Shown piece by piece: positions 1 to 45,126 of a DNA stretch of 45,126 nt. Where the stretch lies: positions 19,827 to 64,952 of the forward strand of contig MELE01000120.1 of NCBI GenBank assembly GCA_001768615.1. The letters run 5' to 3'. The DNA comes from Acidobacteria bacterium RIFCSPLOWO2_12_FULL_67_14b. GTDB lineage: Bacteria; Acidobacteriota; Vicinamibacteria; Vicinamibacterales; UBA2999. The notes below the pieces were generated by a model. The model was not told the origin of the DNA. It ran no database searches and was given only the letters and a program-made list of their open reading frames with translations. The translations under genes and the position numbers were made by a program. Positions within the stretch are counted from its first letter, which is position 1. Every line of letters starts with the position of its first letter.

Positions 1-1
1 C

Positions 2-412
2 GATTCGCAGCATGCCGGCATCACGACGCCGCATGGCGATCATTCACCGCATCACGGCGGGCTGGTGCTGATGAATGGCGACATGCACTACGAAGTGGTG
101 GTCGACCGCGGCGGCACGCATCGCATCTGGTTCAGCAACGCGGTCCGCGAAGACCTGCCGGCATCGGTGGCGTCGAAGGTGATGATGATCGTGACGCGGA
201 AGGGCGCGCCGGACGAATCGCTCGCGCTGGCGATCGACGACAGCGGCGAGAGCTGGATCGCGGCGGGCCGGCCCGTCGGCGGCGACGTGATGGTGAAGGT
301 CACCTACGTTACACGCGGCGAGCCCGTCGAAATCGAGCTGCCGTTTGTCGTTACGACTCCTTCTGATCCAGGTGGAAGCGGTGCAGGAGGTGGGCGCCGA
401 CAGGCGCGATGA
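2..412 (+). CDS. Hypothetical His-rich protein, C-terminal part (5' end outside window)
   Basis: The reading frame is open from the first bases of the window, so the true start lies upstream. The visible part begins with a histidine-rich stretch (HAGITTPHGDHSPHHGG) followed by about 80 residues of alternating hydrophobic/polar sequence that look like a beta-sandwich (MHYEVVVDRGGTHRIWFSNA...VKVTYVTRGEPVEIELPF). It ends in a Gly/Arg-rich tail. The His cluster suggests metal binding and an extracytoplasmic location, but that is inference. I do not recognise the family. No gene is nearby on the same strand; the next gene downstream is convergent and starts its 3' end 85 bp away, with no clear terminator between them. 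Confidence 0.55.
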   Translation, partial: DSQHAGITTPHGDHSPHHGGLVLMNGDMHYEVVVDRGGTHRIWFSNAVREDLPASVASKVMMIVTRKGAPDESLALAIDDSGESWIAAGRPVGGDVMVKVTYVTRGEPVEIELPFVVTTPSDPGGSGAGGGRRQAR

Positions 413-497
413 TCAGGCCCGCGCGCCAAACCCGGGGCTTATGCGCTCTACTGCGGCGTCGCGTTCATCGTCACCGCGGATCTCGTGATGAGCCGTC

Positions 498-1838
498 TTA
501 TTCATAGCGAAGCGCGGCGATGGGATCCAGGCGCGAGGCGCGGCGCGCCGGATAATACCCGAACACGATCCCGACGAGCGCGGCGATGCCAAAGGCCGAG
601 GCGACCGTGGCCAGCGACACCTCGGTGGGCCAATCGAGCATCGCCGTCAGCGACTCCGCCGTCACCAGCCCGATCGCCACGCCCACGGCGCCGCCGATCA
701 GGCTCATCACCATGGCCTCGACCAGGAACTGCACCAGCACGTCGCGCCGGCGCGCGCCGACCGCGAGGCGGATGCCGATCTCCTTCGTGCGCTCGGTGAC
801 CGACACCAGCATGATGTTCATGATGCCGATGCCGCCGACGACGAGCGAGATGGCGGCGATGCTGCCCAGCAGCGCCGTCATCGTCGAGCCGGCGCGGCTG
901 AGCGTGCTCGACATCTCCTGCAGCGTCACCTCGTCCAGTTTCGGCATGTTGGCGAGCGCGAACGCGGCGACCGAGGTGTAGAGGCCCTTGGTCACGTTGG
1001 CCGCCGCCTGCGTCTTGACCGTGAAGTCGTCGACGGTCCCGGCGCCGACGCCGGGCAGCTGGTTGCCGCCCAACCCGCCGGTGGACGCCGATTGCCGCCC
1101 GCGGCTGTGGCGCTCGTGCAGCAGATCGGTGATCGCGGCCGCGATGCGGCTGGCCTCGCCGGCCTGCTCGATCGCCACCGTGATCGTGTGGAGGTGCCGG
1201 ACCTTCAGCATCGACTGCCCCGCCGCGAGCGGCACGAACACGGTTTCGTCCATGTCGCTGTCGTTGGTTCTGAAGTAGCCCGATACGACGAATCGGCGAT
1301 CGCCGATGGTCAGGGGCTCGCCCACCGGATCGAAGCCCTCGCCAAAGAGCTCGCGCGCCGCCGCGCGCCCGATCACGGCCGCATCCGCAGCATCGCCGAA
1401 CCGGCCGCCCAGCCATTCCCACCCGTGAATCGCCGCCAGCGGCGCTTCCACGCCGCGGACCTGCGTGAAGAACTGCCGGTGCGCCGCCTTCGCCCACGCG
1501 CGGTTGCGGACGCCGGCGGCCACCGCCTGCACGCCCCCGATCTGCCGGATCGCCTCGGCATCCTCCGGCGAGAGCGTGGTCGCCGCGCCGAGCCCGCTGG
1601 CGATGTTCATGCTCTCGCCGCCGCGCGTGTAGTTGCCGGCGCTCACCTGGATGATGTTGGTGCCCGCGGACTTGAGCGACGTCTCGACCGACCCGCGGGC
1701 GCCGGACCCGAGCGCCACCATCGCGATCACCGCGGCGACGCCGATCACGACCCCGAGCATCGTCAGGCCTGTTCGCAGGCGATTGCGATCGAGCGCGCGC
1801 AGCGCGATTCGCGCGCTGACCAGCACAAAGCGGATCAT
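498..1838 (-). CDS. MacB/FtsX-type ABC transporter permease (second of tandem pair)
   Basis: Inner-membrane permease of about 446 residues with the MacB layout. An N-terminal helix (RTGLTMLGVVIGVAAVIAMV) is followed by a long periplasmic MacB_PCD domain containing the family phrase TLSPEDAEAIRQI. Three C-terminal FtsX helices include the signature GGIGIMNIMLVSVTERTKEI and end in YPARRASRLDPIAALRYE. The start is the ATG at 1838, which overlaps the stop codon of the upstream permease as ATGA; the frame stays open further upstream but that extension is Arg/Gly-rich and not family-like. It is the last gene of a four-gene minus-strand operon and probably pairs with the preceding permease and the ATPase at 3494. 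No membrane-fusion (HlyD-type) adaptor is in the operon. Confidence 0.93.
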   Translation of the reverse strand: MIRFVLVSARIALRALDRNRLRTGLTMLGVVIGVAAVIAMVALGSGARGSVETSLKSAGTNIIQVSAGNYTRGGESMNIASGLGAATTLSPEDAEAIRQIGGVQAVAAGVRNRAWAKAAHRQFFTQVRGVEAPLAAIHGWEWLGGRFGDAADAAVIGRAAARELFGEGFDPVGEPLTIGDRRFVVSGYFRTNDSDMDETVFVPLAAGQSMLKVRHLHTITVAIEQAGEASRIAAAITDLLHERHSRGRQSASTGGLGGNQLPGVGAGTVDDFTVKTQAAANVTKGLYTSVAAFALANMPKLDEVTLQEMSSTLSRAGSTMTALLGSIAAISLVVGGIGIMNIMLVSVTERTKEIGIRLAVGARRRDVLVQFLVEAMVMSLIGGAVGVAIGLVTAESLTAMLDWPTEVSLATVASAFGIAALVGIVFGYYPARRASRLDPIAALRYE

Positions 1839-3322
1839 TCGCGCCGCAACGCCACAATCGGATCGAGCCGGGAGGCGCGCCGGGCCGGATACCAGCCAAA
1901 GAACACACCGACCGCCGCCGCCACGCCGAATGCCAGCATCACCGAGAGCGGTGACACCACGGTGGCCCATCGCAAGGCGCGCGCGATCCCAATCGACGCG
2001 ATCACGCCGACGATGACGCCGATCAAGCCGCCGGCGGTGCTGATCACCACGGCCTCGAACAGGAACTGCCGCATGACGTCACGGCGGCGGGCGCCGACGG
2101 CCATGCGCAGGCCGATCTCGCGCGTGCGCTCGGTCACCGACAGCAGCGTGATGTTCATGATGCCGATGCCGCCGACGAGCAACGACACGGCGGCGATGGC
2201 CGCCAGCAGCCACGTCATCGTGCGGCTGGCGCGCTCCATGGTGAGCGCCAGTTGCTCGAGCGTCACCTTCTCCAGCTCGGCGACGTTCGACGCGACCGCG
2301 CGGGCCACGCTCGGCGGCAGGCCGCCGGTGGTCAGCGCCCGGGCGGCCTGCGTAATCAACGTGAAGTCGTCCGACTCGTGGTCGCCGATGCCGTGCCGGA
2401 CGCGCAGCAGCCGCGTGATCTCGCGCGAGAGCCGCGAGATGTCCCCGGACGATTCCGCGGTCACGGTGATGTCGTTCAGCTTCGACAGGTTCAGCAGCCG
2501 CTGCGTGGTCGTGTACGGCATGTAGACCGCATCGAACTGATCGTCTCCGGGTGCCGGGCGCACTACCCACGTGGCGCTGGTGATCACGCCGACTACCTCG
2601 AACGACTGGTTCCAGAGGCTGACATCCTGGCCGACGGGATTGGCGCCGGCGCCGAACAGGCGATCGGCCACGACCTGGCCGAGCACGACGACCTGCGAGG
2701 CTCGGTCCTGCTCGCGCGCGGTGAAGAAGCGGCCGCTGGTGAACATCCAGGCGCGCTTGATCGACGGCATCATCACGTCGGTGCCGTGCATGCGGGTGAA
2801 CCACCGCTTCTGATCCAGGTGCACGCGGACGTTCTCGTGAATGCCGCCGGCCACGTACTGCACGCCCGGCAGCCGCCGGATCGCCTCGGCATCGTCGAAC
2901 GTCATGGTGGCCGCCGAGCCCAGGCCGGCCTCGAGATCGCCGAGCCGCTGGCGGGCGGTGGGATGATCGTGCTTCTCCATCGGATCGTCCTCAGGATGAA
3001 ACGCGATCGGCATCACGTCGCCGCGCCGGCGTTCCAGCGGATGGCGCAACGACTCGCGCGCATCACCCTGGTGCGCAATGGCTTCGTCGCTCTCCTCGAC
3101 CTTCGGCCGCCAGTTGCCGGCGCGGATCGTGATCTGGTTGAGGCCCGCGGCGCGCACCTGCTGCTCGATCGATCGCTGCGCGCCCGCGCCGACCGCCATC
3201 ATGGCGAGCACCGTCGCCACACCGACGGCGATGCCGAGCACGGTCAGCCCGGTTTGCAGCCGGTTACGGCCGAGCGCCTTGATCGCCGTGGCGACCACCG
3301 GGTGCCGCAGCAACTTCCTCAT
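1835..3322 (-). CDS. MacB/FtsX-type ABC transporter permease with His-rich periplasmic insertion
   Basis: Inner-membrane permease of 495 residues. It has an N-terminal helix (RLQTGLTVLGIAVGVATVLA), a periplasmic MacB_PCD domain and the FtsX signature GGIGIMNITLLSVTERTREI, ending WYPARRASRLDPIVALRRE. It is clearly paralogous to the permease that follows it, with which it overlaps by 4 bp. Compared with that paralogue it carries about 45 extra residues at roughly 72-133, a highly charged segment with His84, His94, His109, His118 and His120 (HPEDDPMEKHDHP). The tandem arrangement suggests the two proteins form a heteromeric membrane pair for the ATPase at 3494-4207. The substrate is unknown; peptide or lipoprotein export is typical of the family. 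Confidence 0.93.
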   Translation of the reverse strand: MRKLLRHPVVATAIKALGRNRLQTGLTVLGIAVGVATVLAMMAVGAGAQRSIEQQVRAAGLNQITIRAGNWRPKVEESDEAIAHQGDARESLRHPLERRRGDVMPIAFHPEDDPMEKHDHPTARQRLGDLEAGLGSAATMTFDDAEAIRRLPGVQYVAGGIHENVRVHLDQKRWFTRMHGTDVMMPSIKRAWMFTSGRFFTAREQDRASQVVVLGQVVADRLFGAGANPVGQDVSLWNQSFEVVGVITSATWVVRPAPGDDQFDAVYMPYTTTQRLLNLSKLNDITVTAESSGDISRLSREITRLLRVRHGIGDHESDDFTLITQAARALTTGGLPPSVARAVASNVAELEKVTLEQLALTMERASRTMTWLLAAIAAVSLLVGGIGIMNITLLSVTERTREIGLRMAVGARRRDVMRQFLFEAVVISTAGGLIGVIVGVIASIGIARALRWATVVSPLSVMLAFGVAAAVGVFFGWYPARRASRLDPIVALRRE

Positions 3323-3333
3323 TCTCTAAACCA

Positions 3334-3377
3334 GCCTGCCCTGAGCGAGGCGGCGGCTCGGCGCCGCCGAGTCGAAG
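3334..3377. repeat. 44-bp dispersed repeat, copy 1 (intergenic)
   Basis: It starts GCCTGCCCTGAGCGAGGC (3334-3351) and ends GAGTCGAAG (3369-3377). In between is a hairpin with 7-bp arms GGCGGCG and CGCCGCC and a 6-nt loop. Both ends recur exactly, inverted, at 9167-9210 inside the HupE gene, with the same total length of 44 bp but an unrelated 17-bp centre. It lies between the ATPase and permease genes of one operon. Confidence 0.75.
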
Positions 3378-3378
3378 A

Positions 3379-3506
3379 GGGCCACAGATGACACAGATGC
3401 AAAGCCCCGAGTTCCGCGCCGGCCTTCGGCCGCTCGGGGCTGCAGTGCTCAATCTGCGTAATCTGCGTCATCTGCGGCTGCCTTTTGGACATGTCATCTG
3501 TGGCCC
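3379..3506. repeat. 15-bp perfect inverted repeat enclosing CAGAT nonamer repeats
   Basis: GGGCCACAGATGACA (3379-3393) and its exact reverse complement TGTCATCTGTGGCCC (3492-3506) bracket 98 bp. Inside, AATCTGCGT, AATCTGCGT-like and CATCTGCGG units repeat about every 9 bp at 3451-3476, and a shorter AGCCCCGAG/CTCGGGGCT pair lies at 3403-3442. The right arm covers the last codons and TGA of the ABC ATPase, so the repeat supplies the C-terminal Gly-His-Arg-stop. Similar CACAGATTA-type repeats are, to my knowledge, common in environmental bacteria. Confidence 0.8.
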
Positions 3507-4207
3507 ACCATCTCGCGGGCGACATTGGGCACATCAGAGACGATCAGCCCATCCCGAAAATCCACCGTGCGTGTGCCGTAGGCGGCAATGTCGCGCTCGT
3601 GGGTGATCACGACCATCGTGATGCCGCGGTCACGGCGCAGCCGCGCGAAGATCTCCATCACTTCATGACTCGTAGTCGTATCCAGGTTCCCGGTGGGCTC
3701 GTCGGCCAGCAGCAGCGACGGCTGCGTGACGAGCGCTCTCGCAATGGCGACGCGCTGCTGCTGTCCGCCCGACAGCTGGCTGGGATGGTGGTCCGCGCGA
3801 TCGGTCAGGCCAACGGCGTCGAGCGCCGCCATCGCGCGGTTTCGCCTCTCGTCGCTCTTGACGACGCCCTGCCGCGTGTACAACAGCGGCAACTCGACGT
3901 TGTCGAGCGCGGAGGTCCGCGCCAGGAGGTTGAACCCCTGGAACACGAAGCCGATGGTCTCGTTGCGCACCCGCGCGAGCTCGTCGCCGGGCAGCGTCGA
4001 CACATCCCGTCCGTTCAGCAGGTAGCGCCCGCTCGTCGGCCGATCGAGGCAGCCGAGGATGTGCATGAACGTCGACTTGCCCGAGCCCGACGGCCCGACG
4101 ATGGTGACGAACTCGCCGGCGGCGGCCGACAGGGTGACGCCCCTCAGGGCGTGCACCACGTGGTCGCCGACCTGGTACTGCTTGGCGAGGCCGTGAACGT
4201 CGATCAT
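3494..4207 (-). CDS. MacB/LolD-type ABC transporter ATP-binding protein
   Basis: Cytoplasmic ATPase of 237 residues that would power the two permeases encoded downstream. All motifs are intact: Walker [10 protein letters not shown], signature [15 protein letters not shown], Walker [13 protein letters not shown] and the H-loop VVITHE. The sequence [23 protein letters not shown] at the start is typical of the MacB/LolD group. The ATG at 4207 overlaps the TGA of the M20 gene by one base (TGATG), implying translational coupling; a frame open further upstream only reads the M20 gene out of frame. Its last codons lie in the arm of an inverted repeat. Confidence 0.96.
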
Positions 4208-5898
4208 CAGTTCGTCTTCGTCGGCGCCGGCTTCGACGGCGCCGGCGGAATCTTCCCGGCAAACGCGTACATCAGCGTGGCCACGGCCTTCTCCGCGCCC
4301 GCCATGCCGTACACCTTCCCCGCCCCTTCGATGACGTAGTACTCGTTGGCCGCATGCGCGCGGCCGCCGTTGCCGGCGCCGCCGCCCACAATCGGCACGC
4401 CCTTGAAGTTGGAGATCTTCTCGCCGACCTCGCCGTTGCCAAACATGTAGGCGGGCCAATAGCCGCCGGCCGCGGCGCCGCCACCACCGATGGACCACTG
4501 GGTGCGCGGCTCGCCGTGCGGGATGTTCATGACCTCATAGGTGCGCTGCAGCGCGCGGCCGATGTCCGAGTCGGCGCTCATCTTCGCCCACGGCACGTCG
4601 CCGATCATCTTGACCTCGACATCCTTGTAGCCGTTCTTGTCGAGCTGCGCGCGCAGCTTCTTCACGATCCCGGGGCCCGTCATGTTCGGCACGTAGCGGA
4701 AGTTGTGCTTGGAGGTCACCTTGTTCGGCAGAATCGCGCCGGCGCCGCCCGCATACATGTTGCCGCCCCAGATGCCGTCGATGTTGAACGACGTGCCGTA
4801 GCGCTGCATCTTCAGCATCGTATACGGGTCGTCCGAGATGTAGCGCGCGACGCCGACATTCTCGGCCGCGATCTTCAGGTCGGTGCGCGCCGCGGCGGCC
4901 TTCAACTCCGCATCCTGGAAGTCCTCGATCGGTTTCATGCCCTCGAAGAAGCCGTCGATCAGCGGCGTGTTGCCATCGTCCGACACCAGCGACGCGAGCA
5001 TCTTGATGTGGCGCCAGGCCGGGCTGTCGACGCTGCGCTTGTTGGAGCCGTGAATGTCCGACACGGTCGGGCCGCGCCCCCAGGACTTGCCGCTGGTGGT
5101 CAGCTCGACGTAGACGCAGCCTTCGGAGCCGCCGCCGTAGCCGCCGCTGCCGCTCCCGGCCTGTCCGCCAAACAGGTACATCGCATCGGCACCGGCCAGC
5201 AGATCGGGGTGGTCCTTCACGAACTTGCGGAGGCCGATGTCCATGCGCTCTTCGTCGCCTTCGGCCACGACGATCAGGTTGACGGGGAGCTTCCCGTGCA
5301 CGGCCTTGATGGCGCGCAACGCGTTCAACTGCGACATCTGCGGCCCCTTCGAATTGGTGGCGCCGCGGCCGATCAGCACCTTCTTGTACGGCGCCTGCTC
5401 GACGAGGCGGGCTTCGAAGGGCGGCGACGTCCACGCATCAGGCTGCGTGATCGGCATCGTGTCGTACATCCAGTAGATGAGGACGGTCTTCGCCGCGCCC
5501 TCGTCGCACTTGGCGTAGACGACGGGATTGCCGGGCGATCCGTACTCGGTGACGCCGACGTCGAAGACCTGCGTCTGCTGGCACCCGAGCTCGTCGAAGA
5601 AACCCTTGACCATCTCGGCCGACTCGGGAATCCCTTCACCGGAGTTCGAGATGCTCGGCTGGCGGATCCACTTCTGGAGGTTCTCGACGTGCTCGTCGAT
5701 GTGCTCGTCGATGTGCGCGTAGACTTTCTGCAGATCGGGCGGCACCTGGCTCATGTCGGGCTGAATCTCGGTGTCGCCGGCGGGGCGGACGCCGAGCTTG
5801 GCGGCCGCCGGCGCGCCGCCCGTGGCCGGGGGTGGGGCCGGCTGGTTACAGGCCGCGGCCACGATCAGGGTGCAGAAAGTGATGACAACGCGGCGCAT
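4207..5898 (-). CDS. M20-family metallohydrolase lipoprotein with altered metal site
   Basis: A 563-residue protein of the M20/M25/M40 dipeptidase-like family, probably anchored in the envelope. A signal peptide ends in a lipobox (LIVAAAC, Cys17) followed by a Pro/Ala linker. Family landmarks are present: catalytic Asp in YDTMP (Asp146), the GRGATNSKGP segment (near 178-187), the Glu pair in EGDEER (Glu216/Glu217), the DIHGS motif of the dimerisation domain, and a final HAANE motif. Two expected metal ligands are not canonical: the position normally His in GHYD is Met144 (WMYD), and the bridging Asp of GRGATDDKGP is Asn182. It may therefore use one metal, have changed chemistry, or be a binding protein. 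A strong ribosome site (AAGGAGG) precedes the ATG. It heads the MacB operon. Confidence 0.9.
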   Translation of the reverse strand: MRRVVITFCTLIVAAACNQPAPPPATGGAPAAAKLGVRPAGDTEIQPDMSQVPPDLQKVYAHIDEHIDEHVENLQKWIRQPSISNSGEGIPESAEMVKGFFDELGCQQTQVFDVGVTEYGSPGNPVVYAKCDEGAAKTVLIYWMYDTMPITQPDAWTSPPFEARLVEQAPYKKVLIGRGATNSKGPQMSQLNALRAIKAVHGKLPVNLIVVAEGDEERMDIGLRKFVKDHPDLLAGADAMYLFGGQAGSGSGGYGGGSEGCVYVELTTSGKSWGRGPTVSDIHGSNKRSVDSPAWRHIKMLASLVSDDGNTPLIDGFFEGMKPIEDFQDAELKAAAARTDLKIAAENVGVARYISDDPYTMLKMQRYGTSFNIDGIWGGNMYAGGAGAILPNKVTSKHNFRYVPNMTGPGIVKKLRAQLDKNGYKDVEVKMIGDVPWAKMSADSDIGRALQRTYEVMNIPHGEPRTQWSIGGGGAAAGGYWPAYMFGNGEVGEKISNFKGVPIVGGGAGNGGRAHAANEYYVIEGAGKVYGMAGAEKAVATLMYAFAGKIPPAPSKPAPTKTN

Positions 5899-5953
5899 GT
5901 TTCCTCCTTATCCGGCGCAATTCACTTGGAGCGAGGTGAATTGCCAGTGGCCC

Positions 5954-6003
5954 TCAGCTTTCGGCCTTCAGCCTTCGGCTGAGAGCCGATCGCTGAAAGC
6001 TGA
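5954..6003. repeat. Heptamer-type repeat with 9-bp inverted ends
   Basis: TCAGCTTTC at 5954-5962 pairs exactly with GAAAGCTGA at 5995-6003. The left part reads as consecutive heptamers CAGCTTT, CGGCCTT, CAGCCTT, CGGCTGA (5955-5982), the reverse complement of the GGCTGAA family seen at 16628-16683. It sits between two divergent genes, 56 bp upstream of the M20 gene start, so unlike most repeats here it lies 5' of both neighbours. Confidence 0.7.
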
Positions 6004-6041
6004 ACGCGCCCAGCGGTTACCGAAATGCCCGCTCGGCAGCA

Positions 6042-6071
6042 AGTCCGGCTCCCCATGAAGGGTGCCGGACT
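6042..6071. repeat. Strong hairpin in divergent intergenic region
   Basis: AGTCCGGCTCCC (6042-6053) pairs with GGGTGCCGGACT (6060-6071), a 12-bp stem with one mismatch around a 6-nt loop. It lies 58 bp upstream of the DUF885 gene at 6130. There is no U-run, so it is not a standard intrinsic terminator; it could be a leader structure, an operator or another dispersed palindrome. Confidence 0.6.
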
Positions 6072-6129
6072 GATGAGATGATGCATTCAGCCTCACCGGT
6101 GACCGGATGTCAACAGCCGCGGACAACAA

Positions 6130-7383
6130 ATGACAAGGCAACCGACGCTCCGCGTGCGCGTGGCGCTGGCGCTGGTCGCGCTGGCGTTGCCGTGGAGTTG
6201 CGCCGGGCGCGTGCCGCCGCTCGATGCGATCGCGGAAGGCTACGTGCGCGTCGCGCTCGAGCTTGCCCAGCACGATCCCGAGCTGGTCGAAGACTGGCGC
6301 GGGCCCGAGTCGTGGCGCCCGGGCCCGCGGGTTCCGGTGGCAGGCCTGCTGAAGAAGATCGAAGCCCTGCAGGCAAACGTGCACGGGGCCCCGCCGGCCA
6401 GCGCTTCCCGTGACGATGCCGAGAGGCATCGCTACCTGGCCGCCCAGCTTCGGGCCCTGCATTTCGCGGCCGAGCGCCAACTCGGCCGGCCGGCCGGCAT
6501 CGACGATCAGCTCCGCGAAGAATTCGGCGTCGAGCCCGAGCCCTTCGACGCCGCTCGCATGGAGCGCGTGCGAGCGGAGATCGCGCGCGTGCTGCCGGGA
6601 ACCTCGCCGCTCGCCGAGCGCGTGGCCGCGCTTCGCCGCCGCACGAGCGTCCCGGCCGATCGGCGCGTCACCGTGGTCGAGCAGGCGATCGCGGCCTGCC
6701 GGCGGGCGACGGCGGCGGTGATCCGGCTGCCACCCGACGAGGGCGTCCGGGTCCAACTGGAGCCAGGCCTGGTCTGGGATGGATTTACCCGCTACCAAGG
6801 GCGCCACCGAAGCGAGCTCCAGATCAACGACGAAGCGCTGCTCGACGTGGCACGGGCCCTGCGGCTCGCCTGTCATGAAGGCTATCCGGGGCACCACGTG
6901 CAGCAGGTGTTGATCGACGTCACGTTCACGAATCGCCAGCGCGAGGAGCTCCAGCTGGTGCCGGCTTTCGGGCCGCACCTGCTGTTCGCCGAAGGCGCCG
7001 CCGAAGTCGGCGCCGACCTGGCGCTGCCGGAGGACCAGCGCGTCTCGCTCTATCGGGACGTCCTCTTTCCCGCAGCGGGAGCGAATGCGGCCGACGTGCC
7101 GGCGCTCGTTCGCGTCGAGACGCTCCTCGCGGATCTGTTGCCCGAGGTCACCGATGTGGCACGCCAGTATCTCGACAGCGCGATCACGCAGGAACGCGCG
7201 CTCGACCGGCTCGCCCATGACGCCCTGGTCGGCAATCCCGATGGGACGCTGGCCTTCATCGAGCGCCGCCGGGCGCGGGCGCTCGTCTACGGCGAGGGAC
7301 GCCGGGCCGTCCTCGCCATGATGCAGGAGTACTCGCTCGCGGGGCTCTACGCGGTGTTCGCGGGCCCCCATGCGGTACAGTGA
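6130..7383 (+). CDS. DUF885-type putative zinc peptidase lipoprotein
   Basis: A 417-residue protein with an N-terminal hydrophobic signal ending LPWSC, which may be a lipobox, so export is likely. The key motif is CHEGYPGHHVQQ, the HExYPGHH zinc-binding signature of DUF885 proteins, related to M32-like metallopeptidases. A later FAEGAAEVGAD segment matches the downstream acidic motif. It is shorter than typical DUF885 proteins (often 550-600 residues), mainly in the N-terminal helical part. It starts at ATG 6130 without an obvious ribosome site. Its stop overlaps the GTG start of the PAP2 gene (GTGA), so the two are probably co-translated. Substrate unknown. Confidence 0.8.
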   Translation: MTRQPTLRVRVALALVALALPWSCAGRVPPLDAIAEGYVRVALELAQHDPELVEDWRGPESWRPGPRVPVAGLLKKIEALQANVHGAPPASASRDDAERHRYLAAQLRALHFAAERQLGRPAGIDDQLREEFGVEPEPFDAARMERVRAEIARVLPGTSPLAERVAALRRRTSVPADRRVTVVEQAIAACRRATAAVIRLPPDEGVRVQLEPGLVWDGFTRYQGRHRSELQINDEALLDVARALRLACHEGYPGHHVQQVLIDVTFTNRQREELQLVPAFGPHLLFAEGAAEVGADLALPEDQRVSLYRDVLFPAAGANAADVPALVRVETLLADLLPEVTDVARQYLDSAITQERALDRLAHDALVGNPDGTLAFIERRRARALVYGEGRRAVLAMMQEYSLAGLYAVFAGPHAVQ

Positions 7384-7994
7384 GCCGCATGCGATCCCCC
7401 TTGATGCCGTTCGTGCTGGCCGCTGCCGTCACGCTCCTGATTGGCGTCGCCGTGACCCTGGAACCGTATTTCGCCGGCGATGTGACGGTGGCCCGCGGCC
7501 TGCAGTCGCTGGCGCCAGACCCGTCATGGTGGGCGAATCCGATCAGCCGGCTCGCGCCGGCGCCCAACCGCTATTACCTGATGGCCGCCGCCGCGGTGCT
7601 CGCGTTCGCGGTAGCGGGTTGGCGCGGCCTGGCCATCGCCGCCGGTGCGATCGCGCTCGAGCATTACGGCGCGGAGTCGACGAAGGCGATCTTCGGCCGT
7701 CCGCGTCCCTCGGGAGAGCTGATTGCCGTGGTGGGAAGCCCGGGCGGCTTCACGTTTCCGTCGACGACCATGACGTTCTTCTGCGCGACCTTTGGCACGC
7801 TGGCGGTGCTGTCGGCGCGAAAGAAGGCCACGCCGCTCCGCCTGTCGATCCTCGCGCTGTCGTCGCTGATGCTGGCACTCGGCTGCGCCGCGCGGGTCGC
7901 CCTCGGCGCGCATTGGCCCAGCGACGTGCTGCTGACGTCGGTCATCTGTCTCTCGTGGCTGTGGGCGACGGCCCGTGTACTCGTCCCGCGATAA
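7380..7994 (+). CDS. PAP2-superfamily membrane phosphatase
   Basis: Integral membrane protein of 204 residues with about six hydrophobic segments. It would hydrolyse a lipid phosphate or pyrophosphate at the membrane surface. Motif 1 is KAIFGRPRP (Lys102, Arg109, Pro110) and motif 3 is ARVALGAHWPSD (Arg172, His178, Asp182). Motif 2, normally PSGH, reads PSTT (residues 127-130), so the usual catalytic-site His of that motif is missing. The start chosen is GTG 7380, overlapping the upstream stop; ATG 7389 is a plausible alternative. Activity may be reduced or rely on another residue. Confidence 0.87.
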   Translation: MSRMRSPLMPFVLAAAVTLLIGVAVTLEPYFAGDVTVARGLQSLAPDPSWWANPISRLAPAPNRYYLMAAAAVLAFAVAGWRGLAIAAGAIALEHYGAESTKAIFGRPRPSGELIAVVGSPGGFTFPSTTMTFFCATFGTLAVLSARKKATPLRLSILALSSLMLALGCAARVALGAHWPSDVLLTSVICLSWLWATARVLVPR

Positions 7995-8007
7995 GGAAGG
8001 TTGGACC

Positions 8008-8382
8008 ATGTCGGTGAGATCATTCGTGCTCGGTTCGGCGCTCGCCGCCGCGATGGCCGTCGCCGGCGCGTCGCTGGCGGCGCAGCCGCCGGCGAAGAAG
8101 GCCTACATCCTGGTGCAGTCGGAGGTGACCAACACCGAACAGTACGCGGCCTACACCAAGCTGTCGCCGGGCATCATTGCGAAGTACGGCGGCACGTTCC
8201 TCGCTCGTGGCGGGCGCAGCACCACGCTCGAAGGGGCGAAGGCGGCCTCGCGCGTGGTCGTGATCGAGTTCCCGAGCTTCGAGGCGGCGCGGAGCATGTA
8301 TGACTCGCCCGAATACACGGCGGCGCGCAAGGTGCGGGCCGGAGCAGCGACCATGCAGTTCGTGCTGGTCGAAGGACTCTAA
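8008..8382 (+). CDS. Secreted DUF1330-family protein
   Basis: A 124-residue protein with a clear signal peptide (SFVLGSALAAAMAVAGASLAAQ) and a DUF1330 domain: KAYILVQSEVTNTEQYAAYTKL, a conserved GGTFLARGG turn, and VVIEFPSFEAARSMYDSPEY near the end. The fold is a dimeric ferredoxin-like alpha/beta barrel; no enzymatic role is established for the family. The ATG at 8008 is preceded by AAGGAAGG at a good spacing. It follows the PAP2 gene by 13 bp and precedes the HupE gene by 11 bp, so it is probably in the same transcript. Confidence 0.88.
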   Translation: MSVRSFVLGSALAAAMAVAGASLAAQPPAKKAYILVQSEVTNTEQYAAYTKLSPGIIAKYGGTFLARGGRSTTLEGAKAASRVVVIEFPSFEAARSMYDSPEYTAARKVRAGAATMQFVLVEGL

Positions 8383-8393
8383 GGCGGCGCCCG

Positions 8394-9530
8394 TTGATTC
8401 GACTGCTGCTCGCGGCAGCCCTGCTCATGTGGGCCCGGCCGGCCGGAGCGCATCCCGCGCCGTTCAGCTATCTTGACCTCCATCTCGATTCCAGCGGCGT
8501 GACCGGCACGCTGGTGGTCCACGATCTCGACGCCGCCCACGACCTGAACGTGGCCGCGGCCGACACGCTGCTCGATCCCGCGGTGGCCGCGCGCGTCCGC
8601 GACATGCTCGTGGCCTTGCTGTCGCCCCGGCTGGCGCTGAGTTTCGACGGCCGCGCCGCCGCCGTCCAATGGGGCGCCGTCGACGTGGTCCCGGATCGCC
8701 AGAGTTTGCGGCTCGCCTTCACGGTCGCAGGCGCGAAGCCCGCGCGCGTCGGGCTGCAGGCCTACCTGTTCCCGTACGACCCGATCCACCAGACGTTCGT
8801 CAACATCTACGAAGACGGCGCGTTGCAACACCAGGCCATCCTCGACGTGACGCGGCAGACCGCCGACTACTACGCCGGCACCACGCAGGGCCGGCTGGCG
8901 GTCGTGCGGACGTTCGTGCTCTCCGGCATCGAGCACATCATGATCGGCCCCGACCACATCCTGTTCCTGGTCGGCCTGCTGCTGCTCGGCGGCTCGCTCT
9001 CACGCCTCGCGCTGATCGTCACGGCGTTCACGATCGGCCACAGCCTGACGTTGTCGCTCGCGGCTCTCGACATCGTCTCGCCGCCGTCACGGTACATCGA
9101 GCCGTTGATTGCGCTCACCATCGTTGTGGTGGGCGCCGACAACGTCCTGGTATTGCGGGGCACCCCCTTCGACTCGTCGCCAGATTCAGAGCGCCTCGCT
9201 CAGGGCAGGCAGGGGTCGACCCGCCAGGCGTCGGACATTCGTGCCTGGCTCGCAGCCGCCTTCGGGCTCGTGCACGGGTTCGGCTTCGCGTCGGTGTTGA
9301 AGGAGTTCGGGCTGCCGCAGGCCGCGCTCGGCTGGTCGCTCTTCGCGTTCAACCTCGGCGTCGAGCTCGGCCAGCTCGTCATCGTCGGCGTCGTCGCCAC
9401 GGTGCTGGAGCTCATCCGCCGGCGTAGCGTGTCATGGTCCGCGCGCGTAGCGCTGGCCGGGTCGATCTGCGTTATCCTTGCGGGCCTGTACTGGTTCGTC
9501 GAACGGGTGTTTCTGACGGGAGGGGCGTGA
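8394..9530 (+). CDS. HupE/UreJ-family membrane protein with repeat insertion
   Basis: A 378-residue protein. A signal peptide (residues 1-20, ending GAHPAP) is followed by an extracytoplasmic domain of about 150 residues and a C-terminal HupE/UreJ-type bundle with the His-containing signatures GIEHIMIGPDHILFL, TIGHSLTLSLA and GLVHGFGFASVL. HupE/UreJ relatives are linked to nickel or cobalt transport, but no hydrogenase or urease gene is nearby. The start is TTG 8394, with AGGCGGC upstream; ATG 8427 would cut the signal peptide. Residues about 258-273 (FDSSPDSERLAQGR), in the loop before the last conserved block, are encoded by a dispersed repeat. Confidence 0.85.
   Translation: MIRLLLAAALLMWARPAGAHPAPFSYLDLHLDSSGVTGTLVVHDLDAAHDLNVAAADTLLDPAVAARVRDMLVALLSPRLALSFDGRAAAVQWGAVDVVPDRQSLRLAFTVAGAKPARVGLQAYLFPYDPIHQTFVNIYEDGALQHQAILDVTRQTADYYAGTTQGRLAVVRTFVLSGIEHIMIGPDHILFLVGLLLLGGSLSRLALIVTAFTIGHSLTLSLAALDIVSPPSRYIEPLIALTIVVVGADNVLVLRGTPFDSSPDSERLAQGRQGSTRQASDIRAWLAAAFGLVHGFGFASVLKEFGLPQAALGWSLFAFNLGVELGQLVIVGVVATVLELIRRRSVSWSARVALAGSICVILAGLYWFVERVFLTGGA
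9167..9210. repeat. 44-bp dispersed repeat, copy 2, in frame inside HupE
   Basis: CTTCGACTC (9167-9175) and GCCTCGCTCAGGGCAGGC (9193-9210) are the exact reverse complements of the two ends of the element at 3334-3377. Both copies are 44 bp long, while the central 17 bp differ. The coding frame is preserved, adding a polar, Ser/Asp-rich loop to the membrane protein. Confidence 0.8.
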
Positions 9531-10408
9531 TGAAGCGTGGGCTGGTGATCGGACTCATCGTCGGTGCAGGTTTGGCCGTGACGCAGGCGCAGCAACCCAC
9601 GCCGGCCAAGCCGAACGTGGCGGAGATCGAGAAGGTCAAAGACAACCTCTACATGATCACGGGGGCGGGGGGCGGCGGCAACACGGCCGCGTTCATCACG
9701 GCCAACGGGGTCGTTCTCGTCGACACGAAGAACCCCAACTGGGGCCAGGCGATCCTCGACAAGGTGAAGACCGTCACGTCGAAGCCCGTCACGCACATCA
9801 TCAACACGCACACGCACGGCGATCACGTGGGCAGCAACGAGTTCTTCCCCGCCTCGGTTGAAATCGTCGCCCACGAGAACACCGGCGCCAACATGGCGAA
9901 GATGACGAACTTCGCCGACGCGTCGAAGAGGTTCGCGCTGCCGGACAAGACCTTCAAGGACAAGATGACCGTGCTCAACGGCGCCGACGCCATCGACCTC
10001 TACTACTTCGGCCGCGGGCACACAAACGGCGACATCTTCGTCGTCTTCCGCGGCCTGCGGACCGTGCATGCCGGCGACATCTTCGCGAGGAAGGGCACAC
10101 CCCTGCTGGACATGAACAACGGCGGCAGCGGCGTGCTGATCGGCGAGACGCTCGCCAAGGCGGCCGCCGGCATCAGGAACGTCGACACGGTGATCACCGG
10201 GCACAGCACCGTGATGACGTGGGCGGACCTCCAGGAGGTCGGCGAATTCAATCGCGCCTTTCTCGCCGCCGTCCAGGCGGCAATCAAGACGGGTAAGACG
10301 GCCGATCAGGCATTGGCGGACCTGAAGCTGCCGGAGAAATTCAGCGCCTACCAGATGACGGGCGCGAAAGACAACGTGCCCAAGATCTACGCTGAGCTCG
10401 GCAAATAG
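9530..10408 (+). CDS. Secreted MBL-fold metallo-hydrolase
   Basis: A 292-residue protein with a signal peptide (RGLVIGLIVGAGLAVTQAQQ) and a metallo-beta-lactamase fold. The dinuclear metal motif is intact: NTHTHGDHVG gives His94, His96, Asp98, His99; further ligands are in RTVHAGDIFA and ITGHSTV. The GRGHTNGDIFVVF segment is typical of the broad class of periplasmic MBL hydrolases rather than true class B beta-lactamases. The ATG at 9530 overlaps the HupE stop by one base (TGATG) with GGAGGGG upstream, indicating coupling. Substrate cannot be read from sequence. Confidence 0.9.
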   Translation: MKRGLVIGLIVGAGLAVTQAQQPTPAKPNVAEIEKVKDNLYMITGAGGGGNTAAFITANGVVLVDTKNPNWGQAILDKVKTVTSKPVTHIINTHTHGDHVGSNEFFPASVEIVAHENTGANMAKMTNFADASKRFALPDKTFKDKMTVLNGADAIDLYYFGRGHTNGDIFVVFRGLRTVHAGDIFARKGTPLLDMNNGGSGVLIGETLAKAAAGIRNVDTVITGHSTVMTWADLQEVGEFNRAFLAAVQAAIKTGKTADQALADLKLPEKFSAYQMTGAKDNVPKIYAELGK

Positions 10409-10760
10409 CCGTCGCCAGCGCCGATCCGAGCAGCATCGCGATCACGACCGCGCCCAGGTGTGCGGACAGCACGTGGGCGGGTTCCGAGAAATGACAGAAG
10501 AGGCGCCAGCCGGCGTCGGCCATCAGGCCGGCGCCGAGGCCCAGCAGGGCCCCCGCCAGCGCCGGCCGGGTCGGATAGGCGCGCGCGGCCAGCGGAAGCG
10601 TGAGCCACAGTGACAGCGACACGCGGCTCCACGGCCGGCTGGGAATCGACTCGCGCAGCGCGGCGACGATCAACGCGAACCCGACGATGACCTGGAACGC
10701 GGACGCGCCCCAGGTGCCGGTAAGGCCAAGCCGCGCCGCGCACCGGCAACGCCATCTCCG
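10341..10760 (-). pseudogene. 5'-truncated NrsF (DUF1109)-like anti-sigma factor remnant
   Basis: The minus-strand frame opens after a TGA at 10761-10763 and encodes ARLGLTGTWGASAFQVIVG, then several hydrophobic segments, then GWRLFCHFSEPAHVLSAHLG, which resembles the C-terminal half of NrsF-type six-helix anti-sigma factors. There is no plausible start codon with a ribosome site, the N-terminal helices are missing, and the 3' end runs 68 bp into the convergent MBL gene. It is boxed in by the ketopantoate reductase gene. No partner ECF gene is adjacent. A functional short membrane protein from an internal TTG (10673) cannot be excluded. Confidence 0.55.
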
Positions 10761-10772
10761 TCACATATCCGC

Positions 10773-11690
10773 TCAGCGGGCGCCGTGTACGAATGGCGAC
10801 AGCACGGTAGTGATGAACTGGTGCGTCGGCGCCGGGACGCCGACTTCCCTTCCCAGCCGGACGACGGCGCCGCTCAGCCACGGCAGCTCGAGCGGGCGGC
10901 CGCGCTCCAGGTCTTCGAACATCGACGACTTCGACTCGGCCGGGAACCGGTGAATCAGCTTGAGGGTCTCGTCGACGAGGTTCTCGGGAAACCTGACTCC
11001 CCTCGCGCGGCCGACGGCAATCGCTTCGTCGATCGCCGTCATCATCATGGCGAACAGATCCTTGTCGTCCCGGATCACGCCCATCGGACACCGCGTCACC
11101 GCGGTCATCCCGCTCCAGGTGGACAGCCGCACGAACTTGACCCACAGGTCGGTTTCGATCCCGGTGCTGGTTTTCGCGTGAAAGCCCGCGCGCGTGCACG
11201 CCTCTTCGAAGGCCACCAGGCGCGGCGACCTCGTCCCGTCCGGCTCGCCGAACACGAGCTGATGCGCGGCCGTGTGTCGAAGGTGCCCGGGCTTGTCGAT
11301 CACGATCACGATGTAGGCCGCGGCGCCGGCCACGTGATCCTTGCCGACGTGCTTCGCCACCATGTCGACGGCCTCGACGCCGTTCTGGAGCGTGATGACG
11401 ACGGTGTCGGGGCCAATCAGGGGGGTCAGCGTGGCAGCCGCCGCGTCCGCGTCGTAGAGCTTGACCGTGAACAGCACGACGTCCACCGGTCCCACCGCCT
11501 GCGGACGATCCGTGGCCGACACCTTCGGCAGGTGAAGCGCGCCGGCCGGGCTCTCGATGTGGAGCCCGCCCTGCTGCAGGGCCGCGAGGTGCGCGCCCCG
11601 CGCCAGGAACGTGACGTCTTCACCCGCGGCCGCGAGACGTCCGCCGAAATAGCCGCCCACGGCGCCGGAACCGAAGATCGCCACCTTCAC
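10773..11690 (-). CDS. 2-dehydropantoate 2-reductase family protein
   Basis: A 305-residue NADP-dependent reductase related to PanE, which reduces ketopantoate to pantoate in coenzyme A synthesis. The N-terminal Rossmann motif is GSGAVGGYFGG (7-17). The catalytic Lys is Lys185 in DLWVKFVRLS, although the usual Asn four residues later is Leu here. The C-terminal substrate motif SSMFEDLERGRPLEL is present. Because bacteria carry several PanE-like paralogues, the true substrate may differ. It overlaps the upstream cupin gene by 4 bp (ATGA) and ends a four-gene minus-strand cluster. Confidence 0.88.
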   Translation of the reverse strand: MKVAIFGSGAVGGYFGGRLAAAGEDVTFLARGAHLAALQQGGLHIESPAGALHLPKVSATDRPQAVGPVDVVLFTVKLYDADAAAATLTPLIGPDTVVITLQNGVEAVDMVAKHVGKDHVAGAAAYIVIVIDKPGHLRHTAAHQLVFGEPDGTRSPRLVAFEEACTRAGFHAKTSTGIETDLWVKFVRLSTWSGMTAVTRCPMGVIRDDKDLFAMMMTAIDEAIAVGRARGVRFPENLVDETLKLIHRFPAESKSSMFEDLERGRPLELPWLSGAVVRLGREVGVPAPTHQFITTVLSPFVHGAR

Positions 11691-11992
11691 AGCTTCACCG
11701 CATCCAGGGTCACGACAGGGTCGTCGCCGACGACCGCCGCGCTGTGAACGGATCCGCGGGGAATGGCGACCCAGTCGCCGGGCCCGAGCACGGCGAGGTG
11801 CCCGCCCACCACGAGCCGGAACCGGCCCGACACCACCGCGTCGATCTTGTCGACGCCGTGCGTGTGGTCGGGGAACACCGTGCCCGGCTCGTAGACGTAC
11901 TTCGCGATGCGATACCCGCGCGACTCGAGCTTGGCGCGAAGGGCGGCTTCGGTGACCGGTCCGTCAGCCGCATTCCACCGTTGCACCGCCAT
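11687..11992 (-). CDS. Small single-domain cupin
   Basis: A 101-residue cytoplasmic protein consisting of one cupin barrel. Motif 1 is PDHTHGVDKIDAVVSG with metal-ligand histidines and Asp/Lys at the usual Glu position; motif 2 is GDWVAIPRGSVHSAAVVG. No signal peptide is visible. It follows the ferritin gene by 9 bp and overlaps the reductase gene by 4 bp, so it belongs to the same operon. It may bind a metal and a small ligand or act as an accessory isomerase; function is not assigned. Confidence 0.85.
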   Translation of the reverse strand: MAVQRWNAADGPVTEAALRAKLESRGYRIAKYVYEPGTVFPDHTHGVDKIDAVVSGRFRLVVGGHLAVLGPGDWVAIPRGSVHSAAVVGDDPVVTLDAVKL

Positions 11993-12001
11993 CGGGCCGT
12001 C

Positions 12002-12523
12002 TTACGCCGCGCCGGCGGGCGAAACGGGCATGCCGGGCACCGAGCCGCCGGCGAGCTCCTGATCGATCATCAGCAGCCCGACGCCGGTGTTGCCGGCGAG
12101 GCGGATGCGTCCGAGGACGGCGCGCGCCGCCGCCTCTTCTTCCATCTGCTCGGTCACAAACCACTGCAGCATCACGACGCCGGGGCGGTCTTTCGCCTTT
12201 TCGGCCATCGCAAACAGCTCGTTGATCGACGCCGTGACGTCCTGCTCGTTCTTCAGCAGGTGCTCGCACAACGCCTCGGCCGATTTCCACGACGCCGGCG
12301 GCGCCGCGATGGCGGGCAGCGTGACCTTCTGATCGCGCTCGACCAGGTGATCGATGATCCGCTGCGCATGCATCAGCTCATCGGCCGACTGCTTCCGCAT
12401 CCACGTGGCGAATCCGGGCAGGTCGTGTTCCGACAGCCAGATCGACATCGCCAGGTATTCGTGCGACGCCCGGAACTCGAGCTTGAGATGTTCGTTGAGG
12501 CCTTTCAGCAGGTCCTTCGTCAT
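12002..12523 (-). CDS. Non-haem ferritin
   Basis: A 173-residue four-helix iron-storage protein of the FtnA type that oxidises Fe(II) and stores the mineral in a 24-subunit shell. Ferroxidase ligands are recognisable: Glu16 and Tyr23 in LKLEFRASHEYLAMS, Glu49 and His52 in ADELMHAQR, then the acidic/Gln pair in helix 4 (QWFVTEQMEEE). The C-terminal tail (GGSVPGMPVSPAGAA) is a flexible extension. It lies 6 bp after the lipoprotein gene. No Fur box was recognised in the upstream region. Confidence 0.92.
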   Translation of the reverse strand: MTKDLLKGLNEHLKLEFRASHEYLAMSIWLSEHDLPGFATWMRKQSADELMHAQRIIDHLVERDQKVTLPAIAAPPASWKSAEALCEHLLKNEQDVTASINELFAMAEKAKDRPGVVMLQWFVTEQMEEEAAARAVLGRIRLAGNTGVGLLMIDQELAGGSVPGMPVSPAGAA

Positions 12524-12529
12524 GACGTC

Positions 12530-12934
12530 CTATGGGGTAATGGTGAACTTGAACACCGGCGACGCCACGAGGGCCTCGCCGGCCTTCCGCGCCGTCACGC
12601 TCCACGTGTGCGCTTCCGGTTCGAGCCCCACCGTCTTGGGCAGGTGCGCCTCAGTCGCGGTCAGCAGCGGGCTCTCGAAGACGACGCGGCCGTCGCTGCC
12701 GAGAATGCGGATGATGTAGCCATCGGCCCCGTCAGCGGCGGACCAGCGAAACAGATCGATGTGCCCCGCGCTGGCCCCGTCGGCGGGCTCGAGCAAGGTG
12801 ATGGCCGCCGCGGGCTTCGGGGCGGGGGCGGGCGCCGTGGCCGCCGGAGCGGGCGCGCTCGACGGGGCGGGCGCGCCTGGCCCGCACGCCGCCACCGAGA
12901 GAATCATGAGGAAGGCAAACACACGCTGAATCAT
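12530..12934 (-). CDS. Lipoprotein with Ala/Pro linker and fibronectin-III-like domain
   Basis: A 134-residue exported lipoprotein. The signal MIQRVFAFLMILSVAAC ends in a lipobox at Cys17, followed by an Ala/Pro/Ser linker of about 30 residues. The C-terminal 90 residues (ITLLEPADGASAGHIDLFRW...YIIRILGSDGRVVFESPLL) read like a small beta-sandwich that displays a fibronectin-type fold. It is the first gene of the ferritin-cupin-reductase cluster and diverges from the secreted cupin at 13031 across 96 bp. Function unknown. Confidence 0.8.
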   Translation of the reverse strand: MIQRVFAFLMILSVAACGPGAPAPSSAPAPAATAPAPAPKPAAAITLLEPADGASAGHIDLFRWSAADGADGYIIRILGSDGRVVFESPLLTATEAHLPKTVGLEPEAHTWSVTARKAGEALVASPVFKFTITP

Positions 12935-13030
12935 CCTTCGATTCTATCCAAACTCGCGTCCGCGACGGTTGACCTCCTTTTCCGGCGAACAGCGCCTTAT
13001 CAAGCAAGGACAAAAAACAGGAGGTCCCAT

Positions 13031-13504
13031 ATGTCGTCTTTGACTCGAACCGCAGCTGGCCTTACTCTCGTGGCTCTACTCGGCACTCCCGCCGGCATTC
13101 TCGCGCAAGCGCCCAGGCACGTGGCCTTCACCCCCGCCGAACTGACGTGGGGGCCGGCGCCCCCGGTGCTTCCGCCCGGGGCGCAGATCGCCGTCCTGGA
13201 CGGCGATCCGGGCAAGGAAGGCTTCTTCAGCCTCCGCCTCAAGTTCCCGGACGGGTACAAGATCGCGCCCCACTGGCACCCGACCGACGAGAACATCGTC
13301 GTGATCTCCGGGCTGTTTTCGATGGGCCTGGGCGACAAGCGCAATGACGCATCGATGCACCGGTTGCCGGCGGGGTCGTTTACGGTGATGCCGAAGATGG
13401 GCCGCCACTACGCCAGCGCGAAGGGCGAGACGGTCGTGCAGATCTACGGGCAGGGCCCGTTCCTCGTCAACTACGTCAACCCGGCCGACAACCCGACCAA
13501 ATGA
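13031..13504 (+). CDS. Secreted cupin-domain protein (DUF4437-like)
   Basis: A 157-residue protein with a signal peptide (AGLTLVALLGTPAGILAQ) followed by a cupin barrel. The metal motif is APHWHPTDENIVVISG and the second motif region PAGSFTVMPKMGRHYASAKG. A perfect AGGAGG at 13019-13024 fixes the ATG at 13031; the same frame is open far upstream but that extension is antisense to the minus-strand genes. Its stop codon at 13502-13504 directly abuts the stop of the convergent kinase gene at 13505, leaving no room for a separate terminator. Confidence 0.9.
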   Translation: MSSLTRTAAGLTLVALLGTPAGILAQAPRHVAFTPAELTWGPAPPVLPPGAQIAVLDGDPGKEGFFSLRLKFPDGYKIAPHWHPTDENIVVISGLFSMGLGDKRNDASMHRLPAGSFTVMPKMGRHYASAKGETVVQIYGQGPFLVNYVNPADNPTK

Positions 13505-16048
13505 CTACGCCAGGCCGAGGAGGCGTTCGCCGCCTGCCTCGCGGAACTTGCGGACGGCCTGGGCGTGCCGGACCTGGGCGCGGGCCAGGGCGGCCGTGAA
13601 CACCGGATCGGCGCGCAGGTGGTCGAGCCACGAATCGCGCTCGAACCCCGGCGCGCAGAAGTAGCCCGCATCGACGGCGCGGCTGAATTGCGTCACCGCG
13701 GCAGCGGTCGCACCCAGCCGCGCGTAGGTGCGGGCGATATGGAAGATCGACTCGGGATCGGGATTCCGCGGCGCCAGTTCGTCGAGCAGCTCGCGGCACG
13801 CGTCCGTCTTCCCCGTCAGTAACAGCGGCAGGATCCGCTGATACGAACGGGTGGTGGCGTCACGAACAACGCCCGAGGCCTGTTCGGCCGCCTTGAGCGC
13901 CTCGTCGTTCCGCCCCAGCGAGACGTACGGGAGCCCGAAGAAGAAGCCGTGCGGGCCAAAGCCTTCGATCGCCTGTTCGAACTCGCCGCGAATCCAGTGC
14001 GTCTGCGCCACGCTGGTGGCAATCTGCGGATCGATTCGCCTCGCGTGCGCGTGCGCCGCCACCGACGCGTCGAACAGGCCGCAGTAGCGGCACGCGTGCA
14101 CGAGTCCGGCATAGAGCTCCGGATCGGCCCGGCGCTGGCGGGCCCGGCGGACCAATCGCAACATCGCCTCTTCGGCTCGGCCCAGGTCCGTCTCGAGCGG
14201 CGTGTAGAGGTGATGCGCGATCGGCAGGTCGGGGTCGATCTCGAAAGCGTTGCGAAACGCCCCGTCCGCGCGCCGCAGGTTCTCCGTCATCACCGCGACG
14301 GTGGCGGATCGGAACTTGGCGGTCAGGCGATAGCACCGCCCAAGCCGGGCCCACGCCGGCGCGTACGCGGGATCTTCGGCCACGCATTCGACGTAGAGGT
14401 CGCGCGCGATCGTCCAGTCGTCCGAATGATAGAAGTGACTGTTGCCGCGCAGGTACAGTTCGTAGGCCTTCGCGCTGGCCGGCGCGTTGCCGCGCAACAT
14501 CTGCTGGTCGCGCCCCGCCAGCGGCAGCGACAGCGAGTCGACGATGCGCTCGCTCAGCTCGTCCTGGATGCGAATGAGATCGTCGACCGGCACATCGATG
14601 CGGTCCGACCAGATGATCGTCCCTTCCGGCGCGGCGAGCAGCTGCGCGCTGACGCGCAGTTGCGGCCCCATGCGGAGCAGCGTGCCGACCAGCACGGCAT
14701 CGGTTTCCGTTGCGGCCGCCAGCGCCCGCAGATCGAGTTCCGCGGCGGCAAAGCGCGCGGCGGCCAGGCTCGATCGCACGATCAACGAGTCGAGGTTCGA
14801 GAGCGTCGTGGCAATCGCATCGGCCAGGCTGAAGGCGAGAAAGTCCGTCTCGGCATCGGGCCGCAACAATCGGAACGGCAGCACCACCAGGCGGGTGCGC
14901 TTCGCAATCCGGCTGCGCGGGGTCGACCCGGCATCGTCGTCGGGCCGAAGATCGCGAACGGGCTGGGCCGGCTGACCCGGGCGATCGGACTCGAGCTGCT
15001 TGCTGAGCGCGGCGAGTTCCGCGCTGACTTCCGCGCCATTCGAGTGCCGCTCGGTCCTGTTCTTGCGGAGGGCCTTCGCCACGATGCGCTCGAGCCCCGG
15101 TGGCGCCTGCGGCGCCTTCAGATCGAGCGGCACCGGCTCGGCGTTGAGGATGGCCGCGACCAGGTCGGCGGACGTGGCACCGCTGAACGGCGGGCTCCCG
15201 GTGACCATTTCGTAGAGCATCGCGCCGAGGCTCCAGATGTCGCTGCGGGCATCGAGCTCGAGGCCGCGCGCCTGCTCGGGCGACATGTATTGGGGCGTAC
15301 CCATCACCACGCCGGGACTGGTGCGCAGCGCCGGGCCGCCTTCCGCGGGTGTGTCGGCCAGCTTGGCGAGGCCGAAGTCGAGCACCTTCACATAGCCGTC
15401 GGGCCGCACCATCACGTTCTCCGGCTTCACGTCACGATGGACGATGCCGCGGGCGTGCGCCGCCGACAGCGCGTGGGCCACTTGCAGGCCAATCGCGACG
15501 GCCTCCTGGATCGCCAGCGGTGAATGCTGCATCCGCTGCCGCAGCGTCTGGCCTTCGACGAACTCCGTGACCATGAACGGCCGTCCATCGTGATCGCCGA
15601 AATCGTGGATCACGAGGATGTTGGGATGGTTGAGGGCGGAGACGGAGTGCGCCTCCTGCCGGAACCGGCGCAGCCGATCCTCGTCGAGGCTCAACCGCCG
15701 CGACAGCAGCTTCACCGCGACGGGCCGATTGAGCTTCGAGTCACGCGCGAGGTAGACCTCGCCCATGCCTCCCGCGCCGATGCGCGAGTCGACGTCGTAC
15801 GAACCGATGCGCGTGCCGACGATCTCATCCGCAGCGTCCAACGGCTCGCCGATCACGACGCGGGCCGGCGTCTCGAGGAACGTGTCGGCCCGATCGTGCG
15901 ACGCGAGCAGCGCGTCGACCTGCCGGCGCAGCCCGGCGTCGGACCCGCACGCGCGATCGAGGTAGGCGTTCCGCTTCGCCGCGGCCAGACCGGCGGCGCC
16001 ATCGAACACGGCGCGGATGCGGACCCAGTCTTCCGGGCGGGTGCTCAT
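13505..16048 (-). CDS. Ser/Thr protein kinase with FlgO/TolB-like and TPR domains
   Basis: An 847-residue kinase. An N-terminal region of about 80 residues (WVRIRAVFDGA...QVDALLASH) is typical of sigma-linked acidobacterial kinases. The kinase domain spans about 82-345: G-loop IGAGGMGEVY (90-99), Lys113 in VAVK, HRDVKPEN (Asp206), DFG at 224-226, and GTPQYMSPEQ. Residues about 385-510 (LVVLPFRLLRPDAETDFLAFSLADAIATTL... VLVGTLLRM) resemble the FlgO/adenylate-cyclase-associated domain. The remaining 330 residues are TPR-like helices (LYLRGNSHFYHSDDWTIARDLY). No membrane segment is evident, so it is probably cytosolic. The ATG at 16048 overlaps the sigma-factor stop (ATGA), which ties the two translationally. 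Confidence 0.94.
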   Translation of the reverse strand: MSTRPEDWVRIRAVFDGAAGLAAAKRNAYLDRACGSDAGLRRQVDALLASHDRADTFLETPARVVIGEPLDAADEIVGTRIGSYDVDSRIGAGGMGEVYLARDSKLNRPVAVKLLSRRLSLDEDRLRRFRQEAHSVSALNHPNILVIHDFGDHDGRPFMVTEFVEGQTLRQRMQHSPLAIQEAVAIGLQVAHALSAAHARGIVHRDVKPENVMVRPDGYVKVLDFGLAKLADTPAEGGPALRTSPGVVMGTPQYMSPEQARGLELDARSDIWSLGAMLYEMVTGSPPFSGATSADLVAAILNAEPVPLDLKAPQAPPGLERIVAKALRKNRTERHSNGAEVSAELAALSKQLESDRPGQPAQPVRDLRPDDDAGSTPRSRIAKRTRLVVLPFRLLRPDAETDFLAFSLADAIATTLSNLDSLIVRSSLAAARFAAAELDLRALAAATETDAVLVGTLLRMGPQLRVSAQLLAAPEGTIIWSDRIDVPVDDLIRIQDELSERIVDSLSLPLAGRDQQMLRGNAPASAKAYELYLRGNSHFYHSDDWTIARDLYVECVAEDPAYAPAWARLGRCYRLTAKFRSATVAVMTENLRRADGAFRNAFEIDPDLPIAHHLYTPLETDLGRAEEAMLRLVRRARQRRADPELYAGLVHACRYCGLFDASVAAHAHARRIDPQIATSVAQTHWIRGEFEQAIEGFGPHGFFFGLPYVSLGRNDEALKAAEQASGVVRDATTRSYQRILPLLLTGKTDACRELLDELAPRNPDPESIFHIARTYARLGATAAAVTQFSRAVDAGYFCAPGFERDSWLDHLRADPVFTAALARAQVRHAQAVRKFREAGGERLLGLA

Positions 16049-16605
16049 CGTGATTCGAGCTCGAGCAGCAGCCACGCCTTGGCCGACGCCCATTCACGCT
16101 TGACGGTTGACGGCGAGACGTTCAGGGCGGCGCCTGTCTCATCAACGGTCAGGCCGCCAAAAAACCTCAGCTCGACGATCCGGGCCTGCTGCGGGTCGAG
16201 CGCGGCCAGCCGTTCGAGCGCGCCGTCGAGGGCCTCGATATCCAGACCCTGGGATTGGGCCGCGTCATGGCCGTCGAGGGAGACAATCGTCAGGTCGCCG
16301 CCGCGCTTGTCGCGCCCTCGCTGGCGCGCGTAGTCGACGAGAATCCGCCGCATCAACGTCGCCGCCATCGCAAAGAAATGGGTGCGGTCGGTCCACTGCA
16401 TGCGATCGAGGTCGATCATCCGCAGGTAGGCCTCGTTCACGAGCGCGGTCGTCTGCAGCGTGTGCCCGGGCCGCTCGCCCTTCAGATACCGGTGCGCGAT
16501 CAGCCGCAGCTCGTCGTAGACCAGTGAAACCAGCTCGTCGCGGGCGGAGCTGTCTTTCCGGGCCCAAGCCGCCAGCAGTCTTGAGAGGTCGGAATCGTCG
16601 GCCAC
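16045..16605 (-). CDS. ECF-family RNA polymerase sigma factor
   Basis: A 186-residue sigma-70-type factor of the ECF group found mainly in Acidobacteria and Planctomycetes. Region 2 is represented by TALVNEAYLRMIDLDRMQWTDR and FFAMAATLMRRILVDYARQR; region 4 by QQARIVELRFFGGLTVDETGAALNVSPSTVKREWASAKAWL. The start is GTG 16605; no better upstream codon is seen and the ribosome site is weak. It overlaps the kinase gene by 4 bp, and such kinases are thought to control their linked sigma factor in place of an anti-sigma factor. A heptamer repeat array fills the 77 bp upstream of it. Confidence 0.93.
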   Translation of the reverse strand: MADDSDLSRLLAAWARKDSSARDELVSLVYDELRLIAHRYLKGERPGHTLQTTALVNEAYLRMIDLDRMQWTDRTHFFAMAATLMRRILVDYARQRGRDKRGGDLTIVSLDGHDAAQSQGLDIEALDGALERLAALDPQQARIVELRFFGGLTVDETGAALNVSPSTVKREWASAKAWLLLELESR

Positions 16606-16627
16606 CGCGCCGACGAGTCTATCGTAT

Positions 16628-16683
16628 GGCTGAAGGCCGATGGCTGAAGGCTGAAGGCTGAAAGCTGAAGGCTGAAAGCTGAT
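16628..16683. repeat. Heptamer tandem array, unit GGCTGAA (8 copies)
   Basis: Eight consecutive 7-bp units: GGCTGAA, GGCCGAT, GGCTGAA three times, AGCTGAA, GGCTGAA, AGCTGAT. The last unit contains the first base of the TAA stop (minus strand, 16683-16685) of the small membrane-protein gene. The array covers most of the spacer to the sigma-factor start. Confidence 0.9.
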
Positions 16684-16868
16684 TAGGCCGATCGACGGCG
16701 GGCCAGTTCGAAGCCCAGGCCGCCCAGCAGCACGAACAGGCCGGTGCCGGTCATGGCCAGCGGCAGCTGGCCGTTGCCGCCGAAATACACGGCGGCCGCC
16801 ATCGACGCCGCGGCCAGCGCCAACACGGTCACGACAGCGGCGGCGGAGGGCTTGGATGGGGTGCTCAT
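16683..16868 (-). CDS. Small two-helix membrane protein
   Basis: A 61-residue protein: a short polar N-terminus (MSTPSKPSAA), a first hydrophobic helix (VVTVLALAAASMAAAVYFGG), a loop GNGQLPLA, and a second helix (GTGLFVLLGGLGFELA) ending in ARRRSA. The ATG at 16868 is preferred over upstream in-frame codons because the extension is polar and not membrane-like. It precedes the ECF sigma factor and might be co-transcribed. A 7-bp inverted repeat CCTCGAG/CTCGAGG (16883-16901) lies just upstream. Family not recognised. Confidence 0.6.
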   Translation of the reverse strand: MSTPSKPSAAAVVTVLALAAASMAAAVYFGGNGQLPLAMTGTGLFVLLGGLGFELARRRSA

Positions 16869-16968
16869 ACCCACGATCTTATCCTCGAGTCGGCCTCGAG
16901 GCCCACGATACGGGCACACCGTGGCGCTTGATGGCCTTACTCCCGGGACCAGATTGTATTGGGTAGTC

Positions 16969-17016
16969 TGATGTCGAAAAGCGATCTTTGACATCAATCC
17001 ATATCTAACGCATCAT
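16969..17016 (+). promoter_or_regulatory. Putative vapBC promoter and operator
   Basis: TTGACA at 16988-16993 is a perfect -35 hexamer; 17 bp downstream CATCAT (17011-17016) matches 4 of 6 positions of the -10. An inverted repeat TGATGTC (16969-16975) / GACATCA (16990-16996) overlaps the -35, a suitable place for autoregulation by the antitoxin. The gene starts at 17023, so the leader would be very short. Confidence 0.5.
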
Positions 17017-17022
17017 TAGCGT

Positions 17023-17250
17023 ATGAGAACAACCATTACACTTGATGATGACATCGTCGAGTTGGTCGCTCGTCACGCCAAGCTCCGGGGCGTCTCTCTG
17101 GGCAAGACCATCTCGGACCTGGTGCGGCGCGGGTTGAGCGCGCCGACGCCCTCGCTGGACAGGAACGGCCTCGTCATGTTCCAGCTCCCCGCTGATTCAC
17201 CGAAGGTGACGACCAAGGAAGTGCGACGGATCGAAGCCGAGGGCGTGTGA
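17023..17250 (+). CDS. vapB: VapB-type ribbon-helix-helix antitoxin
   Basis: A 75-residue antitoxin. The N-terminal MRTTITLDDDIVELV...LRGVSLGKTISDLVRRGL is a ribbon-helix-helix DNA-binding dimerisation domain, and the C-terminal part (VMFQLPADSPKVTTKEVRRIE) is the flexible toxin-binding tail. It would neutralise the PIN nuclease encoded next and bind its own operator. Its stop overlaps the toxin start by 4 bp (GTGA), the standard arrangement. The upstream spacer is noticeably more AT-rich than the surroundings. Confidence 0.92.
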   Translation: MRTTITLDDDIVELVARHAKLRGVSLGKTISDLVRRGLSAPTPSLDRNGLVMFQLPADSPKVTTKEVRRIEAEGV

Positions 17251-17687
17251 GCAGTTATCTGCTCGACACCAACTTGTTGATCGCCCTGCTCTGGCCGAGC
17301 CACGAACAGCACGAATTGGCGGTGGCGTGGTTTGCCCGCCATCGGAGCCGGGGCTGGGCTACGTGTCCGATCACGCAGGCTGGTTTCGTGCGGATCGTGT
17401 CGAACCCGGCCTTCTCACGCGACGCGGTGCAGCCACGCGACGCGACGCAGGTGTTGGTCGCGAACACGGCGGCCAAGGATCACGCGTTGTGGGCCGACGA
17501 TCTGGCCTTCGCGGAGGCCGTGGCGTTTGCCGGCGTGCGCCTGATCGGACATCAACAGGTCACCGACGCCTACCTGCTGGGTCTCGCCATTCGTCACGGC
17601 GGCGTCCTGGCGACCCTGGACCGACAAATCGTGGTGCTCACCGAGCCCAAGACGGCCGCACGAAGGGCTGTCCTGACGGTGAGCTGA
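17247..17687 (+). CDS. vapC: VapC-type PIN-domain ribonuclease toxin
   Basis: A 146-residue PIN-domain toxin that cleaves RNA when freed from VapB. Acidic site residues are recognisable: Asp7 in YLLDTNLLIALLWP, Asp in VTDAYLLGLA and the final Asp in GGVLATLDRQIV. The second acidic position, often Glu in TENGFLR, is Gln here (ITQAGFVRIV), a variant also found in this subgroup. Starts at GTG 17247, overlapping the antitoxin stop. It is convergent with the transglycosylase gene across 83 bp that contain the small inverted repeat CGGGAC/GTCCCG but no U-run. Confidence 0.92.
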   Translation: MSSYLLDTNLLIALLWPSHEQHELAVAWFARHRSRGWATCPITQAGFVRIVSNPAFSRDAVQPRDATQVLVANTAAKDHALWADDLAFAEAVAFAGVRLIGHQQVTDAYLLGLAIRHGGVLATLDRQIVVLTEPKTAARRAVLTVS

Positions 17688-17770
17688 ATGGCCCGGGACG
17701 TCAGTTCATGACGGGTACCCCGCCCGGTCGTGTCCCGATTAGCCTGGCGGATTCGACGGCCTGGCCGGCG

Positions 17771-18781
17771 CTATTCGCCAATGCGGTCGGCGAGCAGACC
17801 GACCGCGAGCGCGTAGGCATGCGCGCAGTTGTAGCCGAGCAGCGTGTCGTAGTTCGGGTAGACCAAATACGTCTTCTTGCCGGCGCGCAGCAGGGAGGCC
17901 ATGCGATCGACCTTCGGCAGCGCGCCGCCGGTGATCGCCCGCACCCCCAGCGATTGCCACTTCGCGAGGGGAATCGCCACCGTGAGCTCGCGTGACGCCC
18001 GGCATCCGCTGTCGCGCAATCCGATCGTCTCGACCAGCGGCGCCGCGCCGCCGGCGGGCAGCTTCACCTGGCGCCCCCACGCCTGGCCCGGCTGCCAGCC
18101 GTACGCCTTCAAGTAGTTGGCAATCGAGGCGAACACGTCGGGCAGCGTGCCCCAGATGTCGCGGCGGCCGTCGCCGTCGAAATCCTGCGCGTGGGCCAGG
18201 TAGGAGGACGGCATGAACTGCGTCTGCCCCATCGCGCCCGCCCACGACCCCTTCATGCGATCGAGGTCGATGTGGCCCTGGTCCACGATCTGCAGCGCGT
18301 CCATCAGCTCGCCGGTGAAGAAGGGGCCGCGCCGGCCCTCCCAGGCGAGCGTGGCCAGGGCCTGCACGGTCGGTCGGGTGCCCGTGAACCGGCCGAAGTT
18401 GGATTCCATCCCCCACACGGCGACGATCAGGCGCGGGGGCGGACCATAGGCCGCGCTCACCTTGCGCAGCACGCCACGATGCGCAGCCGCCTTCTCCCGG
18501 GCCGTGCGCACGAAGGTCCGGGTGAGTCGGCGCTGCAGGTACTGATCGATTGTCAGGACCGTTTCCGCCTGCGTGCGGTCCCGTTCGACTACGACCTCGA
18601 GCGGCTCGAGCGCCGTCAACGCGAGCTCGACGGTGTCGGCGGAAATCCCGCGCGCGAGGGCCTGCGATTTGAGCTCAGTGAGAAACCCGGAGAATTCCGG
18701 ACGCGTCGCCGGAACCACGACTTGCGCCCCGGTGGATGCGGCAGCGAGCACGAGCGCGACGGCAGTAACTTTAAACTTCAA
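17771..18781 (-). CDS. MltB-type lytic murein transglycosylase
   Basis: A 336-residue periplasmic enzyme that cleaves peptidoglycan glycan strands with formation of 1,6-anhydromuramic ends. After the signal peptide (KVTAVALVLAAASTGAQ) the SLT_2/MltB domain shows the catalytic Glu126 in VAVWGMESNFG, the conserved GSWAGAMGQTQFMPSSY block and DFDGDGRRDIW. The C-terminal part has LLGYNCAHAYALAVGLLAD. The start codon is TTG 18781: an in-frame TGA lies two codons upstream, and the first codons (Lys-Phe-Lys) come from the heptamer array that fills the spacer. Last gene of a five-gene minus-strand run. Confidence 0.93.
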   Translation of the reverse strand: MKFKVTAVALVLAAASTGAQVVVPATRPEFSGFLTELKSQALARGISADTVELALTALEPLEVVVERDRTQAETVLTIDQYLQRRLTRTFVRTAREKAAAHRGVLRKVSAAYGPPPRLIVAVWGMESNFGRFTGTRPTVQALATLAWEGRRGPFFTGELMDALQIVDQGHIDLDRMKGSWAGAMGQTQFMPSSYLAHAQDFDGDGRRDIWGTLPDVFASIANYLKAYGWQPGQAWGRQVKLPAGGAAPLVETIGLRDSGCRASRELTVAIPLAKWQSLGVRAITGGALPKVDRMASLLRAGKKTYLVYPNYDTLLGYNCAHAYALAVGLLADRIGE

Positions 18782-18828
18782 ACTTCAAACTTCAACTGTG
18801 AACTCTGAACTGTGAACTGTGAACTTAC
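18766..18828. repeat. Heptamer tandem array, AACTTCA then AACTGTG units
   Basis: The core AACT recurs nine times at 7,7,7,6,7,7,7,7-bp intervals from 18767 to 18822. The units near mltB are AAACTTC; those near the SDR gene are AACTGTG or AACTCTG. One edge contains the SDR stop codon (TAA, 18825-18827), and the other extends into the first codons of mltB, supplying its TTG start. Confidence 0.92.
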
Positions 18829-19613
18829 AAGGCATTCCCCGCCGCACCGTCCACCATTATCGCCTGGCCGCTGATATAGCTGCCGGCCTGAGACGCGAGG
18901 AACACGACCAGGTTCGCGAGCTCTTCCGGCCGGCCGAGCCGACCGAGCGGAATCGTCGCCACCGATGCCTTGCGAACCTCGTCAACGGGCTTGCCGCTCT
19001 TCTGGGCGTTGGCCTGATCGAGCTCGGCAATGCGCTCGGTGTCGATCCGGCCCGGCGCGATCACGTTGACGAGAATGCCTTTCGGGGCGAGCTCCCGTGA
19101 CAGCGTCTTCGCCAGTCCCCACACGCCCGCACGCAGGGCATTCGACAGCGCCAGGTTCGGAATCGGCTGCTTGATCGACGAGGAGGCAATGGTCAGCACG
19201 CGCCCGTACCCGGCCTTCTTCATCTCAGGCACCGCCGCGTGAACGATGCGCGTGAAGCTCAAGAGGTTCTGCTCGAACGCCTTTTGCCACTGCTCGTCGC
19301 TCATCGCGAGGGTCTCGCCCGCGGGAGGACCGCCGGCGTTGTGCACGACGATCTCGAGGCCGCCGTACTCGGCCACGGCGGTATCGACCAGCCGCCTGGC
19401 TTCGGACGCACTGCTCACGTCGGCAGTCAGCGCCTTCACGCGGGCGCCGGTCTCGCGCCGAATCGTCTCGGCGGCCGCCTCGATTCGCGCCTGGTCGCGG
19501 CTGCAGATCACGAGATGGCAGCCCTCGCGCGCCAGTCCCAGAGCCGAGGCATAGCCCAGCCCGCGGCTGGCCGCCATCACGATCGCGCGCTTTCCCTTCA
19601 ATCCGAAATCCAT
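18825..19613 (-). CDS. SDR-family protein with atypical active site
   Basis: A 262-residue short-chain dehydrogenase/reductase-fold protein. Nucleotide-binding features are retained in part: AASRGLG (Gly pattern with Ala for Thr), NNAG-like HNAGG at 91-95, and Ser residues in TIASSSIKQP. The catalytic Tyr-x-x-x-Lys is replaced: aligned to the canonical YSASK it reads Ser157-Asn-Ala-Leu-Arg161. The C-terminal SGQAIMVDGAAGNAL is family-typical. It may be a reductase with different chemistry or a non-catalytic member; a group of similar SDRs with this SNALRAG pattern exists to my knowledge. Flanked on both sides by heptamer arrays. Confidence 0.88.
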   Translation of the reverse strand: MDFGLKGKRAIVMAASRGLGYASALGLAREGCHLVICSRDQARIEAAAETIRRETGARVKALTADVSSASEARRLVDTAVAEYGGLEIVVHNAGGPPAGETLAMSDEQWQKAFEQNLLSFTRIVHAAVPEMKKAGYGRVLTIASSSIKQPIPNLALSNALRAGVWGLAKTLSRELAPKGILVNVIAPGRIDTERIAELDQANAQKSGKPVDEVRKASVATIPLGRLGRPEELANLVVFLASQAGSYISGQAIMVDGAAGNAL

Positions 19614-19621
19614 GGCTGTTT

Positions 19622-19649
19622 GTTATTCGTTATTCGTTATTCGTTATTG
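19622..19649. repeat. Heptamer tandem array, unit GTTATTC (4 copies)
   Basis: GTTATTC three times (19622-19642), then GTTATTG (19643-19649). It fills nearly all of the 30-bp spacer and contains the TAA stop of the DapA-like gene (19644-19646); the terminal Asn-Gln codons are also part of the repeat. Confidence 0.9.
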
Positions 19650-20567
19650 GTTAGAGGCCGGCCGCCGCCTTGGGGCGAGCAGTTCCATGCGCTCGAGGAT
19701 GTCGTCGAGGTCCTTCAGCGTGTCGGCGTCGACGGGCGTGAACGGGGCGCGGACCCGCGCGTGCGCGATCACGCCCCGCAGCTGGTAAATGTGCTTGCGC
19801 AGCGCCAGGTTGATGCGCGGCTGGTTCTCGAAGCGGATGATCGGCAGGAACCCGTAGAACACGTCCGTGGCGCCATCGAGATCGCCGGCGGTGAACCGCG
19901 AGTAGATGTCGACCAGGATCTCGGGGAACGCAAAGCCGGTCATCGTGCCGATGGCGCCGTGCCGCAGCTCTTCGAGGAACATCATGCCGCCCAGCCCGCC
20001 GAAGATCCGGACGTCGGTCGACACCGCGCGGATCTGCGTGATTTTCGTCGGCGCCGGCTCGTCTTCGAGCTTGAGGAACGCGAGCCTCGGCGACGCCGCC
20101 GCCAGCCGCGCAATCAGCTCCACGCTCATCGTGATGCCGCCGACCGCCGGTGGAAAGTCCTGCACGACCACGGGGATGTCGATCGCCTCCGCCACCGCCA
20201 CGTAGTGGCGTTCGAGCGCCGCGTCGTTGGTCCTCGCCAGCCGGGGCGGCGCCACCATCACGGCCTTCGCGCCCAGCTGCTGGGCGCGCCGGCTGTAGGC
20301 GATGCACCCGTCGGTGCCGGCGTGCGTCGTCCCGACGCAGATCGGAAAGTCGGCGCCCGCAGTCTCGATCACGATCGACGTCACGCGATCCCGCTCGGCC
20401 TCGGTCAGCTTGTCGGCCTCGCCCAGCACGCCCAGGATCGTCATGCCGTTGACCCGCGTCCCGCGCGTGAACTCGGTCAGCCGCCGAAGGCTTGGCTCGT
20501 CGAGCGCGCCATCGGGATCGAACGGCGTGGGCGTGATGTTGTAGATCCCGGTCAGGTAGTCAAACAT
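19644..20567 (-). CDS. Dihydrodipicolinate synthase (DapA)-family aldolase
   Basis: A 307-residue TIM-barrel protein of the DapA/N-acetylneuraminate lyase family, which form a Schiff base between a Lys and a keto acid. Lys166 in LAFLKLEDE is the expected catalytic Lys. The other DapA landmarks differ: the GTTGE motif reads GVLGE, and the position of catalytic Tyr133 (YNVP) is Gln in VVQDFP. It is therefore unlikely to be the lysine-pathway enzyme and more likely acts on another keto acid or hydroxy acid. It sits between a dihaem cytochrome and an SDR in one run, which suggests a catabolic role. Confidence 0.86.
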   Translation of the reverse strand: MFDYLTGIYNITPTPFDPDGALDEPSLRRLTEFTRGTRVNGMTILGVLGEADKLTEAERDRVTSIVIETAGADFPICVGTTHAGTDGCIAYSRRAQQLGAKAVMVAPPRLARTNDAALERHYVAVAEAIDIPVVVQDFPPAVGGITMSVELIARLAAASPRLAFLKLEDEPAPTKITQIRAVSTDVRIFGGLGGMMFLEELRHGAIGTMTGFAFPEILVDIYSRFTAGDLDGATDVFYGFLPIIRFENQPRINLALRKHIYQLRGVIAHARVRAPFTPVDADTLKDLDDILERMELLAPRRRPASNQ

Positions 20568-20573
20568 TCGTTC

Positions 20574-20608
20574 TTAACTCTTAACTCTTAACTCTGCACT
20601 CTTAACTC
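20574..20608. repeat. Heptamer tandem array, unit TTAACTC (5 copies)
   Basis: TTAACTC at 20574, 20581 and 20588, TGCACTC at 20595, TTAACTC at 20602. The last base is the first base of the cytochrome stop codon (TAG, 20608-20610). It fills the 40-bp spacer before the DapA-like gene except for seven bases. Confidence 0.9.
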
Positions 20609-21582
20609 TACTTCGCGTCCGGGAACTTGTTCACGCGATTGACCACGGGCTTCAGCGTTCGCAGGTAGGCGTAGATCGCCGACAGGTCCTCGCGGGTCAT
20701 GCCGGCGTACATCGTGATCGGCATCACCGTGTTCTGCCGCCGCTCCGCGTCGCCGAGCTCGGCGTTCGACGGCGTCTCGAACCCCTTGAACCTGTCGATG
20801 AACTGCTGCTCGGTCCACGAGCCGATGCCGGTGTCGGCATCCGGAGTGATGTTGGCCGAGCGCACGCGGTAGCCGGTTTCGATGAACTCCATGCCGCCGA
20901 CGAAGTCGCGGCCGGGGAGCGGCTGTCCGCGATCGTCGATCGGCGTGTGGCAGTCGCTGCAGAGCGCCGCGTCGGTCATGTATTTGCCGTACGCCACCTT
21001 GCTGTCGGGCGACGGCCGCGGCTGGAACGCCGCAGCGGTGGGAATGGTCCGCACGATCAAGTTCATCGGGAATGCCAGCGTGCGATCGGGCACGGCGCCC
21101 TCGATCGCCTTCAGCGATCGGATGTAGGCGAGCACGGCATGCACATCGTCTTCGGACATCTGGCCGAAGTGGGGGTACGGCATCAGGGGGAACAGCGGCG
21201 TGCCGTCGCGCGAGACGCCGGCCGCGACGGCGCGCAGCAGCTCGCCATCCGTCCAGGATCCGATGGCCGCGGGCGTGATGTTCTTGGCGTAGACCACGCC
21301 CGCCCCGCCGAGGTCGAACTTGTCGCCGCCGCGGCCGAGCGTCTCGGGCTTGATCAGACCCGAATAGCGGGTCCAGTCCCGCTGCGAGTGACAGGTCGTG
21401 CACCCGACGACGTGATCGCTGAGGTACTGCCCGCGGGCCAGCCGCTCCGGCGACGGCTCGATCTTGAACGCGGGCGCCGCCGGGACATTCGGATAGACCA
21501 AGTACAGATAGCCGACACCGCAGGCGGCCACGACGACGACCAGCAGCAGCAGAACCAGGATGATTTTTCCGAGTATGCGCAT
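20608..21582 (-). CDS. Membrane-anchored dihaem cytochrome c
   Basis: A 324-residue protein with a single N-terminal hydrophobic anchor (GKIILVLLLLVVVVAACGVGYLYLVY) and two cytochrome c domains on the periplasmic side. Haem motifs are CTTCH (61-65) and CSDCH (208-212); likely Met ligands lie in PLFPLMPYPHF and VMPITMYAGM. It resembles the cytochrome subunits that accept electrons from membrane-linked dehydrogenases. The gene starts 9 bp after the amidohydrolase stop, so the two are probably co-transcribed. No dehydrogenase partner is encoded nearby. Confidence 0.92.
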   Translation of the reverse strand: MRILGKIILVLLLLVVVVAACGVGYLYLVYPNVPAAPAFKIEPSPERLARGQYLSDHVVGCTTCHSQRDWTRYSGLIKPETLGRGGDKFDLGGAGVVYAKNITPAAIGSWTDGELLRAVAAGVSRDGTPLFPLMPYPHFGQMSEDDVHAVLAYIRSLKAIEGAVPDRTLAFPMNLIVRTIPTAAAFQPRPSPDSKVAYGKYMTDAALCSDCHTPIDDRGQPLPGRDFVGGMEFIETGYRVRSANITPDADTGIGSWTEQQFIDRFKGFETPSNAELGDAERRQNTVMPITMYAGMTREDLSAIYAYLRTLKPVVNRVNKFPDAK

Positions 21583-21591
21583 GTCTTTTGG

Positions 21592-23205
21592 CTAATCCTG
21601 CTGATTGGCCGATGTCGTCGGCTTGCGCTGCTTCGCCTGCTCGACCATCGCCGCCACATCGGCGGCCAGTTTCCTGGCATCGTAAACGATGCCGTCCTTG
21701 ATCGTGTACTTGATGCCGCCGACCCGCTCGACCTTGGCCGTCTTGTCGTTCAGCTTTACGGCGCCGGTGGCGTAGAGGACCTTGAAGTTCTCGAGCGGAT
21801 TCTGATCGACGATCACCATGTCGGCGAGCAGCCCGGGCCGGATGATCCCGAAGTCGATCGGCTTGCCTTTCGGCTCCGACAGCGTCAGCGCGCCGTTCAA
21901 CGTCGCGGAACGAATCACCTCGAGCGGATGGAAACCGGCCTCCTGCAGCATCTCGAACTCGTTGATGTAGCCGAAGCCGTAGGTCTGGTAGATGAAGCCG
22001 GAATCCGACCCGGTGGTCACCCGGCCGCCCGCGTTCTTGTAGTCGTTGATGAACGACATCCACACCTGGTAGAACCGCTTCCACTCGATCTCGTCCTCGG
22101 TGGTCCAGTAGAACCAGTAGGCGCCGTGCGCGTTGCGGTTGGGCTGATAGAACGCCCACAGCGACGGCGTCGTGTACTTCTCGTGCCAGTCGGCGTTGCG
22201 CATGCGCATCACGTCGCGGCCCGCCGAATAGATCGTCATCGTCGGATCGAGGACGAACTTGCGGTCGACCCATTCCTTGATCAGCGCGTTCCACGGCTCG
22301 CTGCCGCGCGGGTGGATCTTGTTCCACAACCGCGCGACCTGGCCGAACCGGTGCTGCTCGTCGTTGTAGTTCTGGGTCACCGGGAACGGCTGGACGACGT
22401 TGTCCTTCAGCAGCGCCTCGAACAGGCCGTAGTAGTGCGTCAGCGTGCCCAGGCCCAGGCGGGACGCGTCGCGGGCGTTCATGCGCGCCACGCCCATCTG
22501 GTCGAGGTGGGCGGTCGACCCGAGGTTGAACTTCTTGGCCTCGTCCAGCAGCGCCGCCATGATCTCGGGATCGAGGGCGCCGAGCTTGAGGCCATCCACG
22601 CCTTTCTTGGCCGCGAACCGCACCCACTCGCGCGCGGTCTCGGGCGTTTGCAGGCGCGTGCGGTCCCAGCCTTCACCCGTGAACGGACGGTGGTAGGCGA
22701 AGATGCGCGGCGCGACGATCTGGTTCTTCGCCGACAGCTCGCGCTGCTGCAGGTCCCAGTCCATCGAGCCGCAGGGCACGCCGCGCACGGTGGTGACCCC
22801 GTGCATCATCCAGAGCTTGTAGACATAGTCGGGCTCGCGCGCCTGCCCGCCGCCGCAGTGGACGTGCGCGTCGACGAAGCCGGGCATCAGGTACATCCCG
22901 GTGCCGTCGATCTCTTTCGTGCCCTTCTGCGGACGCGACCGATCGGTGATGGGGACGCCCGGGAACCCCACGCTCGTGACTTCGTGGATGCGGTTCTGCT
23001 GGACGACGACGTCCATCGGGCCGCGCGGCGGGGCGCCGGTGCCGTCGATCACCGTGACCCCGCGGATCACCAGGCGATCGAAAGGCCCCTCGCCGTCACC
23101 CGCCTGCCGCGCCGGCGTCGGGTTCGTCTGCTGGGCCGACAGCGACATGGCCGCGGTCAGGCACGCGGCCGCGCACAACGAAAACCTGCGCCACGATCTC
23201 GACAT
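21592..23205 (-). CDS. Secreted amidohydrolase-family protein
   Basis: A 537-residue metal-dependent hydrolase with a signal peptide (MSRSWRRFSLCAAACLTAAMSLSAQQ). The TIM-barrel metal site is visible: DAHVHCGGG after MPGFV, a Lys in DGLKLGALDP, His in STAHLDQMG and LTHYYGL, and Asp in TGSDSGF. The C-terminal PKGKPIDFGIIRPGLLADMVIVDQNPLENF is the usual composite-domain strand. The start is the ATG at 23205, 7 nt after GGAGGA; an ATG two codons upstream is too close to that site. Family members hydrolyse cyclic amides or peptides (imidazolonepropionase- and prolidase-like); the substrate is not clear. Confidence 0.92.
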   Translation of the reverse strand: MSRSWRRFSLCAAACLTAAMSLSAQQTNPTPARQAGDGEGPFDRLVIRGVTVIDGTGAPPRGPMDVVVQQNRIHEVTSVGFPGVPITDRSRPQKGTKEIDGTGMYLMPGFVDAHVHCGGGQAREPDYVYKLWMMHGVTTVRGVPCGSMDWDLQQRELSAKNQIVAPRIFAYHRPFTGEGWDRTRLQTPETAREWVRFAAKKGVDGLKLGALDPEIMAALLDEAKKFNLGSTAHLDQMGVARMNARDASRLGLGTLTHYYGLFEALLKDNVVQPFPVTQNYNDEQHRFGQVARLWNKIHPRGSEPWNALIKEWVDRKFVLDPTMTIYSAGRDVMRMRNADWHEKYTTPSLWAFYQPNRNAHGAYWFYWTTEDEIEWKRFYQVWMSFINDYKNAGGRVTTGSDSGFIYQTYGFGYINEFEMLQEAGFHPLEVIRSATLNGALTLSEPKGKPIDFGIIRPGLLADMVIVDQNPLENFKVLYATGAVKLNDKTAKVERVGGIKYTIKDGIVYDARKLAADVAAMVEQAKQRKPTTSANQQD

Positions 23206-23382
23206 CAGCATCTCCTCCGGAAAGGCTGCAAGTATATCGCCTTCGCTGGGACCCGACGCTGCAGACCTCAAATGCTTGCCACGGAAACACGGAAGCACGG
23301 AATAAGCAGGAGAAGGCCACGCAGCTCGTGCTCGAACAGGCGGAAGTGCTGGCACCTGAGTGGGCGGTATAGGCTGCCGCTG
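23206..23382. other. Intergenic region upstream of the amidohydrolase
   Basis: This stretch holds the amidohydrolase leader. CACGGAAACACGGAAGCACG (near 23280-23299) contains an approximate 9-bp direct repeat, ACGGAAACACGGAAGC, of the nonamer kind. No convincing coding frame or promoter hexamer pair was seen. Confidence 0.4.
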
Positions 23383-23521
23383 AGAGGCTCAGGAGGCCGA
23401 AGGCCGACTCACACGAGGCGCGACGCGCCGAGTCCGAGGAGCGCCGAAGGCGCGACGCCCACGAGGGCGAAGCCCGAGTCGAGGAGCGCCGAAGGCGCGA
23501 CGGCGAAGCCCGAGTCGATGA
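23383..23521. repeat. TCGACTCGGGCTTCGCC / GCGCCTTCGGCGC repeat cluster
   Basis: Read on the minus strand from the ADOP stop codon: TCGACTCGGGCTTCGCC, then the hairpin unit GTCGCGCCTTCGGCGCTCC, then both again with an 8-bp insertion (CTCGTGGG-like), then degenerate versions (GACTCGGCGCGTCGCGCC, GAGTCGGCCTTCGGCC). The first unit begins two bases after the TAA of the ADOP gene. It has no coding potential of its own and looks like a REP-like, tandemly duplicated dispersed palindrome. Confidence 0.85.
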
Positions 23522-26014
23522 TTACTCCGATCGTAGCGCCGACATCGGATCGATCTGCATCGCGCGCCGCGCCGGCACGAAGTTCGCCAGCCCGGCCGCC
23601 AGCATCATCGCGGTGAGGGCCAGCGACCACGCGATCGGATCGAGCGGCTGCACGCCGTAGAGGAGTCCCCGCAGTCCGAACGCGGCCGCGGCGCCCAGCA
23701 GCGCGCCGACGCCGAGCCCGACCGCGACGATGGTGAATCCCTGGCGCATGACCATGGCCATCACGCCGGGCGGCTTGGCGCCCAGCGCCATGCGCACGCC
23801 GATTTCGCGCGTGCGGCGCGCCACCGAAAACGCGATCACGCCGTACAATCCGATCGCCGCCAGCAGCATACCGAGGCCACCGAACGCGGCCGCCAGCATG
23901 GCGCCCACGCGCGCGGGCATCAGCGAGGCCCCCATGTGCTCTTCCATCGTGCTGGCCGACATGATCACCAGGCCCGGATCCATCGCCAGCAGCTCGCGCC
24001 GCATCGTGTTGCGCAGCGTGGCGGCGTCGCCGCTCGACCGCGCCACCAGGAAGTTGTAGTTGCCGGTCCGCTGCGCGTTGGCGTAGTACACGAACGGCGT
24101 CGGCGATTCCAGCACGCCGTGCCGCTTGTGATCGGCGGCGACGCCGATGATCCGGAACGACCGCGAGCGCGTCGGGTTGATCGTCTGGAACGTATGGCCG
24201 ACCGCCGACTCCTTCGGCCAGAACTTCCGCGCCATCGTCTCGTTGACCACCGCCACGTCGGGGCTGCCCGTGATGTCGGAGGCGTCGACGTCGCGGCCTT
24301 CGAGCAGGCGCACGCCGAGCGTGCCCAGGTAGCCGGGCGACATCGCCACGTTCTCGATGATTTCTCCGCGCTGCCCCTCGGTGTAGGTGCGGTTGTCGAT
24401 CCGCATCTCCTGCTGGTTGAAATTGAAGGTGAACGGCAGCGTGGGCGAGACCAGCGCGGCCGAGGAGACGCCGGAGAGCGCGCGGGTCCGGGCCAGGGCC
24501 TCGCGCCAGAACTGCTGGCCGCGCTCCGGCGTGTAGCGCACCATGTCCGTATCGAGCGCGATGGCGGCGAGGCCTTGCGGCTCGAACCCGACATCCGCGC
24601 GTTGCGAGGCGCCGAGGCTCCTCAGCAGCAGGCCGGCCACGACGAGCAGGACGGCGGTCAGCGCGACCTGGCTGACAACGAGCGCGTCGCGCAGCGTGAA
24701 CCGGCGTCCGCCCATCCGCCCGGCGGGGGCTTCGCCGCGAAGATCGTCGATCAGGCTGGGGGCCGAGGCCTTCAGCGCGGGCAGCAGCCCGGCCACCAGG
24801 CCCGTCGCCGTGGCGATGGCGAGCGAGAACGCCAGGACGCGCGCATCGATGCGGAGGTCCAACGCGACGTCGACCGGCAGCGGCAGGGCGACGCCGAGAA
24901 GCGCCTGCACGAGCGCCCACGCCAACCCCACGGACACCGCGGCGCCGAGCGTGCCCAGCAGCAGGCCCTCGACGAGCAACTGCTGAGCCAGCCGCGCGCG
25001 GCTCGCGCCAATCGCCAGGCGCACGCTGATCTCGCGGCGGCGCGCCGACGCGCGCGCCAGCAGCATGCCCGCCACGTTCGCGCACGCGATCAGCAACACC
25101 AGCCCGACGATGGCCATCAGCGCCGCGGCGCTGATCGACAGCACGCCGCCGGCCTGCGGCACGAACATCCGCACGTCTTCGGTAGGCACCGCCGCGATCT
25201 TGCTGCCTTTGTTCGTCACGGGATTGGCGGCTTCGAGTTGCGCGCCGATCAGCGCCACATTGGCGTGCGCCTGCGCCGCGGTCACCCCAGGCCTGAGCCG
25301 GCCCTTGACGAACATCCACCGCGTGCCGCGCCGCTCGAGGCGCGTGTTCCCAGTCGGCGACGGTACCGATGACGTAATGCCCGCGGGCTCCACTTCGTCC
25401 ACGTGCCGCACGGGCAGCCACAACTCCGGGGTCAGCAGGGGCACCACGCCGGTAAACGACTCGGGCGCGACGCCGGCAATGGTGTATTGAAGCCCGCGCA
25501 GCGTGAGCGACTTGCCCACGATCGCCGGGTCGCTGCCAAACTCGCGCCGCCACATGCGATGCGCGATCACGACCACGCGCGCCGCCGCCGGGTCGTCGTC
25601 GGACGGCACGAGCATGCGGCCGAGAAACGGCTGCACGCCGAGCATCGAGAAATGATTGGAGGTGACGACCTGCCCGAGCGTGACGCGCGACCTGTCGCCC
25701 AGGCTGAGCGGCGCCATCATCGGGCTGTAGCCGATCATGTCGCTGAACACCGTGTTCTGCGCCTTCAGATCCAGGTAGTCCGCGTACGACGAGGTCGCGT
25801 ACTCGTCGCCGTCACCGCCGGCCGTGAACACGTCCACCAGCGTCTGCGGCGACGTCACGGGCAGCGGCCGGAACAGAAGCGAATCCACCAGCGAGAACAT
25901 CGCGGTGTTCACCCCCACGCCCATCCCAAGGGACAAGACGGCCACCAGCGAGAATCCGGGACTCTTGGCCATCCACCGGACGGCGTACCGCAGGTCTGTG
26001 ATGAGGGATTCCAT
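23522..26014 (-). CDS. ADOP-type duplicated ABC permease
   Basis: An 830-residue inner-membrane protein matching the acidobacterial duplicated orphan permease family. The N-terminus DLRYAVRWMAKSPGFSLVAVLSLGMGVGVNTAMFSLV is diagnostic. Two tandem MacB_PCD/FtsX halves follow: the first helix group around IVGLVLLIACANVAGMLLARASARRREISVRLAIGASRARL, the second near the C-terminus around AVGLGVGALLGAAAAFGLRGLLYG, ending FVPARRAMQIDPMSALRSE. No ATPase gene is adjacent, as is usual for this family. A TATATATA stretch lies 17-25 bp upstream of the ATG. A strong taxonomic pointer to Acidobacteriota. Confidence 0.95.
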   Translation of the reverse strand: MESLITDLRYAVRWMAKSPGFSLVAVLSLGMGVGVNTAMFSLVDSLLFRPLPVTSPQTLVDVFTAGGDGDEYATSSYADYLDLKAQNTVFSDMIGYSPMMAPLSLGDRSRVTLGQVVTSNHFSMLGVQPFLGRMLVPSDDDPAAARVVVIAHRMWRREFGSDPAIVGKSLTLRGLQYTIAGVAPESFTGVVPLLTPELWLPVRHVDEVEPAGITSSVPSPTGNTRLERRGTRWMFVKGRLRPGVTAAQAHANVALIGAQLEAANPVTNKGSKIAAVPTEDVRMFVPQAGGVLSISAAALMAIVGLVLLIACANVAGMLLARASARRREISVRLAIGASRARLAQQLLVEGLLLGTLGAAVSVGLAWALVQALLGVALPLPVDVALDLRIDARVLAFSLAIATATGLVAGLLPALKASAPSLIDDLRGEAPAGRMGGRRFTLRDALVVSQVALTAVLLVVAGLLLRSLGASQRADVGFEPQGLAAIALDTDMVRYTPERGQQFWREALARTRALSGVSSAALVSPTLPFTFNFNQQEMRIDNRTYTEGQRGEIIENVAMSPGYLGTLGVRLLEGRDVDASDITGSPDVAVVNETMARKFWPKESAVGHTFQTINPTRSRSFRIIGVAADHKRHGVLESPTPFVYYANAQRTGNYNFLVARSSGDAATLRNTMRRELLAMDPGLVIMSASTMEEHMGASLMPARVGAMLAAAFGGLGMLLAAIGLYGVIAFSVARRTREIGVRMALGAKPPGVMAMVMRQGFTIVAVGLGVGALLGAAAAFGLRGLLYGVQPLDPIAWSLALTAMMLAAGLANFVPARRAMQIDPMSALRSE

Positions 26015-26047
26015 AGGGAGGGCCTGACTATATATACGGCCCCGAGG

Positions 26048-26062
26048 GCCTGAAGTTCAGGC
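26048..26062. repeat. 15-bp perfect palindrome over the SDR stop codon
   Basis: GCCTGAA G TTCAGGC is perfectly self-complementary around one central base and contains the TGA stop (26057-26059) of the upstream SDR gene. No U-run follows. It lies 34 bp before the ADOP start, so it could attenuate or separate the two genes. Confidence 0.65.
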
Positions 26063-26860
26063 TTTCCGGTACCGGCGCCCGGCGCTGCCCGACACCCACC
26101 GCGCCAGCCGCTTGGGCAGCACGCCATTCAACCAGATCAGGATTCTGTAAATCCGTCCGTTCACGACCACGGCGTCGCCGGCCATCACGGCCGCGTACCC
26201 TTCCTTCGCCACGGTGGTCGCGTCGAGCCACAACATCGCCGGCACGCGGTTCATCTTGTCGCGGGTGCCGGTGACGTCGTGAAACTCGCTGTAAGTGAAG
26301 CCGGGGGACACGGCCGTCACGTGCACGCCCGTGGCCGCGTTCTCGGCCGACAGCGCCTCGGAGAACCGGATCACGAACGCCTTCGCGGCTCCGTACAGCG
26401 TGTGGCCCGCCGGCGCCGGCACCATGCCGGCAACCGAGGCGATATTGATGATGCGGCCCCATCCCCGCTCGACCATTCCCGGCAACAGCCGGTACGTGAG
26501 ATCGCACACCGCGGTGACCATGATCTGCATGAACCGCTGGTGCTCGGACCACGCCACGTTGGTGTAGCTGCCGGGCACGCCGTAGCCGGCGTTGTTCACC
26601 AGCAGGTCGACCCGGGCGCCGCCCAGCTCCGCGACCATCCGCGCCGGCGCCTCGGGATCCGCCAGATCGGCCACGACGATCCGCGTCGGCACGCCGTGCC
26701 GCGTCGCCAGGTCCGCGGCCAGCGCCTCCAGCCGGTCGCGCCGCCGCGCGGTCAGGATCAGGCCGTAGCCCTTCTCCGCCAGCAGTTCGGCAAACGCCTT
26801 CCCGATCCCTGAAGACGCGCCGGTGACGAGCGCGGTCTTGCCCTCTCCTTCTGGTGCCAT
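26057..26860 (-). CDS. SDR-family oxidoreductase
   Basis: A 267-residue NAD(P)-dependent short-chain dehydrogenase. The cofactor motif is TGASSGIGKAFA, the NNAG motif is LLVNNAGYGVPG, and the catalytic set is complete: Ser in NIASVAGMVP and Tyr-x-x-x-Lys in LYGAAKAF. Unlike the SDR at 18825, the active site is canonical. The C-terminus (ILIWLNGVLPKRLARWVSG) is basic and partly hydrophobic, as in the YqjQ/DltE-like group that uses lipid or keto-acyl substrates. The ATG at 26860 is preceded by GAAGGAGAGGG-like purines inside the codons that follow; upstream signal is weak. Precedes the ADOP gene. Confidence 0.93.
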   Translation of the reverse strand: MAPEGEGKTALVTGASSGIGKAFAELLAEKGYGLILTARRRDRLEALAADLATRHGVPTRIVVADLADPEAPARMVAELGGARVDLLVNNAGYGVPGSYTNVAWSEHQRFMQIMVTAVCDLTYRLLPGMVERGWGRIINIASVAGMVPAPAGHTLYGAAKAFVIRFSEALSAENAATGVHVTAVSPGFTYSEFHDVTGTRDKMNRVPAMLWLDATTVAKEGYAAVMAGDAVVVNGRIYRILIWLNGVLPKRLARWVSGSAGRRYRKA

Positions 26861-26875
26861 GCCCGAGTATACGTA

Positions 26876-26899
26876 GGCGCGGGTCTTAAGACCCGCGCC
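26876..26899. repeat. 24-bp perfect palindrome with GGGTCTTAAGACCC core
   Basis: GGCGCGGGTCTT and its exact reverse complement AAGACCCGCGCC sit back to back. The core matches the hairpin pair at 31146-31198. It lies between divergently transcribed genes, 16 bp upstream of the SDR start and 59 bp upstream of the lipoprotein gene. Confidence 0.85.
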
Positions 26900-26958
26900 C
26901 CAACAGCCGGATGGCGGCGAAGGATATGATGGGTCAGACCTGCCCGGAGGAGACCCAT

Positions 26959-27768
26959 ATGCGTTCGATTCGCGTCCTGCTCGCCCTCGTCTCGTCGATC
27001 GGCCTCGCGGGCTGCATCAACAGCACCACGCTCATCAAGGTCAACGCCGATGGGAGCGGGACGGTGGAACAGACCACGCTGATGAACGTGGCGTCGCTGA
27101 AGGCGATGATGCCCGGCGTGGCCCAGAACGGCCAGGGCCCGAACGTGCTCAACAAGGCCGACCTCGAGCGCACGGCCGCCCGCATGGGCAAGGGCGTGCG
27201 GCTGCTGTCGGCCGAGCCCGCGAAGAACGCCAGCGGCTTCGAGGGCGTGAAGGCGATCTTCGCCTTCGACGACATCAACCAGGTGCAGGTGAGCCAGGAC
27301 CCGGGCATGAGCGGCAGCGCCGACGGCCGCATGTCCTCCGAGCCCACCAAGGACGACCCCGTCAAATTCAAGCTCGCTCGCAACGGCAGCACCTCGGTGC
27401 TGACCATCGCGTTCACCGACAAGCCGGGCGGCGGCGGCGGCAAGCCGCCGGCCGACGCGGGCGATGTCCCCGACCTCACCAACCCGATGATGATGAACAT
27501 GATCAAGACCATGTTCCAGGGCTTCAAGATCAACATCGATCTGGAGGTCGCCGGGCCGATCATCAAGACCAACGCGGAGTACGTGAACGGATCGCGGATC
27601 ACGCTCCTCGAGATGGACATGGAGGCGCTGCTCGCCGACGAGGCGAAGTTCAAGGCGCTGCAGAGCAAGCTGGGGCCCGACGCCTCGCTGTCGGAAGTGA
27701 AGCCTTACCTGAAGGACATCAAGGGCATCAAGATCGACGGGCCTACCATCACCGTCGAGTTCAGGTAG
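26959..27768 (+). CDS. Hypothetical lipoprotein
   Basis: A 269-residue exported protein with a lipobox (VSSIGLAGC, Cys18). The mature part begins INSTTLIKVNADGSGTVEQTTLM, and contains a Gly-rich loop (KPGGGGGKPPADAGD) and a Met-rich stretch (NPMMMNMIKTMFQGFKINID). The C-terminal half alternates hydrophobic strands and ends ITVEFR. The start is ATG 26959 with GGAGGA 8 nt upstream; an earlier in-frame ATG at 26911 would spoil the signal peptide. The family is not recognised. It is followed after a short degenerate repeat by the convergent VPS10-like gene. Confidence 0.75.
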   Translation: MRSIRVLLALVSSIGLAGCINSTTLIKVNADGSGTVEQTTLMNVASLKAMMPGVAQNGQGPNVLNKADLERTAARMGKGVRLLSAEPAKNASGFEGVKAIFAFDDINQVQVSQDPGMSGSADGRMSSEPTKDDPVKFKLARNGSTSVLTIAFTDKPGGGGGKPPADAGDVPDLTNPMMMNMIKTMFQGFKINIDLEVAGPIIKTNAEYVNGSRITLLEMDMEALLADEAKFKALQSKLGPDASLSEVKPYLKDIKGIKIDGPTITVEFR

Positions 27769-27774
27769 AGCGGG

Positions 27775-27802
27775 GAATTGACGATTGACTGATTGTCGAT
27801 TG
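27775..27802. repeat. Degenerate heptamer-like repeat, core ATTG
   Basis: ATTG recurs at 27777, 27784, 27792 and 27799 (intervals 7, 8, 7), in the units GAATTGA, CGATTGA, CTGATTG, TCGATTG. It starts 6 bp after the stop of the lipoprotein gene. Weaker than the other arrays but the same scale and position. Confidence 0.5.
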
Positions 27803-27819
27803 GCAATGCAAGGTACACG

Positions 27820-30800
27820 TTAAGGCCACCGCCCGGGCGTGTAGGCCACGCCCGCCGCTTCCATCTGCTGCTCGAATTTCTTCAACTCGGCCTCCAGCGC
27901 CCTGAGCCTGGTGATCTCGGCGGACAGCTCGTCGAAGGCGATCGCATAGTTCTGCTGCTGCGTGCCGGTGGGCGCGCCGCTCAAGCCGCGCGCACCGGCC
28001 ACCGCGGAGTTGACCCTCGACTGGATGGTCGAGGGCGATCCGGACTCCAGCCCGCGCAGCGTTTCGTCGCCGCGCAGCTTACGCAGCACCGCCGTGACCC
28101 GCTGGTCGAAGCGGACCGCCTCGTCGAGCATCTTGAGATCCGCCGGCGAGTCCACCAGCGCGGCTCGAATCGCGGTGGTCCGCGTCTTCATGCTGTTGGC
28201 CTGCTCCAGCGATCCGGTGATGGACCGCTGGAGCTTCGCGACCTTGTCCTGGTACTCGGTGGCCGCCGTGCGGGCCGTGGGCGACATCGTCGAGGCGGGG
28301 TCGGCCACTACCGTGACCGCCTGCTCGGCGCCGAGCGAGCTCAGCGCGCCATCCATGCGCCGTGACAGCGATACCTTGTAGACGCCCGGCGGCACGAAAC
28401 TGCCGCCGCCGGTGCCTCCCGGAATCGCCGGCGGGTCGGCCTGGCCACCGCCTCCGCCACCACCGCCGCCGAATCCGCCGCCGCCGGTGGTCGCCGGCAC
28501 GCCGCGGAGATTCCAGACGTAGCGATGAATACCGCGTCCGCCCGGCACCGTCAGGCGCCGTGCGACTTTGCCGGAGGCATCCGTCACCGTCAGCAACGTC
28601 TGCGGCGCGTCTTCATCGGCTTCCGCCGTCAGTTCCGCCGGCGTGGGATACTTCGGCGTTTCCTTCTTCTGCTCGGCGGCGCGCGCGGCGTCCTGGCGCC
28701 GCTGCCGCAGCGTCTGCGGCGCTTCCCTGATCCAATAGGTGAAGACGGCGCCCTCGGGCTCGTTCTCCCCCATCCAGAGCTGCTCGCCCTGCGAGCCGCG
28801 CGCCTTGCCCGTTTCGGGAACGGAGAGCAGCGCCGGCTTGCCGGTGAACAGGTGCGCGTCCTTCTGGAACACGGCGGCGGTGGCCTGCCGCAGGGGCGCA
28901 TAGTCATCGAGCACGTAGAAGCCGCGGCCGAACGTGGCCAGCACGAGATCGTCTTCGCGCTCCTGAATCGCCAGGTCGCGCACCGCGATGGTCGGCAGGT
29001 TGGTGCGCAACCGGATCCACTTCTTCCCGCCGTCGGCCGTGAAGAACAACCCGAACTCGGTCCCGCAGAACAGCAGGTCCGGATTGACGTGATCCTCGGC
29101 GAACGACAACGCCGGTCCGTTGGCCGGCAGGTCTCCGGCAATCGACGTCCACGTGGCGCCCCGGTTCGCGCTCTTGAACACGTATGGCTTGAAGTCGCCG
29201 TTCTTGCTGTTCTCGTAGATCGCGTAAACGACGTTCTCGTCGATCTTCGACGCGAAGACACGCTGCACGTAGACGCCGTAGGTCTTGTAGTCGGGCAGGC
29301 CCGGGGGGTTCTCGCTCTTTCGCCAGGTGCCGCCGCCGTCGTAGCTGAACTGGATCAGCCCGTCATCGGTGCCGACATAGAGCAGGCCCTCGCGCTTTCG
29401 CGACTCGCTCAGGGTCGAAATGTTGCCCCAGGTCGCTGTGGATTGATGCTGCGCGATGGCCTCCGGCGGCCACACCCGCCCCATCACGGGCAGCATGTTG
29501 CGGTCGGTCTGCCGCGTCAGGTCGGGGCTGATCGCCCGCCACGTGTTGCCGCGGTCGTCGCTGCGGAACAGCTTGTTGGCGCCGAAGTACAACCGCGCCG
29601 GGTTGTGCGGGCTGATGATGAACGGCGACTCCCAGTTGAATCGCAGCGGCGGCTCGCCCTTGCCTTCCACGGGCCGGATCGACACACGCTCGCTGGTGCG
29701 GCGATCGAGCCGCACGATGCCGCCGTACTGCGATTCCGCGTAGACGATGTTCGGGTCGCTCGGATCGACGCGGGCGACGAAGCCGTCGCCGCCGGTGACG
29801 ATGAACCAGTCGTTGTTGGTCGGCCCCTGCGGGCCGCGCGATCGGGAGGGGCCCCCAAGCGTGCTGTTGTCCTGGGTGCCGCCGTAGATGTTGTAAATCG
29901 GGGAGGCGTTGTCGACATCGACGTTGTAGAACTGCGTCACCGACAGGTTGGTGAAGTGCCGCCACAGGCGGCCGCGGTCCCAGGTTTCGTAGAGCCCGCC
30001 GTCACACCCCTCGAGCAGGTGATCGGTGTTGTCTGGATCGATCCACACGTAGTGATTGTCGACGTGCTTGGATCGTTCGCCGAGGCCGCGGAACGTGCGC
30101 CCGCCATCATCGGACACCTGCGTCTGCACGGTGGGCACGTAGAGCCGATCCGCATTCTTCGGATCGGCGTGGATGTTCTTGTAGTACATCGGCTGCGCCT
30201 GCACGTTGCCGCGGCGCTCCCAACTGTCGCCGGAGTCGGGCGAGGCAAAGATCGCGACCGGCGCGCCGGCCGGTTCCACCTTGGCGTAGACCACGCCCTG
30301 TTTCGCCGGTGAGAACGAGAGCACGATGCGCCCCATATCGCCGCCCGGCAGGCCCTCGCGCACGCGGCGCCACGTCTTGCCGCCGTCGGTCGACTTGTGG
30401 AGCCCGCTCTCGGGCCCGCCGTGGATCAGGGTCCACGCGTGCCGGCGCCGCTGGTGCGCGACGGCCAGCAGCACGTCGGGATCGAACGGATCCATGGCGA
30501 CGTCGCTGATGCCGGTGTGCTCGCTGACCTCGAGCACCTTGGTCCAGCTCTTGCCGCCGTCGATGGTCTTGTAGAGGCCGCGGTCGCCGCCCGACGTCCA
30601 CAGCGGACCGTAGGCGGCGGCGAAGACCACGTCGGAATCCCGCGGATCGATCACGATCCGCCCGATGTGCTCCGACGTCTTGAGGCCGAGGTTGCGCCAC
30701 GTCCGCCCCGCATCGTCGCTGCGGTAGATGCCGTCGCCGTAGCCGACGCTGCGCTGGTTGTTCGCCTCGCCAGTGCCGACCCAGATCGTGCTCGGGGTTT

Positions 30801-31119
30801 TCGGATCGATCACCACCGAGCCCACCGAGTAGGCGCCCTCGTTCTGGAACACCGGCGTCCAGGTGATGCCGGCGTTACTGGTCTTCCACACGCCGCCGGA
30901 GGCCACGCCGACATACCAGGTCTGCTTGTCGGTGGGATGCACCGCGATGTGGCTGATGCGGCCCGACATCAACGCCGGACCAACCGCGCGCAGGCGGAAT
31001 CCGGCGAACGTGCCGGCCGACCACGGGTCCTGCGCGCGGGCGCCGTCTTGCGCCGGCTCCTGGGCGAACACGCCGAGCGATGCGAACAGGACGATGGCGG
31101 CAAGCAGGGCTTTTCTCAT
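27820..31119 (-). CDS. Secreted sortilin/VPS10-like BNR-repeat protein
   Basis: A 1099-residue exported protein with a signal peptide (ALLAAIVLFASLGVFAQ). At least nine Asp-box/BNR motifs of the S-x-D-x-G-x-T-W type are visible, such as SDDAGRTW, TIDGGKSW, STDGGKTW, SPDSGDSW, SDDGGRTF, SDDRGNTW, SYDGGGTW and TADGGKKW, which predict one or two beta-propellers over residues 50-760. A C-terminal region contains a Gly-rich segment (GGGGFGGGGGGGGG) and a predicted helical tail (LQRSITGSLEQANSMKTR). Such proteins are abundant in Acidobacteria and often annotated as glycosyl hydrolases, but no catalytic residues are identified. It lies downstream of three PQQ propeller genes. Confidence 0.9.
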   Translation of the reverse strand: MRKALLAAIVLFASLGVFAQEPAQDGARAQDPWSAGTFAGFRLRAVGPALMSGRISHIAVHPTDKQTWYVGVASGGVWKTSNAGITWTPVFQNEGAYSVGSVVIDPKTPSTIWVGTGEANNQRSVGYGDGIYRSDDAGRTWRNLGLKTSEHIGRIVIDPRDSDVVFAAAYGPLWTSGGDRGLYKTIDGGKSWTKVLEVSEHTGISDVAMDPFDPDVLLAVAHQRRRHAWTLIHGGPESGLHKSTDGGKTWRRVREGLPGGDMGRIVLSFSPAKQGVVYAKVEPAGAPVAIFASPDSGDSWERRGNVQAQPMYYKNIHADPKNADRLYVPTVQTQVSDDGGRTFRGLGERSKHVDNHYVWIDPDNTDHLLEGCDGGLYETWDRGRLWRHFTNLSVTQFYNVDVDNASPIYNIYGGTQDNSTLGGPSRSRGPQGPTNNDWFIVTGGDGFVARVDPSDPNIVYAESQYGGIVRLDRRTSERVSIRPVEGKGEPPLRFNWESPFIISPHNPARLYFGANKLFRSDDRGNTWRAISPDLTRQTDRNMLPVMGRVWPPEAIAQHQSTATWGNISTLSESRKREGLLYVGTDDGLIQFSYDGGGTWRKSENPPGLPDYKTYGVYVQRVFASKIDENVVYAIYENSKNGDFKPYVFKSANRGATWTSIAGDLPANGPALSFAEDHVNPDLLFCGTEFGLFFTADGGKKWIRLRTNLPTIAVRDLAIQEREDDLVLATFGRGFYVLDDYAPLRQATAAVFQKDAHLFTGKPALLSVPETGKARGSQGEQLWMGENEPEGAVFTYWIREAPQTLRQRRQDAARAAEQKKETPKYPTPAELTAEADEDAPQTLLTVTDASGKVARRLTVPGGRGIHRYVWNLRGVPATTGGGGFGGGGGGGGGQADPPAIPGGTGGGSFVPPGVYKVSLSRRMDGALSSLGAEQAVTVVADPASTMSPTARTAATEYQDKVAKLQRSITGSLEQANSMKTRTTAIRAALVDSPADLKMLDEAVRFDQRVTAVLRKLRGDETLRGLESGSPSTIQSRVNSAVAGARGLSGAPTGTQQQNYAIAFDELSAEITRLRALEAELKKFEQQMEAAGVAYTPGRWP

Positions 31120-31145
31120 GGCGGGGTGATTATAGTTCGCGCGCC

Positions 31146-31198
31146 AGGCGGGTCTAAAGACCCGCCTCCACGCGAAAGGCGGGTCTGAAGACCCGCCT
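31146..31198. repeat. Tandem pair of AGGCGGGTCT hairpins
   Basis: AGGCGGGTCT-AA-AGACCCGCCT (31146-31167) and AGGCGGGTCT-GA-AGACCCGCCT (31177-31198) are perfect 10-bp-arm palindromes separated by CCACGCGAA. On the minus strand, TTCGCGTAG or TTCGCGTGG precedes each hairpin, giving a 31-bp direct repeat. The first copy includes the last codons (Phe-Ala) and the TAG stop of the PQQ gene. Confidence 0.88.
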
Positions 31199-32326
31199 CT
31201 ACGCGAAGCAGAGCAGGCGGCCTTCGGTCGATCCGATCACCAGTCGACCCGAGGCGAGCGCGGGCGACGCGGTGAGCGCGGCGCCCTCGTCGTGTTCCCA
31301 CACCACTTTTCCGCTGGCGAGATCCAGCGCGTAGAGCCGGCCGTCGTTCGATCCCACGTAGACGCGGCCGGCGGCGACGGCGGGCGACGAGTCGATGCGC
31401 GCGCGCGTCATGTAGGTCCACCGCGCCTTGCCCGACTTGGCATCGAGCGCGTGCACCATCCGATCGCGGCCGCCCAGCACGACCAGGCCATCGACCACCG
31501 CCGCGGACGAGTAGAACGGAAACTTCCGATCGGGATGCTCGTAGCGCCACAACACCTTGCGCGACTTCAGGTCGAGCGCGAGGACCTGGTTGTCGAAGGT
31601 CCCGAAGTAGGCGACCCCGTCGACCATGGCCACCGACGCGCCGGTGTAGGCGGTGGCCGAGGTCGCCAACTGCTCCCGCCCCGTCTTCACGTCGACGGCG
31701 TGAAACACCTCGTCGCAGCCCGCGAAATGCGCCGCGCTGCCGACGATGCACGGCGTGCCGTGTACGTAGTTCTCGGTGGCGTAGGCCCACTGCTGCTTGC
31801 CGGTTGCGGCGTGGATCCCGTACAGCCTGCCGTCGTACGAACCCATCAACACGGTGTCGCCGACGACGACCGGAGACGACTTGATTTCGGATTGGGTCTT
31901 GAACGTCCACTGGGGCTTGCCGTCGGCGATGCCGACGGCGTGCACGACGCCGAGCAGATCGCCGATGAACACGCGGCCGCCCACCACAGCCGGAGACGAC
32001 TCGCCGATCGACTCGCCGGCCTGGTAGCGCCAGCGCAGCTTGCCGTCGGCGAGGCCGACCGCGATGAGTTCGCCCGTTGCGGTGCCGACGTAGACGACGC
32101 CGTCGACGATGGCGGCGGAGGAATCGAACGCCTCGCCGCCTTCCCAGGCCCACGCCAGCTTCGGGGCCGGTGCGATGGTCGTGGCCGAGACGCCGGTGAG
32201 GGATGGGGAGCCCCGGAACTGCGGCCACGCATCGGCCGGCGCCATCGGCGCGGGCCTGGACTGCGCGACGACGCGTGGGACCAGCGCGAGCGCGCCGCAG
32301 GCACCGAGAAAATCGCGGCGGTTCAC
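31199..32326 (-). CDS. Tat-exported PQQ-like beta-propeller protein
   Basis: A 375-residue protein. Its N-terminus NRRDFLGACGALALVPRVVAQ is a twin-arginine signal, so it is exported folded. The rest is repeated propeller blades with the pattern G-x-x-Y/V-h-x(4)-G-x-h-x-A-h/L-D-x-x-x-G, for example GVVYVGTATGELIAVGLADGKLRW and GRVYVGSNDGRLYALDLASGKVVW, about seven blades. PQQ-binding residues were not verified, so enzymatic activity is uncertain; such proteins may be scaffold or sensor-like. The start is the GTG at 32326; the open frame upstream reads through a heptamer array and the neighbouring gene. Confidence 0.9.
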   Translation of the reverse strand: MNRRDFLGACGALALVPRVVAQSRPAPMAPADAWPQFRGSPSLTGVSATTIAPAPKLAWAWEGGEAFDSSAAIVDGVVYVGTATGELIAVGLADGKLRWRYQAGESIGESSPAVVGGRVFIGDLLGVVHAVGIADGKPQWTFKTQSEIKSSPVVVGDTVLMGSYDGRLYGIHAATGKQQWAYATENYVHGTPCIVGSAAHFAGCDEVFHAVDVKTGREQLATSATAYTGASVAMVDGVAYFGTFDNQVLALDLKSRKVLWRYEHPDRKFPFYSSAAVVDGLVVLGGRDRMVHALDAKSGKARWTYMTRARIDSSPAVAAGRVYVGSNDGRLYALDLASGKVVWEHDEGAALTASPALASGRLVIGSTEGRLLCFA

Positions 32327-32333
32327 GATTCGT

Positions 32334-32361
32334 TTCTGCCTTCTGCCTTCTGCCTTGTTAC
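32334..32361. repeat. Heptamer tandem array, unit TTCTGCC (4 copies)
   Basis: TTCTGCC at 32334, 32341 and 32348, followed by TTGTTAC (32355). The last unit contains the TAA stop (32358-32360) of the upstream PQQ gene. The array fills the spacer up to the Tat-signal start codon. Confidence 0.9.
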
Positions 32362-33779
32362 TTCTTGAGCTGAGCACCCTCGGCCAGCGAGTAGAGCTGG
32401 TTGCGGTTCATGATAAACAGCGCGCCGTTGGCCGGGACCGCGGTGGCGTAGACGGAGCTGCCCATGTTCTGCTCCGACACCAGCTTGAACGTCTTGCCGT
32501 GTTCGACCACGGCGACGTCGCCGTCTTCATCCCCGAGGTAGATCTTGTCGCCGATCAGCATCGGCGACCCCCAGATGGCCGCGAACATGTCGTGGGTCCA
32601 GTACAGCTTGCCCGTCTTCACATCGAGGCAGTGCAGGAAGCCGCTGAAGTCGGCGAGGTAGATCAGGCCGTCCTTGATCGCGGCGGTCGAGATCGAGCGG
32701 CGGATCTTGTCGAAGTGCCAGAGCCGTCCCGTCATGGTGATGTCGCCGCGCTTGGTGCCGTCGATCGCGTAGGCGTGGCCGACGCCTTCGCCGTGCTCGG
32801 GGTCCTGGCCGTTGGAGATATAGACCACGTTGTCGAAAATCACCGGCGTGCTGATCACCTCGTTGCGCGTCTTGGGCCACAACGATTCCTTCGGGTTGGT
32901 ATCGAACTCCCACAGCTTCTTGCCGGTGGCCGCCTCGTAGCCGCGTACCCAGCCGTCACCCTGCGCGTGCACGACCTGCCGGACCCCGCCGATGTCGCCC
33001 ACCGCCGGCGTCGACCACTGGCCGTGCAGGATGCGATCGCCCACCGAGTTGTCTTCCCACGCGAGCTTGCCCGTCGTGCGATCGATCGCGATCAGCGACG
33101 GCGCCTTCGGCGACGGGATGTTGACGTGACTTTCGTCCTGGCCGTTGCCGGTGCTGCAGTAGAGCAGGTTGGCGTCGGCGACCGGCGAGCAGTTGGCGAG
33201 GTTGTGCGGGAACGCCCCGACCTCCTCGATCATGTCGAACACCCAGAGGATGTCGGGATCGTTCTTGCCCGTCAGCTTCTCGTCCTTCGTGGGGCCATCG
33301 TTCTCGTTGTCGTGAAAGCCCTGGACGTCGGCGGCGACGATCTGGCCACGGTTCGACGTGAAGTAGGCCACGCCGTCCATGATCAGCGCGGAGCTGGCGA
33401 TGCCCTGGTACGGCCAGTCGTTGGCGCGCCCCGACGACAGCTTCTCGAAGGTCGCCTGCCACAGGAACTCGCCGGTGGCCTCGCGGAACGCCATCACCAC
33501 GCCGCGGTCGCCGGGCTGCTTCGGATCGCGCAGCGCTTCGTTGTTCGTGCCGATGATCACGACGCCGCTGCCGACCGACGGATTGCCGTACGACTGCGAG
33601 CCGAGCTCGGCCACCCACTTCACGTTCTTCCCGGTCTTGATGTCCCACGCGGTCGGGAGGCCGGTCATGGGCGAGACCATGTTGCGGCTCGGCGTGCCGC
33701 CCCACATGGGCCAGTCGGCCGACAGGCCGGCGCCGGCGACCAGCAGAAGAATGAGGACAAAGGACGCGCGTTTCATCAT
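32358..33779 (-). CDS. Secreted PQQ-like beta-propeller protein
   Basis: A 473-residue exported protein with a signal peptide (RASFVLILLLVAGAGLSADWP). The WPMWGGTPSRNMVSP start and propeller blades (GVVMAFREATGEFLWQATFEKL, GYEAATGKKLWEFDT, HCLDVKTGKLYWTHDMF) are typical of PQQ-like proteins. Start codons at 33779 and 33776 both overlap the upstream stop; the longer is given. It is translationally coupled to the larger PQQ/LamG protein and followed by the heptamer array and the Tat-type homologue, so three propeller genes are consecutive. Exact role unknown. Confidence 0.9.
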   Translation of the reverse strand: MMKRASFVLILLLVAGAGLSADWPMWGGTPSRNMVSPMTGLPTAWDIKTGKNVKWVAELGSQSYGNPSVGSGVVIIGTNNEALRDPKQPGDRGVVMAFREATGEFLWQATFEKLSSGRANDWPYQGIASSALIMDGVAYFTSNRGQIVAADVQGFHDNENDGPTKDEKLTGKNDPDILWVFDMIEEVGAFPHNLANCSPVADANLLYCSTGNGQDESHVNIPSPKAPSLIAIDRTTGKLAWEDNSVGDRILHGQWSTPAVGDIGGVRQVVHAQGDGWVRGYEAATGKKLWEFDTNPKESLWPKTRNEVISTPVIFDNVVYISNGQDPEHGEGVGHAYAIDGTKRGDITMTGRLWHFDKIRRSISTAAIKDGLIYLADFSGFLHCLDVKTGKLYWTHDMFAAIWGSPMLIGDKIYLGDEDGDVAVVEHGKTFKLVSEQNMGSSVYATAVPANGALFIMNRNQLYSLAEGAQLKK

Positions 33780-35965
33780 TGGCTCTTGTAAACCTTCACG
33801 TTGTCGAAGTAGACGTCGGAGATGCCGTCGGCGTAGATGCCGGGGCTTCCCATCTGGTGGGGGATCTTGTCGATCTTCTCGACGGTCCAGGCGGCCGGCT
33901 CGGCGTCGGCCGCCGGCCACACCTTGCCGCGGATGCGCGCGCTACCGTCGGCCAGGTGATCCACGCGCAGCTTCATGCGGTACCACTGGTCGGCGTCCCA
34001 CGCGAATGGCACGCGCACGGTCATTTCGTCCGCCGCCTGCCACGGGTGCAGCTCGAGCTTCTGGCCGTTGGCGAACAGCACCAGGCCGTAGCGTTCGTTG
34101 ATCAAACCGACGTCGCCGCGCTGGCGCCGCTGCTCGCGGCCGCGGACGTCGGCCTCGATCGTGTACCCGGCGGCGTTCGGCAGGCCGAAGTACACCTTCG
34201 AGCGGCGGCCGACGGTGTCGTCACGCGGGCGCACCAGGACGTTCCCGGCACCTTCGACCGTGCGTTGAAACACCTTGCCGGGCGCGCCGGTCCACCACGA
34301 CGGCGGCGCCTCGGACGTCGCGTTCTCGAAATCGAAGCTCCACGGCAGCGGCGCGATCACGCGCACGCGCGCGGTGCCGCTCAAGCCGCCGACGGTGGCC
34401 TTGATGAACCCCGCCGTCGAGCCCGCGCCCGGCGCCGTGTAGACACCCTTCGCATCCACGCCGCCCGCCAGCTGATCCACGGCCCACTGCGCGGCGGGCT
34501 CGTCGCGAATGAAGTTGCCCTTGGCATCGAAGAGCCGCGCCTTGAGCGTCACGCTCTGCCCCGGCGACAGCAGCGACTCGTACGGGAACACTTGGACGAC
34601 GGCGGGGGCGGCGGGGGCGGCAGGGGCAGCGGGGGCAGCGGGGGCGCGACGGGCGGCAACCCGCTTACCGATCGCATAGAGAGCCTCCATGCTCGTCACA
34701 TAGACGCGGCCATCGGCCACGATCGGCGAGGCCACGATCGGCTCCGGCGTTTGCGCCGGGCCCAGCAGATCCTCGTCGAGCACCTCGACCCCGGTGGCCG
34801 ACGGGCGCAGGATGAAAAACTTGCCGTTCTCGGTGCCGACGTAGAGCTTGCCGTCGGCCAGCACCGGCGACCCCTTCTGCAGGGTGCCGAGCGTCTTTTC
34901 CCACAACCGCGCGCCGGTCTTCAAATCGAAGGCGCCGACGATGGCGCTGTTGTCCATGGTGTAGAGGCGATCACCGTCCAGCACCGGCGAGGCGTAGGTC
35001 GGCAGGAAGCCGCGCGTCCGCCACTTGAACGCATCCGCCCCCAACACGCCGGTCTTCGTCGCATCGACCGCCGCGATCAGGCCCATCTCGGTGGTGTCGA
35101 TGTTCTCCTCACCATGCGTGATGTAGGCGACGTTGTCGCGGACGATCGCGCTGTTCAAGATGGCGCGCTTGCTCACTTCGATCGACCAGATCTTCTCGCC
35201 CGTGTTCACCTTCAACGCGTGATACACGCCGTCGGTGCCGCCGACAACCAGGGCGCGCGTACCCTCGATGGTGGCGACCACCGGTGTCGAGTAGTTCGTG
35301 TCGTAGTGCCGCGCCTGGGGCGAGCTCACCCAGACCGTGTGCCCCGTGCGCTTGTCGAACGCGAAGTAGCGGTTGCCGGTGCGGTTGAGATCGCCCCACG
35401 CGAGAATCAGGGCGTTCAGGATCACCTTGTCGCCCTCGATGATCGGCGACGTCGTGCGCCCGCCGTGCGTGGTCACCGCGCCGTACTCGTCCGGCAGCGA
35501 TCGATCCCAGAGCACCTTGCCGTCGGGCGCCAGGCAAACGAGCTGCGCCGCGACGGTGAACATGTAGATGTTGCCCGTCTCCGGATCCACGGCGGGCGAC
35601 GCCCACGACGAGCGGTGCTGCGGCACGTCGCTCAGGTACAGGCTGAAGCGCCGCTCCCACACGATTTTCCCGGTCTCCGCATCGAGCGCGACCAGGCGCT
35701 CCTGCGTGTTGGCGGGATCGCCCGTGGGCGTGTTGAGGTAAATGCGGTTGCCGAACACGACCGGGGACGACCGGCTGCCGATCGGGATCCGCCACGCCAG
35801 GTTGTCGCCCGACGGCGACCACTTCGACGGCAGGTTGGTCTCGGCGGACCGCCCGTCGCGCGACGGTCCCCGCCATTCGGGCCAGTCGCTGGCGCCGGTC
35901 ACCGCGCCGGTGCTGGCGGCCAGGAGGGCCGCACCCACTACTCGCCTCAGGATCTTGGTCGTCAT
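33776..35965 (-). CDS. PQQ-like propeller protein with C-terminal LamG-like domain
   Basis: A 729-residue secreted protein with signal peptide (RRVVGAALLAASTGAVTGAS). Residues about 25-440 are PQQ-like blades, opening WPEWRGPSRDGRSAETNLPSKW, which is a phrase common in acidobacterial and planctomycete propellers. An Ala/Pro tandem linker (APAAPAAPAAPAAPA) at about 443-458 is encoded by a C-rich repeat. After an Ig-like segment (VQVFPYESLLSPGQSVTLKARL...AQWAV), the C-terminal 200 residues (FDFENATSEAPPSWWTGAPG ... GISDVYFDNVKVYKSQ) look like a LamG/DUF1080-type beta-sandwich that may bind sugars. It precedes the second PQQ gene by a 4-bp overlap. Confidence 0.9.
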   Translation of the reverse strand: MTTKILRRVVGAALLAASTGAVTGASDWPEWRGPSRDGRSAETNLPSKWSPSGDNLAWRIPIGSRSSPVVFGNRIYLNTPTGDPANTQERLVALDAETGKIVWERRFSLYLSDVPQHRSSWASPAVDPETGNIYMFTVAAQLVCLAPDGKVLWDRSLPDEYGAVTTHGGRTTSPIIEGDKVILNALILAWGDLNRTGNRYFAFDKRTGHTVWVSSPQARHYDTNYSTPVVATIEGTRALVVGGTDGVYHALKVNTGEKIWSIEVSKRAILNSAIVRDNVAYITHGEENIDTTEMGLIAAVDATKTGVLGADAFKWRTRGFLPTYASPVLDGDRLYTMDNSAIVGAFDLKTGARLWEKTLGTLQKGSPVLADGKLYVGTENGKFFILRPSATGVEVLDEDLLGPAQTPEPIVASPIVADGRVYVTSMEALYAIGKRVAARRAPAAPAAPAAPAAPAVVQVFPYESLLSPGQSVTLKARLFDAKGNFIRDEPAAQWAVDQLAGGVDAKGVYTAPGAGSTAGFIKATVGGLSGTARVRVIAPLPWSFDFENATSEAPPSWWTGAPGKVFQRTVEGAGNVLVRPRDDTVGRRSKVYFGLPNAAGYTIEADVRGREQRRQRGDVGLINERYGLVLFANGQKLELHPWQAADEMTVRVPFAWDADQWYRMKLRVDHLADGSARIRGKVWPAADAEPAAWTVEKIDKIPHQMGSPGIYADGISDVYFDNVKVYKSQ
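34604..34644 (+). repeat. G-rich repeat with quadruplex potential in the linker region
   Basis: On the plus strand five G-runs of 4-5 bases are separated by 4-5 nt (GGGGGCGGCGGGGG, then CGGCAGGGGC, CAGCGGGGG, CAGCGGGGGC), a pattern able to form a G-quadruplex. It is the template for the Ala/Pro linker of the gene on the minus strand. Confidence 0.55.
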
Positions 35966-35977
35966 GGGATCAACTCT

Positions 35978-37099
35978 TTATACCACCTTGCCCAGGGAAT
36001 TCCGGGCCACCTCGGCCACCGCCAGGCCGGTGGCGGCGGCCAACACGACCACGGCGGGGACGACGTAGTTGGCCCCCCAGGAGGCGATGTCGGAGAAGTC
36101 CTCCGCGCTCCGCACCACCATCATCAGGATCAAGGGGACCGCCAGTACGACGCCGAGTCCGGCCATCTGGCTCGCGATTCGGCGGGGGCGAATCGCCATC
36201 ACCACCGCGAGCGTCGCCAGCGTCGCGGCCGCGCCCGCCGACGCCTGCCAGCCGGGCAGCATGATCGCCGCCTCGCCGAACACGTGCATCGGACCGTAGC
36301 CGCCCGGCCCCCATTGAAACAGCGCCAGGTGGATGATGACGGCAAGCGCCGCCCCCGACAGCGTGGCGACGCTGCCCAGCCTGTGGCCGCGCGCGATCAG
36401 GCCAATCGCGGCGGGCACAAAGGGAAACACCGCTCGCGCGGTCCCCACGGCGACGGCCAGCGCCGTGACGCCGATGGCCGTGGATGTCGCGCGGGTCTCG
36501 ACCGCGAGCAGCAGCAGGATCGCGCTCGCACATCCCACGGCCACTTGATCCGATCCGATCGCGACCGCTTCCCAGAACACCAGCGACGTCCCCAGGATCA
36601 CACCGGCGCCGGCCGCGGCGATGCCGCCCGCGGTGCGCGCCAGTGTCCACCCGCCGAGCGCCAGCGCCACGACCGGGGCCAGAATGTACGCACCGGCCGC
36701 AACAAACGGTACGTGCAGCAGGACCCACACCGGGCCGGGGCTCGGCGGGTTGTCCAGATAGGTCGGCGTCGCAAACGGGTAGCGCCCGGCCATGATGCCC
36801 GACGCCATGTCCCTCAACGCATCGTCCTGGTCCGATCCCAGGCCCATCTGGCTGCGCGCGTCGGCGCTGGGATAGATCGCGCCGGCCACGATCACCATGA
36901 GCACGCTCGCCGCGATCAGGACCCACCGAGGACGCAGGCGGCCCCGCAGGAGAAGAATGCAGCCGAGCACACCGGCGGCGATCATGCCGGCCGTCCCCGG
37001 CACGCGCAGCGGCGGCGGCAGGTACAGGACGATGGCCCGCAGCGACGCGAGCGCCGACACGGCGACGGTGCCGAGCACCATCGCCCACAGCCGCGTCAT
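35978..37099 (-). CDS. Polytopic membrane protein, possible GT-C glycosyltransferase
   Basis: A 373-residue integral membrane protein with about ten hydrophobic segments, for example AMVLGTVAVSALASLRAIVLYL, WVLIAASVLMVIVAGAIY and VVPAVVVLAAATGLAVAEVA. After the first helices a periplasmic loop reads GSDQDDALRDMASGIMAGRYPFATPTYLDNPPSPGP, where the acidic DQDD and the aromatic/Pro segment resemble the first loop of GT39/GT87-type lipid-linked sugar transferases. This comparison is weak, so function is tentative. Start ATG 37099 overlaps the M28 stop (ATGA); 12 bp separate it from the PQQ/LamG gene. Confidence 0.75.
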   Translation of the reverse strand: MTRLWAMVLGTVAVSALASLRAIVLYLPPPLRVPGTAGMIAAGVLGCILLLRGRLRPRWVLIAASVLMVIVAGAIYPSADARSQMGLGSDQDDALRDMASGIMAGRYPFATPTYLDNPPSPGPVWVLLHVPFVAAGAYILAPVVALALGGWTLARTAGGIAAAGAGVILGTSLVFWEAVAIGSDQVAVGCASAILLLLAVETRATSTAIGVTALAVAVGTARAVFPFVPAAIGLIARGHRLGSVATLSGAALAVIIHLALFQWGPGGYGPMHVFGEAAIMLPGWQASAGAAATLATLAVVMAIRPRRIASQMAGLGVVLAVPLILMMVVRSAEDFSDIASWGANYVVPAVVVLAAATGLAVAEVARNSLGKVV

Positions 37100-38748
37100 T
37101 GCGCGGTCGGCGGCGGCAGCACCGGCCGCAACGCGGGCCGCAATGCGGAGGCGGCGAGGTCCCAGCTGGCCTGGTACACCAACCGGGCGATCTTCTCCAT
37201 CTTCACGTAGTTGATCTTCTCGGGACGATCGTTCGTCGTGTGGTAGTCGGGATGCAGACCGGTGTGGATCCAGACGCCAGGCACGCCACGCTGGATGAAC
37301 GGCCAGTGATCGCTGCGGCGCATCAGGTTCGAGGCGTTGTTGTCGTAGCGGTACTTCAACTCGAGGCCGATGCCCTGGTTCGCGCGGTCGAGCGCAGCCC
37401 GCAGATCGGGATTGCGCACCGAGCCGATGATGTTGCTCGCGTTCTGGTTCGATTCCGCGGTCTGGATCTCGAGGCCGCGGAACCGCCCGCCGCCCCCCGC
37501 TTCGACCTCTTCGTTCCGGCCGATCATGTCCATGTTCAGGTTGGCCACGATCTGGTCGAGCGGCACGAGGGGAAACTCGGTGTAGGCCCAGGCGCCGAGC
37601 AAGCCGCGTTCTTCGGAATTCCACGCCGCGAAGATGATCGACCGCCGCGGCCGCCGGCCGGCCTGCGCGGCCAGCGCGTAGGCCTCCGCGATCTCCAGCA
37701 GCCCGACGATGCCCGACCCATCATCGTCGGCGCCGTTGAAGAGGCGGGGACCGTCGGCGCCCTCGTGATCGTAATGCGCGCCGATCAGCACGTACTCGCT
37801 TTTCAGTTGCGGATCGGCGCCCTCGAGCGTCGCCACGATGCTGCGATCGGGCACCGTGTGGCGGGCCACGCTCGTCTTCAGCCGTACCGAGACGTTGAGC
37901 GGCACCGGCATGACGCCGCCGGGCGCTTCCGCCGTGCGCGCCAGCTCCACGAACGGACGCTTCGCGCCGGCCGCCAGCGCCTCGCCGATTGACGCCGACA
38001 CCTGCACCACTGGAATGCGTACCTGCTCGGCCCACTTCATCAGGGTGTAGCGCTCGACGCGCGGCGGCGCCGCAGGCCAGTAGTTGCCCGCCTGCGCGCT
38101 GAAGTTGGAGGGCGCGCCGGCCTGGTTGTGAACGTCCTCGACGAAGATCACGCCGACGGCGCCCTTCGCTTGCGCGGCCAGCACCTTCTGCAACGGCGTG
38201 GCCGCTTCGGCGGTCACCAACCCGTCGAATGGGCTCGCGGGATCGTTCACGCCCGGCTCGCGATCGAGCACGAGCGCCACGCCGCCTCGGATCGCGTCCT
38301 TGTAGTCGTCGTGGCGGCGCTCCGGCGACACGATGCCGAAGCCGGCGAAGACGACGGTCCCCGTGACCTCGCCGCTTGCGGAGACGCGATGCGGATAAAA
38401 ATCCTGCAGCAGCCGGAGATCGGTGCGCGCCGACCCGTCGGCGGTGCCAAACGAGGCGGCGTTGCCGTCGCCGAGCGACGCCGTCATCAGCTGGTAGCGA
38501 TGTTCGTAGGTGCCGGCGTGCCCGCCGGGCCGCAGGCCCAGCCGCTCGAACCGCGAGCGGATCCAGTCGGCCGCCACCGCGTTGGCCGGCGTGTCGGTGA
38601 GCCGCCCCTGCATCCCGTCGCCGGCGAGAAAGAACAAATCGGCCCGCAGGTGATCCTGACGAATCGAGTCAATCTGGGGGGCGCGCGACGATTGGGCCGC
38701 CAAGGTGGCCGTGAGCGCAGTCAAAAGTACCAGGATGCGGGTCGTCAT
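37096..38748 (-). CDS. Secreted M28-family aminopeptidase
   Basis: A 550-residue exported zinc peptidase with a signal peptide (RILVLLTALTATLAAQ). A PA-type insert lies between the N-terminal part and the catalytic domain (EVTGTVVFAGFGIVSP ... QVRIPVVQVSASIGEAL). Metal and catalytic residues are complete: His in LIGAHYDHEG, the bridging Asp in NGADDDGSG, Glu-Glu in NSEERGLLGA, Asp in NMDMIGR and His in DYHTTNDRPEKI. It is the first gene of a six-gene minus-strand series ending in the VPS10-like gene. It diverges from the exopolysaccharide genes, with which it shares a 183-bp promoter region. Confidence 0.95.
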   Translation of the reverse strand: MTTRILVLLTALTATLAAQSSRAPQIDSIRQDHLRADLFFLAGDGMQGRLTDTPANAVAADWIRSRFERLGLRPGGHAGTYEHRYQLMTASLGDGNAASFGTADGSARTDLRLLQDFYPHRVSASGEVTGTVVFAGFGIVSPERRHDDYKDAIRGGVALVLDREPGVNDPASPFDGLVTAEAATPLQKVLAAQAKGAVGVIFVEDVHNQAGAPSNFSAQAGNYWPAAPPRVERYTLMKWAEQVRIPVVQVSASIGEALAAGAKRPFVELARTAEAPGGVMPVPLNVSVRLKTSVARHTVPDRSIVATLEGADPQLKSEYVLIGAHYDHEGADGPRLFNGADDDGSGIVGLLEIAEAYALAAQAGRRPRRSIIFAAWNSEERGLLGAWAYTEFPLVPLDQIVANLNMDMIGRNEEVEAGGGGRFRGLEIQTAESNQNASNIIGSVRNPDLRAALDRANQGIGLELKYRYDNNASNLMRRSDHWPFIQRGVPGVWIHTGLHPDYHTTNDRPEKINYVKMEKIARLVYQASWDLAASALRPALRPVLPPPTAQ

Positions 38749-38809
38749 GGCCCGAATCCTACGCCGTTTGCGGACAAACGAGGCCAGTCAACAACTTGTG
38801 CACCTGGAC

Positions 38810-38839
38810 TAGACACAAACGACAATATTGTCATATAAT
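38810..38839 (+). promoter_or_regulatory. Sigma-70-type promoter with palindromic operator, exopolysaccharide operon
   Basis: TAGACA (38810-38815, 5/6 to consensus), an 18-bp spacer, and a perfect TATAAT (38834-38839). A perfect 12-bp palindrome GACAATATTGTC (38821-38832) occupies the spacer, and TGTCAT recurs at 38830 and 38840. Such placement predicts repression by a dimeric regulator. The region is AT-rich compared with the rest of the window. The first gene starts 93 bp downstream. Confidence 0.65.
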
Positions 38840-38931
38840 GTCATGTAGTGTAGTCTCAGGTTCTTGGTCACGTCGTCCGATAAGGACAGGTAACATAGTC
38901 CGGGGCTATTCAGTCCTGACGGGTAGGCTGT

Positions 38932-39456
38932 ATGCGCACAACCAAATGGCTGATCGGCTGCGGGTTGGTGATGGTCCTGGCGGGGAGCGCCGGCGCCCAG
39001 CAGGGCACGTTCGTCCGCACGACGCCGAAGCTGGTGCTTGACGAAGGCGCCGGGGCCTACCAGCAGGCGGGCAACGCCTTGATTGGGACGGCGCGTGACA
39101 GCGCCGACGAGGTCATTCCCGACGCCCACATCCAGCTGCGCAACCTGCGGTCCGGCACGATCGATCAGGTGGCGACGACCAACGCGGAAGGGGCGTTTGC
39201 GTTCCGCTCGATCGAGCCCGGCACCTACGTGGTCGAGATGACGCTCGCCGGCGGCGGCGTGGCGGCCTTGAGCGAAGCGACGACGGTCGGCGCCGGCGAA
39301 GTGGTGCAGACGCTCGTGCGGCTGACGGCGCGGACGCGGTCGTTCGGCTGGTGGTTGGGCAGCACGGCCAACAGCGCCGTGTCCCAGGCGGCCAGCGTTG
39401 GCGTGCTGACGGTTGAACCTGGCTTGCCGGTAACGCCGGGGATCCCGAACCCCTAG
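38932..39456 (+). CDS. Exported protein with carboxypeptidase-regulatory-like domain
   Basis: A 174-residue protein with a signal peptide (WLIGCGLVMVLAGSAGAQ). After a linker, residues about 48-130 (NALIGTARDSADEVIPDAHIQLRNLRSGTIDQVATTNAEGAFAFRSIEPGTYVVEMTLAG) form a carboxypeptidase-regulatory-like beta-sandwich. The C-terminal tail is Gly/Ala/Pro-rich. It is the first gene of the plus-strand exopolysaccharide set, 22 bp before the tyrosine autokinase. It may be a surface or matrix component; no enzyme site is visible. Confidence 0.82.
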   Translation: MRTTKWLIGCGLVMVLAGSAGAQQGTFVRTTPKLVLDEGAGAYQQAGNALIGTARDSADEVIPDAHIQLRNLRSGTIDQVATTNAEGAFAFRSIEPGTYVVEMTLAGGGVAALSEATTVGAGEVVQTLVRLTARTRSFGWWLGSTANSAVSQAASVGVLTVEPGLPVTPGIPNP

Positions 39457-39478
39457 GGCGGCGTGGGATCGACCTGCA

Positions 39479-41716
39479 ATGAACGGACCCAACACGCCGG
39501 CAAACCTTCAGGCCGGTACTCACGCGCTCACGCCACTGTCGCAGGAGACCCACCTGCTCGATCGGTTGTCGGTGCTGTTCAAGTACCGGCGCGCCGCGAT
39601 GGCCGTGTTCGTGCTCGTAGTGGCCTGGAACATGGTCGACAGCTACACGACCATCCCGCAGTACCAGGCCCAGTCACGCGTGCTGATTGACGAAGACACC
39701 GCCGGCCTCGGCACCCCGGCCGACATCTCGCAGAACTTCACGTTGCAGGACCCCGAGGTCTACCTGCAAACGCAGCTGCGCATCATCCGCGGGCGCGAGC
39801 TGGCGCGGCGGACCGCGAAGAAGCTCGAGCTGCACACGGTGCCCGAGTTCAACGGACAGGGCGCCAAGCCGACGGCGTTGGCCGAGGCGATTTCGACCGT
39901 CAAGACCTACGCCTACTGGCCCGTGCGCATCGTGCTCGGCTCGACGCCGGCGCCGTCACCGGTGGCCACGGCCGAGAGCGGCGATCCCGAAGCGTACGCC
40001 GACGCGTTGATCGGGCACCTCGGCGTCAACCAGATTCGCGGCAGCCGGCTGGTGGACCTGCTGTTCACGGCCGCCGATCCCGCCTTCGCAGCGAAGGCGG
40101 CCAATGCCTACGCCGAAGAGTACGTGGCGCAGAACCTCGAGTTGAAGGCGGCCAATCTCGACAAGAGCCTCGAGTGGCTGACCGGCGAGGTCGGGCGGCA
40201 GGAGGGCCTCGTGAAGGCCAGCGAACGCGCGCTCGCCGACTACCGCGAGCGGCAGGATGCCGGCGGGCTCGCCGAGGGCAGCGGCAACATCGTGGTGGCG
40301 CGGCTGACGCAGCTCAACGACGAGGTGACCAGGGCGCGGACCAATCGGCTGACCAAGGAAAACGTCTGGAACCAGGTCCGCAGTGCGGGCCAGGACACCG
40401 AGACCATCACGACGATCCTCCAGAACCCGATGGTGCTGAGCCTGAGGAACCGGGTCAGCGAGGTCGAGCGCGATCGCGGGCGCATCTCGGAGCGCTACGG
40501 CCCGCGGCACCCTGAGTACGAGAAGGTCACCACGCAGCTGGCCGACGTGAAGCTGCAGCTGGAGGCCGAGATCAAGAAGGCCATCCAGACGGCGAAGAGC
40601 GAGTACGAGGCCGCCGTGGTGCAGGAGCGCACGCTGACCCAGGCGCTCAACGAGCAGAAGGCGGCCGCCACCGACCTGAGCCGTAAGGGCGTCGACTACA
40701 CGCTGATCCTGCGCGAGGCCGAGTCGAACCGGGAGATCTATAACTCGCTGCTGACGCGTGAGAAGGAACTACGCGTCGTGGCCAACAGCCGCACCAACAA
40801 CATCCGCCTCGTCGATCGCGCGCAGGTGCCCGGCAGTCCGTCGTCACCGAACCATCGGCAGGACTGGATCTACGCCCTCGCCTTCGGACTGGTGTTCGCG
40901 CTCGGCGCGGCGTTCGGCATCGATTACCTGGACGACACGGTCAAGACCCCGGAAGACATCACGCGCCGGTTGAAGCTGCGGTTCCTCGGCCTGGTGCCGG
41001 CGGTCCGCGGCGATCGCCACCCGCTGCTGTCGGGCCCGGTGCCGCACGACTTCGGCGAGGCGTTCCGCACGCTGCGCACCGCGCTGGTCTCGCAGCTGCC
41101 CGGGGACGGGCCGAAGGTCATGGCGGTGACGAGCGCCCAGCCGCTCGAGGGCAAGACGACCACCGCGGTCAACATCGCCATGGCGCTGGCCGTCGGCGGG
41201 TCACGCGTGCTGCTGATCGACGCCGACATGCGCCGCCCGAGCGTTCACAAGGCGCTACGGATGACCAACGACCGCGGCCTGTCGCAGTTGCTGGCCGGCC
41301 AGGCCCGCATGCGTGAAGTGGTCCAGCGGACGCACGATCCCAACCTGCTCGTGATCACCGCCGGGCGCACGCCGGCCAACCCGTCGGAGTTGCTGGCGGC
41401 CGATCGCATGCGCGCGCTGATCTCGGGCCTCGAGAACGGGCCGTTCGACTGGGTCATCATCGACACGCCGCCGGTGCTGGCCGTGACCGACGCCGTGATC
41501 ATCGCGCCGCTCGTCGCGGGAGTGACCTTCGTGGTCGGGTCCGAGATGACGCGGTGGCGCCTGGCCGAGCGCGCGGTGGAAACCCTGCTGTCGGGCAACC
41601 CGCGCCACCTGTGCGCCGTGCTCAACAAGGTCGACTTCGCCCGCAACAAGTACTACTACTCGCGCTACTACGGCCACCAGTACAAGAGCTACTACGCCGA
41701 AGCCCCGGCGGCGTAA
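39479..41716 (+). CDS. Wzc/CpsD-type polysaccharide biosynthesis tyrosine autokinase
   Basis: A 745-residue inner-membrane co-polymerase that controls length and export of capsule or exopolysaccharide. Residues 1-60 contain the first helix (AAMAVFVLVVAWNMVD); a long periplasmic Wzz/coiled-coil region follows (about 60-460); a second helix (WIYALAFGLVFALGAAFGIDYL) precedes the cytoplasmic kinase. Kinase motifs: SAQPLEGKTTTAVNIA (near 553; canonical PGEGKST but with Leu for Gly), Walker A' VLLIDADMRRP and VIIDTPPVL. The last 24 residues are a Tyr cluster (KYYYSRYYGHQYKSYY), the autophosphorylation tail. Confidence 0.95.
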   Translation: MNGPNTPANLQAGTHALTPLSQETHLLDRLSVLFKYRRAAMAVFVLVVAWNMVDSYTTIPQYQAQSRVLIDEDTAGLGTPADISQNFTLQDPEVYLQTQLRIIRGRELARRTAKKLELHTVPEFNGQGAKPTALAEAISTVKTYAYWPVRIVLGSTPAPSPVATAESGDPEAYADALIGHLGVNQIRGSRLVDLLFTAADPAFAAKAANAYAEEYVAQNLELKAANLDKSLEWLTGEVGRQEGLVKASERALADYRERQDAGGLAEGSGNIVVARLTQLNDEVTRARTNRLTKENVWNQVRSAGQDTETITTILQNPMVLSLRNRVSEVERDRGRISERYGPRHPEYEKVTTQLADVKLQLEAEIKKAIQTAKSEYEAAVVQERTLTQALNEQKAAATDLSRKGVDYTLILREAESNREIYNSLLTREKELRVVANSRTNNIRLVDRAQVPGSPSSPNHRQDWIYALAFGLVFALGAAFGIDYLDDTVKTPEDITRRLKLRFLGLVPAVRGDRHPLLSGPVPHDFGEAFRTLRTALVSQLPGDGPKVMAVTSAQPLEGKTTTAVNIAMALAVGGSRVLLIDADMRRPSVHKALRMTNDRGLSQLLAGQARMREVVQRTHDPNLLVITAGRTPANPSELLAADRMRALISGLENGPFDWVIIDTPPVLAVTDAVIIAPLVAGVTFVVGSEMTRWRLAERAVETLLSGNPRHLCAVLNKVDFARNKYYYSRYYGHQYKSYYAEAPAA

Positions 41717-41726
41717 GATCCCGGGC

Positions 41727-43175
41727 GTGCAGCGCGCCTTCCTCGCCGCCCTCGTGGCCGGCTCCTACGGCCTCTACGCGGGCGCGCTGCCGTGGACCAC
41801 GCTCCCGCTCCTGGTTCTCGCCGCGCTCGCCGTCCTGTCCGACTATCACCTGGCGTTCGCGTGGCCCCGATCGAGCCGGCTGCTCGACCTCGCCTGCGTG
41901 ATGGCGCTGGCCGCCATCGCCCTCCAGCTGATCCCGCTGCCCCGCCCCGTCGTCGATCTGCTTTCACCGCACGCCGACCTCGTGCGTTCCACCATCATGC
42001 TCACGCCGTTCGTCGGCGAGCGAAGCATCCTGGTGCCTCTGACCCTCGACTGGATGCGCACGCTGAACGCGCTGGGCACGCTCGCCATCGCCGTGCTGGC
42101 CTTCTGGGCGGCGCGCGCGGTGTTCTCCGCCGGCGGCGGCGCCCGGCGGTACTGCCGGCTGCTGGCGCTGTTCGGCGCGCTCGTGGCCGTGATCGCGGCG
42201 GTGCAGCGCGCGGTCGATCCGTCGCTCCTGCTGGGATCGATCCGCGTCGAAGGCGATGCGAGCCCGTTCGGGGCGTTCGTCAATCGCAATCACTTCGCGG
42301 GCTGGCTGCTGATGGCGGTCTCGGCATCGATGGGATACCTGGTCGCCCACTTCCGCATCCACGTGGCGGGCCAGCGCGGGTGGCGGCGCTACATCCGCGA
42401 GGTCCTCAATTCGGGCGGCCTGCTGACCGGTGCCTGCGTCTTCGTGATGGTCGCCGTGCTGCTGCTGACGTTGTCGCGGTCGGCGGTGGCCGGCGCCGGC
42501 GCGGCCAGCCTTGCCGCCTGGCTCATGGCCCGCCGCCGTCTCGACTTCGAGCAGCGCGGCGCGCTCTTGCTGGTGGCGCTGGCCGGCGTCGTGCTGATCG
42601 TCGTGGCCGGCTCGATCGATCTTGATGGATGGGCGGAGCGCTTCGAGCGCACCTTCACCGAAGCGTCACGGCCCGACAACCGGCTGATCATCTGGCGCGA
42701 GACGCTGCCGATGATCCGGGACTTCTGGCTCACGGGGGTCGGCGCCGGCGCGTACGGGATCGCGATCCTCCTCTATCAGCAATCACGCATCTGGATTCCG
42801 CACCTGGGCGGCTGGTCGTACTTCAACCAGGCGCATTCGCACTACCTGCAGATTGCCGCCGAAGGCGGGTTGCTCCTGCTGGTGCCGGCCGCCGCGGGAC
42901 TCGCGGCGCTCGTCATCCAGGGCCGTCGCGCGCTCGAGGCCGATCGTGGGGAGATGTTCTGGGTGCGCGTGGGCGCGGCGGCCGGCCTCGTCGGCATCGC
43001 CGTCCAGAGCGCCTGGGACACACCGTTGGTGATGCCCGCCAACGCCGTGTTGTGCGCCACCTTGATGGCCGCGCTGCTGCATCAGCGCACGAGTCAGGTT
43101 CGATCGGGCTCGCGCGAGGACCCCGGCGTGGATCAACCCGACTCGTGGGCGGAGAACCAGGACGCGATCGAATAG
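41727..43175 (+). CDS. O-antigen ligase / Wzy-family membrane protein
   Basis: A 482-residue protein with about eleven membrane helices that would polymerise or ligate glycan repeat units. The Wzy_C landmarks are present: VNRNHFAGWLLMAVSA, LTLSRSAVAGAG, the large periplasmic loop beginning after RFERTFTEASRPDNRLIIWRETLP, GVGAGAYGIA, and FNQAHSHYLQIAAEGGL. It starts at GTG 41727, 10 bp after the autokinase stop, so both are probably on one transcript. Its last 43 bp overlap the 3' end of the convergent oxygenase gene. The glycan cannot be inferred from sequence. Confidence 0.93.
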   Translation: MQRAFLAALVAGSYGLYAGALPWTTLPLLVLAALAVLSDYHLAFAWPRSSRLLDLACVMALAAIALQLIPLPRPVVDLLSPHADLVRSTIMLTPFVGERSILVPLTLDWMRTLNALGTLAIAVLAFWAARAVFSAGGGARRYCRLLALFGALVAVIAAVQRAVDPSLLLGSIRVEGDASPFGAFVNRNHFAGWLLMAVSASMGYLVAHFRIHVAGQRGWRRYIREVLNSGGLLTGACVFVMVAVLLLTLSRSAVAGAGAASLAAWLMARRRLDFEQRGALLLVALAGVVLIVVAGSIDLDGWAERFERTFTEASRPDNRLIIWRETLPMIRDFWLTGVGAGAYGIAILLYQQSRIWIPHLGGWSYFNQAHSHYLQIAAEGGLLLLVPAAAGLAALVIQGRRALEADRGEMFWVRVGAAAGLVGIAVQSAWDTPLVMPANAVLCATLMAALLHQRTSQVRSGSREDPGVDQPDSWAENQDAIE

Positions 43176-43726
43176 CGCGTACCGGCGGCGACCGGTGTCA
43201 CCTCGTGCAGCAGGCCCGACTCGAACGCGACGAGCGTGCCCGCGACCGGATCCATGTCCATCCCGATCTCGGCGAGGCCCTCGCCGAGCAGCCCGTAACA
43301 CCGGAGCCGCCCGCCTTCAAAGCCGTCGGGCCCGTCAGGGCCGTTGACGAAGATCACGACCGAGACGGCGCGCCGGCTCGCGGCGGCATCGACGCGGGCG
43401 TCGGGGCGGTCGCGATGCGCGGCGTAATGGTCGCCAGGCACGTACCGCAAGAAGCTCGGCGGCTCGGCGTCCGAAAGACGCACGTGGAAGTGACGCTGGA
43501 GATCTGCGCCGAGCGCCGCAACCGCCGCCGCCATGCGGTGCGCGAGGCCGGCGTCGACCGAGAGCTCCGAGGCATGCCGGCGCCCCCGGGTGGCCTCGCC
43601 GTACACGCCCGCCGGGCCCCCGACGCTCTCGCGCATCGCGCGCTCGACATCGGCGCGCTCCGCGGGGGACAGAAACCCCTCTCGCACGAAGAGTCCCAGC
43701 GCGGAGAACACGGACGGCGGCGGCAT
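43133..43726 (-). CDS. 2-oxoglutarate/Fe(II)-dependent oxygenase (prolyl-4-hydroxylase-like)
   Basis: A 197-residue cytosolic enzyme that hydroxylates a substrate using iron, O2 and 2-oxoglutarate. The facial triad is His104 and Asp106 in HYAAHRDRP and His174 in SGLLHEVTPV; the 2-oxoglutarate-binding Arg is Arg184 in GTRYSIASWF. The FxGGxL phrase FEGGRLRCY is also present. The ATG at 43726, 4 bp after the nucleotidyltransferase stop, is preferred over an in-frame TTG at 43756 that would overlap it. Convergent overlap with the ligase gene: 43 bp. Whether it acts on a protein or on a sugar is open. Confidence 0.9.
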   Translation of the reverse strand: MPPPSVFSALGLFVREGFLSPAERADVERAMRESVGGPAGVYGEATRGRRHASELSVDAGLAHRMAAAVAALGADLQRHFHVRLSDAEPPSFLRYVPGDHYAAHRDRPDARVDAAASRRAVSVVIFVNGPDGPDGFEGGRLRCYGLLGEGLAEIGMDMDPVAGTLVAFESGLLHEVTPVAAGTRYSIASWFSAHESG

Positions 43727-43730
43727 CGGA

Positions 43731-44819
43731 TCAAGCCTGCCGGCGCCGTTGCGCAAACTCGTGGGCCCAACGCCCGAAGCCCATCACCGCGCGGCGCGTG
43801 TAAAGCCAGGGCAACCGGTACGACGGGCCGGCCCCAAACCTGGCTTCCATGTAGGCGCGAGGCGGCAGCACATGGTGGGCCACCATGCCGGCCCGCGCGC
43901 GCACGCCCGATCGGTGGCGGAACTGGAGCCAATGCGAATAGAGCGGCCCGAGGGCGACCAGGTACGCGGCGCTTTCCTCCCCTCGCACCGATGCCAGGCG
44001 CGTCAGGACGCCGGCCGGAACCGGGGTCTGGTAGGTGCTGATGCCGCGCCGCAGTTCGGCGGCGCACACTTCGGCCACGCGCGAACGCACGGCGAGGTCG
44101 GCGAAGTCGGCCCACTGGCGGTCGTCGAGGCGCTCCGCCAGCAGGTGCAAATCGACGAGCCAAGTCGGATCTTCCGTCGGCGTGTGATGGGCCACCCGGT
44201 GCGCGCAGCCCAGCAGCAGCGCGTGGGGCGCCGAGGGGCCTCGCGCGCCGGGCCCGATCGCCGGCAGCGGCAGCGCCGCCGCCTCGAGCGTCTCGAACGG
44301 CGGCAGATCGCAGAAGGCCGCCGGCACGAGCGGGCGCGCATGCAGATCGATCGCGTGGAAATGGCCGTCACCGAGCGGCAAGTGCAGGTGCGCCTGCCCC
44401 ACGATCTCCGGAGCCGGGTTCTGGGGCGCCGCCTGATAGCCGGCGTCTCGAAGCGCGGCCTGTGCCGTGTCAAACCCGTCGGCCGGCACGAGCACATCGT
44501 CGTCATTACGCGGACGCAGCCACGGTTCTGGATAGCACAGCTGAGAAACCGCCGCGCCCTTCAAGACGAGCGAGGGGACGCCGGCGGCGCGTAACAGCGC
44601 GAGTGCCACGTCCAATCGTCGTGCGGCCAGCGATTCGCGCGCGGCCGCATCGCGCATCGCGGTCCCGAGCACAGGTGCCACGGCACCTTGCGACTCGCGT
44701 CTCATCCATGCCAGGAGCAACGCTGGGCGAACGCCCTCGCCGATCGCGCGGGCGAGCTCCTCGTCCGTGGCAGCCGGGTCCATGTCGATGGAGGTGGCTA
44801 AACTATTGAAAGTAAGCAT
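43731..44819 (-). CDS. Nucleotidyltransferase-family protein (NTP_transf_5-like)
   Basis: A protein of about 362 residues with the layout of NTP_transf_5-type proteins that often sit in exopolysaccharide clusters. The core VPSLVLKGAAVSQLCYP followed by RPRNDDDVLVPADGF supplies a Lys/Gly motif and an acidic triplet resembling a polymerase-beta-type metal site. The C-terminal half is helical with hydrophobic segments (HALLLGCAHRVAHHTP). Two starts are possible: ATG 44819 or ATG 44783; neither has a good ribosome site, and a hairpin lies just before the first. The natural substrate is unknown. Confidence 0.8.
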   Translation of the reverse strand: MLTFNSLATSIDMDPAATDEELARAIGEGVRPALLLAWMRRESQGAVAPVLGTAMRDAAARESLAARRLDVALALLRAAGVPSLVLKGAAVSQLCYPEPWLRPRNDDDVLVPADGFDTAQAALRDAGYQAAPQNPAPEIVGQAHLHLPLGDGHFHAIDLHARPLVPAAFCDLPPFETLEAAALPLPAIGPGARGPSAPHALLLGCAHRVAHHTPTEDPTWLVDLHLLAERLDDRQWADFADLAVRSRVAEVCAAELRRGISTYQTPVPAGVLTRLASVRGEESAAYLVALGPLYSHWLQFRHRSGVRARAGMVAHHVLPPRAYMEARFGAGPSYRLPWLYTRRAVMGFGRWAHEFAQRRRQA

Positions 44820-44822
44820 TTT

Positions 44823-44842
44823 AGAGGGAATGGACGCCCTCT
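44823..44842. promoter_or_regulatory. Leader hairpin before the nucleotidyltransferase gene
   Basis: AGAGGG (44823-44828) pairs with CCCTCT (44837-44842) around an 8-nt loop, and ends 3 nt before the ATG at 44819 on the minus strand. It would be formed in the mRNA leader and could hide the start region, or mark the downstream start (44783) as the real one. Confidence 0.45.
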
Positions 44843-44875
44843 CTTGATAACCCGCGCCAGACCGCAAAGTTTAGT

Positions 44876-44925
44876 GCGACTTTATACGACAGTTTGACCT
44901 TCGAATGTCGCATGATGACTATAAG
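44876..44925. promoter_or_regulatory. AT-richer divergent promoter region with inverted repeat
   Basis: GCGAC (44876-44880) and GTCGC (44907-44911), plus CGACA (44888-44892) and TGTCG (44906-44910), form nested inverted repeats. On the plus strand TTGACC (44894-44899) and TATAAG (44920-44925, spacer 20 bp; long) are possible core elements toward the gene at 45001. On the minus strand TATAAA (reverse complement of 44881-44886) could serve the nucleotidyltransferase gene. The evidence is suggestive only. Confidence 0.35.
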
Positions 44926-45000
44926 CTCCTGCGAGGCCCCCCTTACACAGACTATCGTCTGCTGCGCAATTCCTGGCAGTGCACGACCTAGCCCAAACCT

Positions 45001-45126
45001 ATGTCTATCGTTGCACACTTCGGTAAGCGCCTCCTCCTGCCCACGGCGTTCGCCATTGCACTGCTCGCAAAGGCCTCGGCACAGTCATTACCGACGCTGG
45101 TGTTCGAGCCGGGATTCGAAGGTGAG
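45001..45126 (+). CDS. Start of exported protein (3' end outside window)
   Basis: The window ends 42 codons into this gene. A signal peptide is evident: MSIVAHFGKRLLLPTAFAIA, LLAKASAQ with probable cleavage after Ala-Lys-Ala-Ser-Ala. The mature part begins SLPTLVFEPGFEGE. It follows the exopolysaccharide-related genes on the plus strand, so an outer-membrane or export component is possible, but nothing more can be said from the visible part. Confidence 0.65.
   Translation, partial: MSIVAHFGKRLLLPTAFAIALLAKASAQSLPTLVFEPGFEGE

Follow-up and report, generated by a model that had tools for sequence, protein, structure and literature searches.

Tandem heptamer arrays in acidobacterial spacers: a large, previously unremarked occurrence of a known repeat type

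Heptamers are the commonest of the tandem repeats with units of 5–11 nt, and slippage is the standing hypothesis for them, according to the passages of PMC4679880 and PMC4692102 that describe the LSSR5-11 class of Mrazek and colleagues (2007); prokaryotic phyla enriched in 6–9 bp repeats are reported in part of a further paper (PMC12699852). Acidobacteriota are not discussed in the examined passages of these three papers. The STRR of filamentous cyanobacteria are intergenic 7-bp tandem units, some of which fold into hairpins close to a gene's 3' end (PMC2670836). Repeats of TAACTGA occur in Beggiatoaceae, cyanobacteria and Bacteroidetes, at more than 100 sites and with insertions and deletions in 7-nt steps between strains (relevant passages of PMC4679880), while GGGAATC in Xanthomonas and GGGGA(T/C)T in Nostoc are described, in the corresponding part of PMC4692102, as intergenic heptamers that form G-quadruplexes.

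The window analysed here is a stretch of 45,126 nucleotides from Acidobacteria bacterium RIFCSPLOWO2_12_FULL_67_14b (genome G000), and its arrays are listed in Table 1. An initial annotation had reported five spacers built of tandem heptamers, and all five are indeed present and intergenic, with lag-7 scores of 34.5, 30.5, 21, 18.5 and 16; shuffled window spacers yield about 0.1 spacer segment scoring at least 10, so that the five lie far above chance. Three of them lie in successive spacers of a single run of minus-strand genes (SLT_2 transglycosylase, SDR, DHDPS-family or dapA-like, cytochrome c), again as had been noted. Two additional arrays proposed at the same time are both weak when taken alone: the segment 5955–5982, described as a GGCTGAA-type array in reverse orientation, has a lag score of only 9 but is one arm of a hairpin, and the ATTGACG array, which contains an indel, falls below the lag threshold, although a clean ATTGACG array is found elsewhere in the genome (locus L162). 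An Rfam search of the window found no Rfam family.

Table 1. Heptamer arrays and related features of the window (positions are those of the window)
Feature	Position	Strand	Copies	Flanking genes and remarks
GGCTGAA 7-mer array	16628–16682	-	7.9	GGCTGAA is the + strand reading and TTCAGCC the sense of the neighbouring minus-strand genes; flanked by the stop of a small ORF (16683–16868) and by an ECF sigma factor gene (16045–16605)
AACTTCA array running in phase into AACTGTG array	18767–18825 (AACTTCA 18767–18795; AACTGTG 18794–18825)	-	4.1 and 4.6	Extends from the SDR stop codon toward the SLT_2 transglycosylase gene
GTTATTC 7-mer array	19622–19653	-	4.6	Sense TAACGAA; runs from the DHDPS stop codon to 8 nt short of the SDR start
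TCTTAAC 7-mer array	20572–20609	-	5.4	Sense TAAGAGT; single arm; overlaps the cytochrome c stop codon and leaves 4 nt to the DHDPS start
TTCTGCC 7-mer array	32334–32356	-	3.3	Sense GGCAGAA; after the stop of a PQQ beta-propeller gene (32358–33779)
Degenerate ATTGACG array	27777–27802			Convergent spacer; 85% matches, 10% indels
Hairpin with GGCTGAA-type heptamer arms	5949–6001			Divergent spacer; -31.8 kcal/mol, z -3.8

These arrays have the properties of LSSR5-11, being tandem units of 5–11 nt that exceed chance length and among which heptamers are commonest outside genes; as in the published passages on that class, period 7 is the most abundant, the repeats lie between genes at many loci and slippage is the proposed origin. 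Measured here beyond what those passages describe are a vocabulary of units particular to each genome, frequent inverted pairing, a preference for stop codons and a mixture of periods 7, 8 and 9 that depends on the species. The likeness to cyanobacterial STRR drawn in the initial annotation was apt, since in both 7-bp repeats lie between genes, a genome has several families of units and some copies form hairpins near gene 3' ends; however, the STRR hosts are filamentous or heterocystous cyanobacteria rather than members of the present phylum, and hairpins look more frequent here. The TAACTGA repeats are likewise heptamer arrays distributed patchily across phyla, but in the passages of PMC4679880 concerned they consist of one unit placed mostly just upstream of start codons, whereas here many units are found and stop codons are preferred. 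The GGGAATC and GGGGA(T/C)T repeats, as portrayed in the relevant part of PMC4692102, resemble the present arrays in their length and sequence variation at orthologous sites and occasional inverted pairs, but form G-quadruplexes, while most units here contain no G-tract.

The period of 7 had been called conserved, and it is strongly preferred without being rigid. In 558 kb of the window's genome the numbers of intergenic arrays with periods 5 to 12 were 1, 2, 28, 5, 9, 0, 1 and 1, placing 7 ahead of 6, 8 and 9 in the comparison that the initial annotation had preset as a refutation test. Exact arrays in 276 kb of genome numbered 13 at period 7, four at period 9 and none at periods 5, 6, 8, 10 or 11, against a single period-7 array in three pooled order-4 Markov simulations. 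Counts over the same range of periods were 0, 0, 34, 3, 3, 4, 0 and 5 in G001, 0, 0, 43, 6, 0, 0, 0 and 0 in G026, a relative of the same order, and 0, 0, 22, 0, 0, 0, 0 and 0 in G038, and period 7 was strongly preferred over 5, 6, 10 and 11 across the whole sample of 11 genomes (spacers of 2.4 Mb, delimited by a home-made gene caller whose start codons are uncertain). Arrays within coding sequence have periods that are mostly multiples of three. Congeners use a mixture of 7, 8 and 9, with next to none at 5, 6, 10 or 11, and G003, G004 and G007 each hold all three together, for which reason we dropped the idea of one fixed period per genome that the first orthologous spacers had hinted at. Pooled against G000, G001, G026 and G038 the contrast in period gives a chi-square of 45, the p value of which is not to be taken at face value as the groups were formed post hoc and arrays of the same family are not independent. 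A fixed polymerase footprint does not predict the differing 7:8:9 mix of congeners. Loss of mismatch repair was discarded as a candidate, as G000 has MutS and so do 79 of 80 genomes.

The units of the five sites are unrelated to one another, as first described, but genome-wide every unit tested exists in many copies, and the notion that sequence is free does not survive: the units fall into families scattered over dozens of sites, and other phyla share them patchily. Exact three-copy matches in the genome number 98 for TTCTGCC (present also in many other phyla), 30 for GGCTGAA and 10 for a third of the window's units, compared with none for backwards controls; GTTATTC occupies six sites. Pairs of different spacers with the same unit number 158, against 8.6 (maximum 17) with letter-shuffled units. 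The flanks of same-unit sites are unrelated, with no fixed tetranucleotide or target beside the arrays, and it is thus the array itself that is dispersed. Along arrays, identity between copies falls from.887 through.853,.798 and.742 to.706 at one to five units apart, as local slippage predicts. The initial annotation had offered slippage or templated addition as the generating mechanism, and this decay suits the first. If a reverse transcriptase, or templated addition of another kind, produced the arrays, the same unit at many places would be accommodated, yet we consider this extremely improbable: RVT_1 was not found in G000 (92% complete), nor in nine of 11 other genomes, the array-rich G026 and G038 among them, and known reverse transcriptase families are largely refuted as the source. 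Slippage alone, however, does not explain why one unit sits at dozens of sites.

An inverted partner lies in the same spacer for 88 of 222 arrays, compared with 16.2 when other spacers of the same genome are used, so that about 40% of arrays are paired and able to fold into strong hairpins (examples have -54.7 and -55.8 kcal/mol, with z between -8 and -9) and about 60% have no partner. REPs are not built of tandem heptamers, and the hallmark of REP/REPIN is a non-tandem palindrome with a fixed 5' tetranucleotide, whereas the arrays here are tandem with flanks that differ site by site. Families of REP/REPIN associated with RAYT transposases are nonetheless dispersed, intergenic and hairpin-forming (PMC3116915), and the arrays could by analogy be mobile hairpins copied by a RAYT/TnpA_REP-like transposase, the two-arm array being the mobile form and single arms its decay products. 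Dispersed units with unrelated flanks, the frequency of inverted pairs and Y1_Tnp genes in 12 of 12 genomes searched all agree with this. We nevertheless regard it as unlikely, as the number of Y1_Tnp genes does not track array density (G001 has one copy and a density among the highest, G007 has 13 copies, and G002 has one copy and few arrays), no constant tetranucleotide or target accompanies the arrays, and many units coexist within one genome. Arrays of the same unit in Cyanobacteria and Bacteroidota are, moreover, mostly single-armed, and AAGGCAG, a unit shared by acidobacteria and cyanobacteria, has an inverted partner in 5 of 12 acidobacterial and 1 of 36 cyanobacterial loci.

Arrays are found within 5 nt of a stop codon in 41 cases where random placement gives 22.8, an excess that is partly mechanical because an ORF reading into a heptamer array that contains stops will end there, and within 5 nt of a start codon in 10 cases where 15.7 are expected. 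Array-bearing spacers per kb amount to 1.69 in convergent, 1.14 in co-directional and 0.51 in divergent spacers, and among spacers of 60–200 nt inverted partners are commoner in convergent (27 of 37) than in co-directional (29 of 69) ones (p=0.004). Arrays attached to a stop codon tend to be rich in purines on the sense strand (69 vs 24), with the stop codon itself as a partial confounder. We rejected the idea that stop codons within units act as an all-frame terminator, the difference between sense (35 of 96 units) and antisense (21) being too weak to claim. The abutment on stop codons, the depletion in divergent spacers, the enrichment of hairpins in convergent ones and the purine richness, together with the STRR hairpins known between cyanobacterial genes (PMC2670836), are what would be expected if selection kept arrays as 3' RNA elements such as terminators or RNase barriers, the unit being free as only the stem matters. 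Against this, which seems to us decidedly unlikely, the majority of arrays are unpaired and the TCTTAAC array, a single arm, is predicted to be unstructured; differences between arms that preserve pairing are inconsistent, with examples in G001, judged by eye, pointing both ways, and RNA-level covariation was accordingly not retained; orthologous spacers often contain no array; and a requirement for a stem leaves the 7-nt period unexplained. There is very little chance that a repeat-binding regulator recognises the heptamers as its sites, the role suggested for TAACTGA in Beggiatoaceae: one unit does occur at many genes and some arrays lie 4–8 nt before a start codon, but start codons are avoided overall, several units coexist, and congeners have either an unrelated unit or no array in the same spacer.

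The spacer of the AACTTCA/AACTGTG double array carries an AACTTTC array in the relative G001; orthologues of the GTTATTC spacer hold an 8-mer array in G007 and a 6-mer array in G004; and those of the TCTTAAC spacer hold a two-arm version in G001 and 8-mers in G007 and G003. In some orthologous spacers the arrays of congeners differ in both unit and period. Strong conservation of sites between species was considered and not upheld, the association being weak (odds ratio about 2, p about 0.05, with non-independent pairs).

We propose, as the probable explanation, that the arrays are slippage-grown repeats of the LSSR5-11 or STRR kind which a copying step spreads and which are eliminated from genes and promoters. 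Arrays would lengthen and shorten by replication slippage, working best at loops of 7–9 nt; a copying step, which may be ectopic template switching, gene conversion or hairpin mobilisation, would seed a unit at new sites and also in inverted orientation; and selection would clear arrays from coding sequence and promoters while tolerating those that lie past a stop codon, ahead of the following gene. Arrays with two arms are found more often in convergent spacers and probably serve as 3' hairpins (putatively terminator-like or RNA-stabilising), and the single arms of tight operons are probably neutral and do no more than fill the spacer. A bolder reading, which we think rather unlikely, is that heptamer arrays are selfish elements of less than 100 bp that spread as an array or inverted pair and take no flanking sequence along, that each genome's vocabulary is shared with distant phyla through descent or transfer, and that a host factor, different between congeneric species, sets 7, 8 or 9.

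The arrays are a large, previously unremarked occurrence of a known repeat type and not a new system; what they contribute is hosts and anatomy for an established class of repeats, not another class. The presence of one heptamer at dozens of sites without a common flank asks for a copying mechanism beyond slippage. The liking of bacterial spacers for 7-nt units is an old question, for which these genomes offer a natural experiment, as near relatives differ in their 7:8:9 mix and some of their orthologous spacers in both unit and period.

The five heptamer arrays described in the initial annotation of the window, which is positions 19827-64952 of one contig in a draft genome of 5.3 Mb and 258 contigs, were recovered in place by Tandem Repeats Finder, and were also the top five period-7 segments among the window spacers in an independent lag scan (scores 16 to 34.5, compared to ~0.1 segment scoring at least 10 in the shuffled control). 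Three do lie in consecutive spacers of one gene run, as had been noted, and the neighbouring genes encode an ECF sigma factor, an SLT_2 transglycosylase, an SDR, a DHDPS-family protein, a cytochrome c protein and a PQQ propeller protein. Two additional sites proposed alongside them are weaker (see table).

Arrays and other features in the window and in sampled loci (L) of its own genome (G000) and relatives
Location	Feature	Remarks
16628-16683	GGCTGAA array	
18766-18828	AACTTCA/AACTGTG array	
19622-19649	GTTATTC array	sense TAACGAA
20574-20608	TTAACTC array	
32334-32361	TTCTGCC array	AAGGCAG unit
5955-5982	GGCTGAA-type hairpin	one arm
27777-27802	degenerate array	unit clean in L162
13505-16605	protein kinase (Pkinase with TPR) and ECF sigma factor	between two genes
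17023-17687	toxin-antitoxin-like pair, RHH_1 then PIN domain	between small ORF (16683-16868) and SLT_2 gene
26879-26896	near-perfect palindrome GCGGGTCTWWAGACCCGC	
31148-31165	GCGGGTCTWWAGACCCGC	within 31-bp tandem duplication, 31146-31207
23391-23502	45-48 bp tandem repeat based on palindrome GCGCCGAAGGCGCGA	also in L003, L077, L300
L109 (G001), 12545-12693	heptamer hairpin	in loop of GCGGGTCTWWAGACCCGC-type palindrome
L009, 7490-7559; L011, 14050-14171; L166, 3459-3577	CACGAAGRN-type 9-mers	also dapA-like spacer of G002, G005, G008
L096 (G004), 4463-4990	inverted 8- and 9-mer arrays	bracket ~340 bp segment

In every one of the eight congeners examined, ~500 nt separate the genes that bracket the kinase and ECF sigma factor, so this segment is either a recent insertion or has been lost in multiple species. 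The G001 spacer matching the toxin-antitoxin-like region is short, with a GCCTTCT heptamer array in its place.

That period 7 is special was borne out by a census of intergenic lag arrays in ~2.4 Mb from eleven genomes, with genes called by a short codon-model script, which recovered the conserved genes of the window. An earlier run on a 1.4 Mb part of this sample, with its own whole-sequence shuffles, gave 0 to 6 arrays per period in the shuffles, and coding arrays there were mostly multiples of three. The preferred periods are 7 to 9, in a mix that varies with species. Among 80 loci from other phyla, chosen solely for carrying AAGGCAG, the remaining intergenic arrays numbered 93, 23 and 8 at periods 7, 8 and 9, compared to one at period 6 and five at period 10.

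Intergenic arrays by period
Genome	5	6	7	8	9	10	11	12
G000	1	2	28	5	9	0	1	1
G001	0	0	34	3	3	4	0	5
G003	0	0	10	11	2	0	0	0
G004	0	2	5	5	8	1	0	0
G007	0	0	11	8	6	0	1	0
G026 (same order)	0	0	43	6	0	0	0	0
G038	0	0	22	0	0	0	0	0

The further proposal that unit sequence is free was contradicted, as the window's own units recur across its genome. Counted as overlapping matches to exact three-copy arrays, AAGGCAG, GGCTGAA and TAACGAA gave 98, 30 and 10 matches respectively, and the same patterns read backwards gave none. The same unit was shared by 158 pairs of arrays that lay in one genome but in different spacers, compared to a mean of 8.6 when the letters of each unit were shuffled. Vocabularies differ by species (AAGGCAG, AAAGTTG and AACCAAT in G001; AAGTGAG and ACGGCCCG in G003; repeated CCTAGGCAC-type 9-mers in G004). 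A sample of 149 genomes from across the phylum contained AAGGCAG arrays in only 4, yet one distant member had 82 matches, and the hosts among the matches listed in a scan of species genomes include cyanobacteria, Bacteroidota, Verrucomicrobia-type bacteria, Nitrospirae and others. At those GGCTGAA sites readable in context, no site has flanks related to those of another, thus no larger element carries these arrays; when masked flanks were compared across every array spacer of the window's genome, 11 short matches emerged, taken to be mainly leftover CACGAAG-family units and a separate palindromic repeat.

Of the arrays, 41 had a stop codon no more than 5 nt away and 10 a start codon, where random placement within their own spacers predicts 22.8 and 15.7 respectively. 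Part of the stop-codon abutment arises mechanically, since any frame that reads into a stop-containing heptamer array will terminate in it. Two window genes have their stop codon in or at the first unit, with end sequences TAACCAA TAACGAA TAACGAA (dapA-like gene) and TAGAGT TAAGAGT (cytochrome c gene). Array-bearing spacers are most frequent between convergent genes (1.69 per kb, compared to 1.14 co-directional and 0.51 divergent). An inverted partner was present in the same spacer for 88 of 222 arrays (31 of 39 in G001), and substituting other spacers from the array's own genome gave 16.2. Paired arrays have a predicted fold of ~-55 kcal/mol (z -8 to -9), and folding of the single-arm array in the dapA-like spacer predicted no structure. 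When spacers of equal length are compared, convergent ones have partners more often (27/37) than co-directional ones (29/69; p 0.004), which would be consistent with strong hairpins being either avoided within operons or put to use where transcripts end.

Orthologous spacers carried arrays on both sides in 19 of 239 pairs, with units mostly different and periods different in about a dozen. This is a roughly twofold excess over independence (p near 0.05, pairs non-independent), and spacers are therefore at most weakly predisposed to arrays. The 3' spacer of the dapA-like gene holds GTTATTC in the window and a related unit in G001; G004 has AGTTGAA/AGTTTC there and G007 an 8-mer, and degenerate 9-mers were seen by eye in G002, G005 and G008. 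The cytochrome c spacer holds TTAACTC in the window, its two-arm form in G001 and 8-mers in G007 and G003, the other relatives compared having almost no spacer.

The initial annotation had suggested slippage or templated addition as the generator. In arrays of at least six copies, identity falls from 0.887 between adjacent copies to 0.706 five units apart, as expected if copies derive from adjacent copies; detection at a one-unit lag inflates the first value, leaving the steady drop from two to five units unaffected. One instance in the window is the array whose units shift in phase from AACTTCA to AACTGTG. Slippage is well supported, if indirectly, for local growth, and MutS is present. Templated addition fared less well, as reverse transcriptases were not found in this genome or most others searched. 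Slippage does not explain dispersal to many sites, and the favoured explanation adds to it a putative ectopic copying step and purifying selection. Y1 transposases are present in every genome searched, and their number showed no correspondence with array density among them. Any function of the hairpins would be a putative secondary role.

Other repeats were also noted. The palindrome GCGGGTCTWWAGACCCGC, with a chance expectation of 0 in the window, was found at six places in five sampled loci of the genus and is a dispersed REP-like repeat distinct from the heptamers. CACGAAGRN and its relatives form long imperfect hairpins in the window's genome, and the segment bracketed by arrays in G004 looks as if it were an enclosed insert.

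The window arrays fall within the definition of the known heptanucleotide/STRR repeat class. Cyanobacterial STRR are 7-bp repeats capable of forming hairpins near gene 3' ends, with suggested roles in transcript stability, translational coupling or termination (PMC2670836). In a 2007 survey, as cited in PMC4679880 and PMC4692102, heptanucleotides were the most frequent of the 5-11 nt repeats in most prokaryotic genomes; slippage and a polymerase footprint were put forward as the cause. PMC12699852 describes enrichment of 6-9 bp repeats in many prokaryotic phyla, and PMC4679880 a patchy distribution of TAACTGA repeats among phyla, changing between strains in 7-nt steps. To this our analysis adds a quantified vocabulary for each genome, the preference for stop codons, frequent inverted pairing in Acidobacteriota, species-dependent mixes of periods 7, 8 and 9, and differences in both unit and period at some orthologous spacers.
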